From: Fimbriimonadaceae bacterium | GTDB lineage: Bacteria > Armatimonadota > Fimbriimonadia > Fimbriimonadales > Fimbriimonadaceae | Reading direction: 5' to 3' | Length of the DNA stretch: 64,000 nt | Assembly: GCA_019187105.1 (NCBI GenBank) | Contig: JABAQM010000001.1 | Coordinates: forward strand, 1,240,001-1,304,000 | Shown: positions 1 to 64,000 of the stretch, in pieces | How positions within the stretch are numbered: position 1 is the first letter of the stretch | Layout of the letters: each line of letters opens with the position of its first letter | The notes under the pieces: model-generated | What the model was told of the DNA's origin: nothing | Database searches by the model: none | What the model saw: only the letters and a program-made list of their open reading frames with translations | Translations under genes and position numbers: made by a program

Positions 1-3000
1 GTAACGCCACCTCTCGTACTCGTCCAGAAGAGCCAGAACAGGCCCGGCCGCCGCAGGCCGAGGTCGACCCCATTCATATTGATCGGGTCGATTGCCGCGG
101 TCAGGGCTGCCTCGTTGACGGCCTGTTCGATCGGCACCGTCGCCTCGACCGTTTCCTCGATCAAAGTTACCGGGGCCTGAATGTTGATGTTCGCGATCGT
201 CCTGCCCTGCTCATCCAGTCCGTTGTAGCGGACCGAGAGGTTGTTCATGTCCTCCAACTCGGAGGTGAAGTACACCTTGCCGGTTGACGGCTCGACCTGA
301 TAGAAGGAGCCGGCGGGCATGCCCGTTACTTGGAAGGAAGTGATGCGCCCATCGATGTCGGTCTCAACTGCGGTAGGCAGCTGAATACCGAATCTGAGGG
401 TTCTCATGAAGGGACGCGAGATTTGAGTACCTTCGGAGGCCGTGCGCGTGAACGTGAGCAGGTAACGGTCATTGCGTACAGGATCGGGCGCCGCCGCACC
501 GGAGTTCTGCGAGGTACCCCAGTAGCTAAACCCGGCAAGATCGCTTCGCTCGCCATAGAACCGGTCGTCGAACACGAGCGTGCCGTTGCGATAGTTCGCC
601 GCCAAGCCCGTGCTAACCCGGATGGCGTTTGGCGCGCTAATGACTTCCAGCCGCATGTCGCGCGGGATCATCGCACCCGAGAATCGAACGGAACCGACCC
701 GTGGATCGACGTAGACCTTACCGCCCAACAGGCAGTCGTAGACCAGCGTGAAGCTGAGCGAGTCGTATTGTCGGCTGTTTTTGTCGATGATCGACGTTCG
801 GCTCGAGCCAACCCGACTGACGATATCCACGTTGCCAAGGTCCGCCTCGCGGGTCGACCAATCGATGCCGTTCGACCAATAGACGCCGGCAACCGGATCC
901 TGAACCAGGGCCGAATATCCCGTTGGGAACGTCCGCAGCCGGGGTCGCTCGCCACGCGGAGCCACGGGGAAGCCGCGTCCGTCGGAAACGAGCCTCATCA
1001 GGAAGGCTTCGCTCTGGGCCCGGCCGCGAAGTTTGGCCGTATACAGGAGATCGATGACCGCATCCGATCCGGAGTTACGGTATCGACGCACCTGGGCCGA
1101 CAGGGATGTGATCGACTCATAGCCGTTGCCGACCTCCAAGCTCCTCGGTCGAGACCACGTATTATTGTTGCCGGTGAAGGTCGCATTGAAGACCTGCGAC
1201 AAGCCGCCGGCGCTGGCGATGTAAAACACCGATGCGTTGTTGCCGACCTGGATGAGCGCAGGTCGACCCTTGCGGACTTCCGGATCATAGCCGTTGCCGT
1301 TGCTGTCGGCCATGGCAATCGGATCGCTAATCGAAATCGATCCATCCTGGGCGACCGTGACTCGTGCGATGAACAGCTTGCTGACGAGTTCCAGCGCACC
1401 GCGGGTGCTTCGTTTCATCGCCTCGCCCACGAATGACATGTAAAGATTGGTCTCGAAGCTCCGATTGCCAGGGGCATCCAGCGGATTGAACGGCGCATAG
1501 GAGGCAAAGGTCGGCGAGCCAAACTTGATCGACTCGGGGACGATCGACTCGCCGGTGGCCAATGGTCCGAAATGCACGTCCGGGTTGTTTGGATACGGGC
1601 CAACGCTCTTGCGGAACCAGGAGGCGCCGCTCACCGGAGCGAATGCGTTCAGATCGCGCATCGGGCTCGATCCCGGCGCTCCGTTTTGACCGGATCCGTT
1701 AAGGGCGGCAACGTAGATCCGCCACTGGTCGTTTCGAGTGCTCGGATCGGTGAAGTCGGTCTCCGTGCGATTGCGCGGATTCCAGCCAGGAGTGCTACCG
1801 CTCTCAAGTCGGTCACTCGACCAAGCTACAACCAGATTGCCGTTGCCGTCGCGGATACCGCTGGGTCCGCGGTTGGACCACAGGAACGACTCCGTTCCGT
1901 TAACGATGTCCTCGACCATCGGCGCCGACTTGGTGGTTCGGCGGTTGGTCAGACGCGCTTCGCGAACGGTGAACTGCAGAGCGAAACCTGGATCGGCGTA
2001 GGCGTCATCGCTGCCAAGCGCCAGGTTGTCGGTGCGATCTTCGATCACGTTGATGAGCTGACGGTAAATACCGGAGGCTGCGCCGATCGGAGCCGTTACA
2101 CCGACCTTCGGATCTCCCGGCGGGTAAGCGGTTGGGTCCAGATTCGGGTGGCTCGTATCGGCATTGATGCCGAGATTCGGATTCCGTCGCCGAATCGGAT
2201 TTACGCTCAGTCGGGTGCCCGCCGCATCACCAGGTCGAGGCTTCTGCAAGATGACGCTGCGGTTCGGCCCGATTGGAGGCGCGAAGCGAGGGTCTAGGTC
2301 GCTATGAAGGTGCAGAGGTGCATCCAGCCACGCCATCTGGTTCAGCGAAGGACCGAGCAGCGGCAACGGCGTGATGTTGGCGCCGAGACCAAAGCCTTTC
2401 GCCATTCGCACGTTGTAAAGATTCACGTTGCCGTCGTTGATGACGGTGAAGTTCCTAAAGAACGAGCTGGAATTCGTGGTATCGCCGTAGGTCGGATTCC
2501 ATGGGTTGAACGGCGAGTTCACATCCCATGGAGCCAGCGGGGTGTAGCCGCCGCCAGACGGGAGCGATCCAAGATCGATATTGGGCGTCGTGACCTGGAA
2601 GCGCTCGTCGATCGCCACTCTTGCGAGAAGGTCGAATTCGCGATACGCTTCGCTCGGAACGCCGCCAGCGAATTGCCGTCCGGCTTGGCCGATGTCGACA
2701 TAAACCGCCTGAGGACCACGATAGCCCTGACCATTCGGCGGTTGGAACCGCGCGATGTCAAACTGGATGTCGAACGGCGTGGCGGACAGCGACCGTGCCA
2801 GCCCCGCGTTGTAACCCGGGAAGTTGTTGTAGTCGTTCAGGTTCGCGATGTAGTTCGACGGAGGCACCAGGGAAACCGGGCCGAACAACGGATTTTCGAC
2901 GTCGCCGAAGACCTGCTTGGCAATCTTGATCTGATCACGCCGCAAGTCCGGGTAGTCCAGGCTGACGTTCGGGAAGAACGCCGGCAGCTCTTCGTAACTG

Positions 3001-6000
3001 GGGTAAAGCGTGCCATCGAGCGGTTTGGTAACCGCCGCGACTCCACCTTGCCAGGCCAGGTCGTTGATGGCAAACCTCACGTTGGAGATGCCGCGGTTCT
3101 CGCCAAGCAGGAGCACGAGCAGGCTTCGATCGTAAACAAGAACCTGGCTTGCGCTACTTTGACCGTGCGAGACTTCGTCACCTGGAGAGTTAAGGTCCGG
3201 CCCGAGGCCGCTGGTCAGGATCACCGTGTTCCCGTTAACCAGGTTGCCGTTGGCCTGCACTTCCGGATCGGTGAGAACGGTTGTCTTGCCAAGCGTCTGG
3301 ACGGTGGCCTTGTTCGTTCGAACTTCCACACCCAGTGGGTGAAGGAACCGAACGGCGTCCCGCTGGATTTCGGTCGAGGTCGAGCCACGATCCGGAATGA
3401 CCGCCCGGGTGATGACGGTGCCGTCTCCAGGCGCCGCCGCGTTGCCACCCGCTCCGTAGACCGGGAAGACTGCAAACGAGAACATCTCCTTGTCGGTGGG
3501 CTTGCTGCCCGGAATGAGGAACGGATCTACGGTTCGCCTTGCAGCGGCAGTGCCGGGAGCGTTGAACTGCGTGTCGATGCGATAGCCGTTTGCCGGCGGG
3601 GTGAATTTGGACCGATCCGGCAGATCGTAGGTCATCACATAGAGCGTTTCGCCGTATTCGAACGAACGTCGCGTACAGGCTCTGGATTCGCCGGCTGCTT
3701 GGATGTCGGTGTAGTTGAGCGTGCCCGCCGACAGCTTCTCCATGATCTTGTTGTATTCCTCGGGGACTACAAACGCGACCTTGGCGTTTTGAGCGATCTG
3801 GTCGAGAACGCCCTTGCTGGGATCGTTGGGAGAAATGTTCTCTATGAGCGGCGGTACACCCGGCGACAGCAGGAAGCGAATATCGCTGAAGGCGAATAGG
3901 TTGCCGGCGACGTCGCCCGCATAGAACCACACGTGAGCCGTCGTACTGTCGGGGTCCACAAGCGAGTCAGGCGCAGTGAGGCCACCGCCAATTGCCAGGG
4001 AACTGAGGAAGGCGCCGCCTTCGGACGTAACGCCACCGCTGTAACGGAACCCGTCCTTGTTGAGCTCGCTCATGTGGGCGAAGAACCGCTCGATGCGCCC
4101 GTCCAGGGTCGGGACCATCAGAATCGGTACGCCTCTGCCATCCGGCATAACGCCGGCACTATTCGGAACCCTAAGATTCGTAAAGGCAGGCGAACCGCCG
4201 GGAGTGCCGCCCAGCTCGGTCGATGTCCAGGTCGACGTACCCGTAGCGGCGTCGATAGCGTACATATTCCCCGCTCCGTTGACGGCAAAGACCGTGTCGG
4301 TCATACCCGTTCGGGGGGCAATATTGAGCTCGGAGGCTGAAACGGCGACGGTGGCGGCCGTGGTGTACCCGTTGACCGAAGGCACCGCCCCTCCGTCGAA
4401 GCTCCACACGAGAGCGCCGATCGACCAGTCCACGGCGTAGACGAAGCTACGCGAATCTCCGAACTTCAGGTCGGCGCCAAAGTAGACCTTGTTGAAGCGG
4501 ACCGTCGGCGTCATGCGGACCGCTCCGATGGTGGGATCGGTGAACAGCGGGTAGGCCCAGCGAACCGTCGTCGTTCGGGTGGTGGGATCTCCTACCGCAT
4601 TGAGAGCAATCACGCGTCCTTGGGTCGTCGGCACGTAGACCGTTGGCCTTGCCGGAACATTGCCAAAGGAAACCGAGCCTACGATCGGTCCCAGATTGCT
4701 GTCGACCGGAATCGCCGGATAGTCGTCGGGATAGCTCCACGCGCGGCTGGTGGTTCCGTCGCCTCGACCAAGCATTTCGATGCAATAGACTCGGCCGTTC
4801 TTCGTGCCGATGTAGAGTCGATCGACGTTGCCGGTGGGGGTTGGGTCGATCTGAACCCGAGCGATTAGGCCCGAGGACATATCGAAGCCGATCGGGTTCT
4901 CCGCGATTCCGTCAGGGCCATCCGCCCCGGCTGCGCGGTTGGGATCCTGGTTGATCGGTGCGAGCTGCTTTTCGCTTGGATAGACCCAGTAGACCGTCGT
5001 GCGTCCAGCGGCGTCGCCCTTGGCGTCCATGCAGTAGATGCGACCATTTTCCATCGCCACGACGACCACGTCGCGCTCGGCGGTTACGCCGTTGCTGTCC
5101 TTGACCTTTGCGCGAGCATAGATCGGCGTCGACGTGATCCGCAGGTCAGCCTGCTTTCGGAACCGGACCATGTCGGCGTAGACCTGCTTGCCGTTCGAAC
5201 CGGGACTCAGGTTCGTCACCACGACCCGAAGGGGGGCGGTGGCATTGTTGTTGGCGAAGCGCGTTTTCAGCGTCGTAAGCAATCGCACCCAGCCGCCATT
5301 CTTGCTCTGGTCAAGGGTCACGACGTAAGGCGTTGCGCCTTCGTAAATCTCGTACTGGACGTCGGTGGCGAGATTGCCTCGATCCACCGCGTTCGGCGGG
5401 AGCCATACCCAGACTTCATAATCGCCGTCGTTCAGCTTTGGCGCGTAGGTGAGCGTGGCGTTGGTGACACCTGAAGCGTTGGTGATCAGGTAGTCGAGCC
5501 CCTTGAAACCGCCAAAGATGTTGTTGCTGGTCCAAGCGCCGCTCTGGCTGATGCCGGAGCTCAGGTTGTCCTTGTCGATCGTAACCATGCTCCGGTTCTG
5601 GCCGGGCTGGTCACTCGGATCAGGAGTCGGAATGATGTTCGGATTCACCACCCAGTCACGACGCTCCTCGTTGAACGTCGCCACATCGGGATCCCTCAGC
5701 GGGCGTTTTGCCGGCCACGACCACACACCATTTCGAAATGCGATCGCGTTCGGATTCACCGTGGCGTAATCATGCGAATACGAGGAGACAATGCCGAGGT
5801 CGTAAGTGAAGATGGTGTTGCCGACTTGCACCGTGAACGGCTCGTTGCGTGCGGCAACGGTTCGCCACGGATACGTGTCGGGGACCGATAGGATGTGGAC
5901 GATCGGTGAGGCCAGGTAGCTGCCCAGTGAAGAAAACGCCGCCCGCGAAACAACCGCCGCGTCGGCATAAACGAGGGTCGTGCCTGGCACGTCTTCAAGT

Positions 6001-6734
6001 TGCCCGCCGCCATCTCGAGGCACGGTATTGAAAAGCTTGATGGTTACCTTGCCGCCGGCATCGACCCGGTACAGGGTATCGGTGGCGTAGCCGCCGGCGC
6101 CCAATCGCACAAGGCCACCACCGGTTATGAGCGTGTCGATAACCTCGACAAACGGTCCACCTTCAACACCGGAAATCTCGTACACGTAGTAGCGCTGCGG
6201 GAATCGCAGGAGCCGGTTGGCCGTCGTGTCGACATCGGTGGGACCGATCGGGATGTTGACGCTTAGGGCGATGTCATCGCCGGGAAGCAACGGGAAGATA
6301 GGCGAGTTCGTGAATTCCCAAGCGAACGTCTGCAACGTGTCGCCGGAGTTCAGCTTATCCCGAGGATCGCCGGTATTGGCGCTGGCGATCGTCGTGGTGT
6401 AGTGGTACTGCGGGTTGGTGATGCCTTGTTCGATCGCCAAGAAGGCTGCCACACCGGTAGGAATCTGCCAAGAACCTGGAGGAGCTTGAATCGCTCCCGG
6501 CTCCCAGTTGTCGATCAGACGCTGGACGTTGCTGGTCGGATCGAACCACCGCAGGACGCCCTTGCCGGGGTTGTAGTCCTCTTGGAGGCGGTTGTGCAAG
6601 CCGGTACGACCGGAGTTGCCTTGGTACGTCGTCCAAGATTGCGAGATCGCCGCGGAGGCGACGGCCAAGAGGGCCAGAACGACTCCGAGCTTTCTCCCCT
6701 TCTGCAGTTTCGTCAACATCGTTGATCGGTCCAT
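1..6734 (-). CDS. Giant secreted beta-propeller protein (PilY1-like role), C-terminus beyond window
   Basis: The frame is open without a stop from an ATG at 6734 to the left edge, at least 2244 codons. The N-terminus has a basic stretch and a hydrophobic core ending near residue 34 (LGVVLALLAVASA), a clear signal peptide. Residues about 382-525 resemble the beta-sandwich domain found at the C-terminus of golvesin and xanthan lyase (motifs YEVWVWLPP, NGGWVRL, VYADMVRF). Residues about 530-960 carry PQQ-like propeller repeats (RIYCMDAKGD, RVYCIEMLGRG, VYAVDWSIGALVWSFDGG, MYAIDAATGTSTW). The remainder is long extracellular-looking sequence rich in Asn, Gly and Thr that I do not recognise. It lies 15 nt after the stop of another giant propeller protein and at the end of a pilin gene run, so I infer a surface or pilus-tip role analogous to PilY1; direct homology to PilY1 is not shown. 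Confidence 0.88.
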   Translation of the reverse strand, partial: MDRSTMLTKLQKGRKLGVVLALLAVASAAISQSWTTYQGNSGRTGLHNRLQEDYNPGKGVLRWFDPTSNVQRLIDNWEPGAIQAPPGSWQIPTGVAAFLAIEQGITNPQYHYTTTIASANTGDPRDKLNSGDTLQTFAWEFTNSPIFPLLPGDDIALSVNIPIGPTDVDTTANRLLRFPQRYYVYEISGVEGGPFVEVIDTLITGGGLVRLGAGGYATDTLYRVDAGGKVTIKLFNTVPRDGGGQLEDVPGTTLVYADAAVVSRAAFSSLGSYLASPIVHILSVPDTYPWRTVAARNEPFTVQVGNTIFTYDLGIVSSYSHDYATVNPNAIAFRNGVWSWPAKRPLRDPDVATFNEERRDWVVNPNIIPTPDPSDQPGQNRSMVTIDKDNLSSGISQSGAWTSNNIFGGFKGLDYLITNASGVTNATLTYAPKLNDGDYEVWVWLPPNAVDRGNLATDVQYEIYEGATPYVVTLDQSKNGGWVRLLTTLKTRFANNNATAPLRVVVTNLSPGSNGKQVYADMVRFRKQADLRITSTPIYARAKVKDSNGVTAERDVVVVAMENGRIYCMDAKGDAAGRTTVYWVYPSEKQLAPINQDPNRAAGADGPDGIAENPIGFDMSSGLIARVQIDPTPTGNVDRLYIGTKNGRVYCIEMLGRGDGTTSRAWSYPDDYPAIPVDSNLGPIVGSVSFGNVPARPTVYVPTTQGRVIALNAVGDPTTRTTTVRWAYPLFTDPTIGAVRMTPTVRFNKVYFGADLKFGDSRSFVYAVDWSIGALVWSFDGGAVPSVNGYTTAATVAVSASELNIAPRTGMTDTVFAVNGAGNMYAIDAATGTSTWTSTELGGTPGGSPAFTNLRVPNSAGVMPDGRGVPILMVPTLDGRIERFFAHMSELNKDGFRYSGGVTSEGGAFLSSLAIGGGLTAPDSLVDPDSTTAHVWFYAGDVAGNLFAFSDIRFLLSPGVPPLIENISPNDPSKGVLDQIAQNAKVAFVVPEEYNKIMEKLSAGTLNYTDIQAAGESRACTRRSFEYGETLYVMTYDLPDRSKFTPPANGYRIDTQFNAPGTAAARRTVDPFLIPGSKPTDKEMFSFAVFPVYGAGGNAAAPGDGTVITRAVIPDRGSTSTEIQRDAVRFLHPLGVEVRTNKATVQTLGKTTVLTDPEVQANGNLVNGNTVILTSGLGPDLNSPGDEVSHGQSSASQVLVYDRSLLVLLLGENRGISNVRFAINDLAWQGGVAAVTKPLDGTLYPSYEELPAFFPNVSLDYPDLRRDQIKIAKQVFGDVENPLFGPVSLVPPSNYIANLNDYNNFPGYNAGLARSLSATPFDIQFDIARFQPPNGQGYRGPQAVYVDIGQAGRQFAGGVPSEAYREFDLLARVAIDERFQVTTPNIDLGSLPSGGGYTPLAPWDVNSPFNPWNPTYGDTTNSSSFFRNFTVINDGNVNLYNVRMAKGFGLGANITPLPLLGPSLNQMAWLDAPLHLHSDLDPRFAPPIGPNRSVILQKPRPGDAAGTRLSVNPIRRRNPNLGINADTSHPNLDPTAYPPGDPKVGVTAPIGAASGIYRQLINVIEDRTDNLALGSDDAYADPGFALQFTVREARLTNRRTTKSAPMVEDIVNGTESFLWSNRGPSGIRDGNGNLVVAWSSDRLESGSTPGWNPRNRTETDFTDPSTRNDQWRIYVAALNGSGQNGAPGSSPMRDLNAFAPVSGASWFRKSVGPYPNNPDVHFGPLATGESIVPESIKFGSPTFASYAPFNPLDAPGNRSFETNLYMSFVGEAMKRSTRGALELVSKLFIARVTVAQDGSISISDPIAMADSNGNGYDPEVRKGRPALIQVGNNASVFYIASAGGLSQVFNATFTGNNNTWSRPRSLEVGNGYESITSLSAQVRRYRNSGSDAVIDLLYTAKLRGRAQSEAFLMRLVSDGRGFPVAPRGERPRLRTFPTGYSALVQDPVAGVYWSNGIDWSTREADLGNVDIVSRVGSSRTSIIDKNSRQYDSLSFTLVYDCLLGGKVYVDPRVGSVRFSGAMIPRDMRLEVISAPNAIRVSTGLAANYRNGTLVFDDRFYGERSDLAGFSYWGTSQNSGAAAPDPVRNDRYLLTFTRTASEGTQISRPFMRTLRFGIQLPTAVETDIDGRITSFQVTGMPAGSFYQVEPSTGKVYFTSELEDMNNLSVRYNGLDEQGRTIANINIQAPVTLIEETVEATVPIEQAVNEAALTAAIDPINMNGVDLGLRRPGLFWLFWTSTRGGV

Positions 6735-6749
6735 GATAATTCTCAGTTC

Positions 6750-9700
6750 TTATCGGCGATCGCCAAACAGCGGCGCCATAATCCCCCTGGCGCCCTGGAC
6801 TTGGCTGATTTCTGCCTTGACACTTAGTGAGTCGAAGCCGAGGTTTCGCTTGTTCCAGTTGAACCCGCGGTCATTGTTCGTCGGCGCAAACTCGCCTTCG
6901 AGAAGAACAATCTCGCCATTGTAAACGCTCTTGTTGCGGGTGACTCCCTGCCAGCCGTTTACGACGACGACTTCTCCACTATCGAGACGGCGCGCATACA
7001 CCGGTCGTGCGTTCATCGGGTTGCTACCGCCAATCGTGCCGCTTAAACCTCCGTTTCGAATGGCGCGAAACGCTTCATTGGGGAGGTACCAGCGGGTTGT
7101 CCAGACGCCCGGCGCGGTTTCGATCACCTCGTAGACACCGCTGGAATCCGTGAACATGATCGCGATCACCGGGAGATTGTTGTAGGTCGTATAGCGCAGG
7201 GATACCGAGGTCAAGCCCGCTATTTTCCGCTCGACGGCCGGACGTGCCGGGCTATCCCAGGCGTTTGTCGCATCCTGGAAGAACGCATTGGCAGGGATGG
7301 CCGGAATCGCGACCTTCGTGATGACGGTCGTTTGCGCGCCGTTGTACAGCACGATGCCGCCGAAGCCACTTGAAGAGTCGACGTTCTGGTTGGTGTTGTC
7401 CAGGCCAAAGCTCGCCTTGCCGGGTTCGAAGTTGCCAAAGCCAAACGCGACCACCGGAATACGACCACCGGAGCCGTCGTCAACGAAAACTCTGTCGATG
7501 CTGTTGTAGGCGTACTGCTTGCCTGACAATTCGGCAGGCGTGTGCCAGAACAACACGCTCTGGGCCCGCTCGATTTGGTTCGGCTTGTCGCTCTGAGGAT
7601 CGACATACTCGACGGGTCCGAGAACGCGCCTTGAGACAGGGTCGACCTCATAGCGATCGATCAACTCGACGATTCGGTAGTTGCCGGCATCGGCAATCAG
7701 GTAGTGCACCCATCGCTCCAAGGGCCTTGGACTCGTCAGGTAGCTCGGATTCTGCTCGTAGCTCTCGTAAACGAGGATGTCCTTTGGCAGTCGAAGCGAT
7801 GAGCGAATATTGTCGGGAGCGCCGCTGGGACGATACTTCGGATCGAACTTGAATCCGGTTATGGTGCGAACCTCACGCCCAGCTCCATCGATCCGCATGA
7901 TGCGGTCGTTACCGTTGTCGACCACCCAATAACTGTTGGGGCCGACCTGATACACGCGATTCGGTCGCGAGAGCGCAATGCCCTTGCCCACCGTGCTGAT
8001 GGGGCCATTCAAACCGGCCTGCACTGAGCCGTCAACCAGCCACACCGGGTTGCCTGAAGCGTCGAAACGTCCGACCCGGCCCTCGTCGGCAACCATGAAA
8101 TCGCCGCGCGAGTAGCCATAAACGGTCGAGGTGCCCCACGTCACCAGGACGCCATCGCCTCCGACCACGCCCATGGCGCGCGGCTCGTCTACGGCCGTCT
8201 GAAGGAAGCGAACGGCGTAGTCCTCAAAAGATTGCACGCCAAACGCCTGTGGCCAACGAATCGCCGGGTTGATCTTGAACGGCGGGTTGTTGTTCATGTT
8301 GACGTCTTTGAACTGCTTGAGCTGGCTGTTCCATCGACGTCCGGTGGTGGCCACCAGGAACGGATCGTTTTGACTGATCGTGCTGTCCATCGCCGTCAGC
8401 AGTCCGTTGCGGTTAAAGAATCCTTGGCCGGCGAAGATGCCTGGCACGGCGCTTGATCCGGCAAGGTAAACGGTTTCGCCGGTCACAAGCGGCTGGGAAG
8501 GCGCATAAAGGGCGGCAAAGACCGTGTACCAGCGCAGCGGCGTCCAGCGGCCACCCGCAAATCCAGGAACGAAGCCCTGGTTCTGGGTGTCGATGGTTGC
8601 ATCGGTTAGCTCCGGTTCGACGATCGCGTCGCTTGCACCCTGGCCGCCACCGCGAACCACGATTGGCAGGTTGGTGCTGAGCGCATTTCGTACCTGACCC
8701 TGTTCGACGTCCATCATCGATTCGAGCCGTACCCGTGTGCGCCCCGTATTGGGGTCGCGCTCGATGGTGTATTGGCCCTGGCGAAGATCCGAATAGATTT
8801 CTGGTTCGGCCTTATTCGAGCTCCGCGCGTAGTCGCGCTGGCTCAGCACGAAATTGCCAGAGACGTTTTCCAGGAAGAACTCGGCCGGTTGTGGAGTCGC
8901 TTCGAAAGCGAGCAGGATCGCCATCGGGATTTCAAACGGGTTTCGCTTCAGTCCGGTGGCCGTCACATAGACGGTATCGCCCTTGACGGTGGGGCCGGAG
9001 GCAAAACACGGATCGTTTAGGGCGCCCCCAAGCGGGGCAAAGACCTTGCCAAGTTCATCTTCGTCATAAAGGGTTTCGTCGTAGGTAAAGCGGTCACCGG
9101 TGGAAATGCCGCTGTTGATCTTGATAACGTGGCGTCGGAACAGGTCCCATCGATAAACCAACTTAAAGCGGCCGCGACCGTCTTCGCGGATGCAGAACAG
9201 GGAACCGCCCTTGCTGCGGTCAATCGGATCGCCATTGGTGTTGATTGGGCTTCCCGTAACCACGAAGAGGTTGCCGGTGGGGCCAAGGGCGACTCCTCCG
9301 ATGATCTGGCGGGTTAGTCCGCTGTCGTCAGGCAGCTGCAGGTTTCCTCGGATGTAGGCATCGGCAGGGGCATTGTTGGAGCCAAATCCGACTGCACCCC
9401 AGTCGATTGTGTAGTCGAGTCGAATCGAAGCGTCGTCGAGTAGTGTCGGCGTCGAATTCGTCCAGTCCCGCCCCGATCCGGTCGCGGACAGGGGGATCGT
9501 CAACTCGCCGTTGCTGTCTTGAACCACGAGGGGACGGCTGCCATCGAAGAACGTCTTTGTAATGTCCGTGGAGTAGGGCTGTCCGTTCGCCTGCAGGACG
9601 GATACCTTCACGCCAAGGTGGCTGTTGCCACCAGGAAGGAAGATCGGGAGGCCCTGCTGAGAGGCTCGCGTGGTTAGCCGGAGCGCGTCCGGCTCTTCGG

Positions 9701-11534
9701 AAACGAGCGAAGGCTTTTCGCCTCGAGCTCCGAACCAGATGCTCACGAACCCGGCCGCACGGGGCTGGCCGCCGGCACCGGTCGGGTTGTTCACCATGGG
9801 GATGTAAACGACCTTGTCGACTCCACCCGAGTTGTCGAGAATCGGCACGTAGCCGACCGTTGGAGGTGCCGAAGGCACGGCAAACCGCGCCGACTGCGAG
9901 ATCGACCAAGCCTTCTGGCTGATGATTGGCAAACCTGTGCGAAGATCGACGACCCAGCACCGGCCCGTGACGTTGCCGTCAGCGCGGGCGTCGGCGACGA
10001 ATGCCAGTCCTTCATGGGCCGTTGGCGGTTGCGGACCGGCGGGACCAAACTGGGTGGTTTCCGGCGGATTGGCCACAGCCAGTGGCGGCACGTTGCCAAG
10101 GGCGGCACCCCCATTGGGGTCGTACTGGAGATCGAAGATGTTCAGGCGACCCTGGCCGTCGCAGACGAGAATCTGATCCGTTACCGGCGTGTTGCCCAGA
10201 AGCGGGTTCCGCAACGTGGCAACTTCAGGAACCTCGGTGCAGGTCGGCATCGAGAGCGGCGCCGAAAGCGACTGGCTGATCCAAACGATGTCGGCCGGAT
10301 AGTCGGTCGGGTCCACGATGCCGTCGTCGGGATTGCCATTCCCATCCGTATCCCGTCCCGGCACCGAGTCGAGCACGACCACGCGGTCGCCGGCGGTAAA
10401 AACGACGTAGCCCTTGAAGACTACCGGTGCGTTGCTGGGGCTTAGATTCGAACCCAGGCCTCGGGCCGTGAACCGCCGCATCAGCGGTGCGGTGATATCG
10501 ATGGGACCGCCGTTGGACCGGCGACTTCCCTTGGCAACCGAGGTGTAGGTCGATGAAAGCGTTGTGGCGTTGATAATGAGCTTGGAACCGGCGACAAAGC
10601 TAGCGTCGCTTGCCGATCGGGGAGCTGCATAGAAGGTTTGGTTCGGAACGTTGTTTCCCGCAACGTCGTAACCTCGATTCAGGTTGCCGGAAGTCCCGCG
10701 CGACGTAATGACAACCGCACCTTCGCCGATCCTGCCGACGAGCACGACGCCGCCGGAGTTATCGAACGCGACCGGATCAAAGCGCAGAAAATCCGACTTG
10801 AGCCACGCCATGATCGGTCCAAACGGTCCGATGACGGAGTCGGGAATAGGCACTACGACCTGACCAGAATTGATCCCGATCCGGTAGAGCTCGTCGTAGC
10901 CGAGGGTGTTGGGCGTGTTGAAAACGGGGTGGCCAGGGTTCCAGCCGATCGTTCCGCCGCCGTTACCGAGAAAGAGCGGGAGTGGCAGGCAGTTCAGGCT
11001 ATCGATGACAACGCTGCCAGGAATGAAGTCGACCCAGAGAATCCCACCTTGGTCCACATACCTGCGAAGCTTCTCGCGTTCAATCGAATTGAGGGCAAGG
11101 TTTCCGTTGATGGCCAGCATCAGGATGTCGTAATCCGACAACGCCTGGTCGCTCATCGACGAAAGGCTGACCTCCCAATACGGGGCCATGTTCTTGTCGA
11201 GCTTGGTTCCGACAGGCGGAATGTTGCCCGCGTTTGGAATCGTCGTCCATCGGTCGCGCACGGCGCTGGTCAGCACCGAGTTCGCGTGAGGATTAAGGTA
11301 GGTCCATCCGGCCGGCTTGGCGTTGCGGTCCAGATCGAGGTAGTGAAAGACGTGAGGCGACACGTTGGCGGCAACCGCACTCTTCGTCGGACTGCCGCCG
11401 ACCTTTTGACTTTCGATCAGCAGCGCTCCCGCTCGTACCGGAACGGTATCGAGGGCATAGTTCATTGGCTGCGCGACCGCCGCCAAGCTGGCGGACGCAG
11501 TAGCCAAGAGGGTCCAGAACAAACGTCGTGTCAT
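6750..11534 (-). CDS. Giant secreted beta-propeller/NHL-repeat protein with GATase-like N-terminal domain
   Basis: The product is 1594 aa. I chose the ATG at 11534 because it overlaps the preceding stop as ATGA and opens a signal peptide (MTRRLFWTLLATASASLAAV); a longer frame to 11603 reads back into the upstream gene. Residues about 130-230 look like a glutamine-amidotransferase-like Rossmann fold (DYDILMLAINGNL, QGGILWVDF), as in DUF4159-type proteins. The middle has propeller-like blades with outer-surface style sequence. Residues about 1140-1300 resemble NHL repeats (GRVGRFDASGNPVWLVDG, YLIADAGNYRIVEL). It is probably exported and translationally coupled to the PilX-like gene. A structural or adhesive role beside the pilins is inferred from position only. 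Confidence 0.88.
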   Translation of the reverse strand: MTRRLFWTLLATASASLAAVAQPMNYALDTVPVRAGALLIESQKVGGSPTKSAVAANVSPHVFHYLDLDRNAKPAGWTYLNPHANSVLTSAVRDRWTTIPNAGNIPPVGTKLDKNMAPYWEVSLSSMSDQALSDYDILMLAINGNLALNSIEREKLRRYVDQGGILWVDFIPGSVVIDSLNCLPLPLFLGNGGGTIGWNPGHPVFNTPNTLGYDELYRIGINSGQVVVPIPDSVIGPFGPIMAWLKSDFLRFDPVAFDNSGGVVLVGRIGEGAVVITSRGTSGNLNRGYDVAGNNVPNQTFYAAPRSASDASFVAGSKLIINATTLSSTYTSVAKGSRRSNGGPIDITAPLMRRFTARGLGSNLSPSNAPVVFKGYVVFTAGDRVVVLDSVPGRDTDGNGNPDDGIVDPTDYPADIVWISQSLSAPLSMPTCTEVPEVATLRNPLLGNTPVTDQILVCDGQGRLNIFDLQYDPNGGAALGNVPPLAVANPPETTQFGPAGPQPPTAHEGLAFVADARADGNVTGRCWVVDLRTGLPIISQKAWSISQSARFAVPSAPPTVGYVPILDNSGGVDKVVYIPMVNNPTGAGGQPRAAGFVSIWFGARGEKPSLVSEEPDALRLTTRASQQGLPIFLPGGNSHLGVKVSVLQANGQPYSTDITKTFFDGSRPLVVQDSNGELTIPLSATGSGRDWTNSTPTLLDDASIRLDYTIDWGAVGFGSNNAPADAYIRGNLQLPDDSGLTRQIIGGVALGPTGNLFVVTGSPINTNGDPIDRSKGGSLFCIREDGRGRFKLVYRWDLFRRHVIKINSGISTGDRFTYDETLYDEDELGKVFAPLGGALNDPCFASGPTVKGDTVYVTATGLKRNPFEIPMAILLAFEATPQPAEFFLENVSGNFVLSQRDYARSSNKAEPEIYSDLRQGQYTIERDPNTGRTRVRLESMMDVEQGQVRNALSTNLPIVVRGGGQGASDAIVEPELTDATIDTQNQGFVPGFAGGRWTPLRWYTVFAALYAPSQPLVTGETVYLAGSSAVPGIFAGQGFFNRNGLLTAMDSTISQNDPFLVATTGRRWNSQLKQFKDVNMNNNPPFKINPAIRWPQAFGVQSFEDYAVRFLQTAVDEPRAMGVVGGDGVLVTWGTSTVYGYSRGDFMVADEGRVGRFDASGNPVWLVDGSVQAGLNGPISTVGKGIALSRPNRVYQVGPNSYWVVDNGNDRIMRIDGAGREVRTITGFKFDPKYRPSGAPDNIRSSLRLPKDILVYESYEQNPSYLTSPRPLERWVHYLIADAGNYRIVELIDRYEVDPVSRRVLGPVEYVDPQSDKPNQIERAQSVLFWHTPAELSGKQYAYNSIDRVFVDDGSGGRIPVVAFGFGNFEPGKASFGLDNTNQNVDSSSGFGGIVLYNGAQTTVITKVAIPAIPANAFFQDATNAWDSPARPAVERKIAGLTSVSLRYTTYNNLPVIAIMFTDSSGVYEVIETAPGVWTTRWYLPNEAFRAIRNGGLSGTIGGSNPMNARPVYARRLDSGEVVVVNGWQGVTRNKSVYNGEIVLLEGEFAPTNNDRGFNWNKRNLGFDSLSVKAEISQVQGARGIMAPLFGDRR

Positions 11535-14500
11535 GGGTTCACTTCTCCGAAGTAGGCCAGCGTCGGGCTGACCGGTAGCCGCGGCATCGGCGGTAATGCC
11601 CAAATGCCGTTCCGGCGAATCATGTTGCCGAAGCTATCCGTTGCCAGGGCCAATTGAGGATCGTAGCTGATGATCAGGTTCGGTGCGTAGGGCCGCGTAT
11701 CGTCCATGTAGCGGGGATCGAACTGGTTCGGGTTGGTCAGGCTGCGCGGCACATGCTGTTCGGGAATCTGCCGTTCGCTGGCGCCTGCAAATCGGGGGAT
11801 CCAACCCCATCGCTTCATCCACTCGCCTTGCTGGGCGATTGCCGGCGGCATATTTTCGCTAACCGCTCCGACCACCGTGATCCGCACGTCGAGAGGTTCA
11901 CCAAAGAAGGGCACGTCCGGGGTGTTGCCGTACTGCTCGAACCGCTGACGTCGGAATTGATCCCGATCGCTCTGGGCGCCAAAGCGCGGGAAGTAGGTGC
12001 CAGAGCCATCCGAAGGTCGCGTGTCGTTGGTGTTGAAGTTGAACCAAGGTCCGGGAATGACAAAGAACGAGCCTTCCTCGGCATACATCGCGCATTCGAT
12101 TCGAACATCGCTTGGAGCGACCGCGGCTCGGGCAAGGTAGTAGTTCTGGGTCTGTTGGTTGCCGACGTTCTGCTGCCGTACCCGGAAAAGCGTCTCGTCC
12201 TGCATGGCCAGCGCGAACGGATTCGGCGTGTCATTCTCGATGGCATTCGTTCGGGTCATGCGGTGACCGTTTGCGGAGTAGCTCCACGCGCCTGGATCGA
12301 CCAGTCGATGCGCGATGGTCTCAAACCGGGGATAGGCATTGATGCCAGGGGTTCCAAGTCCGTAGATAGGCACGTTGACGCCGTTCACAAAGTAGCCTTG
12401 GGCCGCGTTGTGGATCACCGTACCCGCCGTCGCAAAGTCGAGTGCCCTCGCGAACAGGTAGGGCGCAGGAAGATCGGCCGTGCCGGGGTAACTTTGAGCC
12501 GCCACATCCACGCCTACGAATGCCGGACCTCCGTTATCCGCGGATTGCGACACCATCAGCATGGACGGAACCCTGATGTTCGAGCCGAATGCCGTGTACC
12601 GCAGCGCATATGGCTGCCAGTCACTCGGACCGAGCGCACCGGGAGTATCCGGATCGAGCAGGAGCTGACCGCGAAGGACAAGCTCCGGATTTTCCGTAGT
12701 CAGAGCCACGGGGTTAGGCGTGTTCGGCAATGCGTCCTGGTTCCCTGCCTGCGGATCCTCACCGGGGCCCGGGGCAAAGAAAGCGGTGGTATTGACGGCG
12801 ACATAGTCCTTCGCCATCATCATCAGCATCGAGGTGCTTTGCTCGTTCGGGCCAAGCATCTGGCCGTTCTCACGAACGACGCCTTTGGTGATGCTGCCCT
12901 CCACATAGATCGAGCCAAGGCTCACGATCGATAGCTGCAGATTGGTTGGAATCACGCCACGAACCCGCAGGTCGCCTTCGCAGAACAACACGCCGTAGAA
13001 CGGCAGACCCCGAGTCTGGAAGTCCTGGTCGCTGACGGAACTTGCATCCAATCCGATCAGGTCGGGATGCTGAATGCTGTTGATGATATAGACCTTGCCG
13101 TCGGCAAGGACGCGTCGGATTCGAAACTTGACTCTGGAATGTGTGGTCGCCGAGCCGTCCGCGTTTCGCCAGTAGCGGTTTCGGGAACGGCTATCGCGCG
13201 TGATCACAAAGCCGTCCGCCACAAGCTGGATGTGGGTGGCGAGTGGCCGATAGAACGGACCCTGCCACGCCCCGGTGCGGCTATTGGATGGGTTGAGCCA
13301 GTCATCTGGAAGGCTCTTGATGGCACCATCGATTTCTCGCTCCTCGTCGCTGGGCAGGTTGGCCCGCTCCGAAGTGTCGAGGTAGACGTTTCGGCCGTAG
13401 CCGTACCGTCCCGTATTGCGCCCGTTAACCAGCACGCCGCTGTCGCGGCTCATGCGCTGATAGCGATTCAAACGGGTCGCTGGGTCGATCGTCGTGATCA
13501 GCGGGGGCTCTTTTCGCCCGACCGCACGGGCGAATCCTTCGCCATCCGTACTCGCAACGCCATCGCGAATCACGCCATGGAGCGTTGTAAATCGCTCGCT
13601 ATCGCTGTTCAAGGACCCGACGCCGCCGTTGTTTCTAAGTTCGTTGGCGGCGGGGTCGCCTGGTCGAGTGACCCACAGAGCGGAGCTGTTGTTCGCTCCC
13701 TTCATCTCTCCGGCAACGAACCAGCCGTCGCCAATGGTGGGGTTGAGTAGGACGTCGTGCTCGCCATGAACCACGAGATCCGTATTGCAGTAAAGCGAAC
13801 CGCTGCCGCCAGGAATGGCGCCACCCCATCGCATGGCGATATCGATCGCCTTGCCTTCGAACATGACTCCAAGGCCGCCTGGCACACCAAGCTCGGCCGC
13901 ACGGGACCGTCTGTCCTTCGCGGTGATAAAGCGAGCCGTTTCAATGATGCCAATCGAGGCGAACGCGATCTGCTTCTTGCCGTCGACATTGTTGGAGGCG
14001 TCCAATTCGCGAAGCTGTCCCAACTCGGATCGAAACTCATTCGAGTTGGCAAAATTCGTCACCTTTGCGGCGCGGCTCAGCATCTGGGTCGGGTCCGGTC
14101 GGTCCGTTCGGAGCTCTCCTGCCCGACCGATGGTTTCGATCACGAGGTAGTTGCGCGCCTTGCCTCGCTCGCGGAGGTTGCTGCCGAGGCGGTTCTCGCC
14201 TCCGGCAAGGTCAAAAGGCGTGTATCGCACTCGAACGAGAGATCGACCCCGATCGAACGACATTCGAGTGAACGGCCCAAAGCCATCGGGGCCGCCCAGA
14301 TCCTTGACCGGATCGGCGTCGCTCAGCATCCCGAAGTTGGTACCGGCGCGGAGGTATAGGGCGTCCGGATCCTTTGTATAGCCCTGTGCATCGACGGCGA
14401 CCGCAGTGGGATCGGGCCGCCAGTCTGCCCCAAGCTCACTGTTGAGCAGTTGCGAATGGCAGTAGCGTGTCCCCGCCTCCGCAAGGTCTCCCGCCACCGT

Positions 14501-14653
14501 GCGTTTGGCGCCTCGCCCAGCGAACTGAATGTTCCGCGCGATGATGGCCGCAAAAGCCGTTCCCAGGATCAAAAGGACCCCGAGAATGATGATCACGATG
14601 ATCATGGTCTGACCGCGATCTCGTCGACGATGGTTGGCAAGCGGGATAGTCAT
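11531..14653 (-). CDS. PilX-like minor pilin / secreted protein with pilin-type N-terminal helix
   Basis: The product is 1040 aa. After a short basic leader (RRRDRG) comes a 20-residue hydrophobic helix (QTMIIVIIILGVLLILGTAF), typical of PilX or GspK-type minor pseudopilins. The Glu normally at position +5 of the mature pilin is absent, as is usual for GspK/PilX-class proteins. The large extracellular portion is unlike classical PilX (about 200 aa) and is not recognised. The ORF begins 20 nt after the PilW-like stop, and its TGA overlaps the start of the downstream giant protein by four bases, so the three are one transcript. The role is inferred as part of the pilus priming or tip complex. 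Confidence 0.85.
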   Translation of the reverse strand: MTIPLANHRRRDRGQTMIIVIIILGVLLILGTAFAAIIARNIQFAGRGAKRTVAGDLAEAGTRYCHSQLLNSELGADWRPDPTAVAVDAQGYTKDPDALYLRAGTNFGMLSDADPVKDLGGPDGFGPFTRMSFDRGRSLVRVRYTPFDLAGGENRLGSNLRERGKARNYLVIETIGRAGELRTDRPDPTQMLSRAAKVTNFANSNEFRSELGQLRELDASNNVDGKKQIAFASIGIIETARFITAKDRRSRAAELGVPGGLGVMFEGKAIDIAMRWGGAIPGGSGSLYCNTDLVVHGEHDVLLNPTIGDGWFVAGEMKGANNSSALWVTRPGDPAANELRNNGGVGSLNSDSERFTTLHGVIRDGVASTDGEGFARAVGRKEPPLITTIDPATRLNRYQRMSRDSGVLVNGRNTGRYGYGRNVYLDTSERANLPSDEEREIDGAIKSLPDDWLNPSNSRTGAWQGPFYRPLATHIQLVADGFVITRDSRSRNRYWRNADGSATTHSRVKFRIRRVLADGKVYIINSIQHPDLIGLDASSVSDQDFQTRGLPFYGVLFCEGDLRVRGVIPTNLQLSIVSLGSIYVEGSITKGVVRENGQMLGPNEQSTSMLMMMAKDYVAVNTTAFFAPGPGEDPQAGNQDALPNTPNPVALTTENPELVLRGQLLLDPDTPGALGPSDWQPYALRYTAFGSNIRVPSMLMVSQSADNGGPAFVGVDVAAQSYPGTADLPAPYLFARALDFATAGTVIHNAAQGYFVNGVNVPIYGLGTPGINAYPRFETIAHRLVDPGAWSYSANGHRMTRTNAIENDTPNPFALAMQDETLFRVRQQNVGNQQTQNYYLARAAVAPSDVRIECAMYAEEGSFFVIPGPWFNFNTNDTRPSDGSGTYFPRFGAQSDRDQFRRQRFEQYGNTPDVPFFGEPLDVRITVVGAVSENMPPAIAQQGEWMKRWGWIPRFAGASERQIPEQHVPRSLTNPNQFDPRYMDDTRPYAPNLIISYDPQLALATDSFGNMIRRNGIWALPPMPRLPVSPTLAYFGEVNP

Positions 14654-14673
14654 TAAGGCTTCTTTTCAGACTC

Positions 14674-16920
14674 CTATCTCAAGAAATTGCGGACGGTGGC
14701 CGTGCCCTTGACGGTTACGGTCGGCGCGTTGACGACCGAGCTGCTCTGTGGAAAGACGCGCATCGTCAAGTTGATGCCGATCACCTGGCGCGAATCGTAA
14801 TCCACGGCGACCACGTCGTTTGGCTCGGTAAATTGGAACCGGTACAGGACGTAAATGTTCCCTTGCGGAATCGGTTCGCCAAACGCGGAGTTCAGCTCGA
14901 CATAGCCGGCGCGGTACTGCGCCTGTAGCACCGCCGAAATCAGATTCTGGGCTTCGTAGCGTTGCGGATCATAAATCGACCCGTAATTCGGGTCCCCGTT
15001 ATTGGGAATACCAAACGGAAGCGGGCGCGCGATGTCGTACCAGTTGTCCGGCTCCCGCTGGTTCACGTAGTTGATGTAGTACTGGTTAGGGCCAACTGGC
15101 CGCTGGGTAACGCGGGAATAACGGACCGGCTGGCCATAGTTGGGTCCTGGAGCCTGGTCCGGTCCAACCACAACTTCCGACCCCGGCACGATCCTGGCGC
15201 GAGCGAATCCGGTCGCAGGATCGGGGCTGAGCGGGCTTGCGGTGCCATCCGCCTGCGGGGTGATTCGAAGGTCGATGTATCGCTTCACGGCACGCGCCGC
15301 GGAAAGATTGGTTCGCGTGGCGTTATTGCCCTGGACCCAGTTATCGTTGAAGCTCGGCCATTGTTGCCACAGCTTGTTGAATCGCTGGTTGATGTCGTTG
15401 TAGTCAAACCAGTCGCCGGCGCCGATGCCAGGGTCATTGTTCGGGGTGTACGCCGGTCCGGTGGCTTTGACGGGCAAGTTGTCCGAATCGACCGGGATCG
15501 CCGGGTTGTTGGCTCCACCGACTTCGTCGACGCCAAAGCTGGCTTCGACGCGGCCGCCGCGCGGGTTCGGATTGAGCCCAATAAAGGCTCGGCGCATGAC
15601 CGGATCATTGAGCCAGTTGGATCGGCTGTTGGCTTCATTGATGGCGAACGTGAACGGATATCGCCGCTGGTCGGCCGCCCCGGTCCAGCGGGCCGGATCG
15701 AGTCCCGCCGCGTACTGATAGGCAAACACATCGAACATCTCGACGCCTTGCGTGGCTTCGTTCGTGTTGGTTCCCGGATCGTAGTAATAGATGCTGAAGC
15801 CTGGCGGCGTCGTGGCCTGGCCACGGCCCGGAATGCGGCCGATGTTATAGGGGGTGCCGCTCATCCATGCTGGCCAAGGTCGCGAGAACGAGGCCGCATT
15901 TAAAGAGCCGGCGTTGCCGATATTCGGATACTGGGTCGGGTAGGTGCGAATAAAGGCCGACGTCCACGCTCCGAACTCCGTCCGAAACACATCCGGCCCG
16001 ACCTTCGTCGCGTTGTCGGATTCCTCGCCGGTACGATTCGCCAGTTGGCCACTCGCCGGTTCGCTGCTCACCCGGGTCGGCGTGAGCTGGATTAGCGGGA
16101 CGATCTGCGGCACGTTGCCGTCGTAGATCACCTGTCTCGTGCGGCGGTTGTAGACGGGGAGAATCATGTCGAACCGGCTGATGCTGGTGATGACGCTGCC
16201 GAGTCGGGTCCACTCGCGAATCCTGGCCGCCTTGGCGGGGCTGCCATCCGGAATGAAAAAGGCGGGATCGTCATACACCGGCTGGCCGGTCCCGGAATCG
16301 ACTTCGAAGAGTCTCGTGTTGACCTCCCAGCGGTTCTGGGCCGGGTTATAGACTCGGGGCTGAACCTCGGCCCGCCATAAGACGAACAAATTGTCGGCTT
16401 CACCGGATCGCGGCATCAGCAACCCGTCATAGGGGTTGGTGTAGGGTCGCGCGTTGTTACCGTTGAGCGGGTTTCTCAATCCGACCCAGTACCTAACAAG
16501 CGTTGATCCCGGTGCGACGGGGAGGACGACCTGGCCTTTGGGGGACCGGCGAGTCGGGTCGATTTTTCCGATATCCGGATTGAACTGCGGGTTCAGCGGG
16601 TCCCCTTGGGCGGGCATGACGATATCCAGCTTCACGTTCTGAAGCCGAATCGTCTCCGGATTCTGGTCGAACCCCGGCACCACGATGTCAAGCGACCCGG
16701 CAAGGCCGTCGTTGTCCCGGACAGCCGTCGCATTCGAGATTTCTCGCGTGAGCCGGTCGATCACGAACCGAGCGCGATCCTGGGCATCGGCAATACCCTG
16801 CGCCGCCCGTGTGAGGTTGAAGCTCTGCACGAGCGGGATCGAAATTATGCTGAACAGAATGGCAGAGATAGCCATGACGGTCAGCAGTTCGACCATCGTA
16901 AAGCCGGTTCGTCGGTTCAT
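14674..16920 (-). CDS. PilW-like minor pilin with type IV N-methylation site
   Basis: The product is 748 aa. It starts MNRRTG/FTMVELLTVMAISA: a short basic leader, Gly at -1, Phe at +1 and Glu at +5, the class III prepilin signal cleaved by PilD. Residues about 30-60 continue the amphipathic pilin helix (DAQDRARFVIDRLTREISNA), as in PilW and GspJ minor pilins. The remaining 680 residues are far longer than canonical PilW (about 300 aa) and are rich in Asn, Pro and Arg, with no domain I recognise. The ATG directly abuts the stop of the PilV-like gene (TAA then ATG, no gap), which indicates translational coupling. Confidence 0.88.
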   Translation of the reverse strand: MNRRTGFTMVELLTVMAISAILFSIISIPLVQSFNLTRAAQGIADAQDRARFVIDRLTREISNATAVRDNDGLAGSLDIVVPGFDQNPETIRLQNVKLDIVMPAQGDPLNPQFNPDIGKIDPTRRSPKGQVVLPVAPGSTLVRYWVGLRNPLNGNNARPYTNPYDGLLMPRSGEADNLFVLWRAEVQPRVYNPAQNRWEVNTRLFEVDSGTGQPVYDDPAFFIPDGSPAKAARIREWTRLGSVITSISRFDMILPVYNRRTRQVIYDGNVPQIVPLIQLTPTRVSSEPASGQLANRTGEESDNATKVGPDVFRTEFGAWTSAFIRTYPTQYPNIGNAGSLNAASFSRPWPAWMSGTPYNIGRIPGRGQATTPPGFSIYYYDPGTNTNEATQGVEMFDVFAYQYAAGLDPARWTGAADQRRYPFTFAINEANSRSNWLNDPVMRRAFIGLNPNPRGGRVEASFGVDEVGGANNPAIPVDSDNLPVKATGPAYTPNNDPGIGAGDWFDYNDINQRFNKLWQQWPSFNDNWVQGNNATRTNLSAARAVKRYIDLRITPQADGTASPLSPDPATGFARARIVPGSEVVVGPDQAPGPNYGQPVRYSRVTQRPVGPNQYYINYVNQREPDNWYDIARPLPFGIPNNGDPNYGSIYDPQRYEAQNLISAVLQAQYRAGYVELNSAFGEPIPQGNIYVLYRFQFTEPNDVVAVDYDSRQVIGINLTMRVFPQSSSVVNAPTVTVKGTATVRNFLR

Positions 16921-19026
16921 TTAGTTACTGCCTCTTGTCAGGAGGGTCGTTGTTTCGACTCGACGATAGCTCCTCATCCAGCGCTCAAGCGCCAAGTAGT
17001 TGTCCCGCATGTCGGCTGGATCGCGGCTGACCTTGAAGAAGGTCGGATTCCACAGGACCCGAACCGTTACCGATGCGCCGCGAACCCCTCGTACGGCGTA
17101 TCCGTTGGTGAAATCGAAGTACACATCCGTCTCGACATAGCCGCTGCCAAGCTGATCCCGCAGCTTCTGCTCCCAGACGTCGATATACGGCAAGTCTGGC
17201 GATCCGCCTTGCGGAGCCCGGATGATATATTCCTGGGCCTGCAGGACGTCCACTCTGCCGGTTCGCGAATCGTAGTACCAGACCTCGTCGATGATGATCT
17301 TCTTGTTGACATCCGACCAGGGGAAGTAGATACGTCTCGGCGAACCGAGCAGGTTCACATTGGTACCGCCGACGTAGCACTCGGCAGAACCTAGGTCATT
17401 GTCGCTGCCGATGTGTACGAGCCGGTAAGCCGAAGCCGCCTTCAGGACGTGAACGGCCCATTCACCGTTGCCTTGGTACATCGCCCTAACGCTACGTCCC
17501 TGAATATCATCGAGGCGCGTGACGGTCGGCTGCCAGGGGGCATTCGGATCGCCGGTCGGATAGACGATGTCCGCGGCCAGCAGGCCATTACCTGGATTAC
17601 CGTCCAGGTCGGCGAACGTGACGAGCCCGGTCGACTTGTCAACTTGGTAGCTGTTGGGCAAGATCACGCCGCCGGTTTCCAGGTCGAGCAGGACGAAGTC
17701 AGGCTCGTCCAAAACGTTGGGTCCGGCCGGCACACTCAGCCCGAGGCCCGGATTGTTCAGTCCGTCGACGTTAACGGAACCCTTAACTTTCAAGCTGCCA
17801 AGCAGGAGCTTCTGCTGATACGGCTGGATCGAGGGCACGCGGAAGTCATCCCGCATATTCCGCCAGTCGAACACGGTGTAGTCGGCACGAGCCACGAGCG
17901 GCTCTTTGCCTCCATTCGGTCGTTGCACATAGTAGTTGAAGGCGGCCGGGTTGACCAGCACGAAGCCCATATTGGAGCTCAGCACCGCGTATTCGAACGG
18001 ATCGGTCGAGAAGGAGCCCGGACTGGTGAGTTCGTTATAGACGCGTGCGACCCGGACAGAGCCCAGCATAGCCTGCAAGAAGTACTGCGGGTCGTAAAGG
18101 GCACGCCCACTCATGTCTTGCTGACCGACGAGCCGTTTAAGCGATACCAGCCAGTAGTTACCGACTCTGCGGAAGAAGCCGTTAGGATCGTTGGCATTGG
18201 CCGGATCGAGCGTGGCGCTAAGAATGACGTCGTACTGGCGAATGGAGCCGTTGTCGTCGTAATCGAAGCTGTAGGCGAAGCGGTAGCGGCGACGCAGGTT
18301 CTGCGACGGAATCCACACCTGGTCTTCGCCGACGAAGTCATAGTCGCCCGACGTGTCTTCGGCGGCAACGACATAAAACTGGTAGTTCCGGCCGATGGCG
18401 CCATTGGGATCAGGGCGAGGATAGTCGCCGGCCATGTAACCAACTCGGCGGACCATGTCATTGCCGTAGATCTCCAGCAGCCCGGCGTTCGATCCCGACG
18501 CGAAGTAGATCGGCGCAAACTGCAGAGAAAGCAGGCAACCGTAGATTCCGACGCCGTTCGCACCGACGAACCGCGGCGAGGGCACCACGCGTCCTTCACC
18601 GATGATTCGGCTGAACAGGTTGGCGCCGCTGATCTTGGCCCAATGGCCAATTTTGTTCCCGGTTAAGTTGATGACGTCGCCATCGCTGTCGATCCCTCGA
18701 ACGACTGAGGGGTCGAAAGGCATAAGATTGCGTTCCAAGTGTCGCGGATTCTTGACAAAGGCGATGCCGGTCGACACGTTGTAATACTCGACCGGAACGA
18801 TCTCCTCGGCAAGCAGCGAGGATTGACCCTTTAGCCGCTCGCTCTCCGAGCGTGCAAGGTTCTGGGCCACCGTATTGCCCCGGGTGGTTTTCAAGATGTT
18901 CAAACCCGTTGGAAAGATTTGAACGATCGCGAGGACACCAACAAGGAACACGACGATGACCACGAGGATCTCGACGAGTGTGCCTCCCCCTTGTTTGATT
19001 CGGTTTCCCCAGGCTTTTTTAATCAT
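16921..19026 (-). CDS. PilV-like minor pilin with type IV N-methylation site
   Basis: The product is 701 aa. The N-terminus has a long basic leader, then GGG/TLVEILVVIVVFLVGVLA: a prepilin peptidase site with Glu at +5 followed by the hydrophobic assembly helix. The segment NTVAQNLARSESERLKGQ matches the PilV/GspI-class pattern after the helix. The C-terminal 600 residues contain mixed beta-rich sequence without a recognised domain and are much longer than usual for PilV. It follows the major pilin-like gene after a 58-nt AT-rich spacer, and the PilW-like gene follows immediately. It is likely a substrate of the PilD encoded upstream. Confidence 0.88.
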   Translation of the reverse strand: MIKKAWGNRIKQGGGTLVEILVVIVVFLVGVLAIVQIFPTGLNILKTTRGNTVAQNLARSESERLKGQSSLLAEEIVPVEYYNVSTGIAFVKNPRHLERNLMPFDPSVVRGIDSDGDVINLTGNKIGHWAKISGANLFSRIIGEGRVVPSPRFVGANGVGIYGCLLSLQFAPIYFASGSNAGLLEIYGNDMVRRVGYMAGDYPRPDPNGAIGRNYQFYVVAAEDTSGDYDFVGEDQVWIPSQNLRRRYRFAYSFDYDDNGSIRQYDVILSATLDPANANDPNGFFRRVGNYWLVSLKRLVGQQDMSGRALYDPQYFLQAMLGSVRVARVYNELTSPGSFSTDPFEYAVLSSNMGFVLVNPAAFNYYVQRPNGGKEPLVARADYTVFDWRNMRDDFRVPSIQPYQQKLLLGSLKVKGSVNVDGLNNPGLGLSVPAGPNVLDEPDFVLLDLETGGVILPNSYQVDKSTGLVTFADLDGNPGNGLLAADIVYPTGDPNAPWQPTVTRLDDIQGRSVRAMYQGNGEWAVHVLKAASAYRLVHIGSDNDLGSAECYVGGTNVNLLGSPRRIYFPWSDVNKKIIIDEVWYYDSRTGRVDVLQAQEYIIRAPQGGSPDLPYIDVWEQKLRDQLGSGYVETDVYFDFTNGYAVRGVRGASVTVRVLWNPTFFKVSRDPADMRDNYLALERWMRSYRRVETTTLLTRGSN

Positions 19027-19084
19027 TTGTCCCTACAACCAATTGTAATGGTGAATATATAAAAGAAAATCAACGAAACTAATA
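19027..19084 (-). promoter_or_regulatory. AT-rich spacer, possible internal promoter of the minor pilin/giant protein genes
   Basis: This 58-nt spacer is strikingly AT-rich compared with its neighbours. On the minus strand it contains TTGATT, TATATT and TACAAT hexamers. None gives an ideal 17-nt spacing, so a promoter here is only possible. The spacer separates the pilin-like gene from the PilV-like gene, the one sizeable gap in an otherwise tight run. Confidence 0.3.
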
Positions 19085-19990
19085 CTATTGCCGCTCCTGT
19101 CGCCAGGATTGCTCGGAGACGGTCCGGGAATCCATGTTCCGCGTACCACCACCCAAGAAGAGAACCATGTCCCTCCTCACGCGCTCAGGGCGATCATTGT
19201 CGTCGAGTTCGCGGAAGAAGCTGTTCCAAGTCACGACCGTGTCGTCAGGCGGGTCGGAATAACCCAGCTGTCGGGGATCATCGTTCGTGTTGCCGCTACC
19301 GAGGCCCCATTCCGTCCAAAACCGCGTATAGCGGAGCTCGGGCCGCAATTGTCCGGAGCCGTCGGGCAACTTGACTTCGGTGACGTCGTAGCCGTCGACT
19401 TTGTAGAAGCGGGCAGCCTCATTCTGGTCTGACGTCAGGCTTCCGTCCGGTCGGACCCACCCTGTGGATTCGTGACCGTACCGTTGCCGTGCGCCGGCTG
19501 GATCGTCATTCGAGTCGATCAAGCCGTCACCGTTCAAGTCGATTTGAGGTGCCGATCCCACCGCTCGCTGGTCCTTGGCGGGCCATTGGGCGAACGTCGT
19601 GGCATTGGTGGCAAACCGATTGTAGGCAGGCTGGAACGCTTTCCAGTCCACCACTCGCTTCGGATACAGGAATCCCGTCGCCTCGCCGATGGGCATGACG
19701 GTCGAACCGTCTTTATACGTATTCACGTACCCAAAAAGCGCCGGAGGATAGCCTCCTTGGTCAATCCGGTAAAGTTGCAGGGCCGTCCGGATCGAGTTCA
19801 TGTTGCTCATGTCACTCGACTTGTTGGCGGAGTCTTTAGCTCGCGCGAACACGGGGAAGATGATTGCCGCAAGAATGGAAATTATTGCGATCACTGTAAG
19901 CAGTTCTATTAACGTAAAACCTTTCTTGCGCTTCATGGCTTGCTGATTTGCGGATTCCCGTTCCGCTGTTTTTTGACGGGACCTAGGCAT
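19085..19990 (-). CDS. Type IV pilin / GspG-like pseudopilin
   Basis: The product is 301 aa from the chosen start. The segment MKRKKG/FTLIELLTVIAIISILAAII is a textbook prepilin cleavage site (Gly -1, Phe +1, Glu +5) followed by the N-terminal assembly helix. The following FPVFARAKDSANKSSDMSNM and NSIRTALQLYRIDQGGYPP match the GspG/DUF1559-type pilin pattern. Three starts are possible: 20026 (overlaps pilD), 19990 (preceded by GGGAGGGTGG about 9-12 nt upstream) and 19936 (shortest leader, no clear ribosome site). I favour 19990. The C-terminal part is longer than a classical pilin. It lies just after the prepilin peptidase gene and is the best candidate here for the major pilin. Confidence 0.87.
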   Translation of the reverse strand: MPRSRQKTAERESANQQAMKRKKGFTLIELLTVIAIISILAAIIFPVFARAKDSANKSSDMSNMNSIRTALQLYRIDQGGYPPALFGYVNTYKDGSTVMPIGEATGFLYPKRVVDWKAFQPAYNRFATNATTFAQWPAKDQRAVGSAPQIDLNGDGLIDSNDDPAGARQRYGHESTGWVRPDGSLTSDQNEAARFYKVDGYDVTEVKLPDGSGQLRPELRYTRFWTEWGLGSGNTNDDPRQLGYSDPPDDTVVTWNSFFRELDDNDRPERVRRDMVLFLGGGTRNMDSRTVSEQSWRQERQ

Positions 19991-20015
19991 ATCGTGTTCC
20001 ACCCTCCCAGAGCGA

Positions 20016-21116
20016 TCAACGGCCACCGGTCGCCCAATGCCAGTATCGCTCCACCAACCCCTCGATCCAACCTGGTGTAAGTGCCATCAGTAACGCTCCC
20101 AGGGCCAGACATGGTCCAAACGGAATCATGGTTATCGGGGCAGGCGCGTCCTCGGTTTCGGACACGTCTTCGGTCGCGTAAGGATTTTCCCCAAACCATC
20201 GTTCGTACAGCCCCGGTATTGCCAGCCCGATAACGTCGATGCAAAGCACATAGCCTATGCCGCATCGCACCAGCGATCCCACCGATTCGGGCTCCTCCTC
20301 CTCGTCGGCTTCCCCGTTAGTATTATGCGTACTTTGCCCTGCACATTCGACGGAATCATGCAAAGTTTCGTTCGCCGCCGACGAAGTGGCAAAAAAACGC
20401 TTGGCCAGTACGAAGAAGATCCCTGCAACCGCACCAAATACGACGGCCACGCCAATCGAGAGCAAAGTTGGCTTCCAAAGCAGGACGGCGCCTATTCCTC
20501 TTGCCATCTTGATGTCTCCATGCCCCATCGCGTCTTTTCGAAAGAGCAGAAGTCCAATCAAGGCAATGCCCCATATCGCTGCGATGCCGGTTAGCGCGCC
20601 GACGATCGCTGCGGGCCAAGCGCCTTCCCAGGCGGCCGGCTTACCTTGCGCCATCTGGGCAAGCATCAGGCCAAGTCCGGCAAACAGCATGACCGCGTTG
20701 ATTTGGTCGGGAATGATGAACCAGCGAAGATCGATGAAAATCGCGGCAACGAGCGCCGCTACGAACACCATCAGGGCGATCGCTCGGGCAACATCCCATC
20801 CTGCGCAAAGGTGCTGGTACCAGGTGATGGCGAAAAGCGAGCCCGTGAACACCTCTACCCACAGGTACCGGCTTGAGATCCGGGCGCCGCAATGGCGACA
20901 TCGACCCCTGGAAAGCAGCCAGCTAACGATGGGCAGCAGATCCATCGGCCCCAGCCGGTGCTTGCAGCTCGGGCAGAAGCTGTGCCGAGGCTTGCCGAGT
21001 GACAGCCCCAACGGAAGCCGGTAGATGACGACGTTAAGGAAACTGCCGATGGCGGCCCCGATATAGAAGCCGACAACCCAAGTCCATTCCGGAAAAAGCC
21101 CCATCCCTACCGGCAT
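20016..21116 (-). CDS. pilD: Prepilin peptidase (leader peptidase / N-methyltransferase)
   Basis: The product is 366 aa, an inner-membrane aspartic protease that cleaves and N-methylates type IV prepilins. The N-terminal part has the GSFLNVVIYRLP signature and two CxxC pairs (C48/C51 and C73/C76) of the zinc-binding cytoplasmic domain. Catalytic aspartates are visible as D129 (FIDLRWFIIPD) and D201 in GHGDIKM. Several hydrophobic helices follow. An unusual acidic hydrophilic insert (about residues 225-270, including GEADEEEEPE) and a second acidic patch near residue 310 lengthen the C-terminal half beyond the usual 250-290 aa. It sits between a terminator hairpin and the pilin genes whose products it should process. 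Confidence 0.95.
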   Translation of the reverse strand: MPVGMGLFPEWTWVVGFYIGAAIGSFLNVVIYRLPLGLSLGKPRHSFCPSCKHRLGPMDLLPIVSWLLSRGRCRHCGARISSRYLWVEVFTGSLFAITWYQHLCAGWDVARAIALMVFVAALVAAIFIDLRWFIIPDQINAVMLFAGLGLMLAQMAQGKPAAWEGAWPAAIVGALTGIAAIWGIALIGLLLFRKDAMGHGDIKMARGIGAVLLWKPTLLSIGVAVVFGAVAGIFFVLAKRFFATSSAANETLHDSVECAGQSTHNTNGEADEEEEPESVGSLVRCGIGYVLCIDVIGLAIPGLYERWFGENPYATEDVSETEDAPAPITMIPFGPCLALGALLMALTPGWIEGLVERYWHWATGGR

Positions 21117-21197
21117 GCCTTACGAAAGGACGCAGAGAAGACCCGGCCCGCACTGCTGAAGTTGCACCGGCTCGAATACCACTGTCCGGAAGATCAA

Positions 21198-21229
21198 ATG
21201 CCCGCCAAGTCTTAAGACCTGGCGGGCAT
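21198..21229. terminator. Hairpin terminator between pilC and pilD
   Basis: A perfect 10-bp stem (ATGCCCGCCA / TGGCGGGCAT) encloses a 12-nt loop, itself partly self-complementary (AGTC/GACC around TTAA). It lies 15 nt after the pilC stop on the minus strand. The flanks have only short T-runs (TTTGAT in the minus direction), so termination may be partial, giving polar or attenuated expression of pilD and the pilins relative to pilBTC. Confidence 0.65.
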
Positions 21230-21244
21230 CTTTTGCAGGAAGGG

Positions 21245-22474
21245 CTAGCTTCCGTCTTCGCCCGCGCTTAGGGTTTCGATAACCTTGATGAGCGGCAGGA
21301 ACATCGCGATGACGATGAAGCCTACGATGAAGCCGAGCACGACGATCAGCACCGGCTCCAGCGCTGCCGTTAACGAGGCTAGCGTAGCTTCGACTTCCGA
21401 CTCGTAGAAGTCGGCGATCTTCTGAAGCATAAAGTCGAGCGAGCCCGATTCTTCGCCGACGCCGATCATATGGACGACCATTGGCGGGAACAGCCGAGAA
21501 GCCTCGAGCGGGTCACCGATGCGGTCGCCTTCTCGGATGCGCGCGCGAGCTTCCATGACCGCATCGGCCATGATCGAGTTGCCAACCGTACCCGACACCG
21601 TCTCCATCGCCTGAAGAATCGGAACGCCCGACGTGAGCAGCGTGCCCATCGTGCGGCTGAACCGCGCCATGCAGATCTTGTGGTGGAGTTTTCCAAAGAC
21701 GGGGATCTTCAGCTTCACCCGGTCGGCCATGCGTCGTCCAAAGCGGGTTCCGACGAACAGTTTCCAGGCAAACATGATGGAGACAAAGGAAATGATCAGG
21801 ATCCACCAGTTCTTCTTGAAGACCTCGGATAGGTCGATCAGGAACTTGGTCATCGCGGGGAAGTCGTCCTCTTTGACGCCAATATCCTTGAACAGCGCCG
21901 CGAACTGGGGAACGACCCAAGTGACAAGGAAGATCACAATGCCGATGGCGGCGATCATAACCAAGACCGGGTAGGTAAGGGCCGATTTCACCTTTCGGCG
22001 AAGCTCGACGTCCTTCTCCAAGAAGTGGGCAAGTCGCTGAAGCGTTTCTTCCAAGACGCCGCCGACCTCGCCTGCCCGGATTAAGCCGATGAAGAGGTTG
22101 TTGAACGTGCGAGGATGGCGCTGCATTGCACGCGACAGGGATTCGCCTCCTTCGACTCGCTCACCGATATCGATCAGGATCTTCTTAAGCTTGGAGTCCT
22201 GAGACTGCCGGCTGAGAACGTCGAGGCAACGGACAAGGGAGACGCCCGCGTCGACCATCGTCGAGAACTGCCGGCAGAAGACCGAGAGGTTGGCGAGTCT
22301 AACCTTGCCATAAGAGCGGGTGCGCCGCTTCCCACCCTTGATCTGGGAAATCTCGGTGATCCGGAGCCCTTGCTCCTCAAACCTTGCACGTAGCGCGTCT
22401 TCGGATTCGGCCTCGATCGTGCCCTTTTGAATTCCGCCGCTCTGATCTTGATAGGTGTAGCTGAATACCGGCAT
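21245..22474 (-). CDS. pilC: Type IV pilus / T2SS inner-membrane platform protein
   Basis: The product is 409 aa, the normal length for PilC/GspF. It begins MPVFSYTYQDQSGG, a family-typical start. The two repeated GspF domains are visible: FCRQFSTMVDAGVSLVRCLD near residue 68, and MARFSRTMGTLLTSGVPILQ near residue 270. Three membrane helices lie near 170-195, 220-240 and 375-400. It anchors the assembly ATPases PilB and PilT at the inner membrane and is needed for pilus polymerisation. The gene starts 19 nt after the pilT stop with AAGGAA upstream of the ATG, and ends at the terminator hairpin before pilD. Confidence 0.95.
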   Translation of the reverse strand: MPVFSYTYQDQSGGIQKGTIEAESEDALRARFEEQGLRITEISQIKGGKRRTRSYGKVRLANLSVFCRQFSTMVDAGVSLVRCLDVLSRQSQDSKLKKILIDIGERVEGGESLSRAMQRHPRTFNNLFIGLIRAGEVGGVLEETLQRLAHFLEKDVELRRKVKSALTYPVLVMIAAIGIVIFLVTWVVPQFAALFKDIGVKEDDFPAMTKFLIDLSEVFKKNWWILIISFVSIMFAWKLFVGTRFGRRMADRVKLKIPVFGKLHHKICMARFSRTMGTLLTSGVPILQAMETVSGTVGNSIMADAVMEARARIREGDRIGDPLEASRLFPPMVVHMIGVGEESGSLDFMLQKIADFYESEVEATLASLTAALEPVLIVVLGFIVGFIVIAMFLPLIKVIETLSAGEDGS

Positions 22475-22493
22475 GGATTTCCTTCGTTATCGC

Positions 22494-23768
22494 TTATCGT
22501 CGGGTCGGTGGTGCGCCCGGGCCAGTTTGCCCCGGGGTGGCGATCATCTTCTTCAGTTCTTCGAGGTTGCCCGCCCGCATCATGATCTCGTCCAAGGTGA
22601 CGACGCCTTTCATGTAAAGGTCTCGCAGGCATTGGTCCATAGTCGTCATGCCCACGCCGCCACTGGTCTGAATCATTGACGGAATCTGGTGGGTTTTATT
22701 CTCACGGACGAGGTTGCGAATTGCGGGAGTCGCGATCATGATCTCGTTCGCCGGCACGCGGCCCGGGCCCGAAGAACGTGGCAGAAGCTGCTGAGAAATA
22801 ATCGCCTGGATGTTGTTGGCGAGCTGAATTCGAATCTGCTCCTGTTGGCCTGGGGGGAAAACGTCGATCATTCGGTCGATCGATTCAGCCGCATTATTGG
22901 TGTGCAGCGTTGCGAAGACCAAGTGGCCCGTTTCAGCGGCGGTGATGGCCAGCGCAATCGTTTCTGTATCGCGCATTTCACCGACCAGCAGGACGTCCGG
23001 GTCTTCTCGGAGACTGGCACGGAGGGCGTTGAGGAAGCTTCGCGTATCGCTACCGAGCTCGCGCTGGTTGATCAGGCTCTGCTTGTGAGTGTGCAAATAC
23101 TCGATCGGGTCTTCGATCGTGATAATGTGCACGGCGCGGTTCATGTTGATGAAGTTGATCATCGCCGCCAGCGATGTCGACTTACCCGAGCCGGTAGGAC
23201 CGGTAACCAGAATCAGTCCACGAGGCTTTTCGGTCAACTGCTCCAGAATCGGAGGCAGGTTGAGCTCCTTACAGGTGGGGATTCGGCTTGAGATCAAGCG
23301 AAACGCGGCCGCGACCGCGCCACGGTCGCGATACATGTTCACGCGGAATCGAGCTCGCCTTGGAAGCGTGTACGAAAAGTCAAGCTCTAGCGTGGTTTCA
23401 AACTTTTGAATGTGCTCGTCGGCGATGATTTCGTACATCATTCGCTGCGACTGCTGAGGAGTGAACTTCTCGAAGTTGAGTCGCTTGAGGGCGCCATCCT
23501 CGCGAATGACCGGTTCGGAGTTCGTGCAGATGTGCAGATCCGAACAGTTCTTGTCGACGACGATGTGCAGCAGCTCGTCGATATGCAGGTCCTCAAGCGG
23601 GCGCGGTGCACCAGCTCTCTCGACTACCGGCATCTCGCCGTTCGCGTTGCCGACGCCTGGAATGCCGCCGGTCTCTTGCGCCGGCTGCGCGCCAACCTGG
23701 GGTGGAGGCGCCATACCCCCAGCGGCGGGAGGCGGAGCGGCGGAAAATGGATTCGGCGTGTCGTTCAT
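22494..23768 (-). CDS. pilT: Type IV pilus retraction ATPase
   Basis: The product is 424 aa. A Pro/Ala/Gly-rich N-terminal extension (about residues 5-55) precedes the canonical PilT core. Visible motifs are LHIDELLHIVVDKNCSDLHI (PilT N-domain), Walker A GPTGSGKST at 190-198, the Asp box ITIEDPIEYLH, Walker B VLLVGEMRD and the His box TGHLVFATLHTN. The hexameric ATPase depolymerises pili and powers twitching. The 55-residue extension is unusual, since PilT is normally about 345-365 aa. A plausible promoter lies 20-48 nt upstream, so pilT-pilC may be transcribed separately from pilB. Confidence 0.95.
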   Translation of the reverse strand: MNDTPNPFSAAPPPAAGGMAPPPQVGAQPAQETGGIPGVGNANGEMPVVERAGAPRPLEDLHIDELLHIVVDKNCSDLHICTNSEPVIREDGALKRLNFEKFTPQQSQRMMYEIIADEHIQKFETTLELDFSYTLPRRARFRVNMYRDRGAVAAAFRLISSRIPTCKELNLPPILEQLTEKPRGLILVTGPTGSGKSTSLAAMINFINMNRAVHIITIEDPIEYLHTHKQSLINQRELGSDTRSFLNALRASLREDPDVLLVGEMRDTETIALAITAAETGHLVFATLHTNNAAESIDRMIDVFPPGQQEQIRIQLANNIQAIISQQLLPRSSGPGRVPANEIMIATPAIRNLVRENKTHQIPSMIQTSGGVGMTTMDQCLRDLYMKGVVTLDEIMMRAGNLEELKKMIATPGQTGPGAPPTRR

Positions 23769-23787
23769 GTAATTTGTGGATCCCTCG

Positions 23788-23816
23788 ATATTAATTCTAT
23801 ACAGTTTCTATTACAA
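23788..23816 (-). promoter_or_regulatory. Candidate sigma70-type promoter of pilT
   Basis: On the minus strand TTGTAA (23811-23816) and TAATAT (23788-23793) are separated by exactly 17 nt. Each matches four of six consensus positions, in the AT-rich gap between pilB and pilT. The predicted start of transcription is about 12 nt upstream of the pilT ATG. Confidence 0.45.
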
Positions 23817-23821
23817 ACTCG

Positions 23822-25600
23822 TTAGAAGCCGGCGGTAAAGACCACGCGCATAACTTCCTTGGGGTCGGTAAGGCCGGAGAGCACCTTGACCAGACCGTCT
23901 TCGCGAAGCTCCCTCATCCCGTTTGCCTTCGCGGCCGCTTTAATGTCGGCAAGCGGCGCGCGACGGACCACGAGCTCGGCGATTTCCGAGTTCATGACCA
24001 TCAGCTCGTGGAGGCCCATTCGTCCCTTATAGCCCGTGTTTCGATTGTCCTCCGAGGGGATGCCCCGGAAGAGGGTGATTTCCTCGTCCGGATCCGTCAC
24101 ATCGAAGCCAAATCTTCGCAGATCCATGGCGGGGACGGTGTAGGGCTCTCGGCTGTTCGGATCGACTCTGCGTCCAAGTCGCTGGGCAAGAACGCCTATA
24201 ACGGTAGCGGCGATCAGGTAGGGCTCAACGCCCATGTCGATCATACGAAGCGTGGCTGAAGGCGCATCGTTCGTGTGAAGCGTGGACAAGACCAAGTGTC
24301 CGGTAAGCGAGGACTCGATGGCGATTTCAGCCGTTTCAAGGTCTCGCATTTCACCGACCATGATGATGTCCGGGTCTTGTCGAAGGAAGGCTCGGAGCGC
24401 GGTGGCAAACGTGAGACCGGCTTTTCGGTTCACCTGAACCTGAGCGATTCCGTTTAGCTGATACTCGACGGGGTCTTCAACGGTCAGAATGTTGACCTCG
24501 ATCGTATTGAGCTTATTGATGACCGAATACTGGGTCGTCGTCTTGCCCGAACCGGTTGGACCCGTGCAGAGGAACATGCCGTTCGGCTGGCTGACAAGCT
24601 CCTCGATCCGAAGCTGGTTCTCATCGGTAAAGCCGAGCTTTTCGAGGCCGATCATGACGCTCGACTTGTCGAGAATTCTCATAACGATCTTCTCGCCAAA
24701 CGGCGTCGGGATGGAGCTAACGCGGAGGTCGTAGTCCTTGGTCTGGTGTCGGACCTCGATACGACCGTCTTGGGGAACACGCCGCTCGGCGATGTTCATG
24801 TCCGACATGATCTTCAGGCGGCTGATTAGGGGCGCCTGAAGATTCTTTGGAACCGTCATGGCGTCGGTCAAAACGCCGTCGATTCGGTACCGGACGCGAA
24901 CCTGCCGTTGTTGAGGCTCGACGTGAATGTCGCTTGCTCGGTCGAAAATCGCCTGTTGGATCAGTGCATTGGCCAACTTGATGATCGGAGCCTGCTCCGC
25001 CATCTTCTCGGCTTCGGCATCGCTCGTTTCGGCATCGTCTGCAGCCGTTCTGCCGGCGGCAGCCTGGGCCATGATGCCGCGAATATCGGCGGACATCGCT
25101 CCGCCCGTTGGGGCGGCCGGCCCCTCTTGCTTCGCAGCGCCTTCGGAAGCCCCGTTCGAACTTCCGCCCGCGTAGTACTTCTTCAGCGCGTCTTCGATCG
25201 CTGCAGGAAGTGCCATGACGGGATGCACACGGCAACCAGACGCCATCTTCACGTCGTCGAGGGCGAGAATGTTGTTGACATTCGCCATCGCGAGCCAGAG
25301 GTTCGTGTCTTCCTTTTTGACGGGAACGACATTGTGGGCTTTGGCGATCCGCTCGGGAACCACGTTGATGGCACTGCTTTCGACATTCACCCGGTCGAGG
25401 TCGACGAAGGGAATTCCCTGCTCTTGGGCCTTGCCCATAAGGACTTCGCGCTCGCCAACAAAACCAAGGTTGATGAGGACCTTGCCGATGTCGTTTTCGT
25501 TCGTTTGTTCTTTAACCCGCTTTGCTTCTTCGTGCTGCTCAGGATTGAGATAACCCTTTTGCAGCAAAAACTCTGTCAACGGTAATCGCGGCAATGCCAT
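23822..25600 (-). CDS. pilB: Type IV pilus extension ATPase
   Basis: The product is 592 aa from the ATG at 25600, which has GGAG 8 nt upstream; the frame extends to 25822 but that part is non-family sequence. The N-terminal 140 residues form an MshEN-type domain (LPLTEFLLQKGYLNPEQHEE), followed by an Ala/Gly/Asp-rich linker (145-200). The secretion ATPase core has ASDIHVEP, GPTGSGKTTTQ (347-354), LTVEDPVEYQ, IIMVGEMRD and TGHLVLSTLHTN. The family C-terminal segment GYKGRMGLHEL is present, but the four cysteines of the usual zinc site are missing. It powers pilus polymerisation with PilC. Confidence 0.95.
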   Translation of the reverse strand: MALPRLPLTEFLLQKGYLNPEQHEEAKRVKEQTNENDIGKVLINLGFVGEREVLMGKAQEQGIPFVDLDRVNVESSAINVVPERIAKAHNVVPVKKEDTNLWLAMANVNNILALDDVKMASGCRVHPVMALPAAIEDALKKYYAGGSSNGASEGAAKQEGPAAPTGGAMSADIRGIMAQAAAGRTAADDAETSDAEAEKMAEQAPIIKLANALIQQAIFDRASDIHVEPQQRQVRVRYRIDGVLTDAMTVPKNLQAPLISRLKIMSDMNIAERRVPQDGRIEVRHQTKDYDLRVSSIPTPFGEKIVMRILDKSSVMIGLEKLGFTDENQLRIEELVSQPNGMFLCTGPTGSGKTTTQYSVINKLNTIEVNILTVEDPVEYQLNGIAQVQVNRKAGLTFATALRAFLRQDPDIIMVGEMRDLETAEIAIESSLTGHLVLSTLHTNDAPSATLRMIDMGVEPYLIAATVIGVLAQRLGRRVDPNSREPYTVPAMDLRRFGFDVTDPDEEITLFRGIPSEDNRNTGYKGRMGLHELMVMNSEIAELVVRRAPLADIKAAAKANGMRELREDGLVKVLSGLTDPKEVMRVVFTAGF

Positions 25601-25687
25601 CGAATAGACTCCACTCTCTCCGGTTATGTTGTCGGCATGCCGGCTATCCGGCACGAATGTCCCCCCGCGATGCAACTGCGGATCGGA

Positions 25688-25716
25688 CAAGTTTGGCACG
25701 TATTGGCCAAGTTTGG
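25688..25716. promoter_or_regulatory. Direct-repeat operator-like site upstream of pilB
   Basis: CAAGTTTGG occurs at 25688-25696 and again at 25708-25716, a spacing of 20 bp (about two helical turns). Each copy is close to a palindrome (CCAAACTTGG). They lie 88-116 nt upstream of the pilB start in the 218-nt gap between rtcB and pilB. A palindrome CGGCATGCCG sits closer to pilB. This arrangement is typical of a dimeric regulator site, but no regulator is identified. Confidence 0.35.
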
Positions 25717-25788
25717 TAAGTCGTTGGACGCGGAGGGTGGCTGAGTTCGTTCGGTTTTTAGCGGTTTTTTTGCGCCGCCCGGTTGACC

Positions 25789-25808
25789 GGGACGGTGTTA
25801 ACCGTCCC
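25789..25808 (-). terminator. Hairpin after rtcB
   Basis: A perfect 8-bp stem (GGGACGGT / ACCGTCCC) with a 4-nt loop begins 11 nt after the rtcB stop. There is no T-run on the minus strand right after it; a second GC-rich segment follows, so this may be a factor-dependent or processing hairpin and not a classical terminator. Confidence 0.45.
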
Positions 25809-25818
25809 GCAACGTAAA

Positions 25819-27009
25819 TCAATCCTTATATGGGTCGACGGTATCCGCCCCCGCCATCGCAACACCGAGCGGCTTCAGTCGATGTCGGATGACGAAGGTC
25901 GAGGCGTGATAGCCCAGAACCTCTTCCAAGGATTTGTAGACCTCCGGCGCTTCGTCGGCGGCGCCGCCGCGAAGCTCAATCCCCTTCGCCTTGATCTCCC
26001 GCAGCACTTTGGGCCAGTCGACTGCGCCCGGAGCAACGATCTGGGGCTTGCCCTTGATCCACTTTCGCTTGCCGGCCGCCTGAGTTCGGCTCATGACCCG
26101 TCCCGCACCGTGCACGGTCGAGTACAGAGCCTCCCGTGAAGTCGGCGAGTCGATTCCTTCCAGGATGAAGCTATCAGACCCCATTGATGAGCCCACAAAG
26201 CCGCGCTGACCCGGGAACAGCGGAGTGCAGCCCTTGCGGACCACCCAGTAGTCGGCTCCTCCATGGTTCTCCCGCCAGGCGAAGTTGTGGTGGTTGTGCA
26301 CCTCGTCGGTCGCCCGTGCGCCAAGCAGCTCCAGGACCTTGACACACACCATGTCGCGGCCCGCATAGGCATATTCGCCCGCGAGCTTCATCGCCTCGAC
26401 ATAGTCCTGGCCGAGCTGGGACCGCGTATCGAGCAACGTCGGGGGCGCGTGCATCTCTCCCTGCGGGGCGGGCGAGTCGAAATCCAGCCCCTTGGCCAAG
26501 GCCAGAAAGCCTGACGCCGTTTTATGGCCAAAACCGCGCGAACCGAAGTGTACGCCGATCCACAGCCACCCTTCCTCGTCCGAAAAGAGGTCGACGTAGT
26601 GGTTGCCGGCGCCGACCGTTCCAAGCTGCGACCCCGCGATCTGGGACAGCTTTCGCTGCGGTCGGAATTCAGCCCGAAAGATCTTCTCCAGGACGGGATG
26701 ATCCACCGGTTCCGGATTGGGGCGCCCCATGCCGAAGCCGATTCGTTCGACGATCTCGTCCATTACCCCGCCGATGTCGACATCCGCCGCCAAGAGATTG
26801 GTCCTGACCGCCTTGTTGCCGCACCCGATGTCGTAGCCCACGCCGCTCGGCGAAATGTGGTTCGGGTAGGCGACTGCCCCACCGATCGGCTGTGAATAGC
26901 CGATGTGATGGTCGGCACATAAAACCGCCCGCGACCCTTCGGTCGCACAGCGCTCGATCTGGTCCATCACCCCTGCCTGCAGGGGTCCGAATACTTTAAT
27001 GGTAGTCAT
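25819..27009 (-). CDS. rtcB: RNA-splicing ligase RtcB
   Basis: The product is 396 aa from the ATG at 27009, preceded by AAGGAG 8 nt upstream; the frame runs further upstream but without a ribosome site. RtcB joins 2',3'-cyclic phosphate (or 3'-phosphate) and 5'-hydroxyl RNA ends using GTP and Mn2+, in RNA repair. Metal- and GMP-binding motifs are visible: ADHHIGYSQPIGG, GVGYDIGCGNKAVRT (metal-binding Asp/Cys), GAGNHYVDL, VHFGSRGFGHKTA, NHHNFAW and GAGRVMSRTQA (the active-site region around the guanylylated His). No archease gene is seen nearby. The leader contains a terminator and a tiny ORF, suggesting transcriptional attenuation. Confidence 0.95.
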   Translation of the reverse strand: MTTIKVFGPLQAGVMDQIERCATEGSRAVLCADHHIGYSQPIGGAVAYPNHISPSGVGYDIGCGNKAVRTNLLAADVDIGGVMDEIVERIGFGMGRPNPEPVDHPVLEKIFRAEFRPQRKLSQIAGSQLGTVGAGNHYVDLFSDEEGWLWIGVHFGSRGFGHKTASGFLALAKGLDFDSPAPQGEMHAPPTLLDTRSQLGQDYVEAMKLAGEYAYAGRDMVCVKVLELLGARATDEVHNHHNFAWRENHGGADYWVVRKGCTPLFPGQRGFVGSSMGSDSFILEGIDSPTSREALYSTVHGAGRVMSRTQAAGKRKWIKGKPQIVAPGAVDWPKVLREIKAKGIELRGGAADEAPEVYKSLEEVLGYHASTFVIRHRLKPLGVAMAGADTVDPYKD

Positions 27010-27041
27010 GTTCAGTTCTCCTTGCGAGGCGGTGTGGCAAA

Positions 27042-27071
27042 ACAAAAAACGTCGGGCCTTCCGCCCCGACG
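27042..27071 (-). terminator. Intrinsic terminator in the rtcB leader
   Basis: On the minus strand a 7-bp GC-rich stem (CGTCGGG / CCCGACG, 27050-27071) with an 8-nt loop is followed at once by TTTTTTGTTTT. This is a classical Rho-independent terminator, placed 33 nt upstream of the rtcB ATG and 29 nt downstream of a small ORF. It must be read through, or bypassed by another promoter, for rtcB to be expressed. Confidence 0.75.
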
Positions 27072-27099
27072 CTTGTCTTTTCTGGTGATTGAAGCTCGT

Positions 27100-27180
27100 C
27101 TAGGGCCAGCAACGTCGCGAATCGACGATCATTCGATCGCGACTATCCAGGGTCCTATGGATGAAGTTGATGCCAGTCAT
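27100..27180 (-). CDS. Putative 26-aa leader peptide upstream of rtcB
   Basis: An ATG at 27180 is preceded by AAGGGAG about 8-9 nt upstream, and the frame ends at TAG after 26 codons. The peptide is rich in Arg and Asp (MTGINFIHRT at the start, RRCWP at the end), with no membrane segment. A promoter-like pair lies 30-59 nt upstream and an intrinsic terminator 29 nt downstream. The unit could be a small gene with its own terminator or an attenuator controlling rtcB. Homology is unknown; the evidence is layout only. Confidence 0.4.
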   Translation of the reverse strand: MTGINFIHRTLDSRDRMIVDSRRCWP

Positions 27181-27209
27181 GGACGGAAGCTCCCTTAAGA
27201 AGCCAGAGG

Positions 27210-27239
27210 ATTATGCCGACCGGATGCCACCGATTGCAA
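27210..27239 (-). promoter_or_regulatory. Candidate promoter of the rtcB leader
   Basis: Minus-strand TTGCAA (27234-27239) and CATAAT (27210-27215, five of six consensus bases) are separated by 18 nt. The predicted start near 27203 leaves a 22-nt leader before the 26-aa ORF. It is in the divergent gap between rtcB and argS. Confidence 0.5.
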
Positions 27240-27282
27240 GGCTTGGCGGTCGATTTCGGCAAAAAGGTAGCTTGTAGATGCC

Positions 27283-29262
27283 GTGATCCGCGATGCCCTT
27301 GCCGCTGCCGTATCTGCCGTCCTTGCCGAATTGCGTTCGACCGGGCAGGTTCCGGATGGCGAATACGGCGAGGCGAGCATCGACGAGCCCAAGAACCCCG
27401 AGCACGGCGACTATGCCACCAATGCCGCGATGGTCTGGTCGAAGGTCGCCGGCAAGAACCCCCGCGAGCTGGGAGAAAGGGTCGCTGCTGGCCTAGCGCG
27501 CCAGCCCGGGATCGCATCAGCTGAGGTCGCCGGACCCGGTTTTGTCAACATTCATCTCGATCCCACTTGGGTGACAGGCTTTGTCGAGCCGGCCTTGGGC
27601 CTGGAGCACGATCCATGTCCAACGAAAGCTGATGAGAGGCTAGGGATCAATATGGAGTTCGTGTCGGTCAATCCCAACGGTCCGATCACGATCGGGTCAG
27701 GGAGAGGGGCCGCGTACGGTTCGACGCTTGCGAACGTGCTCGAAGCGGTGGGGCACACGATCCATCGCGAGTACTACATCAACGATGGGGTGAACAGTGA
27801 GCAGATGCGGCTGTTCGCCGAGTCGGTGCGGGCCATTCTCCTCGGCCAACCAACTCCGGACAATGGCTACAAAGGCGACTATGTTCGCGATGTCGCCTCT
27901 TCCATCCAACTTGAAACGAAGCCAGATCCGGCGGGGCTGTCGACCGAGTGGTTTCAGAGTCGAAGCCAGGACCTAATGCTTCAAGCCCAGGGTAGCGACC
28001 TCGAAGCCTTCGGCGTCACCTTCGATACCTGGTTCTCGGAGCAGTCGCTGCACGATTCCGGGGCGGTCCAGCGGGCGATCGACAGCCTCGAAAGCCACGG
28101 CGTCGCCGACCGCGAGCCGTACCGCACCAAGCTCACCCTCGCCAAAGGCGGGGTGGTGGAAGAAGTCGTTCGCGAATCGCAGGTGGCGGATGAAGACGAT
28201 TCCCCTCCATTGGTTCCACAGGAGGATCTCCACCCCCAAACCCCCTCCTCATCGCCGCTTCGCGGAGACAAGGAGGTGGAATCTGGAAAGACGCTCTGGC
28301 TCCGATCCACGCTCTTCGGCGACGACATGGATCGCGTGCTGCAGCGCCGGGACGGCCGCCTGACTTACATCGCCAGCGACGTGGCGTACCACGAGGACAA
28401 GTTCAGCCGGCCCCCGAACGCAGACAAACTCATTACCGTCCTCGGGCCCGACCACCACGGCTACATCGTACGGCTTCAGGCCGTAGTCGCCGCGAACCTC
28501 CTCTCCAAGTCCAAGGTGTCCCACGCGTCAAACCCAACCGAACTCGCCGACTGGGAACTCGCTCTTTATGGCAGCCAGGAGCGCCGCGACCAATGCCGCG
28601 CCGCCCTCGCGGAAGCCCAGAAGCGACTCGAGGTTCTCATCTTCCAGCTCGTCCGGTTCATGAAGGACGGCAAGCCGGCCCCCATGCGCAAGCGCGATGG
28701 CAATATTTATGCTCTGATTGACCTCATGCGGGAGATCGGCCAGAAGGTCAAACCCGAGGCTCACGAAGCCGAACAGCTGGAGGCGGGAAAGGACGTGGCT
28801 CGCTTCTTCTATTTGATGCGCCATCACGACACCACCTTCGACTTCGACCTCGACCTGGCCGAAAAGCAGAGCGACGACAATCCTGTGTTCTATGTCCAGT
28901 ACGCTCACGCCCGGATCTGCTCGGTTCTCGAGAAGGCTAAGGAAGCCGGATTCGAGTCAACTAGCGGCAGCGTCGTGCTGGACCATGTCCGAGAAATCTC
29001 GCTGATCAAGAAGATTGCCGATCTGCCTGTCGAGGTCCGGCGCTGCGCGGAGGATTACGGCGTCCACCGCCTCACCACGTACGCGATCGAGCTCGCACGG
29101 TCGTTCCACCACTTTTACGATGCATGCCGTGTGATCCAGCCCGATCAGCCCGAGCTCACCCGTGCCCGGCTTCGGCTGTGCGAGGCGGCGAGATCGGCCT
29201 TACGAGGCGCGTTGGGGCTACTTGGCGTGTCGACGCCGGAGAAAATGGAGCGCGCGGCCTAG
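27283..29262 (+). CDS. argS: Arginyl-tRNA synthetase
   Basis: The product is 659 aa from a GTG at 27283. It charges tRNA-Arg. The N-terminal Add1 domain occupies about residues 1-105 (GFVNIHLDP), followed by the class I catalytic domain (MEFVSVNPNGPITIGSGRGA, HREYYIND) and an anticodon-binding domain containing RFFYLMRHHDTTFDFDLDLA. Two signature motifs are altered: the HIGH position reads TIGS (136-139), and the KMSK region reads PMRKRDGN. Residues about 299-336 are a hydrophilic insert encoded by palindromic DNA, just before TLWLRSTLFGDDMDRVL, which normally joins the preceding helix closely. The only ArgRS in this window; whether it is the sole copy in the genome is unknown. Confidence 0.92.
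   Translation: MIRDALAAAVSAVLAELRSTGQVPDGEYGEASIDEPKNPEHGDYATNAAMVWSKVAGKNPRELGERVAAGLARQPGIASAEVAGPGFVNIHLDPTWVTGFVEPALGLEHDPCPTKADERLGINMEFVSVNPNGPITIGSGRGAAYGSTLANVLEAVGHTIHREYYINDGVNSEQMRLFAESVRAILLGQPTPDNGYKGDYVRDVASSIQLETKPDPAGLSTEWFQSRSQDLMLQAQGSDLEAFGVTFDTWFSEQSLHDSGAVQRAIDSLESHGVADREPYRTKLTLAKGGVVEEVVRESQVADEDDSPPLVPQEDLHPQTPSSSPLRGDKEVESGKTLWLRSTLFGDDMDRVLQRRDGRLTYIASDVAYHEDKFSRPPNADKLITVLGPDHHGYIVRLQAVVAANLLSKSKVSHASNPTELADWELALYGSQERRDQCRAALAEAQKRLEVLIFQLVRFMKDGKPAPMRKRDGNIYALIDLMREIGQKVKPEAHEAEQLEAGKDVARFFYLMRHHDTTFDFDLDLAEKQSDDNPVFYVQYAHARICSVLEKAKEAGFESTSGSVVLDHVREISLIKKIADLPVEVRRCAEDYGVHRLTTYAIELARSFHHFYDACRVIQPDQPELTRARLRLCEAARSALRGALGLLGVSTPEKMERAA
28204..28280. repeat. Palindromic element inserted in frame within argS
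   Basis: Nested inverted repeats lie inside the coding region: CCTCC/GGAGG (28204-28208, 28221-28225), TCCACC/GGTGGA (28229-28234, 28275-28280), CCTCCT/AGGAGG (28244-28249, 28271-28276) and CCGC/GCGG (28255-28258, 28262-28265). The encoded low-complexity peptide (HPQTPSSSPLRGDKEV) has no counterpart in the usual ArgRS fold at this point. This resembles coding palindromic repeats known from Rickettsia, though the family here is not identified. Confidence 0.6.
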
Positions 29263-29681
29263 CTCGCGGACCGGTCCAAATCAGGCAGGGTCGGACGAGT
29301 CCAGATGTAAGCGGAAACCGCTACACCGATGACAGCCAAAAGGATGACAGTCGTAGGCTTCTTCATGAACAGCGAAGAAAGGCCAAGCGACAGCCAAAGT
29401 GCGGAGAGCGCATACCACTTGGTCCGCATGCGAATGCCGCCATTGTCCTGCCAGTCGCGAAGCGTGGGGCCGAATCGCGGGTGGTTCAGCAACCATCGCT
29501 CGAGCCGCTCGCTCCCTCTTTTGAAGCAGCAAACGGCCAAAATCAGGAAGATCGTGGTCGGCCAGACGGGGACGAACATCCCGGTGATGCCCATGCCCGT
29601 GAAGAAAATTCCGAGGCTCGTGTAGACGGACCGGCTGATCGCATTTCGGCGGAGCGGAAATCCAGACGCTACTTTGGCCAC
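29259..29681 (-). CDS. DUF454 (YbaN-like) small membrane protein
   Basis: The product is 140 aa from a GTG at 29681. The family pattern is recognisable: an N-terminal pair of membrane helices with LGIFFTGMGITGMFVPVWPT, then FLILAVCCFKRGSERLERWL, NHPRFGPTLRDWQDNGGI and a further helical region near residues 90-125. The function of DUF454 is unknown. It is convergent with argS and overlaps its last four bases. No ribosome site is visible before the GTG, which lies within one of two GCCACAGTG copies (29677-29685 and 29710-29718), so the start is uncertain. Confidence 0.85.
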   Translation of the reverse strand: MAKVASGFPLRRNAISRSVYTSLGIFFTGMGITGMFVPVWPTTIFLILAVCCFKRGSERLERWLLNHPRFGPTLRDWQDNGGIRMRTKWYALSALWLSLGLSSLFMKKPTTVILLAVIGVAVSAYIWTRPTLPDLDRSAS

Positions 29682-29757
29682 AGTGACATCATTGCCCGGA
29701 CTTCATTTCGCCACAGTGCACAACTTGGCGATTGCTTGTCTGTGGTGACGAATTCAT

Positions 29758-30522
29758 TCAATGACCGGCATACCAGTCATAGCCACGCAGCCCCCAGTAA
29801 TCCGGCTGGCGCTGGTCCGTGTAGCGGATTTCTCCCAGGCGCTTCAGGCTCTTGTAGCCGTACTTGTTGCTCAGGGCCAATCGCAACGGCGCGCCGTGCA
29901 GCGGCTCCAAGGGACGACCGTCCATTTCGTAGCATAAGAGCGTCTGGGAATGGAGGCAGGAGGGCATGTCCAGCGACACTTCATAATCGCCGTCCGGAGT
30001 GAGCGCGTGAACGTACCGTGGCAGGCTGCGCGGTTCATCGACCTTTCCGGCCCCGCCGCGGGGGTTTGCCGGTGGGAACGCCGACATAAAGTCGCGAAAC
30101 CTTACGCCGCCCCACCGCACCACCTCGCTCCAGCCTTCAACGCACTTTAACTCGGTAACCACTTCCACCTTGGGAAGGGCCCTGATGGCGTCGAGCGAAA
30201 TCACCCGGACTGATTCGGGGCCGGCCAGTCCGCTGACGGTGAGCGTCCAGGGATCCGGAATCGCCGACCGCAGCCCGATGCGCCCGTTGACCCGGGGCAT
30301 CTTTGCCATCGAGGACGGAAAGGTCGGAGCCAGCCGCTCGATGTCCGAGAGCCGAATCCAGACGTCCTCGTTGAACTCCAATCCCGCTCGAAGCGGTGAC
30401 GGCAGCCCTGCCGCATCTGGCCTTGAGAGCAGCCATCGCCAGCCGGCGTACGTCGCTCCCGCGGCGATTCCTGCCCAAATGAAGCTTCGCCGACTCAATC
30501 GCCTGACGTCCGAGTCATCCAT
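29758..30522 (-). CDS. Sulfite-oxidase-family molybdoenzyme (MsrP/YedY-like)
   Basis: The product is 254 aa from the ATG at 30522, which overlaps the upstream cytochrome gene by 8 bases. The N-terminus has a twin-arginine signal (LSRRSFIWAGIAAGATYAGW), so it is exported folded with its molybdopterin cofactor. The Mo-ligand cysteine is in TELKCVEGWSEVVRWGGVRF. Later motifs DYEVSLDMPS, LLCYEMDGRPLEPLHGAPLR and YKSLKRLGEI match the sulfite oxidase/YedY fold. MsrP repairs oxidised methionines in periplasmic proteins, but the substrate here is inferred only. At 254 aa it is shorter than E. coli MsrP (334 aa). Confidence 0.88.
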   Translation of the reverse strand: MDDSDVRRLSRRSFIWAGIAAGATYAGWRWLLSRPDAAGLPSPLRAGLEFNEDVWIRLSDIERLAPTFPSSMAKMPRVNGRIGLRSAIPDPWTLTVSGLAGPESVRVISLDAIRALPKVEVVTELKCVEGWSEVVRWGGVRFRDFMSAFPPANPRGGAGKVDEPRSLPRYVHALTPDGDYEVSLDMPSCLHSQTLLCYEMDGRPLEPLHGAPLRLALSNKYGYKSLKRLGEIRYTDQRQPDYWGLRGYDWYAGH

Positions 30523-31204
30523 CGGCCTCTGCCGCCTCCTTGCGGGTATCAAACCCCGCCACCATCGATCGGAAGTTTCGCCATCCCGCCCGTGCCACTT
30601 GGAGCACGTGGACGACGAAGAACAGGCAGAACAGAATCGTGAGCCAAAAATGAATGAATCTGCTGATCTGGTAGCCGCCAAGCAGGTTCGTCAACCAAGC
30701 CATCTGAACGGGCTTGAATATCGCCAGACCCGTCACCAAAGAGCCGAAACCCATAAGGATCACGCCCGAATAGGCAAACCGCTGGGCAGCATTGAACTTC
30801 TCATCGGGGGGAACCGCCTTGGACAGCTTGAGGTCGTGGAGGAGGACCCTGAGCGCCGCCTTCGCATCACCCCTCCTTGGCAGGAGTTCCCGATACCGTT
30901 TCGAGATCGCAAGGTAGGCGACATAGAGAACGCCGTTAATGGCAAACAACCAGCCAAACAGGAAGTGCCACGCCATGCCTTCCGCCAAGCGGCCTTCCCA
31001 GCCGAGCGCCTGGTACCAGCTCGGCGGGAAGAACTTGAAGAGGGTCGTCTCGCCCCAGCCGATGCGGTAGACGTCGTTCGCCCAGTAGATCAGCATCCCG
31101 CTCCACGCCATCACCGCGATCAGCGGAAAGTTCAGCCAGTGGAACCACCGCGTGGCGAGGCTGTGCTTCGTCTCGATCTCAAGGCAGGGCGCTTCCGGTT
31201 CCAT
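30515..31204 (-). CDS. Cytochrome b561-like membrane subunit partner of the molybdoenzyme
   Basis: The product is 229 aa. His residues suited to heme ligation lie in hydrophobic helices: KHSLATRWFHWLNFPLIAVM near residue 15, AWHFLFGWLFAINGV near 80, and ISRFIHFWLTILFCLFFVVHVLQVA near 180-205. This is the di-heme cytochrome b of thiosulfate reductase/formate dehydrogenase type, not the MsrQ (ferric-reductase-like) type. It should pass quinol electrons to the molybdoenzyme encoded next, with which it overlaps by 8 bases. Confidence 0.87.
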   Translation of the reverse strand: MEPEAPCLEIETKHSLATRWFHWLNFPLIAVMAWSGMLIYWANDVYRIGWGETTLFKFFPPSWYQALGWEGRLAEGMAWHFLFGWLFAINGVLYVAYLAISKRYRELLPRRGDAKAALRVLLHDLKLSKAVPPDEKFNAAQRFAYSGVILMGFGSLVTGLAIFKPVQMAWLTNLLGGYQISRFIHFWLTILFCLFFVVHVLQVARAGWRNFRSMVAGFDTRKEAAEADG

Positions 31205-31242
31205 CGACAGGTACAGCCGATATCATAGCGGACGTTCGAGGG

Positions 31243-32751
31243 CTAGACTCGCAGCAGGATCGTATAGTTGTACTTCAGCTCGGCCTTCTCACCCGGCTTC
31301 ACCGTAACCTCCCACCTGAGCTTCTGCCGGGGATTCACCGCGCGGAGCCCTTTTGTGATGGTCGTAACCTTGGGATTCCCGGTCGAGGTCTGGACTGTAC
31401 CGGTGACCTCCTTATCGATCCGCAGCTTGACGGATTCCGCCTTTAGATTCCGAACGACCAACGTGCCCGACAGGCGCACCTCGTCATAGCGGTACCCGGA
31501 ATCGTCCCGGACGTTGCGGGTGCGGGACGTCTCGTTCTCCGCGGCATCGACCTGAAGATCGAGCGCCTTGGTGATCTTGACGGTCGCTTCGGCTCCAGCC
31601 GGAACGTATTTCATCATGTCCTGGCCGAGGATTTCGCCGTTCTTCACGGTAATCGCCGAGCAGGTCGTCATTGGCTGCCCGCTCGTGTTCGTGAACTTCA
31701 GGCTATGCCAGACCTCGTTGTCGGGAGGCAGTTGTTCGGGCCGCATGTAGGTGTCATCGCGTACGTTATCGGGGATGGTCCACTCATAAAGGTGCTCGTA
31801 GGCCGAGTCCGAGTGGTTAAGGACGAAGTAGCCGCGTTCACCAGGGGCAAGCTTGACACCAGGAAGACGGTAGAAGAACAGATCTTCCGCCTGCATTCCG
31901 GGCAGCTGTGGGATCGAAAAGCCCTCGTCGAAGGACTCCGCCATCCTAGCCGCGTTTTGTTGCATGGCATAGCCGCCTCCGCGCGGCATCGAGCCGGGCG
32001 CCCCCATCTGCATGAGCGCATTCATGAAGTCCTGCACGGACTGGCCTGCGGTAAAGGGATCGAGAACTCCCAGCATCGGGATGTTGGGGAAACCTGTGAT
32101 CAGCTTGACCTCGAGATTGTCCAGATGCACGGTGTCATTGACCAGCGTGGCCTTCGCGGTCAGCTTGAGCGTCTTCGGGTCGGTGATATCCACGGCGTAG
32201 GCAGGCGCCCAAGTCAGACCGGGCTCAAGCGAGAGCATAAAGACGGAGCCCGCACTTCCGGAAGTCTGGAGGCGAAGTACCGGCTTGCGGCTCTCGGAAT
32301 TTCGGGTCCATGTTGCATTCGTGTCAGTGCAGACCGCCATCGTGACTTGGCCGGGATGAATCGCCACTCGCTTCCCGTCCGATTCGATGACCAGCAGGCC
32401 GTCGCTCGCGGCAATCAACTTGCCGGCAACTCCTTTGTCCCCCCACGAAAGGGCGAATTCCTTCCCGATATTTGCTTTGAGAAACTCGAGGATGGACCCC
32501 ACCGTTTGGCTGGAGGTCTCGGTGCGATGTCCATAAACGGCGCGGTCGATTCTCGTACCCTTGGAAGCCGTAATCCAATAGGTGCCAAGGACGCCACGGG
32601 AAGGCTCGTCCAAGAAAATCTCACCGGGCGACGCCACCTTTACTTCGCGAAGGATGACGGCGTAGCCGTTTTTGAACAAGGATGCGCCAACGACTTTGGC
32701 TTCAACCGCAGGCGGCGCCAACACCAGCGCCGAAATGACGTGCAAGAGCAT
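31243..32751 (-). CDS. Secreted DUF4139-like protein
   Basis: The product is 502 aa. The ATG at 32751 has GGAGGAG 5 nt upstream and opens a signal peptide (MLLHVISALVLAPPAVEA). The frame continues upstream as antisense-like sequence of thyX, which I reject. The C-terminus (RWEVTVKPGEKAELKYNYTI) and the beta-rich middle resemble DUF4139 proteins related to mucoidy inhibitor A, which are exported and of unknown activity. A Met/Gly-rich loop lies near residues 245-265. It stands alone on the minus strand after thyX with a 43-nt gap. Confidence 0.75.
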   Translation of the reverse strand: MLLHVISALVLAPPAVEAKVVGASLFKNGYAVILREVKVASPGEIFLDEPSRGVLGTYWITASKGTRIDRAVYGHRTETSSQTVGSILEFLKANIGKEFALSWGDKGVAGKLIAASDGLLVIESDGKRVAIHPGQVTMAVCTDTNATWTRNSESRKPVLRLQTSGSAGSVFMLSLEPGLTWAPAYAVDITDPKTLKLTAKATLVNDTVHLDNLEVKLITGFPNIPMLGVLDPFTAGQSVQDFMNALMQMGAPGSMPRGGGYAMQQNAARMAESFDEGFSIPQLPGMQAEDLFFYRLPGVKLAPGERGYFVLNHSDSAYEHLYEWTIPDNVRDDTYMRPEQLPPDNEVWHSLKFTNTSGQPMTTCSAITVKNGEILGQDMMKYVPAGAEATVKITKALDLQVDAAENETSRTRNVRDDSGYRYDEVRLSGTLVVRNLKAESVKLRIDKEVTGTVQTSTGNPKVTTITKGLRAVNPRQKLRWEVTVKPGEKAELKYNYTILLRV

Positions 32752-32794
32752 TTCAACTCCTCCTGCGGTAGGGACGGCTATCCGCGATGCAAAG

Positions 32795-33667
32795 TTACGC
32801 GGGCTGTGGCTCTTCCGCCGGTTCGGCCGGCTGGATCTCCCGCAACCGCCCCAGCTTCTTCTCGAATTCCGCCGCGGGTTTGCCCTCGAGAGCGTGGGGC
32901 TTGCCGGCGAGCATGCCTGCCAATTGCTGGGCTTCCGCTCGCGAAAAGGTGACCGCACCCATGACGTGTTCTTCAAAGGCCTCGAAGGCGATCGGCGCCA
33001 CCGCTCGTACGCAGGTCGCCATCGCCTCGGCATAGACGCGAATTTCGTACTGGGCGTGGGCATCGAGCCGCAACCGAAGGAACCGAAGGAGATTGTGGAG
33101 ATCGCACTGCCAGTACCACTCCGTATAGAGCGAGAGCGGGAGGTTGGCTCTTGCGATTTCCCGTGCCAATCCGGTCTCAAGCATGCCCTCGTAGTGGCGG
33201 TAAAGGTGGGATTGGTCCTCGACCATTTCCGCGCGAATCCGCTCGGCCTCCGCTGGCGCCAGAGCCTCCTCGCCGCGAGCCTGCTTGTTGTCGGTGGATT
33301 GGATGCGCAGCTGGTCGGCTTCAGGCACGTAAAACTCGTCGCGCATGATGCTGTAGCGCCCGCTGATCTCGTTGAGCCGGGCCGTGCGGTGGCGCACCCA
33401 TTGCCTCGCAACGAAGATCGGCATTTTCGTATGAAAGGTCAGCACCACTTGCTCGAATGGCGAGGTGTGTTCGTGCTTCATCAGGTAGTGGATAAGCCCG
33501 CGATCCTGCCGCACCGACTTCGTACCGGACCCATAGCTCACCCTCGCCGCCTGCACGATCCGCTGATCGCCGCCCAAGTAGTCAACGAGCCGAACAAAGC
33601 CTTTGTCGAGAACGGGAATAGGCTGATCCAGAAGCTCCTCGGCTTCCTGCACGACGATCCGGGGCAT
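32795..33667 (-). CDS. thyX: Flavin-dependent thymidylate synthase
   Basis: The product is 290 aa. ThyX makes dTMP from dUMP using methylene-tetrahydrofolate, NADPH and FAD. The signature RHRTARLNEISGRYS begins at residue 92 (RHRx motif), and HEHTSPFEQ and the later EWYWQCDLHNLLRFLRLR with DAHAQYEIR also match the family. A charged C-terminal tail (about 255-290) is longer than in many ThyX proteins. It is the second gene of a DUF899-thyX run; TAAAAT, which includes the DUF899 stop, ends 5 nt upstream of the ATG and could act as a leaderless -10 element. Confidence 0.96.
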   Translation of the reverse strand: MPRIVVQEAEELLDQPIPVLDKGFVRLVDYLGGDQRIVQAARVSYGSGTKSVRQDRGLIHYLMKHEHTSPFEQVVLTFHTKMPIFVARQWVRHRTARLNEISGRYSIMRDEFYVPEADQLRIQSTDNKQARGEEALAPAEAERIRAEMVEDQSHLYRHYEGMLETGLAREIARANLPLSLYTEWYWQCDLHNLLRFLRLRLDAHAQYEIRVYAEAMATCVRAVAPIAFEAFEEHVMGAVTFSRAEAQQLAGMLAGKPHALEGKPAAEFEKKLGRLREIQPAEPAEEPQPA

Positions 33668-33675
33668 GGCCTATT

Positions 33676-34242
33676 TTAGTACGTGTACTTCGGCTCCCAC
33701 TCGCCAACGCCGCCTTCGAGAAGGTCGAACATCGGCCAGACCGAACAGTAGTCGTCGCCCGGGCCGAAGATGGCGCGCCCCGTCCGGACAATCGTTCCAT
33801 CTTCTTGCTTCCGGAGGGCTGACATGCCTGGCCAATAGCCATTGTCCTCCGTAAAGTAGCCGAGGTCCTGGGTGAACGGCGAGCCATGCGTGGAAGCCAC
33901 GGGAAAATTCCATCCGCGACTCTTGGAAAATTCGGCCAGGATGGACGGTTCGTCTGGCGAAGTGAGGACGAATCCGCTGCGGTTCAGCAAGTGGCGCGTG
34001 AACCCGATAAAACCATCAGCCCACAACGTGCAGTAGGTGCAGGAACGGCCCATGTTGTGGATAACCAAGAGATCCGACTTGTCACCAAAGAGCTCGCTTA
34101 GCCAGACCGTGGAGCCATCCGGTCGCTTGAGCTCGTAGTCTTGGATCGGTTCCGGCTCGTACTCTCGCTGGAGCTCGGAGAGCTCTTCCTTCAGCTTTCC
34201 GATCTCCTTTTGCTTCCTCGCAATGTCACTCCAAGTTGCCAT
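33676..34242 (-). CDS. DUF899 thioredoxin-like protein
   Basis: The product is 188 aa from the ATG at 34242. The N-terminal helix (WSDIARKQKEIGKLKEELSE) is followed by a thioredoxin-like fold with VIHNMGRSCTYCTLWADGF, the typical DUF899 CxxC region, and FGPGDDYCSVWPMFDLLEGG near the C-terminus. The function of DUF899 is uncertain. No ribosome site is visible; instead TATCCT ends 6 nt before the ATG, suggesting a leaderless transcript. It is divergent from the ASCH gene. Confidence 0.85.
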   Translation of the reverse strand: MATWSDIARKQKEIGKLKEELSELQREYEPEPIQDYELKRPDGSTVWLSELFGDKSDLLVIHNMGRSCTYCTLWADGFIGFTRHLLNRSGFVLTSPDEPSILAEFSKSRGWNFPVASTHGSPFTQDLGYFTEDNGYWPGMSALRKQEDGTIVRTGRAIFGPGDDYCSVWPMFDLLEGGVGEWEPKYTY

Positions 34243-34299
34243 GACTGAAGGATAGACCGCCGCGTGGACGAGTTTCCAGTACAATAGCCTGGATTCCCG
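34243..34299. promoter_or_regulatory. Compact divergent promoter region (DUF899 gene / ASCH gene)
   Basis: This 57-bp gap carries outward-facing -10-like hexamers. On the minus strand TATCCT (34249-34254) lies 6 nt from the DUF899 ATG, with TGGAAA 18 nt upstream as a possible -35. On the plus strand TACAAT (34280-34285) lies 14 nt from the ASCH gene ATG. Neither gene has a good ribosome binding site here. Confidence 0.4.
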
Positions 34300-34647
34300 A
34301 TGTTCGCCCTGAACTTCTACTCCGACCTATACGAGGATGTCTTGCAAAACATGCGCAAGACGGCAACGATTCGCCTCGGCGACAAGAGCGACAAATACGT
34401 GGACGGCATGATCGTATGGGTAACGGTGGGACCCCGGTTCGGTCGCCGCCAGAAGCTGTACACCGCGATCCTCGACCGTGTCGAGGTCAAGCCGATCTCC
34501 GAGCTCTCGCCTCGCGACATCGAGCGGGAAAACCCGGAGTTTCGCACCCATGACGACGTGATTGCGATGCTCAGCCGCATCTACGGCGAGTTCGTAACCC
34601 CTGCCCACATCGTCACGACGATCTACTTCTCGCGGATCGACGACTAG
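34300..34647 (+). CDS. ASCH domain-containing protein
   Basis: The product is 115 aa, a full-length single ASCH domain (PUA-like fold predicted to bind RNA). The pattern NFYSDLYEDVLQNMRKTATI, RLGDKSDKYVDGMIVWVTVG and LYTAILDRVEVKPISELSPR is typical. Members may act in RNA or translation-linked regulation, or hydrolyse modified nucleosides, but the substrate here is unknown. It precedes the mannosidase gene by 17 nt on the same strand. Confidence 0.85.
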   Translation: MFALNFYSDLYEDVLQNMRKTATIRLGDKSDKYVDGMIVWVTVGPRFGRRQKLYTAILDRVEVKPISELSPRDIERENPEFRTHDDVIAMLSRIYGEFVTPAHIVTTIYFSRIDD

Positions 34648-34664
34648 GCGGGTATACGGGCCAC

Positions 34665-37061
34665 ATGCCCAAGACGGTCTTCTACACCTTCGGCAATCAC
34701 ATGCACTGGGTGGACATGGAGTGGCTGTGGGGCTACGATGTGCTCCCCGGCTCCGCTCGAGACATGCTCCGCTTTTGTCGCGAAGCCGGCGTTCGCGGCA
34801 ACGTCAATTTCGATGGCGTGGGTTACGAAAAGCTGGCCAGCGAGTCACCACAGGCATTTGCAGAGCTCAAACAGGCTGTCGATGAGGGACACGTTGAGAT
34901 CGTTGGCGGCTCCTACGGACAACCATACGGCCTCTTTCATGGCGCGGAATCCAACATCCGCCAGCGCGTCTATGGGGTGCGTACCGTCGAACGCCTATTC
35001 GGTGTCCGACCGAATACGTTCTGGGAAGAGGAGTTCGATTGCTTTCCCCAGCTTCCCCAGATTCTCAAGCAATGCGGCTATGCGTACGCCTCCCTGTTTT
35101 TCCAGTGGACCTGGCACACCCCGGAAATCCCTCAAGAGGCGTCTCCCGTTATCTGGTGGGAAGGGATCGACGGCTCGCGACTGTTGACGGCCTCACGTCA
35201 TCGCCACAACCTCCATCAGTGGCCCGAAGAGTTCGACGGTCTGCTTGACGAGGTGGCCCAATCCCCTGGCGAAGGGCCGGCATTCATCCTCCAATGGCTC
35301 GAGCTGATGCCGTCTCCCGACTGGATGTGTCGGAGCGAGCTGCTGCTTCCCCGCATGAAGTCTCTGATGGAGGACGAACGATTCGTCATCCAGATTGGAA
35401 GCCTATCGAACTGCTTGGAAGAGCTGAAGACGGAGGCGGCCCCGGCAAGGCGCTACGGCGTGGGTGACATATGGCATGGGCTGACCCTTGGCAAGAACGG
35501 CGACCGCATGCGACGGCTGAGCAGTCGTGCGGAAAGCCACCTGCTGTCGGCGGAATCACTGGCAGCGACCATGGGGTTGTTTGGCCGTCCGTATGCGCAG
35601 TGGGACGTCTATCCGCTGTGGGAGCTGGAAGAAGCCTGGCGCGAGCTGCTCGTCGCCCAACACCACGACAACGACGAGTGTGAGGGCCTTTGCGGACACA
35701 TCGGTCGAACCCACTACGAGCGCTCGCTCAACCTCAGCCAAGGCGTCCTCGAACGCAATCTGCAGCTGCTCGCCGAACGGATCGACGCCCCAATCGGCTC
35801 GCTCGTACTATTCAACCCGGTTGCCTTCGAACGGTCGGACGTGTTCCCCCATCCCGGATCCGGCGGCCTGTATTCTGAATCCCAAATCCAGCCGATGGGC
35901 TTTACGGCGATCCATCCCGGCAACCTGCAGGAGAAAGCTTCCCGCTGGAAGGAGACCGCGACGGGAGTTTTTTGCGGTACCGGGACATACGACATTGCCT
36001 TCGACCGTGGCGCGGGCAAGGTCTCCTTGGATTGGAAGACGCAGGGCCCCCGGATCGGCGACCTGTTTGAGCTCACCGTGATGCGCGAGGGCAAACCGAT
36101 CACGTTAAGGCCCGACCGCGACTGGCTCGACCTCGACGCCCTCGACTGGGTGATCCGCTATCCGATACCGGGCGGCGGCCATCTCGAAGCCTGGCTGAAG
36201 CCGTTTTCCGGTTTTCCTGATTTCGATCTCACCATCAAGGGCTTTGGCATCGCCGGGATCGATCCCGGCCTCAACGGCGGTATCAGCGTTACCTTCAACA
36301 TCCCGTTCACCCGCCTGCGGGCGGATTCGCCGATGGCCTTCGAGGAAGTGCGCCCGGTGTCCGGGCGCCGCAAATACCCGACCGGCGACTGGATGACTTC
36401 GCCTCAGTGGTTCGAGGAGGTCACGGACACGATGCATGTTCATTCCTGTTTGCAGCTGTGGGACGGCGACCGATGCATAACGGTCGCCCACGACGGCTCG
36501 CCGATGTGGTTCGTCGAAAACGGGAGGGTACGGTGCCTGTTGACCACCTACGACCCCTGGGACGAGCAGCACCACCATCTCGACTTTCGCGTCGACTTTC
36601 GGCTCAGCGACCTCGTGGATTCCGACACCGGTGCGTGGAGGCTCGCGCAGACACTAAGGCGACCGACCTATGCGGCCGTCAAGCGCACCGAAGGCGGCGA
36701 CATCCCCGCGCATTTTTCGGCGCTGTCTACTTCGCCGGAGTCATCCGAATCGGTCGTTGTCCAGGCCCTCTACCGCGAGCGATCGTCACTTTTTGTCGAA
36801 GAACCGCTTCCCTTCTTCGTGCGCCTGGTGAACCTGAGCGAACAGCCGGCTCGCGGTGAGCCTCGCGTCGCGAAAGCTCCCAACCAACGGGTGGAGACCA
36901 ATCTTCTCGGCGAGCGGATCGGTGATCGCGGCAACATGTTTGGACCGTGGCAGATACGGACGTTCGCTTACGATCTGCCGTCTGGGCGGAAGCAGGTCCG
37001 CGACCTCGATGCCAAGCGCGAGGTGTGGGCGACCATCCACCGAAGCCCCGAGAAGCCATGA
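34665..37061 (+). CDS. GH38-like alpha-mannosidase family protein
   Basis: The product is 798 aa with no signal peptide, so cytoplasmic. N-terminal HMHWVDMEWLWGY is the metal-binding region equivalent to HxHxDxGW of GH38. WEEEFDCFPQLPQILKQCGY near residue 126 corresponds to the region with the nucleophile Asp, and AQHHDNDECEGLCGH near residue 328 is the GH38 HHD motif. The C-terminal half (about 370-790) is beta-rich, as in GH38. It probably removes alpha-mannosyl residues; substrate unknown. The stop overlaps the next start as ATGA. Confidence 0.8.
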   Translation: MPKTVFYTFGNHMHWVDMEWLWGYDVLPGSARDMLRFCREAGVRGNVNFDGVGYEKLASESPQAFAELKQAVDEGHVEIVGGSYGQPYGLFHGAESNIRQRVYGVRTVERLFGVRPNTFWEEEFDCFPQLPQILKQCGYAYASLFFQWTWHTPEIPQEASPVIWWEGIDGSRLLTASRHRHNLHQWPEEFDGLLDEVAQSPGEGPAFILQWLELMPSPDWMCRSELLLPRMKSLMEDERFVIQIGSLSNCLEELKTEAAPARRYGVGDIWHGLTLGKNGDRMRRLSSRAESHLLSAESLAATMGLFGRPYAQWDVYPLWELEEAWRELLVAQHHDNDECEGLCGHIGRTHYERSLNLSQGVLERNLQLLAERIDAPIGSLVLFNPVAFERSDVFPHPGSGGLYSESQIQPMGFTAIHPGNLQEKASRWKETATGVFCGTGTYDIAFDRGAGKVSLDWKTQGPRIGDLFELTVMREGKPITLRPDRDWLDLDALDWVIRYPIPGGGHLEAWLKPFSGFPDFDLTIKGFGIAGIDPGLNGGISVTFNIPFTRLRADSPMAFEEVRPVSGRRKYPTGDWMTSPQWFEEVTDTMHVHSCLQLWDGDRCITVAHDGSPMWFVENGRVRCLLTTYDPWDEQHHHLDFRVDFRLSDLVDSDTGAWRLAQTLRRPTYAAVKRTEGGDIPAHFSALSTSPESSESVVVQALYRERSSLFVEEPLPFFVRLVNLSEQPARGEPRVAKAPNQRVETNLLGERIGDRGNMFGPWQIRTFAYDLPSGRKQVRDLDAKREVWATIHRSPEKP

Positions 37062-37738
37062 AGGACACCTTCCGAATCTGGTTCCGGTTCCTAACGTTTC
37101 GGGGCTCTCGCGAGGACCTACTCAACCCGACACAAACCACGATCGCCCTCGGACTCGTCGGCGTCGTGCTTGCCGGGATTGGGCGCTGGTGGGATGATCC
37201 GAACGTCAGCATGTTGCAGCAAACCGGACTGGGGTCCGTAGCCTACGTTCTCTTCCTTGCCTTGTTGCTGCTGTCGCTAACGACGCCATTTTGGCCGCAG
37301 GCCCGATACCGCGTGGTCTTGGCGATGGTCTGTCTGACCTCGCTGCCGGCCCTGCTCTATGCCGTTCCGGTGGAGCGATTCCTGGCAGAAGACCATGCCA
37401 CCATCGCCAACGCGACCGCACTGGGAGTTGTTGCGGCCTACCGCGTCGCCCTGCTGGTTTGGTTCCTTGCTCGAGTCCCCATGTTGCGCTGGTACCAAAA
37501 TGCGCTGGTCGTGCTGTCGACCATCTCCTTCATCGGATCCGGCGTCTTCATCCTCGGCTATGCGCCGCACATACTCGCGACCATGGGTGGCATGCGGCAC
37601 ACAAATCCTCTTCGGGAACAAGCATCGAAACTCGGGGAGGATCTGGCATGCATCTCCGTGCTCGCCATTCCTGTTGTCGTGGTCGTCTACGGCATTGTCA
37701 TCGCGGCGTCGAGAAAGCCCAAACTTCCGGAAGGATAG
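37058..37738 (+). CDS. Multi-pass membrane protein of unknown function
   Basis: The product is 226 aa from the ATG at 37058, coupled to the mannosidase by a 4-base ATGA overlap; the longer in-frame start at 36947 lies inside the mannosidase gene. About six hydrophobic segments are visible (for example TIALGLVGVVLAGIG, VAYVLFLALLLLSL, ALVVLSTISFIGSGVFIL and ISVLAIPVVVVVYGIVIAA). No family is recognised. Position suggests possible transport or membrane support for the mannosidase, a weak inference. Confidence 0.75.
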   Translation: MKDTFRIWFRFLTFRGSREDLLNPTQTTIALGLVGVVLAGIGRWWDDPNVSMLQQTGLGSVAYVLFLALLLLSLTTPFWPQARYRVVLAMVCLTSLPALLYAVPVERFLAEDHATIANATALGVVAAYRVALLVWFLARVPMLRWYQNALVVLSTISFIGSGVFILGYAPHILATMGGMRHTNPLREQASKLGEDLACISVLAIPVVVVVYGIVIAASRKPKLPEG

Positions 37739-37749
37739 AATTTCGTACG

Positions 37750-38370
37750 ATGACCCAGCATCACGAGCCGGAATGGGGGAAGTCGCGCATGGAGGCGATC
37801 ACCGACGGTGTGTTCGCCATCGCGATCACCCTGCTCGTGTTCAACTTCAAAATCGATCCGTCCATCGAGACCGAGGCCGGCTTGAACAAGGCCCTCGCCG
37901 CCCTCCTGCCCGACATCTTCGCGTTCGTCCTCTCGTTCTTCGTGCTTGCAGGTGCGTGGATCGGGCACCACGCCACGATGCGATCGATCCGCGAAGTCAG
38001 CCGGGAACTGTTGTGGACGAATCTGTTCTATCTCATGTTCGTGGCGGTCATGCCCTTTGCCAGCCACATTTTCGGGAGGTTCATGGACCTCAAGCTCGCG
38101 AGCTACCTGTACAGTGGGAACATCCTCATGATCGGTTTGCTCCAGGTGCGATTTTGGAGCCAGGCGAGGTCGATGGCTTCGGTCCTCCAACCCGGACTGA
38201 CGGCGTACGCTCTAAACGTCACCACCTTGCGCGCTTGGGTGCTTCCAATCACCGCGGTGTTGTCGCTTGGGGTAACCCTCGCCGATCCACGCTATGGCGG
38301 CATGGTGTACGGCTTGATCCCGTTGTTCTTTGTTCTCGCGAACCGGCGGGCGAAGGCGCTGGCAGGCTAA
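37750..38370 (+). CDS. TMEM175-family (DUF1211) potassium channel-like protein
   Basis: The product is 206 aa. The first helix carries RMEAITDGVFAIAITLLVFN, the variant of the family motif RxxxFSDGVxA in which Phe-Ser is replaced by Ile-Thr. About six membrane helices follow, consistent with the single-repeat bacterial TMEM175 that tetramerises into a K+ channel. It starts 11 nt after the preceding membrane gene. A weak AGGATAG lies 14 nt upstream of the ATG. It is convergent with the following lipoprotein gene. Confidence 0.85.
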   Translation: MTQHHEPEWGKSRMEAITDGVFAIAITLLVFNFKIDPSIETEAGLNKALAALLPDIFAFVLSFFVLAGAWIGHHATMRSIREVSRELLWTNLFYLMFVAVMPFASHIFGRFMDLKLASYLYSGNILMIGLLQVRFWSQARSMASVLQPGLTAYALNVTTLRAWVLPITAVLSLGVTLADPRYGGMVYGLIPLFFVLANRRAKALAG

Positions 38371-38377
38371 AACAAGC

Positions 38378-39865
38378 CTAAGGCGGGGTCACCTTCCAGG
38401 CCACGTAATCCACCTTCGCCTTGAAGCCGGGCTGCGACTGGGGGCTGTTGGGTTTGACGCGCAGGCGGGCCTTCACGCGGCCGTCGTATCGCACGTAGAA
38501 GTGCCCGAGCGGGAAGCTAAGGGAGACGAGCTGGTCTTGGTCCTTCTTGGCGGCGCGGGTGTCGACTTGGACCCAGTTGTTCAGGTCCCAATCCCAGAGG
38601 TCGATGCTCTGCTGAAGTCCGACCTTGTTGACTTGAAGCTCGATCTCGAAGTCGAGCTTGCCGTAGGTTCGGGCTTGGGTAGCGGAGAATTCGACGGTGA
38701 TCGGGGCGGAGCTGAAGGTGGGGGTGACGCCGCTGGTGAACTCTTCGCGGTCGTCGTCGGGCTTGAACGTGCCCCGCCGGTCGCCGGCGGTGATGCTGCC
38801 GAAGATGGGCTTGACATAGTTCGGGCGGGCCGAATACGGCGACAGGGCGGTGCGGGGGATGCGACACATCCAGCCCTCGTTGGTGAAGGTGGGGCTTCCT
38901 CCGCCGTTGCCGCAGATGGTCGTGCCATCGGCAGAAACGTCGGTGGCTTCGTTGAGGAAGAAGTTCCCCGTGCTCACGCCAAGCGAAGTGAGAACGTCCT
39001 TGATTCGCCGGGTTCCGGTTTCTGCGGTCCAGATCACGGCTGCCGTCCCTCCGCCCAACTCACGACAGGTTCCGACGAGAACCTCGCCGTCTGCACTAAC
39101 CGCCAAAGCATTGTTCCCGGTACTCCCCTGGTAAAGGCCGGGGAGTTCGACAATGCCGAGTTCCTCGTGCCAGATTTGGAACTGCGAATTGTTGGAGAAG
39201 GTCGCAATGGCACCATCTGCGGAGACGTCAGAAAACTGCTCGAAACTGCCGCCGAGTTCATTAACAATGACTAACGGTAAGTCTTCGCACCAAAGGGCTC
39301 CATCGTTATTAAAGCCCCCATCGGCACTGTGCCGACCTGCTACGTAACTTGCATCACAATTAGTTGCCACAGGTTTATTGCTTAAAGGTGTTACCTTGCC
39401 TTCAAACATAAACCGATATCGGCCACCAACAGCATAAAGTGCGACTGTACTAGCATCCGGTGTTAGGTGGACGACATCCATGATCTGGCCAAGCTCACCT
39501 CCGGGAAACTTACTAGTGCCGCTGCCTTCTCGCCAAATCATTCCCTCGTGACCACTTTCACCAACAATGGTCCGACCATCGAAAGATATACCCCTTCCAC
39601 TCCCACCCTGGTCTTCAAAGTAAATATAGCCAAGCGACTCAATTCCAGTAACAGAGCTAAATCTTATTGGCACAAAAGGCCCACCCAAGCGAGAATAACC
39701 GGTTAGAAACTGGCCCCCATCCGAAACACGAATTGCGTACGACGTGCGATTGGGTTCATCGAGAAATCCAATTCGATGGAACCACGTGTCCTCTAGAGGA
39801 GAAAGAGAATGGCTGCAGGCAAGTAAAGAGGTCAGTACGGTAAACAATTCAAGCGCTTTTAACAT
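38378..39865 (-). CDS. Probable lipoprotein with HAF-type extracellular repeats
   Basis: The product is 495 aa from the ATG at 39865 (AGGTGA 8-9 nt upstream); a GTG at 39877 would add four residues. The N-terminus looks like a lipoprotein signal (TVLTSLLACSHS, lipobox LLAC). The middle has repeated segments of the HAF type, e.g. GRGISFDGRTIVGESGHEGM and ALAVSADGEVLVGTCRELGG with ATDVSADGTTICGN, expected to form a beta-propeller. The C-terminal 150 residues (PIFGSITAGDRRGTF onward) form a separate beta-rich domain. The N-terminal half is noticeably AT-richer than neighbouring genes. Function unknown, cell-surface. Confidence 0.75.
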   Translation of the reverse strand: MLKALELFTVLTSLLACSHSLSPLEDTWFHRIGFLDEPNRTSYAIRVSDGGQFLTGYSRLGGPFVPIRFSSVTGIESLGYIYFEDQGGSGRGISFDGRTIVGESGHEGMIWREGSGTSKFPGGELGQIMDVVHLTPDASTVALYAVGGRYRFMFEGKVTPLSNKPVATNCDASYVAGRHSADGGFNNDGALWCEDLPLVIVNELGGSFEQFSDVSADGAIATFSNNSQFQIWHEELGIVELPGLYQGSTGNNALAVSADGEVLVGTCRELGGGTAAVIWTAETGTRRIKDVLTSLGVSTGNFFLNEATDVSADGTTICGNGGGSPTFTNEGWMCRIPRTALSPYSARPNYVKPIFGSITAGDRRGTFKPDDDREEFTSGVTPTFSSAPITVEFSATQARTYGKLDFEIELQVNKVGLQQSIDLWDWDLNNWVQVDTRAAKKDQDQLVSLSFPLGHFYVRYDGRVKARLRVKPNSPQSQPGFKAKVDYVAWKVTPP

Positions 39866-39877
39866 GACATGTTTCAC

Positions 39878-40371
39878 CTAAGGATTAACTTGATTATCGG
39901 AGTTAGCATCGATGCTAACAATTGAAAGGGGTGTTATGAGGTAAAAGTCAGGCGACGGCTCGTCAGTGATAAAAGTACTGTTTGTCAATGATAGTCCACC
40001 ATTACTACCTCCATCAAAATGGATAGCTGCTTCTGCGCCATCGTTGCTCTCAAAAGTGCAGCCATGAAAGTTAAGTTGAATTCGTGGACTTACTTGGAAC
40101 TCGAGACCACAAAGTTTCCGCCTGTAGTGCGACTCTGGCTCAAGGTACATCCGTAGAAGCGTTGGCCCGTTGCCCGTCGGTACGGATCTCCGCCATGAGC
40201 ATCTTCACAGGCAATGGTTACCGCATTGTTATTCGTCGTATCCGTGGGATTGGCGAACGTACAATCGGTATAGGTACAGTCGTAGGGATAGTACATCGGA
40301 TACCCAGCTATCGTCTGTGACAACATTTCGCGATGGGTGGTCGAGGGGCTGCCTTCTGGTCGGTTTGGCAT
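39878..40371 (-). pseudogene. Frameshifted right-handed beta-helix-like gene remnant
   Basis: Two overlapping minus-strand frames look like halves of one protein. The upstream frame starts at an ATG at 40371 with a strong AGGGAGAGG ribosome site (MPNRPEGSPSTTHREM) and ends near 40090 after FYGCTLSQSRTTGG. The other frame runs 40150-39878 and continues with QLNFHGCTFESNDGAEAAIHF and LSLTNSTF. The shared F-x-GCT-x rung pattern is typical of right-handed beta-helix proteins. A single indel near 40085-40110 would join them into about 160 residues, much shorter than a normal beta-helix protein. The DNA is AT-rich, consistent with recent acquisition or decay. A sequencing or assembly error is the alternative. 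Confidence 0.5.
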
Positions 40372-40857
40372 ATCCTCTCCCTTCACCTTCCGAGTTCTGG
40401 GTTCGCAAAGCTCACCCAAAGTGCCAAACGCGCTCCTTCATCTTACAACAGCCCCTTCGGCATTCCAAGAGGCCCGGCTAGCCTCGTAGTGATGGAAGCA
40501 ACCCCCAGGTGCCGCAGCCGTATCGGCCTCTGCTCCCTCCGTCGAGTGGATGACTCATGCCACGGAATGGTTGCCTTACTCCGTGGAGTGCATGACCCAT
40601 TCCACGGAATGGATGCCTTACTCCGTGGAGTGGATGACTCATTCCACGGAATGGATGCCTTACTCCGTGGAGTGGATGACTCATTCCACGGAATGGATGC
40701 CCTACTCCGTGGAGTGGATGACTCATTCCAGGGCGTGGCCGCTCCGCCCCCTGGCGTAGCTCACTGCCTTCGTTCGACGACAGTACCCACGCAGAACCGC
40801 AACGTGGCATGGCGTCGCGGACCGGACCCTTGATTCTCCTTACGCTTTCGCTACCGG
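40372..40857. other. Intergenic region with minisatellite
   Basis: No convincing gene is seen in this 486-nt stretch between the beta-helix remnant and pdhB. It holds a 21-bp tandem repeat array (listed separately) flanked by unremarkable sequence. Frames are open on both strands only because the repeat unit is a multiple of three. No terminator with a T-run is visible after the pdhB stop at 40858. Confidence 0.6.
40529..40738. repeat. 21-bp tandem repeat (minisatellite) of alternating palindromic half-units
   Basis: Ten tandem 21-bp units alternate between two related forms, giving a 42-bp higher-order period; the first unit (40529-40549) is degenerate and the last (40718-40738) decays. One form contains the near-palindrome CATTCCACGGAATG, the other ACTCCGTGGAGT, and CCACGGA of one can pair with TCCGTGG of the next. 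One plus-strand frame reads alternating heptapeptides MTHSTEW and MPYSVEW. Without a ribosome site, I treat it as non-coding. Confidence 0.9.
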
Positions 40858-41889
40858 TCAGCCGATCTTTTGAACGGCGGCGATGACGTCGCTCTCGTTC
40901 GGGATGCACTGTAGTTCGAGCACCCGCGAATACGGCATCGGCACGTTCAAGCCGCCAACACGGCCGACCGGTGCGTCGAGGTCGTCGAAGCAGTCTTCGC
41001 CGATGCGAGCGGCGATCTCCGCCCCGAACGATCCGCTGCGCCAGTCTTCGTAGACCACGATGGCGCGGTGGGTCTTGCGAACGGACTTGTAAATCGTCTC
41101 GGTGTCCAGCGGCAGCAGCGACCGAACATCGATAACCTCGGCGTCGATTCCATCCTCGACCAGCTTTTCGGCGGCGGCTAGGGAGACATTGACCATCCTG
41201 CTGTAGGCGATCAGCGTGAGATCCTTGCCCTCTCGAGCGATGCGGGCCTTTCCGATCGGAACCGTAAAGTCGATCTCCTCGGAGACTTCTCCCTTGGTGC
41301 CGTACAGGCCGGGGTTCTCGGTGAAGACCACTGGGTTGTCGTCCCGAATCGCCGATTTCAGCATGCCGTAGGCATCCTCGGGCGTTACCGGAGCGACGAC
41401 TTTTAGCCCGGGACAGTGGGCGTACCAGCCTTCCATCGAGTGGCTGTGCTGGGCGCTGAGCTGGTTTGCGGCGCCGCCGGGCCCGCGAACGACGAGCGGA
41501 CACTTGGCCTTGCCACCGGTCATGTAGTGAATCTTCGCCGCGTGGTTGATGATCTGGTCGAGGGCAAGGATCGAGAAGGACATCGTCATCATCTCGACGA
41601 TCGGTCGCAAGCCGGCCATCGCCGCACCAATCGCAATGCCGGTGAATCCGGGTTCGGTGATCGGGGTGTCGACGACGCGCCGCCCGATGCCGTCCTTGAG
41701 TTCAGGATGCGGGGGCGCCTTGAGCCAGTCGCCGGGATCGGCGCAGTACTTCTCGAACAGGCCATCGGTAACGCGGAAGGTGCCTTTGTATTTTCCAATG
41801 TCCTCGCCCATCAGAAAGACTTCCGGGTCGCGGTCCATTTCCTCGACGATCGCCCGTTTGATCGCCTCGCGGTAGGTCATGGTGGCCAT
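40858..41889 (-). CDS. pdhB: Pyruvate dehydrogenase E1 component, beta subunit
   Basis: The product is 343 aa. With E1 alpha it forms the thiamine-diphosphate-dependent decarboxylase of the pyruvate (or branched-chain 2-oxoacid) dehydrogenase complex. Family motifs are MTYREAIKRAIVEEM, FLMGEDIG, DTPITEPGFTGIAIGAAMAG, RGPGGA, AQHSHSMEGWYAHCPGLKVV and DVRSLLPLDTETI. An insertion near residues 50-68 (DPGDWLKAPPHPELKDGI) lengthens the loop before the active site. It overlaps the pdhA stop by one base (TAATG). No E2 or E3 gene is next to it. Confidence 0.93.
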   Translation of the reverse strand: MATMTYREAIKRAIVEEMDRDPEVFLMGEDIGKYKGTFRVTDGLFEKYCADPGDWLKAPPHPELKDGIGRRVVDTPITEPGFTGIAIGAAMAGLRPIVEMMTMSFSILALDQIINHAAKIHYMTGGKAKCPLVVRGPGGAANQLSAQHSHSMEGWYAHCPGLKVVAPVTPEDAYGMLKSAIRDDNPVVFTENPGLYGTKGEVSEEIDFTVPIGKARIAREGKDLTLIAYSRMVNVSLAAAEKLVEDGIDAEVIDVRSLLPLDTETIYKSVRKTHRAIVVYEDWRSGSFGAEIAARIGEDCFDDLDAPVGRVGGLNVPMPYSRVLELQCIPNESDVIAAVQKIG

Positions 41890-42905
41890 TAGTGCCCGAC
41901 CTCCGGGGTCATGTCCGTGTAGACATGGTCATAAACTTCGCTCGGATCCGGATGCGGCACCTCGTCGGCGGCGGCATAAATCCGATCGACTTCCTCCTGA
42001 ATCTCGGCATCGATCGCTTCCATTTTTTCGTCGGTCATCCAGTTGTTGGCGCGGATGGCGTCCTCCAGGAGCTTGAGCGGATCGGTCGACTTGTATTCTT
42101 CGACTTCGGCCATCGTGCGATACAGCGTCTGGTCATTGTCGGCCGCGCCATGGCCGGCGAAGCGGTAGTTCATGACTTCGACGAGGTACGGCTTCTGCTC
42201 CTTGCGGACCCAGTCGATGATCCGTTGGGCGTCTTTCTTGACCTGGAACACATCCATGCCGTCGAGCCGCTCGCATTTCATGTTGAAGGGCAGCCCTCGT
42301 TTCCACATCTCGGGATCGGCTGCGTGGCGCTCGACCGCGGTACCCATCGCGTATTCGTTGTTCTCGATGATGAAGATGACCGGCAATTCCCACAGCCCGG
42401 CCATGTTCAGGGCTTCGAAGAAGACACCGGCATTGGCGGCGCCGTCGCCCAGGAAGCAGAGCGTGATTCGATCCTCTTTTCGGTACTTGCTGGCAAAGGC
42501 GAGTCCGGCTCCGATCGGGTTGTGGCCGCCGACGATTCCCCAGCCGCCCCAAAAGCGACGCTCGGGATCGTAGAGGTGCATGGATCCACCCTTGCCGAGG
42601 CTGACGCCTCCCTTGCGGCCCATGATCTCGGCCATGCAGGCGACGGGATCGGAACCGAGGAGCAGGGGAAGCGCGTGTATGCGGTAGGCGGCGATGACGT
42701 CGTCATAGCCGATGCGAATGCTGTTCAGCCATCCGATGGCGGTGGCCTCCATTCCGATGTAGACATGGAGATAGCCCCCAGCCTTGCCTTGTCGATAGGC
42801 GAGGTTGCACTTTTCTTCGAAGTGCCGGATCTGGAGCATTTGCCGGTAGTACTGCTCGACTTCGGCGGGCGCGGCGACAGGAGGAACCTTAGTTTGTTTG
42901 GACAC
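41889..42905 (-). CDS. pdhA: Pyruvate dehydrogenase E1 component, alpha subunit
   Basis: The product is 338 aa from a GTG at 42905 with GGAG 8 nt upstream. The thiamine-diphosphate motif GDGAANAGVFFEALNMAG through ENNEYAMGT is intact, and IRHFEEKCNLAYRQGKAGGY, GRKGGVSLGKGGSMHLYD, GGHNPIGAGLAFA and RFAGHGAADN are typical of the alpha subunit of E1. The substrate could be pyruvate, acetoin or a branched-chain oxoacid; pyruvate is favoured by the E1-alpha motif style. It is the first gene of a two-gene operon with pdhB. Confidence 0.93.
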   Translation of the reverse strand: MSKQTKVPPVAAPAEVEQYYRQMLQIRHFEEKCNLAYRQGKAGGYLHVYIGMEATAIGWLNSIRIGYDDVIAAYRIHALPLLLGSDPVACMAEIMGRKGGVSLGKGGSMHLYDPERRFWGGWGIVGGHNPIGAGLAFASKYRKEDRITLCFLGDGAANAGVFFEALNMAGLWELPVIFIIENNEYAMGTAVERHAADPEMWKRGLPFNMKCERLDGMDVFQVKKDAQRIIDWVRKEQKPYLVEVMNYRFAGHGAADNDQTLYRTMAEVEEYKSTDPLKLLEDAIRANNWMTDEKMEAIDAEIQEEVDRIYAAADEVPHPDPSEVYDHVYTDMTPEVGH

Positions 42906-42994
42906 GGTGAAGCTCCGTTTCGAATTGAACTCGAATAGACGGTTGCTGCGCCGTTGAAGCCCCCAGCCCTACGATTTTTAATATACCCTTGCGG

Positions 42995-43777
42995 TTACGT
43001 AGATTCGACGCGTACAGTTGTCGGTTCCGTTCTCGCCACGATCGCCTGCACCGCATGATAATCCGCGATTGTGTCGACATCCAGGCAAGTTGCGGGGTGA
43101 ACGTCGGGGATTAGGATTGCCTGGGCTCCCAGGAGCCTGCCCGCAACGGCCTCGACGTCGGTGGAAGCCAATCTGCCGAACAGAAACTTGAGAATCGCCG
43201 CGGGTCCGATCCTTGAAATGACTTGAAGCTGGCTCTTCCGGGCGCCGATGAGGGGCCGCACGCGGTCCACCGCGTTTCTCAGAGCCGACGGCGTCGCCGC
43301 GTACATTCCGCTCACCACCATCCTGCCTTCTCGCAGCCGCACCGCCTGCACGGGGGCCTCCGGATAGAGCCTCGTGAAATCCGGCAGCGGGGACGCGCCG
43401 GCGGCAAACCAATCTCCGGCGGGGTCGCGATCCCGGATCCGGTCGGTAAAGTGAGTCAGGGATTCTGCCGAAAAGAGCGGAGTGTCGGCCGGCATCATCA
43501 AGACCGCTTCCGCATCGATTCGGCTGATACCGAGGAGGATGTTGTCCAGCGCGGACTCGGCCTGCATCGCCCACTCGCCGTGGACGACGTGCTCCCGTAA
43601 GGCTGCCGGACCGACCGTAACACTCTCACCAAGGCCGGCATCACGAACTGCCGCCAGCGTTCGCTCCAAGCTCGTGACGCCGTTGAATCGGGCGAGGGCC
43701 TTGGAATCGGATCCGAGGGCGGCAGCAAGTTCAGGTTCGACGGTTCCCCCCGCTGCGATGACCGCACCCCACTTCAC
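42995..43777 (-). CDS. MobA-like nucleotidyltransferase family protein
   Basis: The product is 260 aa from a GTG at 43777. The N-terminus [20 protein letters not shown], followed by SKALARFNG, is a variant of the NTP-transferase signature (LAAGxGxR...K). [20 protein letters not shown] has the Asp expected for metal binding. The C-terminal 80 residues include [19 protein letters not shown], the LDVDTPEDY-like end of MobA-type enzymes. Which sugar or cofactor is activated is unknown. It diverges from nuoB across 53 nt. Confidence 0.75.
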
Positions 43778-43812
43778 GAAATCCCGTATACCAGCCGCAG
43801 CGGCAACGTAAG

Positions 43813-43818
43813 TACAAT
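43813..43818 (+). promoter_or_regulatory. -10-like element of nuoB
   Basis: TACAAT lies 12 nt before the nuoB ATG and is followed by GGAG, 7-8 nt from the start codon. The predicted leader is only about 6 nt, so the ribosome site would barely be in the transcript. No good -35 is seen. Confidence 0.35.
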
Positions 43819-43830
43819 TGGAGAAACCCG

Positions 43831-44412
43831 ATGCCGAAGAAAATCGAAACCGTCGTCCTGCATGACAGCTCCACGCCCGTGATCGGCGACTTCGAGAAAG
43901 GCGGCAGCGTCGTCCTCACGACCGTCGAAGCTCTGGTCAACCAGGCTCGCGCGCACGCGCTCTGGCCCCTCACTTTTGGCCTTGCCTGCTGCGCGATCGA
44001 GATGATGAGCACGGTCGCCTCGCGGTTCGACCTCGCCAGGTTCGGCTCAGAGGCCTTCCGAGCCACCCCTCGCCAGGCCGACGTGATGATCATCGCCGGT
44101 CGCCTGAGCAAGAAGATGGCGCCGGTTCTTCGCCAGATTTACGATCAAATGCCGGAGCCCAAGTGGGTGATCAGCATGGGCGCCTGCGCGAGCAGCGGGG
44201 GCGTGTACAACAACTATGCGATCGTCCAGGGCGCCGACCAGGTCGTTCCCGTCGATGTCTATGTCCCGGGTTGTCCGCCATCGCCCGACGCGCTGATCTA
44301 CGGGATCATGAAGCTTCAGGAGAAGATCAAGCAGAAACGGGCCAAATCCTGGAAGGACCTGCGCCTGATCGAAATCAACCCGCGGACGCTCGACTCCGAG
44401 GTACCGGCGTGA
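43831..44412 (+). CDS. nuoB: NADH-quinone oxidoreductase subunit B
   Basis: The product is 193 aa. This peripheral-arm subunit binds cluster N2, the last Fe-S cluster before quinone. Cluster ligands are visible in [14 protein letters not shown] (adjacent cysteines), [15 protein letters not shown] and [15 protein letters not shown]. It is about the expected length. It is followed directly by nuoI through a GTGA overlap, rather than by nuoC as in standard operons, so this is a displaced nuoBI pair. Confidence 0.97.
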
Positions 44413-44936
44413 GCGTCGAAATCCTGAAGGACGTCGTCAAGCCGATCCTCGCCGGTTTCGCCATCACCAGCAAGCGTGCGTTCCAGGACAAGGTCACCGT
44501 CAACTATCCGGACGAAATGCGCGAGCAGTATCCGCGCACCCGCTGGCGACACTTTTTGACCCGGTACGAGAGCGGACTCGAGCGCTGCATTGGGTGCTCG
44601 CTCTGCGCCGGCGCTTGTCCGGCCCGATGCATCTATGTCGAAGCCGCCGAGAACACCGACGAAGCACGCTACTCTCCCGGCGAGCGCTACGCAACCCGCT
44701 ACGAGATCAACATGATCCGCTGCATCTTCTGCGGCTACTGCCAGGATGCGTGTCCGACCGGAGCGATTATCTTACGGAAGAACTTCGAACTCTCCGACTA
44801 CACACGGGAGAGCTTCATCTATACGAAGGAGATGCTCCTCGAGGAATACCCCGGACAATCGGACGAGCCTTACGTCAGTCAGTTTTCTCCGGAGGTTTTG
44901 CAGCGGAAAGCGGAAGCTTCGGCGCCTGCATCGTAA
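44409..44936 (+). CDS. nuoI: NADH-quinone oxidoreductase subunit I
   Basis: The product is 175 aa from a GTG that overlaps the nuoB stop (GTGA). It carries the two [4Fe-4S] clusters N6a and N6b, ligated by [15 protein letters not shown] and [14 protein letters not shown]. The N-terminal amphipathic helix ([17 protein letters not shown]) docks on the membrane arm. The C-terminal 20 codons lie antisense to the end of the beta-lactamase-family gene (62-nt convergent overlap). Confidence 0.96.
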
Positions 44937-45945
44937 GGATCTGGTGGCCGAGCTGCGACACTCTCGTCATTGCGAAATTCGATAGGACGATCACCGTCGT
45001 GCCGTCCTTTTCGAACCGGCCGATGTAGGCCGCGAACCCTTGCCAGCCGCCACTGTGCTCGATGAGCCGGTCGTTGCCGACCGCCCGCAACATCCACCCA
45101 AAGCCGTATCCGGTGTCCTTTCCGTCGGTTGTCTTGTTGGAGGTCCAGCAGCGTTCCCATTCCGCCTTGGTGAGGATCGACTGCTTGCGAAGGGTTTGCT
45201 CCCAGGCGATCATGTCGTCGAGCGAGGCGTACATGCTGCCGTCGGCCGTCGTGTTCAGCTTCGGCGCCACCCAGTCCTGATTCACTACCGAGTTGTTCGG
45301 TCCTGGCTGATAGCCGGCAGAGCGGTGGGGAATGATCGCCGCTTCGTTGATGATCCGCGCCGTTTTCATGCCCGCCGGACGAAGCACGCGTTCCGTGAGC
45401 TGGTCGCCATAGAATTTGCCACCAACGCGGGAGGCGATGACGCCGAGCATCACGTAGCCGCCGTTGTTGTAGCGGAATTTCGTGCGCGGCGCTTCGGGAA
45501 TGTCCTGATCCACCATCATTTTGGCGAGTTCGGCCTCCGAGTAGTCCTGGCGCATGTTCATGGCGTGATAGTTGAGGTCGGGCAAGCCAGATTGGTGGCA
45601 GAGCAGATCGCGAATCGTCGGCTGGCTCCATTTGTCGCCGGCTTCGGGGAAGTGCTTCGAGAGCGGATCGTCGAGGCTCAGCTTGCCATCCCGCGCCAAC
45701 AGCGTGATCAGCGCGGCGGTGAACTGCTTACCGACGCTGCCGAGTTGGAAGATGGTCTTCCGCGTGACCGGCACCTGGTGTTCCAGAGTGGCGTACCCGT
45801 AGCCTTTGATGTGAATCGGCTTGCCGTTCTTGAGGACGGCGACGGCGATTCCCGGAACCTTGCGCTCCCGCATCTCCGCCCTGACGGCGTCGTCGATGGA
45901 AGCAGGTGGTAGGGCGACGATGGCAGCCAGAGCGAGCAAATGCAT
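44875..45945 (-). CDS. Serine beta-lactamase-family protein (class C / esterase-like)
   Basis: The product is 356 aa. A short hydrophobic N-terminus (MHLLALAAIVALPPAS) may be a signal peptide. The active-site motifs of the penicillin-binding/class C family are present: S70-VGK (SxxK), Y159-NN (YxN) and a third motif HSGGW near residue 313. It is likely a periplasmic peptidase or esterase; true beta-lactamase activity is not shown by the sequence. Its 3' end overlaps the nuoI 3' end by 62 nt, convergently. Confidence 0.88.
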   Translation of the reverse strand: MHLLALAAIVALPPASIDDAVRAEMRERKVPGIAVAVLKNGKPIHIKGYGYATLEHQVPVTRKTIFQLGSVGKQFTAALITLLARDGKLSLDDPLSKHFPEAGDKWSQPTIRDLLCHQSGLPDLNYHAMNMRQDYSEAELAKMMVDQDIPEAPRTKFRYNNGGYVMLGVIASRVGGKFYGDQLTERVLRPAGMKTARIINEAAIIPHRSAGYQPGPNNSVVNQDWVAPKLNTTADGSMYASLDDMIAWEQTLRKQSILTKAEWERCWTSNKTTDGKDTGYGFGWMLRAVGNDRLIEHSGGWQGFAAYIGRFEKDGTTVIVLSNFAMTRVSQLGHQILTMQAPKLPLSAAKPPEKTD

Positions 45946-45954
45946 CGCCCTATC

Positions 45955-47235
45955 TTACGCGGACACGAAACGTTGCGGCGAAAGATCCTCCTCTTCCACG
46001 AGGCAGCATGAATCGACCGGATAGAAGTAAGGGAAGCGGAAGTAGCGGTCGCACGTGGTCATCCACTTTTCCTCCCGATGCCCACCTTTCCAACGAAAGC
46101 GAGGCTTTATCGGGAATCGGAGAATTCGCCTGCCGGTATCGACCAGAAACTCGTCGCCCTCAATCTTAAACCGATGCATAGCGCGCCGTGCCGCCGGTAA
46201 GCCCAATGCGGCCGTGAGTAGAGCCAGGCCCCAAAAAACCGAAACCGCACTGACGAAGTCCCCCAGCAACCGTTGCTCACCACCTTTTGGTGGGAGTGCC
46301 AGGAGCAAGAGAGGAATGGCCACCGCACAGGCCGAGAACAGCCAAACTGCGCCCCAGACATCGGTTTTCTGCTTCTTGTACACGGCCTCGCGATCGCGGT
46401 AGACGTACCACAGGTCAGGCTCCATCTCGACCCTTAGCGGCACGCGTCGAAAGACGTTCTTCTGCACATCCGTCATTTCGCGACCTTCCGGGCCTCGCCG
46501 CCCTCCACGAACCCAATCGAGCACGCCCAGAATCAGGAGAAGCGATCCCGGGAACGCGAAAATGGACACCGCTCCTGCTATCCAACCCGAGAAAGCCCCT
46601 TGCGATGAAAGGTCCCAAAGAGCAAAACAATGTAGCGCGGCGATCGTGGAGAGCAAGACACCCATGCCGAAGTTGACGAGCCCGTGTCGACGACTCTCAG
46701 CTCGGGGCGGAAAGTAATTGGCGTCCGTCTCAAGCTTCCCGCAACGAAGCATCATGAAGGCGGTCAGCTCCCGCAGGTGAGGAATCGACGATAGGGAGCC
46801 AAAGGTTCCGAGAAATGCTCCGTCTGGGGCGTAAGCATCGAGTTGCCACTGAGACACACCGGGCCAGCTCGGCTTCCGAACCTGAACCAAACGCACTTCG
46901 TGCCACGGAATGGTGACCACCGTCGATCCTTGAACAAACCGTTCAAGGTGCAGATACTTCACCACAAAACCCGCGCCAACCTTGCGTTGGAAGGCGACCG
47001 CACTGCGGAATCCTCGGGCCAGCGTTATCACAGCCGAAAGGGCGAGAATTGCCCCCTGGATCGGGTAGCCGCGATAGAAGCATTCGGCACTTGCCACAGC
47101 GAAGAGGACGAGCAGTCCAACCGTCAAGCCTAACCCCAAGACAAAGACCGACCGATCGGCATCCGGGAAAACCACGCGGGTCGACGGGCCAACTGCAAAC
47201 GGCTCGCGGTCAGAGGATTGCTTGATCACTGGCAA
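45955..47235 (-). CDS. Membrane protein with PH-like segments, function unknown
   Basis: The product is 426 aa from a TTG at 47235; a GTG at 47229 is the other choice, and neither has a ribosome site. About six hydrophobic segments occur in three pairs (near residues 35-70, 195-240 and 305-345). Between them are soluble parts resembling bacterial PH-like domains (VVTIPWHEVRLVQVRK; RRILRFPIKPRF). It ends 9 nt upstream of the beta-lactamase-family gene start, so the two are probably co-transcribed. No family is identified. Confidence 0.7.
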   Translation of the reverse strand: MPVIKQSSDREPFAVGPSTRVVFPDADRSVFVLGLGLTVGLLVLFAVASAECFYRGYPIQGAILALSAVITLARGFRSAVAFQRKVGAGFVVKYLHLERFVQGSTVVTIPWHEVRLVQVRKPSWPGVSQWQLDAYAPDGAFLGTFGSLSSIPHLRELTAFMMLRCGKLETDANYFPPRAESRRHGLVNFGMGVLLSTIAALHCFALWDLSSQGAFSGWIAGAVSIFAFPGSLLLILGVLDWVRGGRRGPEGREMTDVQKNVFRRVPLRVEMEPDLWYVYRDREAVYKKQKTDVWGAVWLFSACAVAIPLLLLALPPKGGEQRLLGDFVSAVSVFWGLALLTAALGLPAARRAMHRFKIEGDEFLVDTGRRILRFPIKPRFRWKGGHREEKWMTTCDRYFRFPYFYPVDSCCLVEEEDLSPQRFVSA

Positions 47236-47342
47236 CTAATGGCGGTTCCGATGAGTTTACGTGACCATGCTCCGGGCCGTTTCGAATGGAGCGCAGGCGT
47301 CCCGCCTGCAACGAGATCGACTTACGGAGCATCAAACCTCAC

Positions 47343-48248
47343 ATGAAAGCCGCCTGGGCAGCCATGCTACTCCTGATCGCCGCAACCGCCAACGCCCAAG
47401 TTGGGCGGCTGTTCGATTCGATCGAAGGGCTGGTGGCGTCGGCCGACCTCGCTTGCCTGGGACGGATCGTCGCCTGCGACCCGAGCGGCAAGCTGCGAAT
47501 CGACGTGACGGACGACATCCGCGGCGTCCCCGCCAAAACGCTTGAGCTCGACCTCGACCTGCGCCATTTCGGGGGAAGCATCGAGGGATTCCGCGACCTG
47601 CGCATGGAGGTCTTCGTGACCATCGGTGGGACGAATCCCTGGTACGCCGGGCTACCGGTGAGGAGCGTCGATGGCCAAGCCAGGTCAGGGCAGTTCGCAA
47701 CCATCCGCAGCATCGGGGCGGTTCCGAAGGGCAACATCAAGCACGACATCAACTACTATCTCCACGAACACGGCCGTATCTTCGACCTTCGCCTGGATTG
47801 CGTCACGGGCCGAAGGGGCATTCTGAACCGGGCCCGCGCGTTCCAAAAGCAGCATCCCAAGCCGCTGCCGACGATCTCCCTGATCCTTCCCAACGCCTAC
47901 CTGCGCAAGGTCGGCGACCCGAACGCCTATGGAGCGGTCACCTTGCCGGTCTGTCCGGAAACGCGGGCCACGTTGCTGCGTCTGCTCAAGGATCCCGAAT
48001 TCGTGCTGCGCGAGGTCAAGCGGGATGCCTACGCTTGGGAGCGGCGGCACGTGCTCTGCATGGCGCTGCGGGAGCTTGAGCACTTTCGCGACAAGGAGAC
48101 CGAAGCCATCGCGGAGCGCTTCGCGCGGGAAGGCGATCCCAAGACGAACCCGAAGGACGATTCGCTCGGCAGCGTGGACGTCCGCGCCGAAGCCCAGCGG
48201 CTGCTGGATAAATGGGCTGGGCGCAACTCTGAAGGGTCACCTAGGTAA
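47343..48248 (+). CDS. Secreted protein of unknown function
   Basis: The product is 301 aa from the ATG at 47343, which opens a clear signal peptide (MKAAWAAMLLLIAATANA-Q); the longer in-frame start at 47286 has no signal. The first half is beta-rich (IEGLVASADLACLGRIVACD, LELDLDLRHFGGS) and the C-terminal part is helical and charged (WERRHVLCMALRELEHFRDK), possibly HEAT-like. GGAG lies 15 nt upstream, too far to be convincing. No domain is recognised. It is a single gene divergent from the membrane protein at 45955-47235. Confidence 0.7.
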   Translation: MKAAWAAMLLLIAATANAQVGRLFDSIEGLVASADLACLGRIVACDPSGKLRIDVTDDIRGVPAKTLELDLDLRHFGGSIEGFRDLRMEVFVTIGGTNPWYAGLPVRSVDGQARSGQFATIRSIGAVPKGNIKHDINYYLHEHGRIFDLRLDCVTGRRGILNRARAFQKQHPKPLPTISLILPNAYLRKVGDPNAYGAVTLPVCPETRATLLRLLKDPEFVLREVKRDAYAWERRHVLCMALRELEHFRDKETEAIAERFAREGDPKTNPKDDSLGSVDVRAEAQRLLDKWAGRNSEGSPR

Positions 48249-48323
48249 ATCTGCACGCCCATCCCCTCTCAATTAGGACAGGCGCCCCCCAAAAAGGTCG
48301 GTTTCGCGGATGCCCAAGCAAAA

Positions 48324-49484
48324 CTACTTGGGTGTCGAAACAGTTATGAACTTCCTAATCGATGCGGTTCCAGTGTTCACGTTCTGAAGCGTTGCACTCG
48401 GATCGACACTCCCCCGCTGGTTTCCGGTCGTCACAAGAGGAGCCAAGAACAGATTGAGAGTGTCACTAAACGCGAGGTAAGAACCCTGTACGACAGATAT
48501 GGATCTCAGAGGATTTGTAGCTCCGAACGGGTTTCCAATGGCCGACACTGTACCGTCGCTCTCCAGCTTATAAGCCTGGACATCGCCGGTAGACTGATCA
48601 CCCACATATAGACAGTGCACTACAGGCGAGCCCACAAGGCCAGTGGTAATGGCCGGTCCCACGTGACTTGCCGTTGTGATCGTTGTCGTGGCTGCTCCGC
48701 CACCAATAGGATAGACCATCACTTTTGCGTTACCACCCTGAGGTACCTCGGTGGCGACAATCAGGTGCTCGTTGGTAGCTGAAACTTGAACGTCGGCAAC
48801 AGGCTCACCCACTTGGAAAGTGTTAGCAGGCGTTAGATTGCCGCCAGAAGCCGTGTATTCGACAACGGTCCCCGAAGCATTTCCGACAAATAGCCGGTTG
48901 GCAAGAGCCGCAGAAGCAGAGTGAAGTCCAGGATTACCGGTCTGCGTTGGATTGCCGCTGATTGGATTGGCTACCGGGAGCGAGAACACGTCATCAGGAG
49001 TACCGCCAACCGCAGGCATGCTGCATCCAACAAAAACATGCCCACCCGCCGTATCGACGCAGGTCGTGGACTGGCCCTGATCCAAGTTCACGATCCCAAC
49101 CTGGATTAGCTGGCCGCTTACAAGTTGGTACTGAACAAGTTGCCGCATCGTGATCCCCACCACGCCAGGGTTGGTCGATGAGACGAAAATCGAGTCAGAT
49201 CCTTCATCGTACACCAGGTCCTGCTGGTTGTAGAGTGGCGTGGCTGCAGGCTGCCCTACCTGGACGAGCGTTCCCATTGGCGTTACCTCATAAGCTTGCA
49301 GTGAGCCGGGGTATGCCGTACCACTTAAGTCCTTTCCTCCCGTTTGCAGAACGTAGATGCGTGAGATCGAGGTCAGATTTAGGCCACTGCCTCCACCGCA
49401 GCCAATTCCAGCCGGCAGCAATAAAAGACCGATAGCAATCGCCCCTACAAAACTAAATCTCAGATTCCGTCCCAATCTAGTCAT
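48324..49484 (-). CDS. Lipoprotein with lactonase-like beta-propeller
   Basis: The product is 386 aa. The N-terminus is a lipoprotein signal (FVGAIAIGLLLLPAGIGCGG, lipobox GIGC). The rest consists of seven-bladed-propeller-like repeats (LQAYEVTPMGTLVQVG, VVEYTASGGNLTPANTF, VQAYKLESDGTVSAIG), the style of 6-phosphogluconolactonase-like surface proteins. Catalytic residues cannot be assigned. The gene is AT-richer than its neighbours and could be laterally acquired. It stands alone between palindrome-rich and plain intergenic DNA. Confidence 0.78.
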   Translation of the reverse strand: MTRLGRNLRFSFVGAIAIGLLLLPAGIGCGGGSGLNLTSISRIYVLQTGGKDLSGTAYPGSLQAYEVTPMGTLVQVGQPAATPLYNQQDLVYDEGSDSIFVSSTNPGVVGITMRQLVQYQLVSGQLIQVGIVNLDQGQSTTCVDTAGGHVFVGCSMPAVGGTPDDVFSLPVANPISGNPTQTGNPGLHSASAALANRLFVGNASGTVVEYTASGGNLTPANTFQVGEPVADVQVSATNEHLIVATEVPQGGNAKVMVYPIGGGAATTTITTASHVGPAITTGLVGSPVVHCLYVGDQSTGDVQAYKLESDGTVSAIGNPFGATNPLRSISVVQGSYLAFSDTLNLFLAPLVTTGNQRGSVDPSATLQNVNTGTASIRKFITVSTPK

Positions 49485-49597
49485 CTTTCCTCCGCCGCTT
49501 CCTTTGAGCGAGCGCTAGAATACCCAGGCTAGCACCACAACATTCGCTAGCATGCAGGACGGCGTGAGCAAAGTGTGACAGGCCGAGCAAATCCTTG

Positions 49598-49700
49598 GCC
49601 TGAAGGGCCGCCCCATCGGGGCTTTGGAGATCGGCTCCGCGCCGGTGCCGCCATTCCGAGCGAGGGGGCAGCCCGACGAGGAATCTGGCCGTTCGGAATG
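49598..49700. repeat. Cluster of GC-rich palindromes (REP-like)
   Basis: Several inverted repeats lie close together: GGCC/GGCC around TGAAG (49598-49610), CCCC/GGGG around ATC (49611-49621), and CATTCCGA/TCGGAATG (49652-49659 and 49693-49700), which encloses ATTCC/GGAAT. The phrase CATTCCGAGCGAG...GAGGAATC is a style of dispersed intergenic repeat seen in many bacterial genomes. It lies just beyond the 3' end of the DUF3592-like gene and may also end its transcript. Confidence 0.55.
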
Positions 49701-49701
49701 A

Positions 49702-50769
49702 CTAGACCAATAAGGGAAGTCGCCCGCCTCCCGTTGTCCCGTCATCCCGACTTGACGCCCGATTCCTGCTCGCCACGGTCGTGGCCCAAGCTTCCAGAAT
49801 CGGCGCCCAGTCGATGGTGGCGAGGAATTGGATGGCGTCGGTCTGGGTTTCGATGATCACCTTCTCCACGCGGCTGCGCCGGACGCGGCGGAACGGACCG
49901 AACGACGTGTCTTCGCGCTGCACGAACATCGTGTCCTCCCGGTGCACGGATTCGATCTCGGAGAGCGGCACGCGAACCCGCAGCCGCCCGAACCGGTCAT
50001 GCCAGGAAATCCAGCCGCCCTTCCATTCGATGCGCTCGTTCGCATAGGTGAGCAGCATGACCACAGCGAGGGCCAGAAACAGAAGCGACACCAGCACGAA
50101 GAAGATGGCGGGAGCCCATTGGAACGTTCCGTCGCCGGGGACGCCGTTCACCGTCACCTCCCCCCGTGCCGCAGCCAGAAAACCGCCGACGCCGAAAGGC
50201 GCCATAGCCGCGATAAGCCCGATCGGCAGCCACAGATTGATCGGCTGGCGGTAGTGGAACACGCGGTTCAGCTTTTCCGGCTCGGGCGCCGCGGCCAGGC
50301 GATCGGTCTCTTGCCGAGTTTCCCGGTGGACGCCCCGGCGAAGAACGGTCACGGTGAGCAGGAGCAGCCCGACCGCCATAAAGCCGATTGGAATCGCCCA
50401 CTGCCAACGCTGCTTGCCGGCATGCTCGCGAACGCCGGGCATGGCAGTGGCGGGATCGCCGCGCAGATACGCCAGCTCCAGCCGGTCATGGTGAACCTCG
50501 TCGTCGTAGCTGACGAGCTTGTAGGTGTGGACCTTGCCGTCGACGCGATAACGGTAGGAGGATTCGCGGTAAGGCCGCTGCAGACCGTCCCGGAGGTTGG
50601 CGGTCGAAGCTCGGTCGGCCATTACGTAGGTTCCGGATGTGGCGAGCTTATCGAGACTCCGCCCGTATTCGGAACGCGAGAAAGCGACGTCCATGCATAG
50701 CACGGCGACGCCGAAGCCGAAGATCATCAGGCAAGCGCCGACCTTGCGCCAGAAGTAATCCTGCCCCAC
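49702..50769 (-). CDS. DUF3592-like membrane protein
   Basis: The product is 355 aa from a GTG at 50769. The N-terminal third has a first membrane helix (VGACLMIFGFGVAVLCMDVA) and a soluble part (SSYRYRVDGKVHTYKLVSYD, LAYLRGDP) matching the DUF3592 pattern. Three more helices follow near 120-140, 180-200 and 222-245, then a PH-like C-terminal segment. TATTAT ends 7 nt before the GTG, compatible with a leaderless transcript. The last residues (after WATTVASRNR) are low-complexity and border the palindrome cluster. Confidence 0.72.
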   Translation of the reverse strand: MGQDYFWRKVGACLMIFGFGVAVLCMDVAFSRSEYGRSLDKLATSGTYVMADRASTANLRDGLQRPYRESSYRYRVDGKVHTYKLVSYDDEVHHDRLELAYLRGDPATAMPGVREHAGKQRWQWAIPIGFMAVGLLLLTVTVLRRGVHRETRQETDRLAAAPEPEKLNRVFHYRQPINLWLPIGLIAAMAPFGVGGFLAAARGEVTVNGVPGDGTFQWAPAIFFVLVSLLFLALAVVMLLTYANERIEWKGGWISWHDRFGRLRVRVPLSEIESVHREDTMFVQREDTSFGPFRRVRRSRVEKVIIETQTDAIQFLATIDWAPILEAWATTVASRNRASSRDDGTTGGGRLPLLV

Positions 50770-50809
50770 CGGAAGGATAATACGACGGGCGCCGCCGCCG
50801 GGTTTGGGA

Positions 50810-51334
50810 TTACTTGTCGGCCAGTGCCTTCTTGATCGCTTCCTTCACCGCCGGATCGGTCGGCGGGGTTTTGGGCGTAAAGCGGGCCACGACCTCACCG
50901 CGGCGGTTGATCAGGAACTTGCCGAAGTTCCACTCGATTTCCTCGTCCGGGCGGTCGGAGCGCTTCTGCAACCAGGCGAAGAGAGGCGCCTTCTTTTCCC
51001 CCAGCACGGTGACCTTGGAAAACATCGGGAACGTCACTGAATAGGTCGCGGTACAGAATTCCTTGATCTCCTTCTCCGATCCCGGCTCCTGACCCTTGAA
51101 GTCGTTGGCAGGAAAGCCGAGCACGACCAGACCGTCATCCTTGTGAGCGCGATAAAGCGCCTCAAGCCCCTCGTATTGCGGAGTCAGGCCGCACTTGCTG
51201 GCGACGTTCACGACCAGCACCGCCCTGCCCTTGAGGTTCTTGAAGGCGAACGGCTTGCCATCGATGTCGGTCATGACGAAATCGTAGAAGGGAGTGGTTT
51301 GCATGGCGGCGAGGCAGATGAGAGAAGAGATCAT
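50810..51334 (-). CDS. Glutathione peroxidase-family thiol peroxidase
   Basis: The product is 174 aa from the ATG at 51334; the frame runs upstream through palindromic repeats, which I reject. The peroxidatic cysteine is C48 in VVNVASKCGLTPQYEGL, and GFPANDFKGQEPG and EIEWNFGKFLINRRGEVV supply the other family positions; the usual Cys-Asn-Gln of GFPCNQF is changed to Ala-Asn-Asp. Most bacterial members use thioredoxin. The first 12 residues are hydrophobic and may be a short signal or anchor. TACACT ends 6 nt before the ATG. Confidence 0.92.
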   Translation of the reverse strand: MISSLICLAAMQTTPFYDFVMTDIDGKPFAFKNLKGRAVLVVNVASKCGLTPQYEGLEALYRAHKDDGLVVLGFPANDFKGQEPGSEKEIKEFCTATYSVTFPMFSKVTVLGEKKAPLFAWLQKRSDRPDEEIEWNFGKFLINRRGEVVARFTPKTPPTDPAVKEAIKKALADK

Positions 51335-51402
51335 GATGATAGTGTACGGCGGAAGTCGGGATTCGGGGTTCGGGGTAGTGGGATTGTCGGGGGCAGTACG
51401 GA

Positions 51403-51517
51403 GGCCCGAAGGGCCGGGAATTCGATAGCCCAGGCCAACGGCCTGGGTAGCACGTACCGAACCAACAAGCCCTGAAGGGGCGGGATTCGATCCCGTTGGC
51501 CCCCACGGATTCGTGGG
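51403..51517. repeat. Cluster of four short GC-rich hairpins (REP/RAYT-type element)
   Basis: Four hairpins follow one another: GGCCC/GGGCC (51403-51415), GCCCAGGCC/GGCCTGGGT (51428-51448, three-base loop), GCCC/GGGC (51469-51481) and CCCACG/CGTGGG (51502-51517). The combination, with linking text such as GTACCGAACCAACAAG, resembles a dispersed element common in Planctomycetes, Verrucomicrobia and similar genomes that is often mobilised by REP-associated transposases. It lies between gpx and the small membrane protein gene. No transposase is nearby. Confidence 0.6.
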
Positions 51518-51525
51518 TCCAGGGG

Positions 51526-51780
51526 TCATGACCTTGGCACTGGCGGCGGGCCAAATCGCTGCTGCGGCTTTATTGTCGCATTGATCAAGACGCCGACCAG
51601 AATGCCGTAAGTTGCCGCCATTGCGATGACCACCAATCCGAACCCAATCGAATAGCCCAAAACCTCTTGGTATTCAGAAGATTTCGCCTCATGCAAAGCT
51701 TGCTGCACCATCTGGCCATAGAAAAACAGGGTCATCAGCGAGTGGGAAATCGCCGAGATGAGGATCGCGCGGCTCCGCAT
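51526..51780 (-). CDS. Small two-helix membrane protein
   Basis: The product is 84 aa with two hydrophobic stretches (ILISAISHSLMTLFFYG near residue 6 and IGFGLVVIAMAATYGILVGV near 45-65) and a Pro-rich tail. It begins 22 nt after the DoxX-like stop on the same strand, which favours a real gene. No ribosome site or family is recognised. Confidence 0.55.
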   Translation of the reverse strand: MRSRAILISAISHSLMTLFFYGQMVQQALHEAKSSEYQEVLGYSIGFGLVVIAMAATYGILVGVLINATIKPQQRFGPPPVPRS

Positions 51781-51802
51781 GAACCACGTTTACCCGAGCC
51801 TT

Positions 51803-52204
51803 CTAGGCTCCATGCAGCGCGACGAACCCGACCGCCAGCACGCCTCCGTAAACGGCCAGCGTCATCGCCCCGGCGTAGTCCTTCGCCAGCCGCTGGCCGG
51901 CGAAGAGGCATAGGAGGGTCAGTCCGCAGAGAGCCAGAGCCCACTTCGCGCACTCGGTGCCATTCCCGGTTACCAGCAGCACGATGCCCACTCCACACAG
52001 CACCGCGCTCGCAAGCTCGAGAAGTGTGATGGCCGGCAACAGCACCCCGACCATGCCTTTGAACGGCGAATTGGCGAAATGCCCGTCAAGCCACTCGCGG
52101 TTACCCTTGGCGTCGGTGATCTTGTCCATCCCGCTTTGGCCAAAGGCGACGAGGAACATTCCGAGCACGAAGATCGCACCGAGCATCGCCGGAGTCCATG
52201 CCAT
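51803..52204 (-). CDS. DoxX-like membrane protein
   Basis: The product is 133 aa with four predicted helices. FGQSGMDKITDAKGNREWLD followed by GHFANSPFKGMVGVLLPAIT is typical of DoxX-type proteins, as are later helices near residues 50-75 and 105-130. The family is linked to redox or lipid processes, but the role here is unknown. GGAGG lies just 3 nt before the ATG. It starts 16 nt after the uvrC stop, so it is probably in the uvrC transcript. Confidence 0.78.
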   Translation of the reverse strand: MAWTPAMLGAIFVLGMFLVAFGQSGMDKITDAKGNREWLDGHFANSPFKGMVGVLLPAITLLELASAVLCGVGIVLLVTGNGTECAKWALALCGLTLLCLFAGQRLAKDYAGAMTLAVYGGVLAVGFVALHGA

Positions 52205-52220
52205 GGCCCTCCAGCATAAC

Positions 52221-54065
52221 CTAAGGCTCGTTGAGGATTTCGTTGATCTGTTCAGCCAAACGCCGGGTCATCGTCGGCACCGCCGCGAGCTCGTCCACCG
52301 AAGCCCGTCGAATGCCTTCCACACTCCCGAAGTTGCGGAGCAGGAGCCGACGCCGCCGGGGACCGACGCCGGGGATTTCCTCCAGGATCGAACCCGTCAT
52401 TCGCTTGTCTCGCACCTTCCGGTGGAACGTCAGTGCGAAGCGGTGGGCCTCGTCGCGCAGCCTTCGCAGGAGGACGAGCGCAGGCGCCTGCATCGGCAGT
52501 TCGATCTCTTCGAATCCGAACTCGTCGCGCTTGGGAATGTAAATCAGTTCAAGTTTCTTGGCGAGCCCGATCATCGGAACCGCCATTCCAAGTTCGTCGC
52601 GCGCCTTTATCGCTGCGGCCAGCTGTCCCTTGCCGCCGTCGATCATGACCAAATCGGGCAGCTTGATGAACTTGGGATCGCCATCAAGATAGCGTCGAAA
52701 CCGCCTCAGGATCACCTCGTGCATCATCGCAAAGTCGTTGGGGCTCTCGGGCTGGAACTTGACCCGGAACCGGCGGTACTCGGCCTTGGCTGCCTGTGCC
52801 TTTTCGAAAACCACCATGCTTCCCACTGGGGCGGTGCCTTGCACGTTCGAGATGTCGTAGCCTTCCACCCGCATCGGCAAGGTCGGCAGCCCAAGCGCCT
52901 CCTGAAGCTGTGACATCGCTTCTTCGGACCATTGGTCGGCTCGCTCCGTCTCGTCTCGCATCTCTTGTAGCGCGAGCTCGGCATTGTCCATTGCCATCTC
53001 GATCAGCTTGAGCTTCTCTCCGCCTTGCGGAACCGAGATCGATACCGCCCGGCCCTTTCTTCCCCGCAGCCATTGCTGGACAATCTGACGCTCCTCGATT
53101 TCGATCGGCAAGAGGATCTCGTTCGGCAAGTCGGGGGCGTCGTTGTAATACTGTTTGACAAACTCCTGGACGGATTCGCTGGGGGACGATTCCTTTGATC
53201 CATCGAGGAAGAACTGGCGCTGCCCGATGAGCTTGCCACTCCGGACATACAGCATCTGGATGGCAGCGCCCCGCTCGTCCTTGACAACGGCGATCACGTC
53301 CCGATCCCGTCCATCCGCGTCGAGTACTTTTTGCCGCTGCAAGACGTTGTCGACGGCAATGAGTCGATCGCGAAGAATCGCTGCCCGCTCGTAGTCCATC
53401 GCCTCGGAAGCCGCGGCCATTTCGTTGCGAATGTCCTTCATCAGGGACTCTTCCTTTCCCGATAGGAAGCGCTCCACCTGCTCGATGACCTGGTCGTAGG
53501 CTTTCTTTTCCGACAGTCCCGCACACGGCGCAAGGCATTGGCCAAGGTGAAAGTACAGGCAGGGCCGCTGCTCCGCGGCGCCGCGCCAGCTTTTACCGCA
53601 CGGGATCAGCGGGAAAATCTTGTGGAGCAGCTGGAGGGTCTCGCGAACCGAGTAGGCGCTGGTGAACGGCCCAAAATACTTCGCGCCGTCCTTTCTGACC
53701 TTCCGCGTAAAGAGCACTCTCGGAAACGGCTCTTTGGTAATCGTGATATACGGATAGCTCTTGTCGTCCCGCATCCGCACGTTGAATGGGGGCCGGTAGC
53801 GCTTGATGAGGTTGCATTCGAGCACCAACGCTTCGACCTCCGATTCCACGACGATCGTCTCGATATCGCGAACGCGCGAGACCAGCCTTTCGATGCGCGG
53901 GCCATGGCGGGCCGAGTCCTGAAAGTAGGATCGAACCCGGCTGCGGAGGGAAAGGGCCTTCCCGACGTAGAGCACCTCTTCCTTCTCGTCCCGGTAGATG
54001 TAGCAGCCGGGCTTGGCGGGAAGGCCCTTCAATTTGTCGGTAATGGACGGGTGGACGGTTGGCAT
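52221..54065 (-). CDS. uvrC: Excinuclease ABC subunit C
   Basis: The product is 614 aa, normal length. UvrC makes both incisions in nucleotide excision repair with UvrA and UvrB. The N-terminal GIY-YIG domain is clear (PGCYIYRDEKEEVLYVGKAL), as are the PCxYxxLGxCxAPC-like segment (RPCLYFHLGQCLAPCAG), the UVR motif (AMDYERAAILRDRLIAV), the RNase H-like endonuclease core (GYDISNVQG, MIDGGKGQL) and the helix-hairpin-helix C-terminus (LEEIPGVGPRRRRLLLRNFG). It is divergent from the RNase E/G gene. Confidence 0.97.
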   Translation of the reverse strand: MPTVHPSITDKLKGLPAKPGCYIYRDEKEEVLYVGKALSLRSRVRSYFQDSARHGPRIERLVSRVRDIETIVVESEVEALVLECNLIKRYRPPFNVRMRDDKSYPYITITKEPFPRVLFTRKVRKDGAKYFGPFTSAYSVRETLQLLHKIFPLIPCGKSWRGAAEQRPCLYFHLGQCLAPCAGLSEKKAYDQVIEQVERFLSGKEESLMKDIRNEMAAASEAMDYERAAILRDRLIAVDNVLQRQKVLDADGRDRDVIAVVKDERGAAIQMLYVRSGKLIGQRQFFLDGSKESSPSESVQEFVKQYYNDAPDLPNEILLPIEIEERQIVQQWLRGRKGRAVSISVPQGGEKLKLIEMAMDNAELALQEMRDETERADQWSEEAMSQLQEALGLPTLPMRVEGYDISNVQGTAPVGSMVVFEKAQAAKAEYRRFRVKFQPESPNDFAMMHEVILRRFRRYLDGDPKFIKLPDLVMIDGGKGQLAAAIKARDELGMAVPMIGLAKKLELIYIPKRDEFGFEEIELPMQAPALVLLRRLRDEAHRFALTFHRKVRDKRMTGSILEEIPGVGPRRRRLLLRNFGSVEGIRRASVDELAAVPTMTRRLAEQINEILNEP

Positions 54066-54189
54066 TTGCCTGGCAAACGAATTATCCCGTTATGGCGCAC
54101 CTGATGGACATCGCTCGAGAACCGGTACAATTTGCATACGCGTCAGCAGGCGACCTTTTACCGCTAAGTCGCCTGGACGGAGGAAGATT
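54066..54189. promoter_or_regulatory. Divergent promoter region uvrC / RNase E-G gene
   Basis: This 124-nt gap holds outward-facing -10-like elements: GATAAT on the minus strand (54081-54086), 15 nt before uvrC, and TACAAT on the plus strand (54126-54131), about 58 nt before the RNase gene. The -35 elements are poor. A GGAGG (54179-54183) serves the plus-strand gene. Confidence 0.35.
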
Positions 54190-55959
54190 TTGCCAAGAGG
54201 GAAACGAAACACGGCGAAGGTCCCATCGGGACCGCGCCACACCGAAATCATCGTCAACTGTTCATTGCGTGAGACCCGCGTTGCCGTTATGGAAGGCGGG
54301 CAGCTCATGGAGTACCGCGTCGAGCGCGAAGAGCGCGTCGTGGGCAGCATCTTCAAGGGGATTGTCCAGAACGTCCTCCCAGGCATGGATGCCGCCTTTG
54401 TCGACATCGGCCTCGAGCGGAATGCATTCCTGTACGTCGCCGACATCGTGCCCGACGAGGGTCAGGACAACAGTCCGGCCTCGCTCAAGCGAAGCGAGCT
54501 CCGACGCCGCAAGATCAAGGAGCTGATCCGTCCCGGCCAGGAGATCATGGTGCAGGTGACCAAAGGGCCGCGCGGCACAAAGGGCGCCCGCGTCACCACC
54601 CGAATCGCCCTGCCCGGCCGTTATCTGGTCCTGATGCCGGAGGCGAACAACGTCGGGGTCAGCCGCAAGATCGAAGACCGCCGAGAACGGGAGCGGCTGC
54701 GAAAGATCGGCGAGCATATCGTGCCCGATGGTTTTGGGATTATTCTCCGGACCGAGTGCGAGGGTCGGACTGAAGCCGAACTGCGCAGCGACGTCACCTT
54801 CCTGCAGCACCTGTGGGACCAGGTCATGGGCGCCGCCAAGAAAATGCGCGCGCCGGCATGCGTCCACCGCGACCAGACCCTGCTCTACCGCACGATTCGC
54901 GACGTGTTCAGCGAGGAAATCAGCAAGCTCGTCATCGATGATCCCGAGGAGTACGAAAAGGTCAACCTGGTCGCCCGTATGGTAGCGCCGACCATGCGCG
55001 ACAAGACCTTTCTCTACGACAAGGAAACGCCCATCTTCGACGAGTACGGCATCGAGCGGGAGCTCGAAAGGCTCCTTCAACACAAGGTTTGGCTGAAGTC
55101 AGGCGGCTACCTGGTCGTGGACGAGATGGAGGCCCTCACCGCGGTCGACATCAATACCGGCAAGCAGGTCGGCCATACGTCACTGTCCGACACCATTCTC
55201 AAGACCAATCTGGAGGCCGCCGACGAGGTCTGCCGGCAGCTTCGGCTTCGGGACATGGGCGGCATCATCGTGATCGACTTCATCGATATGGACAGCGCCG
55301 AAGACCGCAAGCGCCTCCTGGATCACTTTACAAACAAGCTCGGCACCGACCGGGCCCGAACCCGCATCGGCAAGGTCTCATCGCTGGGGCTTGTGGAGAT
55401 CACCCGCAAGCGCACGGGCGAGTCCGTAACCGAGGCCATCACCGAAGCCTGCCCGACCTGTGCCGGCCGTGGCCGCATCAATTCGCGGGACACCGTGTCG
55501 CTTTGGGTTGAGCGCGACATGCGCCGCATGCTCGGCGAGCCGGGCAATGCCTATTACGTCGAGTGTCACCCCGCCATTGTCGAAGCGCTGATCGGCGCCG
55601 ACGGCGAGAATGTCGAAGAGCTTGAGCACGAGCTGAATCGTGGGATCTACCTGCGGGCGAATTTCGACCTGCCGTTCGAGGAATACACGATCAGTGTCGG
55701 CACGATCGACGAGTTCGACCGCACGATCATGGGTTATCGGCGGGCGCAGGTTTTGGAATGCAACGTGCGCCGCAGCTCGTTCGACATTCAGACCAAGGTG
55801 GTGGGCTGGACCGACAACGGATTTTATATCGAGCTTCTCGATGGCGTCAGCCACCTCGGGCATCGCGTCAAGGTCTGCCTGCAGGACATCCGGAGGTCGT
55901 TCGCTGTGGCGGACGTGATCCTGCCCGGGACGCCGACCCTTCGCGGCGCTGGAAGCTAA
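54190..55959 (+). CDS. Ribonuclease E/G family endoribonuclease
   Basis: The product is 589 aa from a TTG at 54190 preceded by GGAGG with 6-7 nt spacing; the ATG further upstream at 54013 lies inside the antisense uvrC gene and adds unrelated residues. The enzyme matures rRNA and starts mRNA decay. The S1 domain is visible (GSIFKGIVQNVLPGMDAAFV), the catalytic aspartates are D320 (AVDINTGK) and D363 (IVIDFIDMD), and the zinc-link cysteines are C421 and C424 (ACPTCAGRG). The spacings (43 and 101) equal those of E. coli RNase E. It lacks the long RNase E tail, so it is nearer RNase G in size. Confidence 0.95.
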   Translation: MPRGKRNTAKVPSGPRHTEIIVNCSLRETRVAVMEGGQLMEYRVEREERVVGSIFKGIVQNVLPGMDAAFVDIGLERNAFLYVADIVPDEGQDNSPASLKRSELRRRKIKELIRPGQEIMVQVTKGPRGTKGARVTTRIALPGRYLVLMPEANNVGVSRKIEDRRERERLRKIGEHIVPDGFGIILRTECEGRTEAELRSDVTFLQHLWDQVMGAAKKMRAPACVHRDQTLLYRTIRDVFSEEISKLVIDDPEEYEKVNLVARMVAPTMRDKTFLYDKETPIFDEYGIERELERLLQHKVWLKSGGYLVVDEMEALTAVDINTGKQVGHTSLSDTILKTNLEAADEVCRQLRLRDMGGIIVIDFIDMDSAEDRKRLLDHFTNKLGTDRARTRIGKVSSLGLVEITRKRTGESVTEAITEACPTCAGRGRINSRDTVSLWVERDMRRMLGEPGNAYYVECHPAIVEALIGADGENVEELEHELNRGIYLRANFDLPFEEYTISVGTIDEFDRTIMGYRRAQVLECNVRRSSFDIQTKVVGWTDNGFYIELLDGVSHLGHRVKVCLQDIRRSFAVADVILPGTPTLRGAGS

Positions 55960-56018
55960 AAACACGAGATTGTGGAAAAAATTCGAAAAAAAACCGCGAA
56001 AGGAAACCTTCCATAAAT

Positions 56019-56053
56019 GCGGCTAACCCGGGCTAATCCGGGCAGAAAGCCGC
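56019..56053 (+). ncRNA. Structured leader hairpin upstream of the G5/3D gene
   Basis: In the 184-nt AT-rich gap between the RNase gene and the next gene, GCGGCT (56019-56024) pairs with AGCCGC (56048-56053) and encloses CCCGG/CCGGG (56027-56031, 56038-56042). GCTAAYC occurs three times (56022, 56032, 56052). It could be a terminator for the upstream gene without a T-run, or a regulatory leader. Genes of this type often follow c-di-AMP riboswitches, but I could not match that consensus here. Confidence 0.35.
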
Positions 56054-56143
56054 TAATCGCCAGATTATGGGGAGTTGCGGCCAGAAGAATTGACCGTACA
56101 ACATCTATTTCTCGCACTGCGACGCAAAAGGAGGTGAAACCGT

Positions 56144-56779
56144 ATGCGCCCAGTCTTTTTTGTGTTTGGCGTTTGGACAATCGCGTCAGGGGCCTTTGCC
56201 TTTGAAAAAACCTCGGAAATCGCCAACAAAAGGGTGGTCAAGACGGTGGTCAAATCGATCCCGTCAGAAGTTAAATATGAATTCTCGCGCACCGTCGGCT
56301 CCGGCCGGTTGGTGAAGGTTCAGGATGGCGAGCCGGGCAAGCTCATCAAGTCCATCCAGATAACCTATCAGGATGGCAAGCCGGTTCGCAGCCAGGTTCT
56401 GAAGGTTGAACGAATCGAACCCAAGCCCACGCTCTTCCATATGGGTAAGTCCTCCATGGCCACCAGCCGCGGATCCTTTACCCGCGGCAGGGTCATCACG
56501 ATGTCGGCTTCCGCCTATGACCCGTCGGCAGGCCGCGGTCGCTACGCCACGGGCATCACGGCTTCAGGAATGAGGGCTCGATACGGGGTTGTCGCCGTCG
56601 ATCCGCGCGTCATTCCGCTGGGAACGCGTGTCTTTGTCGAAGGTTATGGCTTTGCTATCGCGGCCGACACCGGTGGAGCGATAAAGGGCAACAAAATCGA
56701 CCTGTGCTACCAGACGCGCCGTGAATGCATGCAGTTCGGGCGCCGTAAGGTTAAAGTACACGTATTGAAGGGCCGATAA
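56144..56779 (+). CDS. G5 and 3D domain protein (RpfB/YabE-like cell-wall protein)
   Basis: The product is 211 aa. An ideal AAGGAGGTGA lies 8 nt before the ATG. The N-terminus is a signal peptide (MRPVFFVFGVWTIASGAFA). Residues about 48-95 look like a G5 domain (SRTVGSGRLVKVQDGEPGKL). Residues about 125-205 form a 3D domain, a double-psi barrel with ATGITASGMRARYGVVAVDP, AIAADTGGAIKGNKIDLCYQ and the conserved Asp residues. It probably cleaves or binds peptidoglycan. Its place before ksgA matches the yabE/rpfB-ksgA order in Firmicutes and Actinobacteria. Confidence 0.88.
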   Translation: MRPVFFVFGVWTIASGAFAFEKTSEIANKRVVKTVVKSIPSEVKYEFSRTVGSGRLVKVQDGEPGKLIKSIQITYQDGKPVRSQVLKVERIEPKPTLFHMGKSSMATSRGSFTRGRVITMSASAYDPSAGRGRYATGITASGMRARYGVVAVDPRVIPLGTRVFVEGYGFAIAADTGGAIKGNKIDLCYQTRRECMQFGRRKVKVHVLKGR

Positions 56780-56814
56780 CTCTCGATCTGACCGACGCCG
56801 GAGCGCTGCAAAGC

Positions 56815-57585
56815 TTGCTCCGGCGCCACGGTCTTTCTCCCCAAAAGCGCCTCAGCCAGAACTACTTGGTGTCGCGGCCGGCAGTGGATTCGATCGTGGC
56901 TGAGACAACGGGTCTGGCGGCTATTCTCGAAGTTGGCCCCGGGCCCGGCGTCCTCACCCAGCGATTGGCGGCTTCGTCCGCGGTCACAGCAATAGAAATC
57001 GATCCCGTTTCGGTTTCCGCCCTGTCCGAGAGCGCACCCAGCGCAAAGGTGATTCAAGGCGATGCCTTGCGGCTCGATTGGCGTGCCCTTCTGTCGGCTA
57101 TGCCGATTCCCCGTGGAATCGTCTCGAACATGCCGTATCACATTACCGGTCCCTTGCTCGAGCGGCTGGCCGGCGCCGCAGACCTCATCGACCGAGCGAT
57201 CCTGATGATGCAGAAGGAGGTCGGCGCCAAGATTGTGGCCCCGCCGGGTGATCCTGAACACGGTTCGTTGTCGGCGGCGATGCAGCTACGATTTTCGGTG
57301 AGGCGAATCGCCGTTGTACCGAAGGGCGCGTTTCTACCCCCTCCCAAGGTGGATAGCATCGTGCTCCGGTTCGAGCCTCGGAATCACGAATTGCCCGACT
57401 CAACGTTCAGCCTTATACGAAGCGCGTTCCGCATGCCTCGAAAGACACTCGCGAACAACCTCGTCGCGGCCGGCTGGAACCCTGAGCGAGCTATCGGGGC
57501 CCTCGATCGTCTGGGACTGGCTCGCTCCGTTCGGCCCCATCAGGTTCCCATTGACGTATGGCGAGAGCTCGATGAATCCCGGTGA
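56815..57585 (+). CDS. rsmA: 16S rRNA (adenine1518/1519-N6)-dimethyltransferase
   Basis: The product is 256 aa from the TTG at 56815. KsgA dimethylates two adenines in 16S rRNA. LEVGPGPGVLTQRL binds SAM, AIEID and GDAL follow, and NMPYHITGPLLERL is the NxPY catalytic motif. RKTLANNL near the C-terminus is family-typical. The usual N-terminus (LTDxxALxxLLxRHGLxP) continues in frame upstream of the TTG to about 56776, where no ATG, GTG or TTG exists: only CTG at 56788 or ATA at 56776, the latter overlapping the TAA of the preceding gene. The true start is therefore uncertain. Confidence 0.93.
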   Translation: MLRRHGLSPQKRLSQNYLVSRPAVDSIVAETTGLAAILEVGPGPGVLTQRLAASSAVTAIEIDPVSVSALSESAPSAKVIQGDALRLDWRALLSAMPIPRGIVSNMPYHITGPLLERLAGAADLIDRAILMMQKEVGAKIVAPPGDPEHGSLSAAMQLRFSVRRIAVVPKGAFLPPPKVDSIVLRFEPRNHELPDSTFSLIRSAFRMPRKTLANNLVAAGWNPERAIGALDRLGLARSVRPHQVPIDVWRELDESR

Positions 57586-58657
57586 CGCAACTGAGCTTGC
57601 CAGGGCCCGTGCCGCTGAAGAAGGATTCGAGCTTGTGGGCATTTGCCAGGCAGCACCGACGGAGACGATGCCCGCTTATGAGTCCTGGCTGGCGAAAGGC
57701 TATCACGGTCAAATGTCGTACCTGCTCCGCCATACCGCCTTGAAGAAAGACCCAGCGAACCTGTTGCCGGGCGTTCGGTCCATCCTCATGGTGGGGCTTA
57801 ACTATGCCCAGCCGACCGGCCATCAACCCGGAATGCCCCGCATCGCAACGTACGCTCTGGGCCGAGACTATCACGGCGTCATACGACGAAAGCTCAGACG
57901 CATCGCCAGAGCCTTGGCGTGTCTCGACCCCGATGCCCAGTTTCGAGTTTGCGTCGATTCGGCACCTCTCCTGGAAAGAGAGTTCGCCGTTCGGGCCGGT
58001 CTTGGCTGGATCGGCAAGAACACCATGGTTATCAACTCGCGAAGGGGAAGCTGGTTCCTCCTTGGCGCGTTGCTGACGACGCAGGAGCTCACGCCCGATT
58101 TGCCCGCAACTGGTGGCTGCGGAACTTGCCGTTCGTGCATCGACGCCTGCCCGACAGGCTGCATCATTTATGAGGACGGTCGATGGCAAATCGACGCCCG
58201 GAGCTGTATCAGCTACCTGACAATCGAGCATCGCGGTCCTGTCGATCCTGAGCTTAGCCGGAAGATTGGGGACTGGACGTTCGGCTGCGACGTCTGCCAG
58301 TCCGTTTGCCCCTTCAACGAGCCGAGGGGAAGCCAGCCCTTGCGGGCCAAGCCCACAACCGAGCCGGAGTTTCTCGATCACAGACCCCTGCCAAGCCTCA
58401 GCCAGAGCGTCGAGCTCGATGCAGATGACTGGGATTCGTTCAGTCCAGGGTCGCCGATTAGGCGCACGGGCATCGAAGGGTGGCGCCGAAATGCGGCGAT
58501 CAACCTAGCGAATGCCGGCGATGGTGGAGACGGCGGCCTTCAAGTCGTAGGGTCCGAGGATCCCCTCGCCACCGACCAGATAGATGCCGGCCGAGCGAGC
58601 ACGCAAATCGGGACGAAGCCCACCAAGGATCGGGGCCACAAACCAGCCGGGAGCTAG
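57572..58657 (+). CDS. queG: Epoxyqueuosine reductase
   Basis: The product is 361 aa from an ATG at 57572 that overlaps ksgA by 14 bases. QueG reduces epoxyqueuosine to queuosine in tRNA using cobalamin and two [4Fe-4S] clusters. The clusters are ligated by CGTCRSCIDACPTGC (about 182-196) and CDVCQSVCPFN (about 240-250); the catalytic Asp is in RVCVDSAPLLEREFA. The usual C-terminal HEAT-like repeats are missing: after GWRRNAAINLANAG the sequence becomes Gly/Asp-rich, and this last 51-codon segment is antisense to the next gene. Either it is an overprinted tail or a frameshift lies near 58510. Confidence 0.93.
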   Translation: MNPGDATELARARAAEEGFELVGICQAAPTETMPAYESWLAKGYHGQMSYLLRHTALKKDPANLLPGVRSILMVGLNYAQPTGHQPGMPRIATYALGRDYHGVIRRKLRRIARALACLDPDAQFRVCVDSAPLLEREFAVRAGLGWIGKNTMVINSRRGSWFLLGALLTTQELTPDLPATGGCGTCRSCIDACPTGCIIYEDGRWQIDARSCISYLTIEHRGPVDPELSRKIGDWTFGCDVCQSVCPFNEPRGSQPLRAKPTTEPEFLDHRPLPSLSQSVELDADDWDSFSPGSPIRRTGIEGWRRNAAINLANAGDGGDGGLQVVGSEDPLATDQIDAGRASTQIGTKPTKDRGHKPAGS

Positions 58658-60550
58658 ACGGCTGAGCTCGCGCGCCGTACCCAGCGCATTCGGTCCCACC
58701 ACCGCCGCCATGCGGTTACTGCCCACCGTCGCCGCCGAAAAGTAGAAGCCGGAAACATCGAAGCGGTGGCGAGCGACGATCTCGCTGAAGTGAGCGACCG
58801 AGCTTCGGGCAAACCTCTCGAAGTCGGCGCCGACAAGCTTCCCATATCTCCATGCCAGTCGGATCGCAAGGGCCGAGCTAGAGGCGATCACGTCGTCTGC
58901 GATCTGGGGCGTGCAGGTGTTGCAGTCAGCCATCCAGTCACGCTCGACGGCTTCGACCAGCGCCGAACCGGAAGGGGTCGCAAAAAACTTCAGGGCGCGG
59001 TTGAGCACGGCGGCCCCCTCGCTCAGCGCATCCTGCCTGCCAAAGAGCAGATACTCCTCCATTGCCGCGTCCGCAAAGGCAAGGTAGTCCAACAGCACCG
59101 GTTGTTCGACAACCTGGGCGCGACGACGACGACGAATGTCGTCGCTGCCGACCCGAAAGTCCCGGAGTCTCTCGTACAACGATCCGGCGGCGGCGATGCG
59201 ATCGCTGTCACCGAGGGTTCGGGCCGTTTCCAGGAGTCTCGCGGTCACAAAGCAGTTCGGGGCGGCAAGGTCCAACTCCTTCGGGATTGGTCTGGAGAGT
59301 TTGTTGATGCCGCTCCTCATTCGATCCAGCAGCCCGTCGACCACGTCGGCGTTCATCGTCCAGGCCGTGCGATCGGCAACTTTTATCAGCATCTGCGGGT
59401 TGTCTTCGACACGCAATCCGAAGTATTTGCGAACCCTTTCTCGGTCTTCGGGATCGAACGTGTCCCGGATTCTGGCCGGCGTCCAACTCTCGGAAAGGCT
59501 GCGCCGGTTGATCTTTTCATCCCCGGAGACGTAGGCGTAGAAGGAGCTGTCCTCGCCTGATCGGCGGCTCAAGAGTCCATCGAATACCGATCTCGCTATT
59601 TTCCGGTACAGGGGATCGTCATAGCGCACGCTCGCCTCTCCAAAAGCGGCCATCGCGTCGGCCGTCAAGATCGAAACTCGGTCCAAGTCCACGACCTTCC
59701 ATCCGCTTGAAACCGCCATGCGCCGGAAGCCGCCATCGATCCAATCCACCATCGCCGAGGTGGCGACGGCGTCGATTCCACGTTTGACCTGATCTTGCCG
59801 GTCACCGATCCAGAGCAGCCGCCATGCTTCCGGTTGCAGCTTCAGGAACCCAGGTGCTGAATATGCTCCGTCGGTCGCCGCCTGGACGGTCAATAGGAAG
59901 TTAAGGCGTTCCTGATAGTTCAGGGCGATGTTCGCGCCGGGCGTTGACAGCCGGGCGACTTCCTGGTCCTGCTGAGTGCTCAGGGCTTGAGAAGGAGAGC
60001 CCGTTAGAAGGCTCTCGGCGCGGCGCAGAAAGGCGAGAATGTTCTCGCCATTGAACCGAGCCCGATCGTTTTGACGGACCATACGGTCAACCAGCTTGCC
60101 GTCTGGCGTCAGCACATAGAGCTGAAAACCGACATCGAACGGCTGCTCCAGCCGGGATAGAGGCAGATACGCCGACAGCCAGCGCGGCTGAAGATTGGCA
60201 TCGATCCGTATCGGCAAGTAGCGCTGGTTGATGCGCTCCACCACATCCTGAAAGGCGAAGCCCTCTTCATCGGCTTCCCGGCCAACACGGCTCCATCCGG
60301 TGCCGACGCACAAGAAAATGGGTCGATCGAGGCGACGGGCCTCCTGCAGCGATTCCCGGCGCATCGGTCGCCAGTCGATGAACTGTCTGGCGCCGGCCCT
60401 CACATACTCGCCGGGTTCGGCCGCCAACCCGTTCTCTGGCCCGGGAGGAATATGAGATTTTAGTAAGAGAACAGCCGCTCCAATCGCGCAAAGCGCGACC
60501 ATCAGGATGCCGACAACCTCAAATTTAGGTCGGATTACCTGGGACGCCAT
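58505..60550 (-). CDS. Membrane-anchored YyaL-like protein with degenerate thioredoxin domain
   Basis: The product is 681 aa. An N-terminal membrane anchor (FEVVGILMVALCAIGAAVLL) precedes a thioredoxin-like region with the layout of the DUF255/YyaL family (GTGWSRVGREADEEGFAFQD, INQRYLPIRIDANLQP), but the CxxC cysteines are absent. The C-terminal 500 residues look like the alpha/alpha toroid of that family (DGAYSAPGFLKLQPE, MVDWIDGGFRRMAVSSGWKV, YLAFADAAMEEYLLFG). Function unknown. The 3' end overlaps queG convergently by 153 nt. CATAAT ends 9 nt before the ATG, in a 37-nt gap shared with gatC. Confidence 0.78.
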   Translation of the reverse strand: MASQVIRPKFEVVGILMVALCAIGAAVLLLKSHIPPGPENGLAAEPGEYVRAGARQFIDWRPMRRESLQEARRLDRPIFLCVGTGWSRVGREADEEGFAFQDVVERINQRYLPIRIDANLQPRWLSAYLPLSRLEQPFDVGFQLYVLTPDGKLVDRMVRQNDRARFNGENILAFLRRAESLLTGSPSQALSTQQDQEVARLSTPGANIALNYQERLNFLLTVQAATDGAYSAPGFLKLQPEAWRLLWIGDRQDQVKRGIDAVATSAMVDWIDGGFRRMAVSSGWKVVDLDRVSILTADAMAAFGEASVRYDDPLYRKIARSVFDGLLSRRSGEDSSFYAYVSGDEKINRRSLSESWTPARIRDTFDPEDRERVRKYFGLRVEDNPQMLIKVADRTAWTMNADVVDGLLDRMRSGINKLSRPIPKELDLAAPNCFVTARLLETARTLGDSDRIAAAGSLYERLRDFRVGSDDIRRRRRAQVVEQPVLLDYLAFADAAMEEYLLFGRQDALSEGAAVLNRALKFFATPSGSALVEAVERDWMADCNTCTPQIADDVIASSSALAIRLAWRYGKLVGADFERFARSSVAHFSEIVARHRFDVSGFYFSAATVGSNRMAAVVGPNALGTARELSRLAPGWFVAPILGGLRPDLRARSAGIYLVGGEGILGPYDLKAAVSTIAGIR

Positions 60551-60553
60551 CCT

Positions 60554-60581
60554 TTGGTGATTATGGGCCCTTGGTTATAAT
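60554..60581 (+). promoter_or_regulatory. Strong promoter giving a probable leaderless gatC transcript
   Basis: A perfect TATAAT (60576-60581) with TTGGTG 16 nt upstream (60554-60559) ends only 6 nt before the gatC ATG, so transcription should begin at or next to the A of ATG. No ribosome site is present. A minus-strand CATAAT (60560-60565) for the divergent gene is interleaved in the same 37-nt gap. Confidence 0.65.
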
Positions 60582-60587
60582 AAATTG

Positions 60588-60878
60588 ATGCCCATCTCAT
60601 TGGAGGAGGTACAGCACGTGGCGAAGCTCGCGCGGATGCAACTTGATGAACAAGAGCTCCGGGAATTCCAAGCCGAGTTGAATGCACTGTTGGGGCACTT
60701 CGAGGACATCCAGAGCGCCCAGATCGGTGCCGTGGAAATGGCTTCCCACATCTTGAGCTTGCAGTCGGTGTGGGAGGAAGACGGCGTAGAACCCGGCTTG
60801 ATGCGCGAGGAAGCGACCCGTTCCGCGGCCGTCGCCAGGGCTGGCCTCTTCGTCGTTCCGACGATCATCGAGGAATAA
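60588..60878 (+). CDS. gatC: Asp/Glu-tRNA amidotransferase subunit C
   Basis: The product is 96 aa from the ATG at 60588; an adjacent in-frame TTG at 60585 is less likely. GatC stabilises the GatCAB complex that converts misacylated Glu-tRNA-Gln or Asp-tRNA-Asn to the correct amide. The family pattern ISLEEVQHVAKLARMQLDEQ, LNALLGHFEDIQ and a C-terminal FVVPTIIEE (usual FxVPxVI) is complete. gatA follows after 3 nt; gatB is not in the window. Confidence 0.93.
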   Translation: MPISLEEVQHVAKLARMQLDEQELREFQAELNALLGHFEDIQSAQIGAVEMASHILSLQSVWEEDGVEPGLMREEATRSAAVARAGLFVVPTIIEE

Positions 60879-60881
60879 CGG

Positions 60882-62336
60882 GTGCTCCGAACCCATACCG
60901 CGACCCAACTGCGAGCGATGCTCGACGACCGGAAGATTTCCGCACCTGAGCTCGCCGAAGCGTGCCTCACGGAAATCCGTGACCGCGACGGCAACCTTGG
61001 CTGCTTTCTGGCCGTCGACGAAGATTCGGTGCGGACGCAAGCGGCCGAGGCACAATCACGGATCGATTCAGGCAACACATCCTTCCTTACAGGCATTCCC
61101 GTCGCCCTGAAGGACAACCTCAGCACGACTGGACTTCCCACGACCTGCGCGTCCAAAATCCTCGAGGGTTACCAACCGCCATTCGACGCCACCGTCGTTT
61201 CGAGGATTCGTAATGAGGGCGGCCTCATCCTCGGCAAGACGAACATGGACGAGTTCGCGATGGGCACGTCCACAGAAACGAGCGCCTACCAGTTGACTCG
61301 CAATCCCTGGGACTCGGAACGATCGCCGGGAGGAAGTTCCGGTGGCAGCGCCGCAGCTGTCGCTGGCCTGATGGCGCCCCTGGCTTTGGGATCCGATACC
61401 GGGGGTTCGATCCGGCAGCCGGCCGCACTATGCGGCGTCGTCGGCTTCAAGCCGTCATACGGAAGGTGCAGTCGCTACGGATTGGTCGCATTCGGATCGA
61501 GCCTGGACCAAATCGGTCCGTTTGCCCGGTCTGTCGAGGATGCTGCGCAACTTGCTGCGGTGATCACGGGACACGATCGTCGCGATGCCACGTCGATTCC
61601 GACAGGTCCCATTTCGACCTCTGACCTCAAGACAGGCTCGCTAAGGGGCGTCCGGTTCGCCGTGCCCACCGAGATGATGGGAGGGGCCGTATCGAGCGGA
61701 GTTCGAGCTGGAATCGAAGAAGCGATCAAGGCGATGGAGGCGGAAGGAGCCGTCTTCGAGGAAATCAGCCTTCCCGCCACCGCGTACGGCGTTACAACCT
61801 ACTACATCATCGCTCCCGCGGAAGCTTCCAGCAACCTTGCCCGATTCGACGGGATTCGATACGGCCCTCGTTTGGAGGGCAAGGGCGGACACATCGATGT
61901 GGTTGCGGAAACCCGTGGCCGGCTCTTTGGACACGAGGTCAAGCAACGCATCATGATCGGGACCTACGCGCTTTCGGCCGGCTACTATGATGCCTATTAC
62001 GTCAAGGCCCAAGCCGTGCGAGCGAAGATGACGGCTGAATACAACGAGGCGTTCAGCCGCTTCGATGCGATTCTTGGGCCAACCAGTCCCATCACTGCGT
62101 TTAAAATCGGAGAGCTCAATAGCGACCCGCTTGCTCTCAAGGTTCTGGACATTTGCACGATCCCCGCCAACATGGGTGGGTTTCCGGCGATATCCCTAAA
62201 CTGCGGGTTTGAGAATGGGTTGCCAATCGGGCTCCAACTCGTCGGACCTCACATGGCAGATGAAAGGGTCCTCCAGCTAGCGCACGCCGTCGAACGGACG
62301 CTGCCGAACGCTTGCCTCCAAGTTCCCGTACCATAA
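60882..62336 (+). CDS. gatA: Asp/Glu-tRNA amidotransferase subunit A
   Basis: The product is 484 aa from a GTG at 60882. GatA is the glutaminase that releases ammonia for amidation. The amidase signature is intact: K77 (GIPVALKDNL), S152 (SPGGSSGGSAAAVA) and S176 (SDTGGSIRQPA), with the same spacing as characterised GatA enzymes. Length matches the family (about 485). It is co-transcribed with gatC and followed after 5 nt by a membrane protein gene. Confidence 0.97.
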   Translation: MLRTHTATQLRAMLDDRKISAPELAEACLTEIRDRDGNLGCFLAVDEDSVRTQAAEAQSRIDSGNTSFLTGIPVALKDNLSTTGLPTTCASKILEGYQPPFDATVVSRIRNEGGLILGKTNMDEFAMGTSTETSAYQLTRNPWDSERSPGGSSGGSAAAVAGLMAPLALGSDTGGSIRQPAALCGVVGFKPSYGRCSRYGLVAFGSSLDQIGPFARSVEDAAQLAAVITGHDRRDATSIPTGPISTSDLKTGSLRGVRFAVPTEMMGGAVSSGVRAGIEEAIKAMEAEGAVFEEISLPATAYGVTTYYIIAPAEASSNLARFDGIRYGPRLEGKGGHIDVVAETRGRLFGHEVKQRIMIGTYALSAGYYDAYYVKAQAVRAKMTAEYNEAFSRFDAILGPTSPITAFKIGELNSDPLALKVLDICTIPANMGGFPAISLNCGFENGLPIGLQLVGPHMADERVLQLAHAVERTLPNACLQVPVP

Positions 62337-62341
62337 CGGTG

Positions 62342-63166
62342 ATGGACGACATCCGCCGCGAAGACAGGCGTCTCTTCTGGAAGGCGGTCCTCACGCCGAG
62401 TCGGTGGATTCCGTCGGTCGGTCTCATCCTCGTCGGCGGACTCATCATCAGATCTTCGATGGGAGCGTTTATGGCCTCCGTCAGCCAGATCCCCCTCTAT
62501 ATCGGGATTGGCCTCGCTGCATTAGGCGTCGGCTCGTGGTACCAAAGCGCACGCCGCGAGGCGATCGCCAACCGGTTCAAAAACCCCCGCCACCGCATGC
62601 TCTGGCAGGCCGCTGAAGACCGCATGGCGCAGTTTGACTCGTCCTTGCGGAAGCTCCGTTCCGACCGTGTTGCCGACTTGAGGGACCTTGCCGCCAACCT
62701 TCATGCAACCTCCATCGCCTTGTACGCGGCCCTGCGCCGCGCCGACTTGCTGCTCGAGGAGATCCAGGGAAGCGAGGCCGTCGTTCAGCGGCGCCCACCG
62801 CCGATACCTGCTCAGTCCAATGACCCCCAGGCTCAAGAGCTCTATCGCATTGCCGATCGCAACATCGCCGAATATCGCCAGCATCTCGCCGGCGTGATGG
62901 CGGGGGTTCAGCGAACGGAAGCCCAGGCCGCCGTTTTCTCAACCACCTTGGACACGCTCCGCGTCCGCATGCTCGGACACCGCATCGTCGGGAGAAGTCC
63001 GGAGATCCACCAGCACGACTTCCTTGCCGCACTCAGCGAAGCGAAGATGCAGCTCAGCGCCATCGATCGCGCGCTTGAGGAAATCGAACTGACGCCTTTC
63101 CCGAAGTCCATCGTGATCTTGCCACCGGTCCCCGGCTCCGAAGTCCATATGCAGCAGGACGCTTGA
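62342..63166 (+). CDS. Two-helix membrane protein with coiled-coil-like tail
   Basis: The product is 274 aa from the ATG at 62342. Two hydrophobic segments (about residues 20-38, WIPSVGLILVGGLIIRSS, and 45-62, IPLYIGIGLAALGVGSWY) are followed by about 200 helical, charged residues (AAEDRMAQFDSSLRKLRSDR), probably a coiled coil in the cytoplasm. No family is recognised. It lies between gatA (5-nt gap) and ispE (TGATG overlap) and is likely co-transcribed. Confidence 0.75.
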   Translation: MDDIRREDRRLFWKAVLTPSRWIPSVGLILVGGLIIRSSMGAFMASVSQIPLYIGIGLAALGVGSWYQSARREAIANRFKNPRHRMLWQAAEDRMAQFDSSLRKLRSDRVADLRDLAANLHATSIALYAALRRADLLLEEIQGSEAVVQRRPPPIPAQSNDPQAQELYRIADRNIAEYRQHLAGVMAGVQRTEAQAAVFSTTLDTLRVRMLGHRIVGRSPEIHQHDFLAALSEAKMQLSAIDRALEEIELTPFPKSIVILPPVPGSEVHMQQDA

Positions 63167-63987
63167 TGCCGCTGACCGTCCGATGCCCGGCAAAGATCAA
63201 CCGCTTTCTGAGCGTCGGCCCGCCAGAGCCCAACGGCTTTCACCCGATCAGAACCATCTTCCAGGCGATTTCCCTCGCGGACACGCTCACGATTGCCGAG
63301 GCCGGAAAAGATCGCATCCTCTGCACCTGGAATGGCCTGCCTTCTGATAACACGCTGACCAAAGTCCTCCGCCTGGCGCGAGAGTTTACGGATGTTCCTT
63401 TCCTGCAGTTGGAGCTCGACAAGCAAATTCCCGCCGAGAGTGGCCTCGGTGGCGGCAGCTCAGACGCAGGAGGCTTGCTTCGAGCGCTCCCCCGCTTCAC
63501 CGACGGTCGGTTAACTGCGAGCAACCTGAGGGAAATCGCCGCCGCCGTTGGCAAGGATGTCCCCTTCTTTCTCGAAGGAGGAGCCGCACAGGGAACAGGC
63601 TATGGTGAAACGGTCGATCCACTTCCGAACCGTCCGGTAGAGCACGTTTTGATTGTCCGGCCCGATGTCGGCGTGTCCACCCAACAGGCCTATGCCGCAC
63701 TGGACTCCAAACCGAGGATCTGGCGGGACTTCCCAGACGAGCATGAGCCTTACAACGACTTTGAAAGGGTCGCGCCATGCGAATGCCTGGACCTCGCCGA
63801 ACGCCTGCGGAGATATGGTGCGACAGAAGCTCAGCTTTGCGGATCGGGCTCCGCTGTGTACGGCGTATTCGCTTCCGAGCAGAATGCCAGGGCCGCCGAA
63901 GAAAGAGCGCGACACGAAGGGTACGATCGGGCCTGGGCAGCAAGGACGCTGACTCGGGAAGAAAGCCTTTGGATGTCGTGGTCTTAG
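63166..63987 (+). CDS. ispE: 4-diphosphocytidyl-2-C-methyl-D-erythritol kinase
   Basis: The product is 273 aa from the ATG at 63166, whose A is the last base of the previous stop (TGATG). It is a GHMP kinase of the non-mevalonate isoprenoid pathway. PAKINRFLSVGPPEPNGFHP is the N-terminal substrate region, IPAESGLGGGSSDAGGLLRA the ATP-binding loop, and AQLCGSGSAVYGVFAS the third motif. Length is close to family norm. Its presence near ksgA echoes the ksgA-ispE linkage in Actinobacteria. Confidence 0.95.
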   Translation: MPLTVRCPAKINRFLSVGPPEPNGFHPIRTIFQAISLADTLTIAEAGKDRILCTWNGLPSDNTLTKVLRLAREFTDVPFLQLELDKQIPAESGLGGGSSDAGGLLRALPRFTDGRLTASNLREIAAAVGKDVPFFLEGGAAQGTGYGETVDPLPNRPVEHVLIVRPDVGVSTQQAYAALDSKPRIWRDFPDEHEPYNDFERVAPCECLDLAERLRRYGATEAQLCGSGSAVYGVFASEQNARAAEERARHEGYDRAWAARTLTREESLWMSWS

Positions 63988-64000
63988 CCGGCGGCCGATG
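63969..64000 (+). CDS. Start of a probable NTP-transferase (GlmU/MobA-like), cut by window edge
   Basis: A TTG at 63969, in another frame within the end of ispE, reads MDVVVLAGGR before the window ends. This is the typical N-terminal signature of sugar nucleotidyltransferases (VVLAGGxGxR). A GTG at 63978 is a second candidate start. Only ten codons are visible, so the exact family is open. Confidence 0.45.
   Translation, partial: MDVVVLAGGR

Follow-up and report, generated by a model that had tools for sequence, protein, structure and literature searches.

A candidate type IV pilus tip complex with oversized minor pilins and two giant propeller proteins, encoded across Armatimonadota

INTRODUCTION

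What do three pilin-like proteins several times larger than their known counterparts build together with two giant propeller proteins encoded directly after them? This question is raised by a locus in the genome of a Fimbriimonadaceae bacterium, of which we analyzed a window of 64,000 nucleotides (contig JABAQM010000001.1, positions 1,240,001 to 1,304,000). The original prediction, made for positions 1 to 19026 of this window, had proposed an undescribed system that might form a pilus tip or a novel surface fiber. To our knowledge, the caps and arms of type IV pili (T4P) outside the proteobacteria and a few models are largely unknown, and PilY1, the non-pilin protein of the proteobacterial tip, has been described for a limited number of lineages.

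RESULTS AND DISCUSSION

Five unusual genes lie within a complete type IV pilus locus

All predicted genes were present at their places on the minus strand, where pilB-pilT-pilC-pilD-pilA are followed by genes for three minor pilins (V, W, and X) and then by those for the giants G1 and G2:

23822..25822, minus strand: pilB, extension ATPase (MshEN + T2SSE; Pfam PF00437 1.2e-129, PF05157 5.5e-19)
22494..23768, minus strand: pilT, retraction ATPase (PF00437 1.6e-49; neighborhood with pilB conserved)
21245..22474, minus strand: pilC, platform protein (PF00482 1.3e-67)
20016..21116, minus strand: pilD, prepilin peptidase (PF06750 4.9e-31, PF01478 2.6e-12)
19085..19936, minus strand: pilA/GspG-like major-type pilin, 283 aa from MKRKKGFTLIELL (PF07963 2.6e-9)
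16921..19026, minus strand: V, PilV-like oversized minor pilin, 701 aa (TIGR02523 [PilV] 1.1e-4, below cut-off; position conserved)
14674..16920, minus strand: W, PilW-like oversized minor pilin, 748 aa (PF07963 7.8e-6; position conserved)
11531..14653, minus strand: X, ComZ-like putative tip pilin lacking Glu5, 1040 aa (AlphaFold pLDDT 84.9, pTM 0.87; ComZ match)
6750..11534, minus strand: G1, giant protein, 1594 aa from an internal ATG (leader, DUF4159-like domain, predicted 8-bladed propeller and NHL propeller)
1..6734, minus strand: G2, giant protein, 2263 aa (stop 57 bp beyond the window start)

The pilA gene, which also matched TIGR01710 at 7.5e-13, under that family's cut-off, sits just past the end of the originally described range. 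Adjoining contig sequence completed G2 to its 2263 aa and carries, beyond the window edge and after G2, pilM, two genes in the pilN and pilO positions (named by position alone, Pfam having given neither a match), two small genes, and the secretin gene pilQ. The region from pilB to pilQ is a single complete T4P locus, in which extension and retraction ATPases, platform, prepilin peptidase, PilM, and secretin, all with Pfam matches, make up a type IVa pilus (T4aP) set, and the V-W-X-G1-G2 block is embedded between pilBTCD and pilM...pilQ. These flanking genes are standard T4P machinery, and the suggestion of a novel surface fiber was not borne out. The tight coupling described within the block was found as claimed: V and W abut, W and X are 20 bp apart, X and G1 overlap by ATGA, and 15 bp separate G1 from G2.

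X is a predicted ComZ-type pilin

Comparison of N-termini located Glu5 of the class III signal in V and W and found it absent from X; PF07963 placed W above and V below the cut-off. A known tip complex is likewise capped by a subunit without Glu5 (PMC10191384). In the same way as the minor pseudopilins GspI-GspJ-GspK of the type II secretion system (T2SS), V-W-X form a set of three genes of which the last encodes a Glu5-less, putatively capping subunit, but the three proteins here are far larger and belong to a machine that also has PilT, PilM, and the two giants. Three regions of X were delimited:

14441..14614, minus strand: prepilin cleavage site G^QTMII and N-terminal pilin helix, residues 14-71 (model and conservation)
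12779..13963, minus strand: beta-rich region covered by the ComZ match, approximately residues 231-625 (structural alignment)
12110..12778, minus strand: jelly-roll resembling CBM35/CBM36, approximately residues 626-848 (weak; VIA-align Z 6-7, values of a size that can be coincidental)

The AlphaFold model begins with a 56-residue N-terminal helix (residues 16-71), adjoining a cleavage site that is conserved among homologues as GQTLII with invariant G14 and Q15. VIA-align superposed model residues 231-1032 on residues 129-513 of ComZ, the proposed tip pilin of Thermus thermophilus, which was by far the best solved-structure match (6qvi_B; Z 13.8, rmsd 4.3, 257 residues aligned) ahead of a next Z of 7.0. 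No PDB sequence, ComZ included, was matched at E <= 10 by a profile of 24 X sequences searched against all PDB sequences, and no Pfam or NCBIfam family recognized X. Since sequence profiles found nothing, it is by fold comparison only that X is of the ComZ type in its predicted structure. X would share with the beta-solenoid pilin ComZ a pilin helix and a long beta-rich domain, but is about twice as long, has the extra, weakly matched CBM-like jelly-roll, and is followed by two giants. By its predicted structure, the protein originally described as PilX-like is of the type known from Thermus.

The giants are encoded in the PilY1 position and have different predicted domains

Hydrophobic leaders can be read from the N-terminal sequences of both giants, and the following regions were assigned:

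11028..11159, minus strand: G1 DUF4159-like stretch, residues 149-192 (PF13709 4e-5, below cut-off)
10311..10352, minus strand: G1 acidic loop DTDGNGNPDDGIVD, residues 418-431, resembling PilY1 calcium motif 1 (conserved)
8100..10490, minus strand: G1 predicted 8-bladed BamB/PQQ-type propeller, residues 372-1168 (model residues 1-797)
6891..8108, minus strand: G1 predicted 6-bladed NHL propeller, residues 1166-1571 (model residues 795-1200)
5157..5579, minus strand: G2 Golvesin_C domain, residues 386-526 (PF25275 6.2e-12)
4170..4826, minus strand: G2 PQQ/BamB-type propeller repeats, residues 637-855 (PF13360 7.1e-8)

The G1 model, covering residues 372-1571, compared best with Cake8 and BamB in its first predicted propeller (Z about 18-21) and with NHL propellers in its second (Z about 18-19.6); PF13709 was found at E <= 0.001 in 19/25 G1 homologues. 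G2, by its sequence matches, combines a domain resembling carbohydrate modules with a PQQ propeller: Golvesin_C occurred in 14/21 of its homologues, which are 1776-3590 aa long, and PF13360 repeats in 18/21, with PDB profile matches of the propeller to Cake, BamB, and PQQ enzymes. The propeller and NHL folds originally proposed for the giants therefore agree with the G1 model and the G2 repeats.

As also anticipated, neither giant is recognizable as PilY1. PF05567 (PilY1) was undetected at E <= 0.001 in 25 G1 and 21 G2 sequences, and it had no match in 201 genomes, a scan in which the control genomes were likewise without a match and which therefore had no positive control. The PilY1 structure 3HX6 was not among the 50 structural matches listed for G1, an absence that excludes nothing. 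The calcium motif defined for PilY1, Dx(D/N)xDGxxD (PMC13190605), occurred in its strict form in 34/45 G1 sequences, nearly all at one conserved site (shuffle mean 0.2), though the pattern is also found in unrelated proteins; in the window copy of G1, N replaces D at the fifth position.

Comparison with the T4aP tip and priming complex of Myxococcus, Pseudomonas, and Neisseria (PilY1/PilC with FimU-PilVWX) shows a shared plan: the genes for PilV-W-X-type pilins are followed at once by that of a putatively exported propeller protein that is not itself a pilin, with a variable N-terminal part and, in G1, a calcium motif of equal pattern. The differences are considerable: two giants without a PF05567 match stand in place of one protein, predicted 8-bladed BamB-like and NHL propellers in place of a 7-bladed propeller, and a DUF4159-like N-terminus in G1 in place of vWFA; V, W, and X are several times larger, and the module is embedded in the core pil locus. 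The fimU-pilVWXY1E operon model, to which the gene order had been likened, was rejected in its strict form, as no fimU, pilE, or PilY1 family member was recognized.

The module is conserved across most of the phylum

Homologues of all five proteins are encoded in this V-W-X-G1-G2 order across the Armatimonadota, which excludes a chance run of open reading frames. In every one of the 21 mapped genomes, X is the gene immediately upstream of G1. In a second collection, scanned with a narrower G1 alignment because the phylum-wide one had no sufficiently conserved stretch, X abuts G1, among the matches listed, in 27/27 loci with upstream sequence (the two sets overlap in some genomes). G1 thereby has the location beside minor pilin genes that characterizes PilY1, and the homologues of the giants do not occur mostly away from pilin genes; had they done so, the original prediction would have been undermined. 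Nor are the pilin-like proteins one-off reading frames, with X present in 136/141 high-quality Armatimonadota genomes. The ATGA overlap of X and G1 is found in many family members. G2, for which a 280-residue core of the family alignment was used, was detected in 117/201 genomes, 114 of which also had G1. Neither X nor G1 matched plasmid records.

Several lineages (f6, f12, f20, f22, f30, and the 1.5 Mb clade g15) have V-W-X loci without detectable giants. The giants are thus not universally needed for making the pilus, and we dropped the idea that they are essential for every Armatimonadota pilus.

A proposed tip complex and its alternatives

We propose, with a probability of roughly 70%, that V, W, X, G1, and G2 are the tip complex of the Armatimonadota T4P, in which the giants would serve adhesion as analogues of PilY1; together, the three oversized minor pilins and two giants would probably make a tip that is both very large and sticky, in PilY1's place. 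V and W, with Glu5, and the capping, ComZ-like X would start the filament at the PilB/PilC/PilM/PilN/PilO platform, and exported G1 and G2 would sit on X, where proteobacteria have PilY1. The giants may then exit via the secretin PilQ with the growing filament and stay on its distal tip, forming a large head of several propellers that binds surfaces or polysaccharides, and PilT would retract the filament. For this tip model we counted the complete machinery on both flanks of the five genes and the modules resembling CBMs, of which the one in X is a weak match and the other lies in G2; weighed against it was that giants of roughly 170 kDa (G1) and 245 kDa (G2) would have to pass the secretin.

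The machine might instead act as a T2SS, with the giants as soluble or cell-surface cargo and not parts of a filament. T2SS and T4P have these parts in common, pilA scores to GspG, the Fimbriimonas ginsengisoli genome paper put 21 genes down as T2SS (PMC4072686), and T2SS effectors touch the equivalent HIJK tip complex (PMC10191384). We nevertheless consider export of cargo unlikely, as T4aP typically have a retraction ATPase gene, pilT, and a pilM of its own, and the conserved abutment of giant and X, often with ATGA overlap, favors a stoichiometric complex. It is also improbable that the giants are envelope proteins, such as periplasmic BamB-like scaffolds, merely housed in a pilus operon. 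Among natural proteins, BamB is one of the closest structural neighbors of the first G1 propeller, and a shared operon is by itself no proof of a complex, but the place beside X is retained across most of the phylum despite protein identities of 20-50%, and G1 and G2 are missing from the reduced g15 genomes, in which V-W-X are shortened.

A tip whose main task is to act as DNA receptor in natural competence, the role proposed for ComZ, with the giants enlarging or regulating the receptor, would fit both the resemblance of X to a pilin with demonstrated DNA binding (PMC6561018) and the ComEC homologue in the genome. ComEC is near-universal, however (10/14 control genomes), and its presence therefore says little about competence. 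The CBM-like modules point to glycans and not to DNA, we know of no giant partner proteins of ComZ, and we hold this function to be quite unlikely.

Novelty and implications

The tip complex is best read as an unreported variant of a T4P tip and not as a new kind of fiber. The proposed undescribed system accordingly stands as one pilin-associated complex of conserved order, but as a tip module in a T4P machine that is standard in all other respects. What appears to be unreported is limited to giants in the PilY1 position and to their pairing with a ComZ-type pilin. At about even odds, the T4P tip in most of the phylum combines a ComZ-like pilin with two giants that arose independently of PilY1, giving a head that by far exceeds all described ones in size and probably serves to grip surfaces of polysaccharide. 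The modular minor pilins of S. sanguinis (PilB/PilC) similarly have extra modules grafted onto pilins that make the tip adhesive, but in a monoderm system without non-pilin propeller proteins.

In a phylum that has been little studied, a conserved, clearly delimited tip module with natural giant-less variants would reveal how the tips of pili evolve, and also whether unrelated propeller proteins can fill the PilY1 role, and predicted structure links ComZ, so far a Thermus oddity, to a second phylum. F. ginsengisoli has fimbriae and is non-motile, its pili being thought to serve attachment (PMC4072686); this cultured soil bacterium appears to carry the locus, which makes the idea directly testable.

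Composition of the locus

The original prediction had proposed an undescribed pilus-tip or surface-fibre system, comprising three oversized minor pilins (V, W and X, PilV-, PilW- and PilX-like, respectively) and the two giant proteins that follow them, G1 and G2. The window (bases 1,240,001-1,304,000 of the 3.3 Mb genome) and adjoining contig sequence hold, in order:

23822-25822, minus strand: pilB
22494-23768, minus strand: pilT
21245-22474, minus strand: pilC
20016-21116, minus strand: pilD
19085-19936, minus strand: pilA/GspG-like pilin
after the pilin, minus strand: V, 701 aa
after V, minus strand: W, 748 aa
after W, minus strand: X, 1040 aa
after X, minus strand: G1, 1594 aa, counted from the ATG overlapping the X stop codon
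after G1, minus strand: G2, 2263 aa, completed with adjoining contig sequence
beyond G2, outside the window: pilM
after pilM: pilN by position, 311 aa, no Pfam match
after pilN: pilO by position, 259 aa, no Pfam match
after pilO: 237 aa gene
next: 238 aa gene, secretin-type STN domain
next: pilQ, secretin
after pilQ: dehydroquinate synthase gene

With pilB-T-C-D-pilin before V-W-X-G1-G2 and pilM to pilQ after, the giants are embedded in a complete type IV pilus (T4P) locus. The machine is of a known kind, and what stands of the novelty claim is a new variant composition of the putative tip; no description of the V, W, X, G1 or G2 proteins or of Armatimonadota T4P tips was found in the open-licence literature. 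An RtcB-family RNA ligase gene (25819-27045), whose end overlaps the pilB start by 4 bases, is possibly cotranscribed with the locus. The genome as a whole encodes 46 proteins bearing the pilin methylation motif at the N-terminus and gives four PilM-like matches. Many of its pilin-like genes are thus dispersed outside the pil locus, as has also been reported for Fimbriimonas ginsengisoli, with 79 PulG-like genes.

Conservation of gene order

Gene order was compared across Armatimonadota, as originally suggested. The tip-complex idea was to fail if the giants occurred mostly away from pilin genes or the pilin-like proteins were unrelated one-off ORFs. Neither was the case. In all 21 genomes mapped (20 others plus that of the window) X immediately precedes G1, with pil machinery genes within the fetched region in 16, several of the others being cut by contig ends or the region chosen. 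In a second collection of named records, with at least 30 loci, X precedes G1 in 27/27 loci having upstream sequence and G2 follows G1 in 22; the two sets of counts are not independent, because some genomes are common to both (e.g., genome G099 and locus L115). Among the matches listed, all are from Armatimonadota, including Fimbriimonadaceae and Chthonomonas, except one weak match whose record bears the label candidate division WS1. When 201 genomes were searched with profiles, X was detected in 186, G1 in 158 and the G2 core in 117 (136, 121 and 95, respectively, of the 141 high-quality genomes), and G1 is also present in 114 of the 117 G2-bearing genomes, as counted from two lists. Identities among the homologous proteins are mostly 20-50%, and an order kept so long at this level of divergence suggests that the V-W-X-G1-G2 linkage is under selection.

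A putative pilus tip

X matched no Pfam or NCBIfam family. Its AlphaFold model (pLDDT 84.9, pTM 0.87) has a pilin-like N-terminal helix of 56 residues and a long beta-rich body, and its best structural match is ComZ of Thermus thermophilus (Z 13.8 over 257 residues, rmsd 4.3; next match Z 7.0), a DNA-binding pilin with an inserted beta-solenoid, for which a tip position has been argued on structural grounds (PMC6561018). Unlike ComZ, X has a further jelly-roll resembling carbohydrate modules, at a Z of 6-7 that can be coincidental. Glu5 is present in V and W and absent from X; the subunit that caps the tip complex of known filaments has no Glu5 (PMC10191384).

The model of G1 residues 372-1571 (pLDDT 84.0, pTM 0.79) comprises two propellers in tandem, in keeping with the propeller and NHL-like repeats originally noted: the first, 8-bladed, resembles BamB and the designed Cake8 (Z about 18-21), and the second is of NHL type (Z about 18-20). 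The N-terminus is DUF4159-like in 19/25 G1 homologues. The assigned parts of G2 are a PQQ-type propeller, found in 18/21 homologues, and a Golvesin_C domain, found in 14/21; golvesin has been listed with proteins whose carbohydrate-binding domain is CBM6-CBM35-CBM36-like (PMC9166713).

G1 and G2 occupy the slot held elsewhere by the tip adhesin PilY1, after V, W and X. The PilY1 family PF05567 was not found in the 201 genomes, a search in which the control genomes also gave no match; lacking that positive control, it is a poorer test than direct scans of the giants, which gave no match at E <= 0.001 in 25 G1 and 21 G2 sequences. PilY1 proteins have a C-terminal propeller in common and differ in their N-termini (PMC13190605). 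The PilY1 motif defined there as calcium motif 1, Dx(D/N)xDGxxD, a pattern also found in unrelated proteins, occurs in 34/45 G1 sequences (0.2 expected by shuffling), on a loop near the start of the first propeller; in the window's G1, its fifth position is N. PilY1 of Myxococcus joins minor pilins in a complex that starts the filament, stays at its tip, where it serves adhesion, and functions as a cork (PMC7541494). By analogy, V-W-X would start the filament and the giants would cap it as an adhesive head, which is probably how the locus works; gene order, folds and motif are observed, and this mode of action is inferred from the analogy. F. ginsengisoli has fimbriae and is non-motile, its pili being thought to serve attachment (PMC4072686).

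Loci without giants and variant giants

Five families (f6, f12, f20, f22 and f30) have V-W-X loci in which giants were not detected, as do two 1.5 Mb genomes from the window's own family, where V-W-X-like genes are shortened (262/492/599 aa in L148, genome G181; 318/538/685 aa in L149, genome G177) and G1 and G2 are absent. The presence of the giants thus depends on lineage: they are an addition to the machine and not one of its universal parts, and these reduced genomes offer a natural comparison for their role. Two genomes (G038, locus L105; G180, locus L109) encode G1 relatives of ~2000 aa, near which no G2 was found. In several other families (e.g., f21 and f27) G1 matches mainly over its N-terminal third, which suggests that its propeller part has been exchanged. 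At one locus (L114:10052-14833) G1 is split into reading frames of 266 and 1327 aa, through either a frameshift error or a genuine interruption, and the metagenome-assembled genome UBA2387 holds two differing copies of the whole V-W-X-G1-G2 locus (L128 and L129), reflecting either duplication or two mixed species.

Follow-up and report, generated by a model that had tools for sequence, protein, structure and literature searches.

Minisatellites in bacteria are commonly regarded as accidents that have nothing to do with one another. The iterons of plasmids are direct repeats, each spanning roughly two turns of the helix, located near the gene that they serve, the repeat units of type III toxin-antitoxin systems are longer than 21 bp, and the STRR sequences of cyanobacteria are heptamer-based bacterial short repeats. 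REP elements measure 20-40 bp and have an end tag and a high copy number, and those with a GTAG/CGTC tag are short, palindromic, mostly extragenic and sometimes clustered, the Planctomycetes being among the phyla concerned (PMC3733652). The locus described here is a tandem array of 21-bp units in a stretch of 64,000 nucleotides from a Fimbriimonadaceae bacterium (the window, meaning the whole stretch analysed). It is a real, probably non-coding stretch of symmetric units, and it has the appearance of a single stray representative of a type of DNA element that recurs.

Combining TRF and a reading of the register, the array extends over positions 40529-40759 and contains 11 units, degenerate ends included, with a super-period of 42 bp and no strand assigned. 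The register reading gives ten 21-mers at 40529-40738 and edges that degenerate to about 40759; TRF delimits 40537-40730 with a period of 42, 4.6 copies, 94% matches, no indels and a score of 346, and reports a period of 21 as well. This confirms the alternating ten-unit minisatellite with a 42-bp super-period that the initial annotation had described. On the plus strand, the A core is present in four units, three of them with the exact sequence CATTCCACGGAATG (40598-40611, 40640-40653 and 40682-40695) and one, at 40556-40569, beginning with CATGCC and having one mismatch (CATGCCACGGAATG). The B core ACTCCGTGGAGT is found on the same strand in four units (40578-40589, 40620-40631, 40662-40673 and 40704-40715), and both end units are degenerate. 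The extra degenerate unit at 40739-40759 retains the CCAGGG/CCCTGG relation with its neighbour. In each core, inverted arms flank two central bases (AC or GT) that do not pair, in agreement with the near-palindromic units claimed earlier. The mutual complementarity of A and B holds for the central eight bases (TCCACGGA/TCCGTGGA) and does not extend to the outer arms, which differ. Scans for promoter-like and terminator-like signals around the array gave none above shuffles.

To place the array among other genomes, a pattern taken from the window's units only was searched in a collection of 84,980 species, each represented by one genome. Two sibling uncultured genomes matched, for a chance expectation below 0.1 (a hand estimate with uniform base composition), and since all 291 genomes of the window's phylum that were searched were others, we infer that these two lie outside the phylum. 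Both matches fall within arrays of 21-bp units, with GGATGAC mostly constant and the remainder variable, and the consensus of one of them given by the repeat finder, GGATGACTTACTCCGTGGAGT, matches the B unit of the window in all but one of its 21 bases. Of the 397 genomes of that other bacterial class, 7 contained a looser pattern (reversed control, 0); this pattern derives partly from the window, which makes the motif likeness of those loci partly circular. The related arrays have the unit consensus CTCC-NN-GGAG-YGGAYGANCCR, with the flanking CC/GG conserved at 94-99% and the central two bases free, a conservation inflated by the choice of units by their core and by array limits set by core or motif score.

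A test motif was built from 112 units, none of them from the window or its phylum. Three near copies (L056, L131 and L132) were excluded from the training, L243 was removed from the array set as it had two units only, and L146, in genome G492, was first left out as coding-like, L241 of that genome being added later. The window array (chain 40537-40767) scored 178 with this motif, and no other place exceeded 13 in the 64 kb or 14 in 400 kb of its genome; since some training loci had been picked with a window-derived pattern, the score indicates likeness to a selected class. None of 1000 column permutations keeping period and composition reached the nine-unit score of 145.7, the maximum being 35.7. 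By these values the array carries the motif of a CTCC-NN-GGAG / GGAYGA subfamily together with a strict 21-bp period (42 and 21, no indels). Because other genomes have arrays of this motif and period, a chance origin of the array was rejected. The initial annotation had foreseen a chance local expansion if other copies were absent; its proposed genome-wide search does find a single locus in the 3.3-Mb source genome, yet the recurrence elsewhere overrides that conclusion, and the supposedly unexplained one-off becomes a member, by motif and period, of a recurring array class.

The loose GGATGAC pattern occurs in 32 of the 291 genomes of the phylum, many of these occurrences being plain coding or other intergenic repeats, and in 15 stretches of viral contigs that by eye are mostly coding or other repeats (L058 resembles a coding region); the strict patterns gave no match in viral contigs. 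In a genome of the same family as the window (G023:C2), a 21-bp array of about ten units (L134:1091-1344) follows a reading frame of 368 aa, and its units combine GGATGAC/GGATGCC with CTCCTT at a different internal spacing. The clustered repeats of G232 (L121-L123), in which TTCAGGATGAC every 21 bp is mixed with GTCATGCCGGACTTGATCCGGCATCC palindromes, resemble widespread intergenic repeats. In G012, a heptamer repeat lies directly 3' of a conserved gene (L041:2475-2526) and a 61-bp tandem repeat at 3473-3691.

The reading frames beside several arrays encode the same unnamed protein, for which we coined the name DYIP-fn3. It has about 205-225 aa, with an N-terminal domain opening on an M-x-D-Y-I-P-like sequence and a C-terminal fibronectin-III-like domain, and 22 diverse members align across about 220 residues. 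In the C-terminal half, the best match to a fibronectin-III domain of known structure has E 2.3e-5, the N-terminal half gave no convincing match, and no family of Pfam, NCBIfam or PADLOC fits more than one member. Relatives are present in 46 of the 291 genomes of the phylum; none was found in viral contigs, plasmids or phages, and literature searches returned no description of the array class or of the family.

The association between arrays and this family was counted from both sides. Among the 28 motif-found loci, 12 have a family gene or remnant within 466 bp, always with the array on the 5' side of the gene (12/12, five of these matches being partial genes), and 16 have no family match; L234, with a gene start that appears broken by eye, is a possible thirteenth and is absent from the systematic count. 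Arrays adjoin remnants at three places in G463 and at one each in G546 and G054. The count starting from the protein is free of the selection bias of the window pattern. A periodicity of 21, 42 or 63 bp (identity of 60% or more across 84 bp) was detected in the 700 bp upstream of 41 of 66 family loci and downstream of 0 of 64 (Fisher p 1e-16), and any of 55 other lags attained that strength in 1 of 66 upstream flanks. Array searches had supplied six of these loci, and by protein alone the count is 36 of 60. At the 0.60 threshold 25 of the 66 loci have no array, among them all three family members of the window's own genome, each a weak match. From the 30 loci L251-L280, nine were excluded from this test, namely L258, L262, L268 and L273-L276 (short, clipped or without an N-terminal match) and the duplicates L279 and L280; L284 was removed as a duplicate of L260. 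The window-type motif lies upstream of three of the eight strong members, against 1 of 52 for the others (p 0.006). The upstream arrays have a median of 10 units and lie 3-371 bp from the gene (median 115 bp).

In the window, the sole gene start seen near the array is a minus-strand ATG at 40371, preceded by the Shine-Dalgarno-like AGGGAGAGG and separated from the array by 157-158 bp (40372-40528). The ORF that it opens, 3' of the array at 39878-40371, is frameshifted, with a break after about 90 codons and a continuation in another frame (pieces 40090-40371 and 39878-40150). The decayed gene reported next to the array is indeed there, as two overlapping same-strand pieces within 39878-40419. 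Neither piece at 39878-40371 has a family match, including to the ToxN/CptN/TenpN type. On the other side, a conserved minus-strand gene of 343 aa (40858-41889), which we take to be a dehydrogenase E1 beta subunit, points its 3' end towards the array. Adjoining the broken ORF, a minus-strand reading frame of 499 aa (38378-39877) has no NCBIfam or Pfam match. The class feature that the window array lacks is a family gene or remnant 3' of it: no DYIP-fn3 gene or remnant was found near the array, and the gene start beside it belongs to a broken, unrelated ORF without family match, so we call it an orphan.

Near-identical arrays were sought by blastn and found neither in 100 relatives nor in phage records, and the strict unit pattern had no match in the 290 other genomes of the phylum. 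Periodicity 3' of the flanking conserved gene was absent in all 18 relatives checked (L034 being too short). Being absent in the relatives checked and unique in its genome, the array therefore either was gained locally or has disappeared elsewhere. The search in Rfam gave two chance-level microRNA matches only. A survey of periods in 464 kb of the same genome (the window and 20 other stretches, at least 62% identity over 84 bp) passed the cut-off at 21, 42 and 63, and at one place each at 27 and 54. Its four period-21 places are one in a long reading frame, which we assume to be PNPase, the window array, and two other, non-coding ones without family match. Two intergenic 21-bp arrays with unrelated units lie in this genome at about 11300-11500 of L326 (GCCTGATCCAGAGCAGATGAG) and about 15450-15760 of L337 (ATTCGCGGACCTCGCCAGGTC).

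Unit sequences are private to each locus, and what the loci have in common is the period and the 5' position. Co-evolution between unit and protein beyond near relatives was not detected, the correlation being reached by 205 of 500 permutations. Over 36 arrays, the window included, there is an excess of dyads (Stouffer z 7.4), singly significant in 8 of them. The window array itself folds better than all 200 shuffles, with z -5.84 for the minus strand as RNA and z -3.97 for the plus strand as single-stranded DNA. The foldability noticed earlier is thus confirmed; the hairpin as functional unit is not supported, in view of the stem mismatches and of the core dyad. Where there is a consensus stem (13 arrays), the gene-sense strand has 60 G.T and 63 A.C stem mismatches, so no strand is favoured. 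Covariation of the core-centred dyad is absent in related arrays (z 0.17 with the window, -0.48 without), and for linker-centred pairs the excess is weak (z 2.2 with the window, 2.8 without). Relative to the gene, the linker is oriented the same way in 4 arrays and the opposite way in 8, and this variable orientation, together with the lack of strand preference, is easier to reconcile with DNA than with RNA. The arrays evolve more rapidly than the sequence around them: L130 and L132 have near-identical flanks and an array with many substitutions. In one genome, one locus has exactly one unit more than another, sister species retain the same array loci, and many arrays with a unit identity of 66-73% have no indels. 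In G463, at least 11 contigs (L232-L236 and L245-L250) carry dispersed homologous arrays, some beside truncated DYIP-fn3 genes, and these look like a duplicating, decaying repeat family.

On sequence grounds, we tentatively favour, at somewhat less than an even chance, a phased, dyad-symmetric DNA element that would act in cis on the adjoining gene, belonging to a class often located 5' of DYIP-fn3 genes, with the window copy as an orphan. Each 21-bp unit, equivalent to two helical turns, would be a candidate dyad-symmetric DNA site, the fixed spacing could align all candidate sites on the same side of the helix, and whole units may be gained or lost. Given the dyad excess, the absence of strand preference, the variable orientation, the absent or weak covariation and the change by whole units, spacing and half-sites may well matter more than hairpins. 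Several points go against the phased element: the 25 of 66 family loci without array and the 16 of 28 arrays without family, the lack of a remnant near the window array, dyads singly significant in only 8 of 36 arrays, and unit sequences that do not correlate with protein similarity beyond near relatives. A wider proposal, doubtful when all its parts are taken jointly, is a novel two-part locus in which a locus-private, hypervariable 21-bp dyad array and a DYIP-fn3 gene would go together in at least two bacterial groups. Conservation would be limited to the two-turn spacing and the 5' position because the array would serve as a phased platform or as a nucleic-acid partner specific to its own gene, and the window array would be stranded.

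The main rival is a passive minisatellite, whose units would spread by slippage or recombination, with palindromes formed via template switching, and would be tolerated 5' of these genes. Locus-private units and the fast turnover between L130 and L132 agree with this, as do arrays away from the family such as the two non-coding places in the 464 kb; because of these two places, a wider 21-bp habit of these genomes beyond DYIP-fn3 is possible and counts in its favour. The upstream bias of 41/66 against 0/64, the passing of the cut-off only at 21, 42, 63 and 27/54, and the many diverged arrays without indels argue the other way, and we hold a passive origin to be slightly less likely than the phased element. 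That the units instead encode heptapeptides is highly improbable. The frame MTHSTEW/MPYSVEW reads as the initial annotation claimed, 21 is divisible by three, and 113 of 216 frames are open in the 36 upstream arrays for 88 expected. However, two of these arrays have no open frame at all, the frame equivalent to that of the window is stopped in 8 of 16 others, and the 68-aa reading of the window has no Pfam match. The statement that all frames stay open was also incorrect, as four of six are open across the array and, in one frame of each strand, stops recur at every unit or every second unit.

Two further explanations involve RNA or mobility. Transcribed repeats, acting as a leader or as a protein partner in the manner of type III toxin-antitoxin RNA, would suit tandem repeats 5' of a short gene, the folding of the window array and the weak linker-centred excess. 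The nearly equal G.T and A.C mismatches, the variable orientation of units to the gene and the absence of any PADLOC match for 22 family members make such an element improbable. A recombination or mobility site, with array and gene as a duplicating cassette and the array as its end or exchange site, is suggested by G463, with its motif arrays (at least 11), several truncated family genes and homology beyond the array. Against it, no terminal repeats or dedicated transposase were seen and sister species retain the same loci; five Y1 transposase matches (PF01797) exceed the cut-off in the window's genome (G000:C1:2074779, 623651, 713257, 3302456 and 3304253), none near the array, and we give this explanation little likelihood. 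The phased element acting in cis remains our preferred reading.

Compared with the described systems, the array is not a CRISPR, its units being head-to-tail without unique spacers. It is similar to STRR in that 21 is three times seven; the units here have dyads and often lie 5' of one gene family. Like iterons it consists of direct repeats of about two turns, whereas the array of the window lies on the chromosome, the unit differs from locus to locus, and no replication initiator (Rep) match was found for DYIP-fn3 members or the window ORF. With type III toxin-antitoxin systems (ToxIN/CptIN) the class has in common tandem repeats 5' of a short gene; in contrast, the period here is 21, there is no sense-strand preference, and the protein is unrelated by PADLOC and Pfam, with no ToxN/CptN/TenpN-type match in 22 members. 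REP elements are likewise short palindromic extragenic repeats; the window array differs by its single locus and strict 21-bp tandem period, and no terminal GTAG/CGTC tag is present at its repeated units on either strand. Finally, a fixed period and one position relative to a single gene family recur here, with units that differ in sequence between loci. If true, this would provide a testable cis-element for an uncharacterised family and a case in which spacing, not sequence, is kept.
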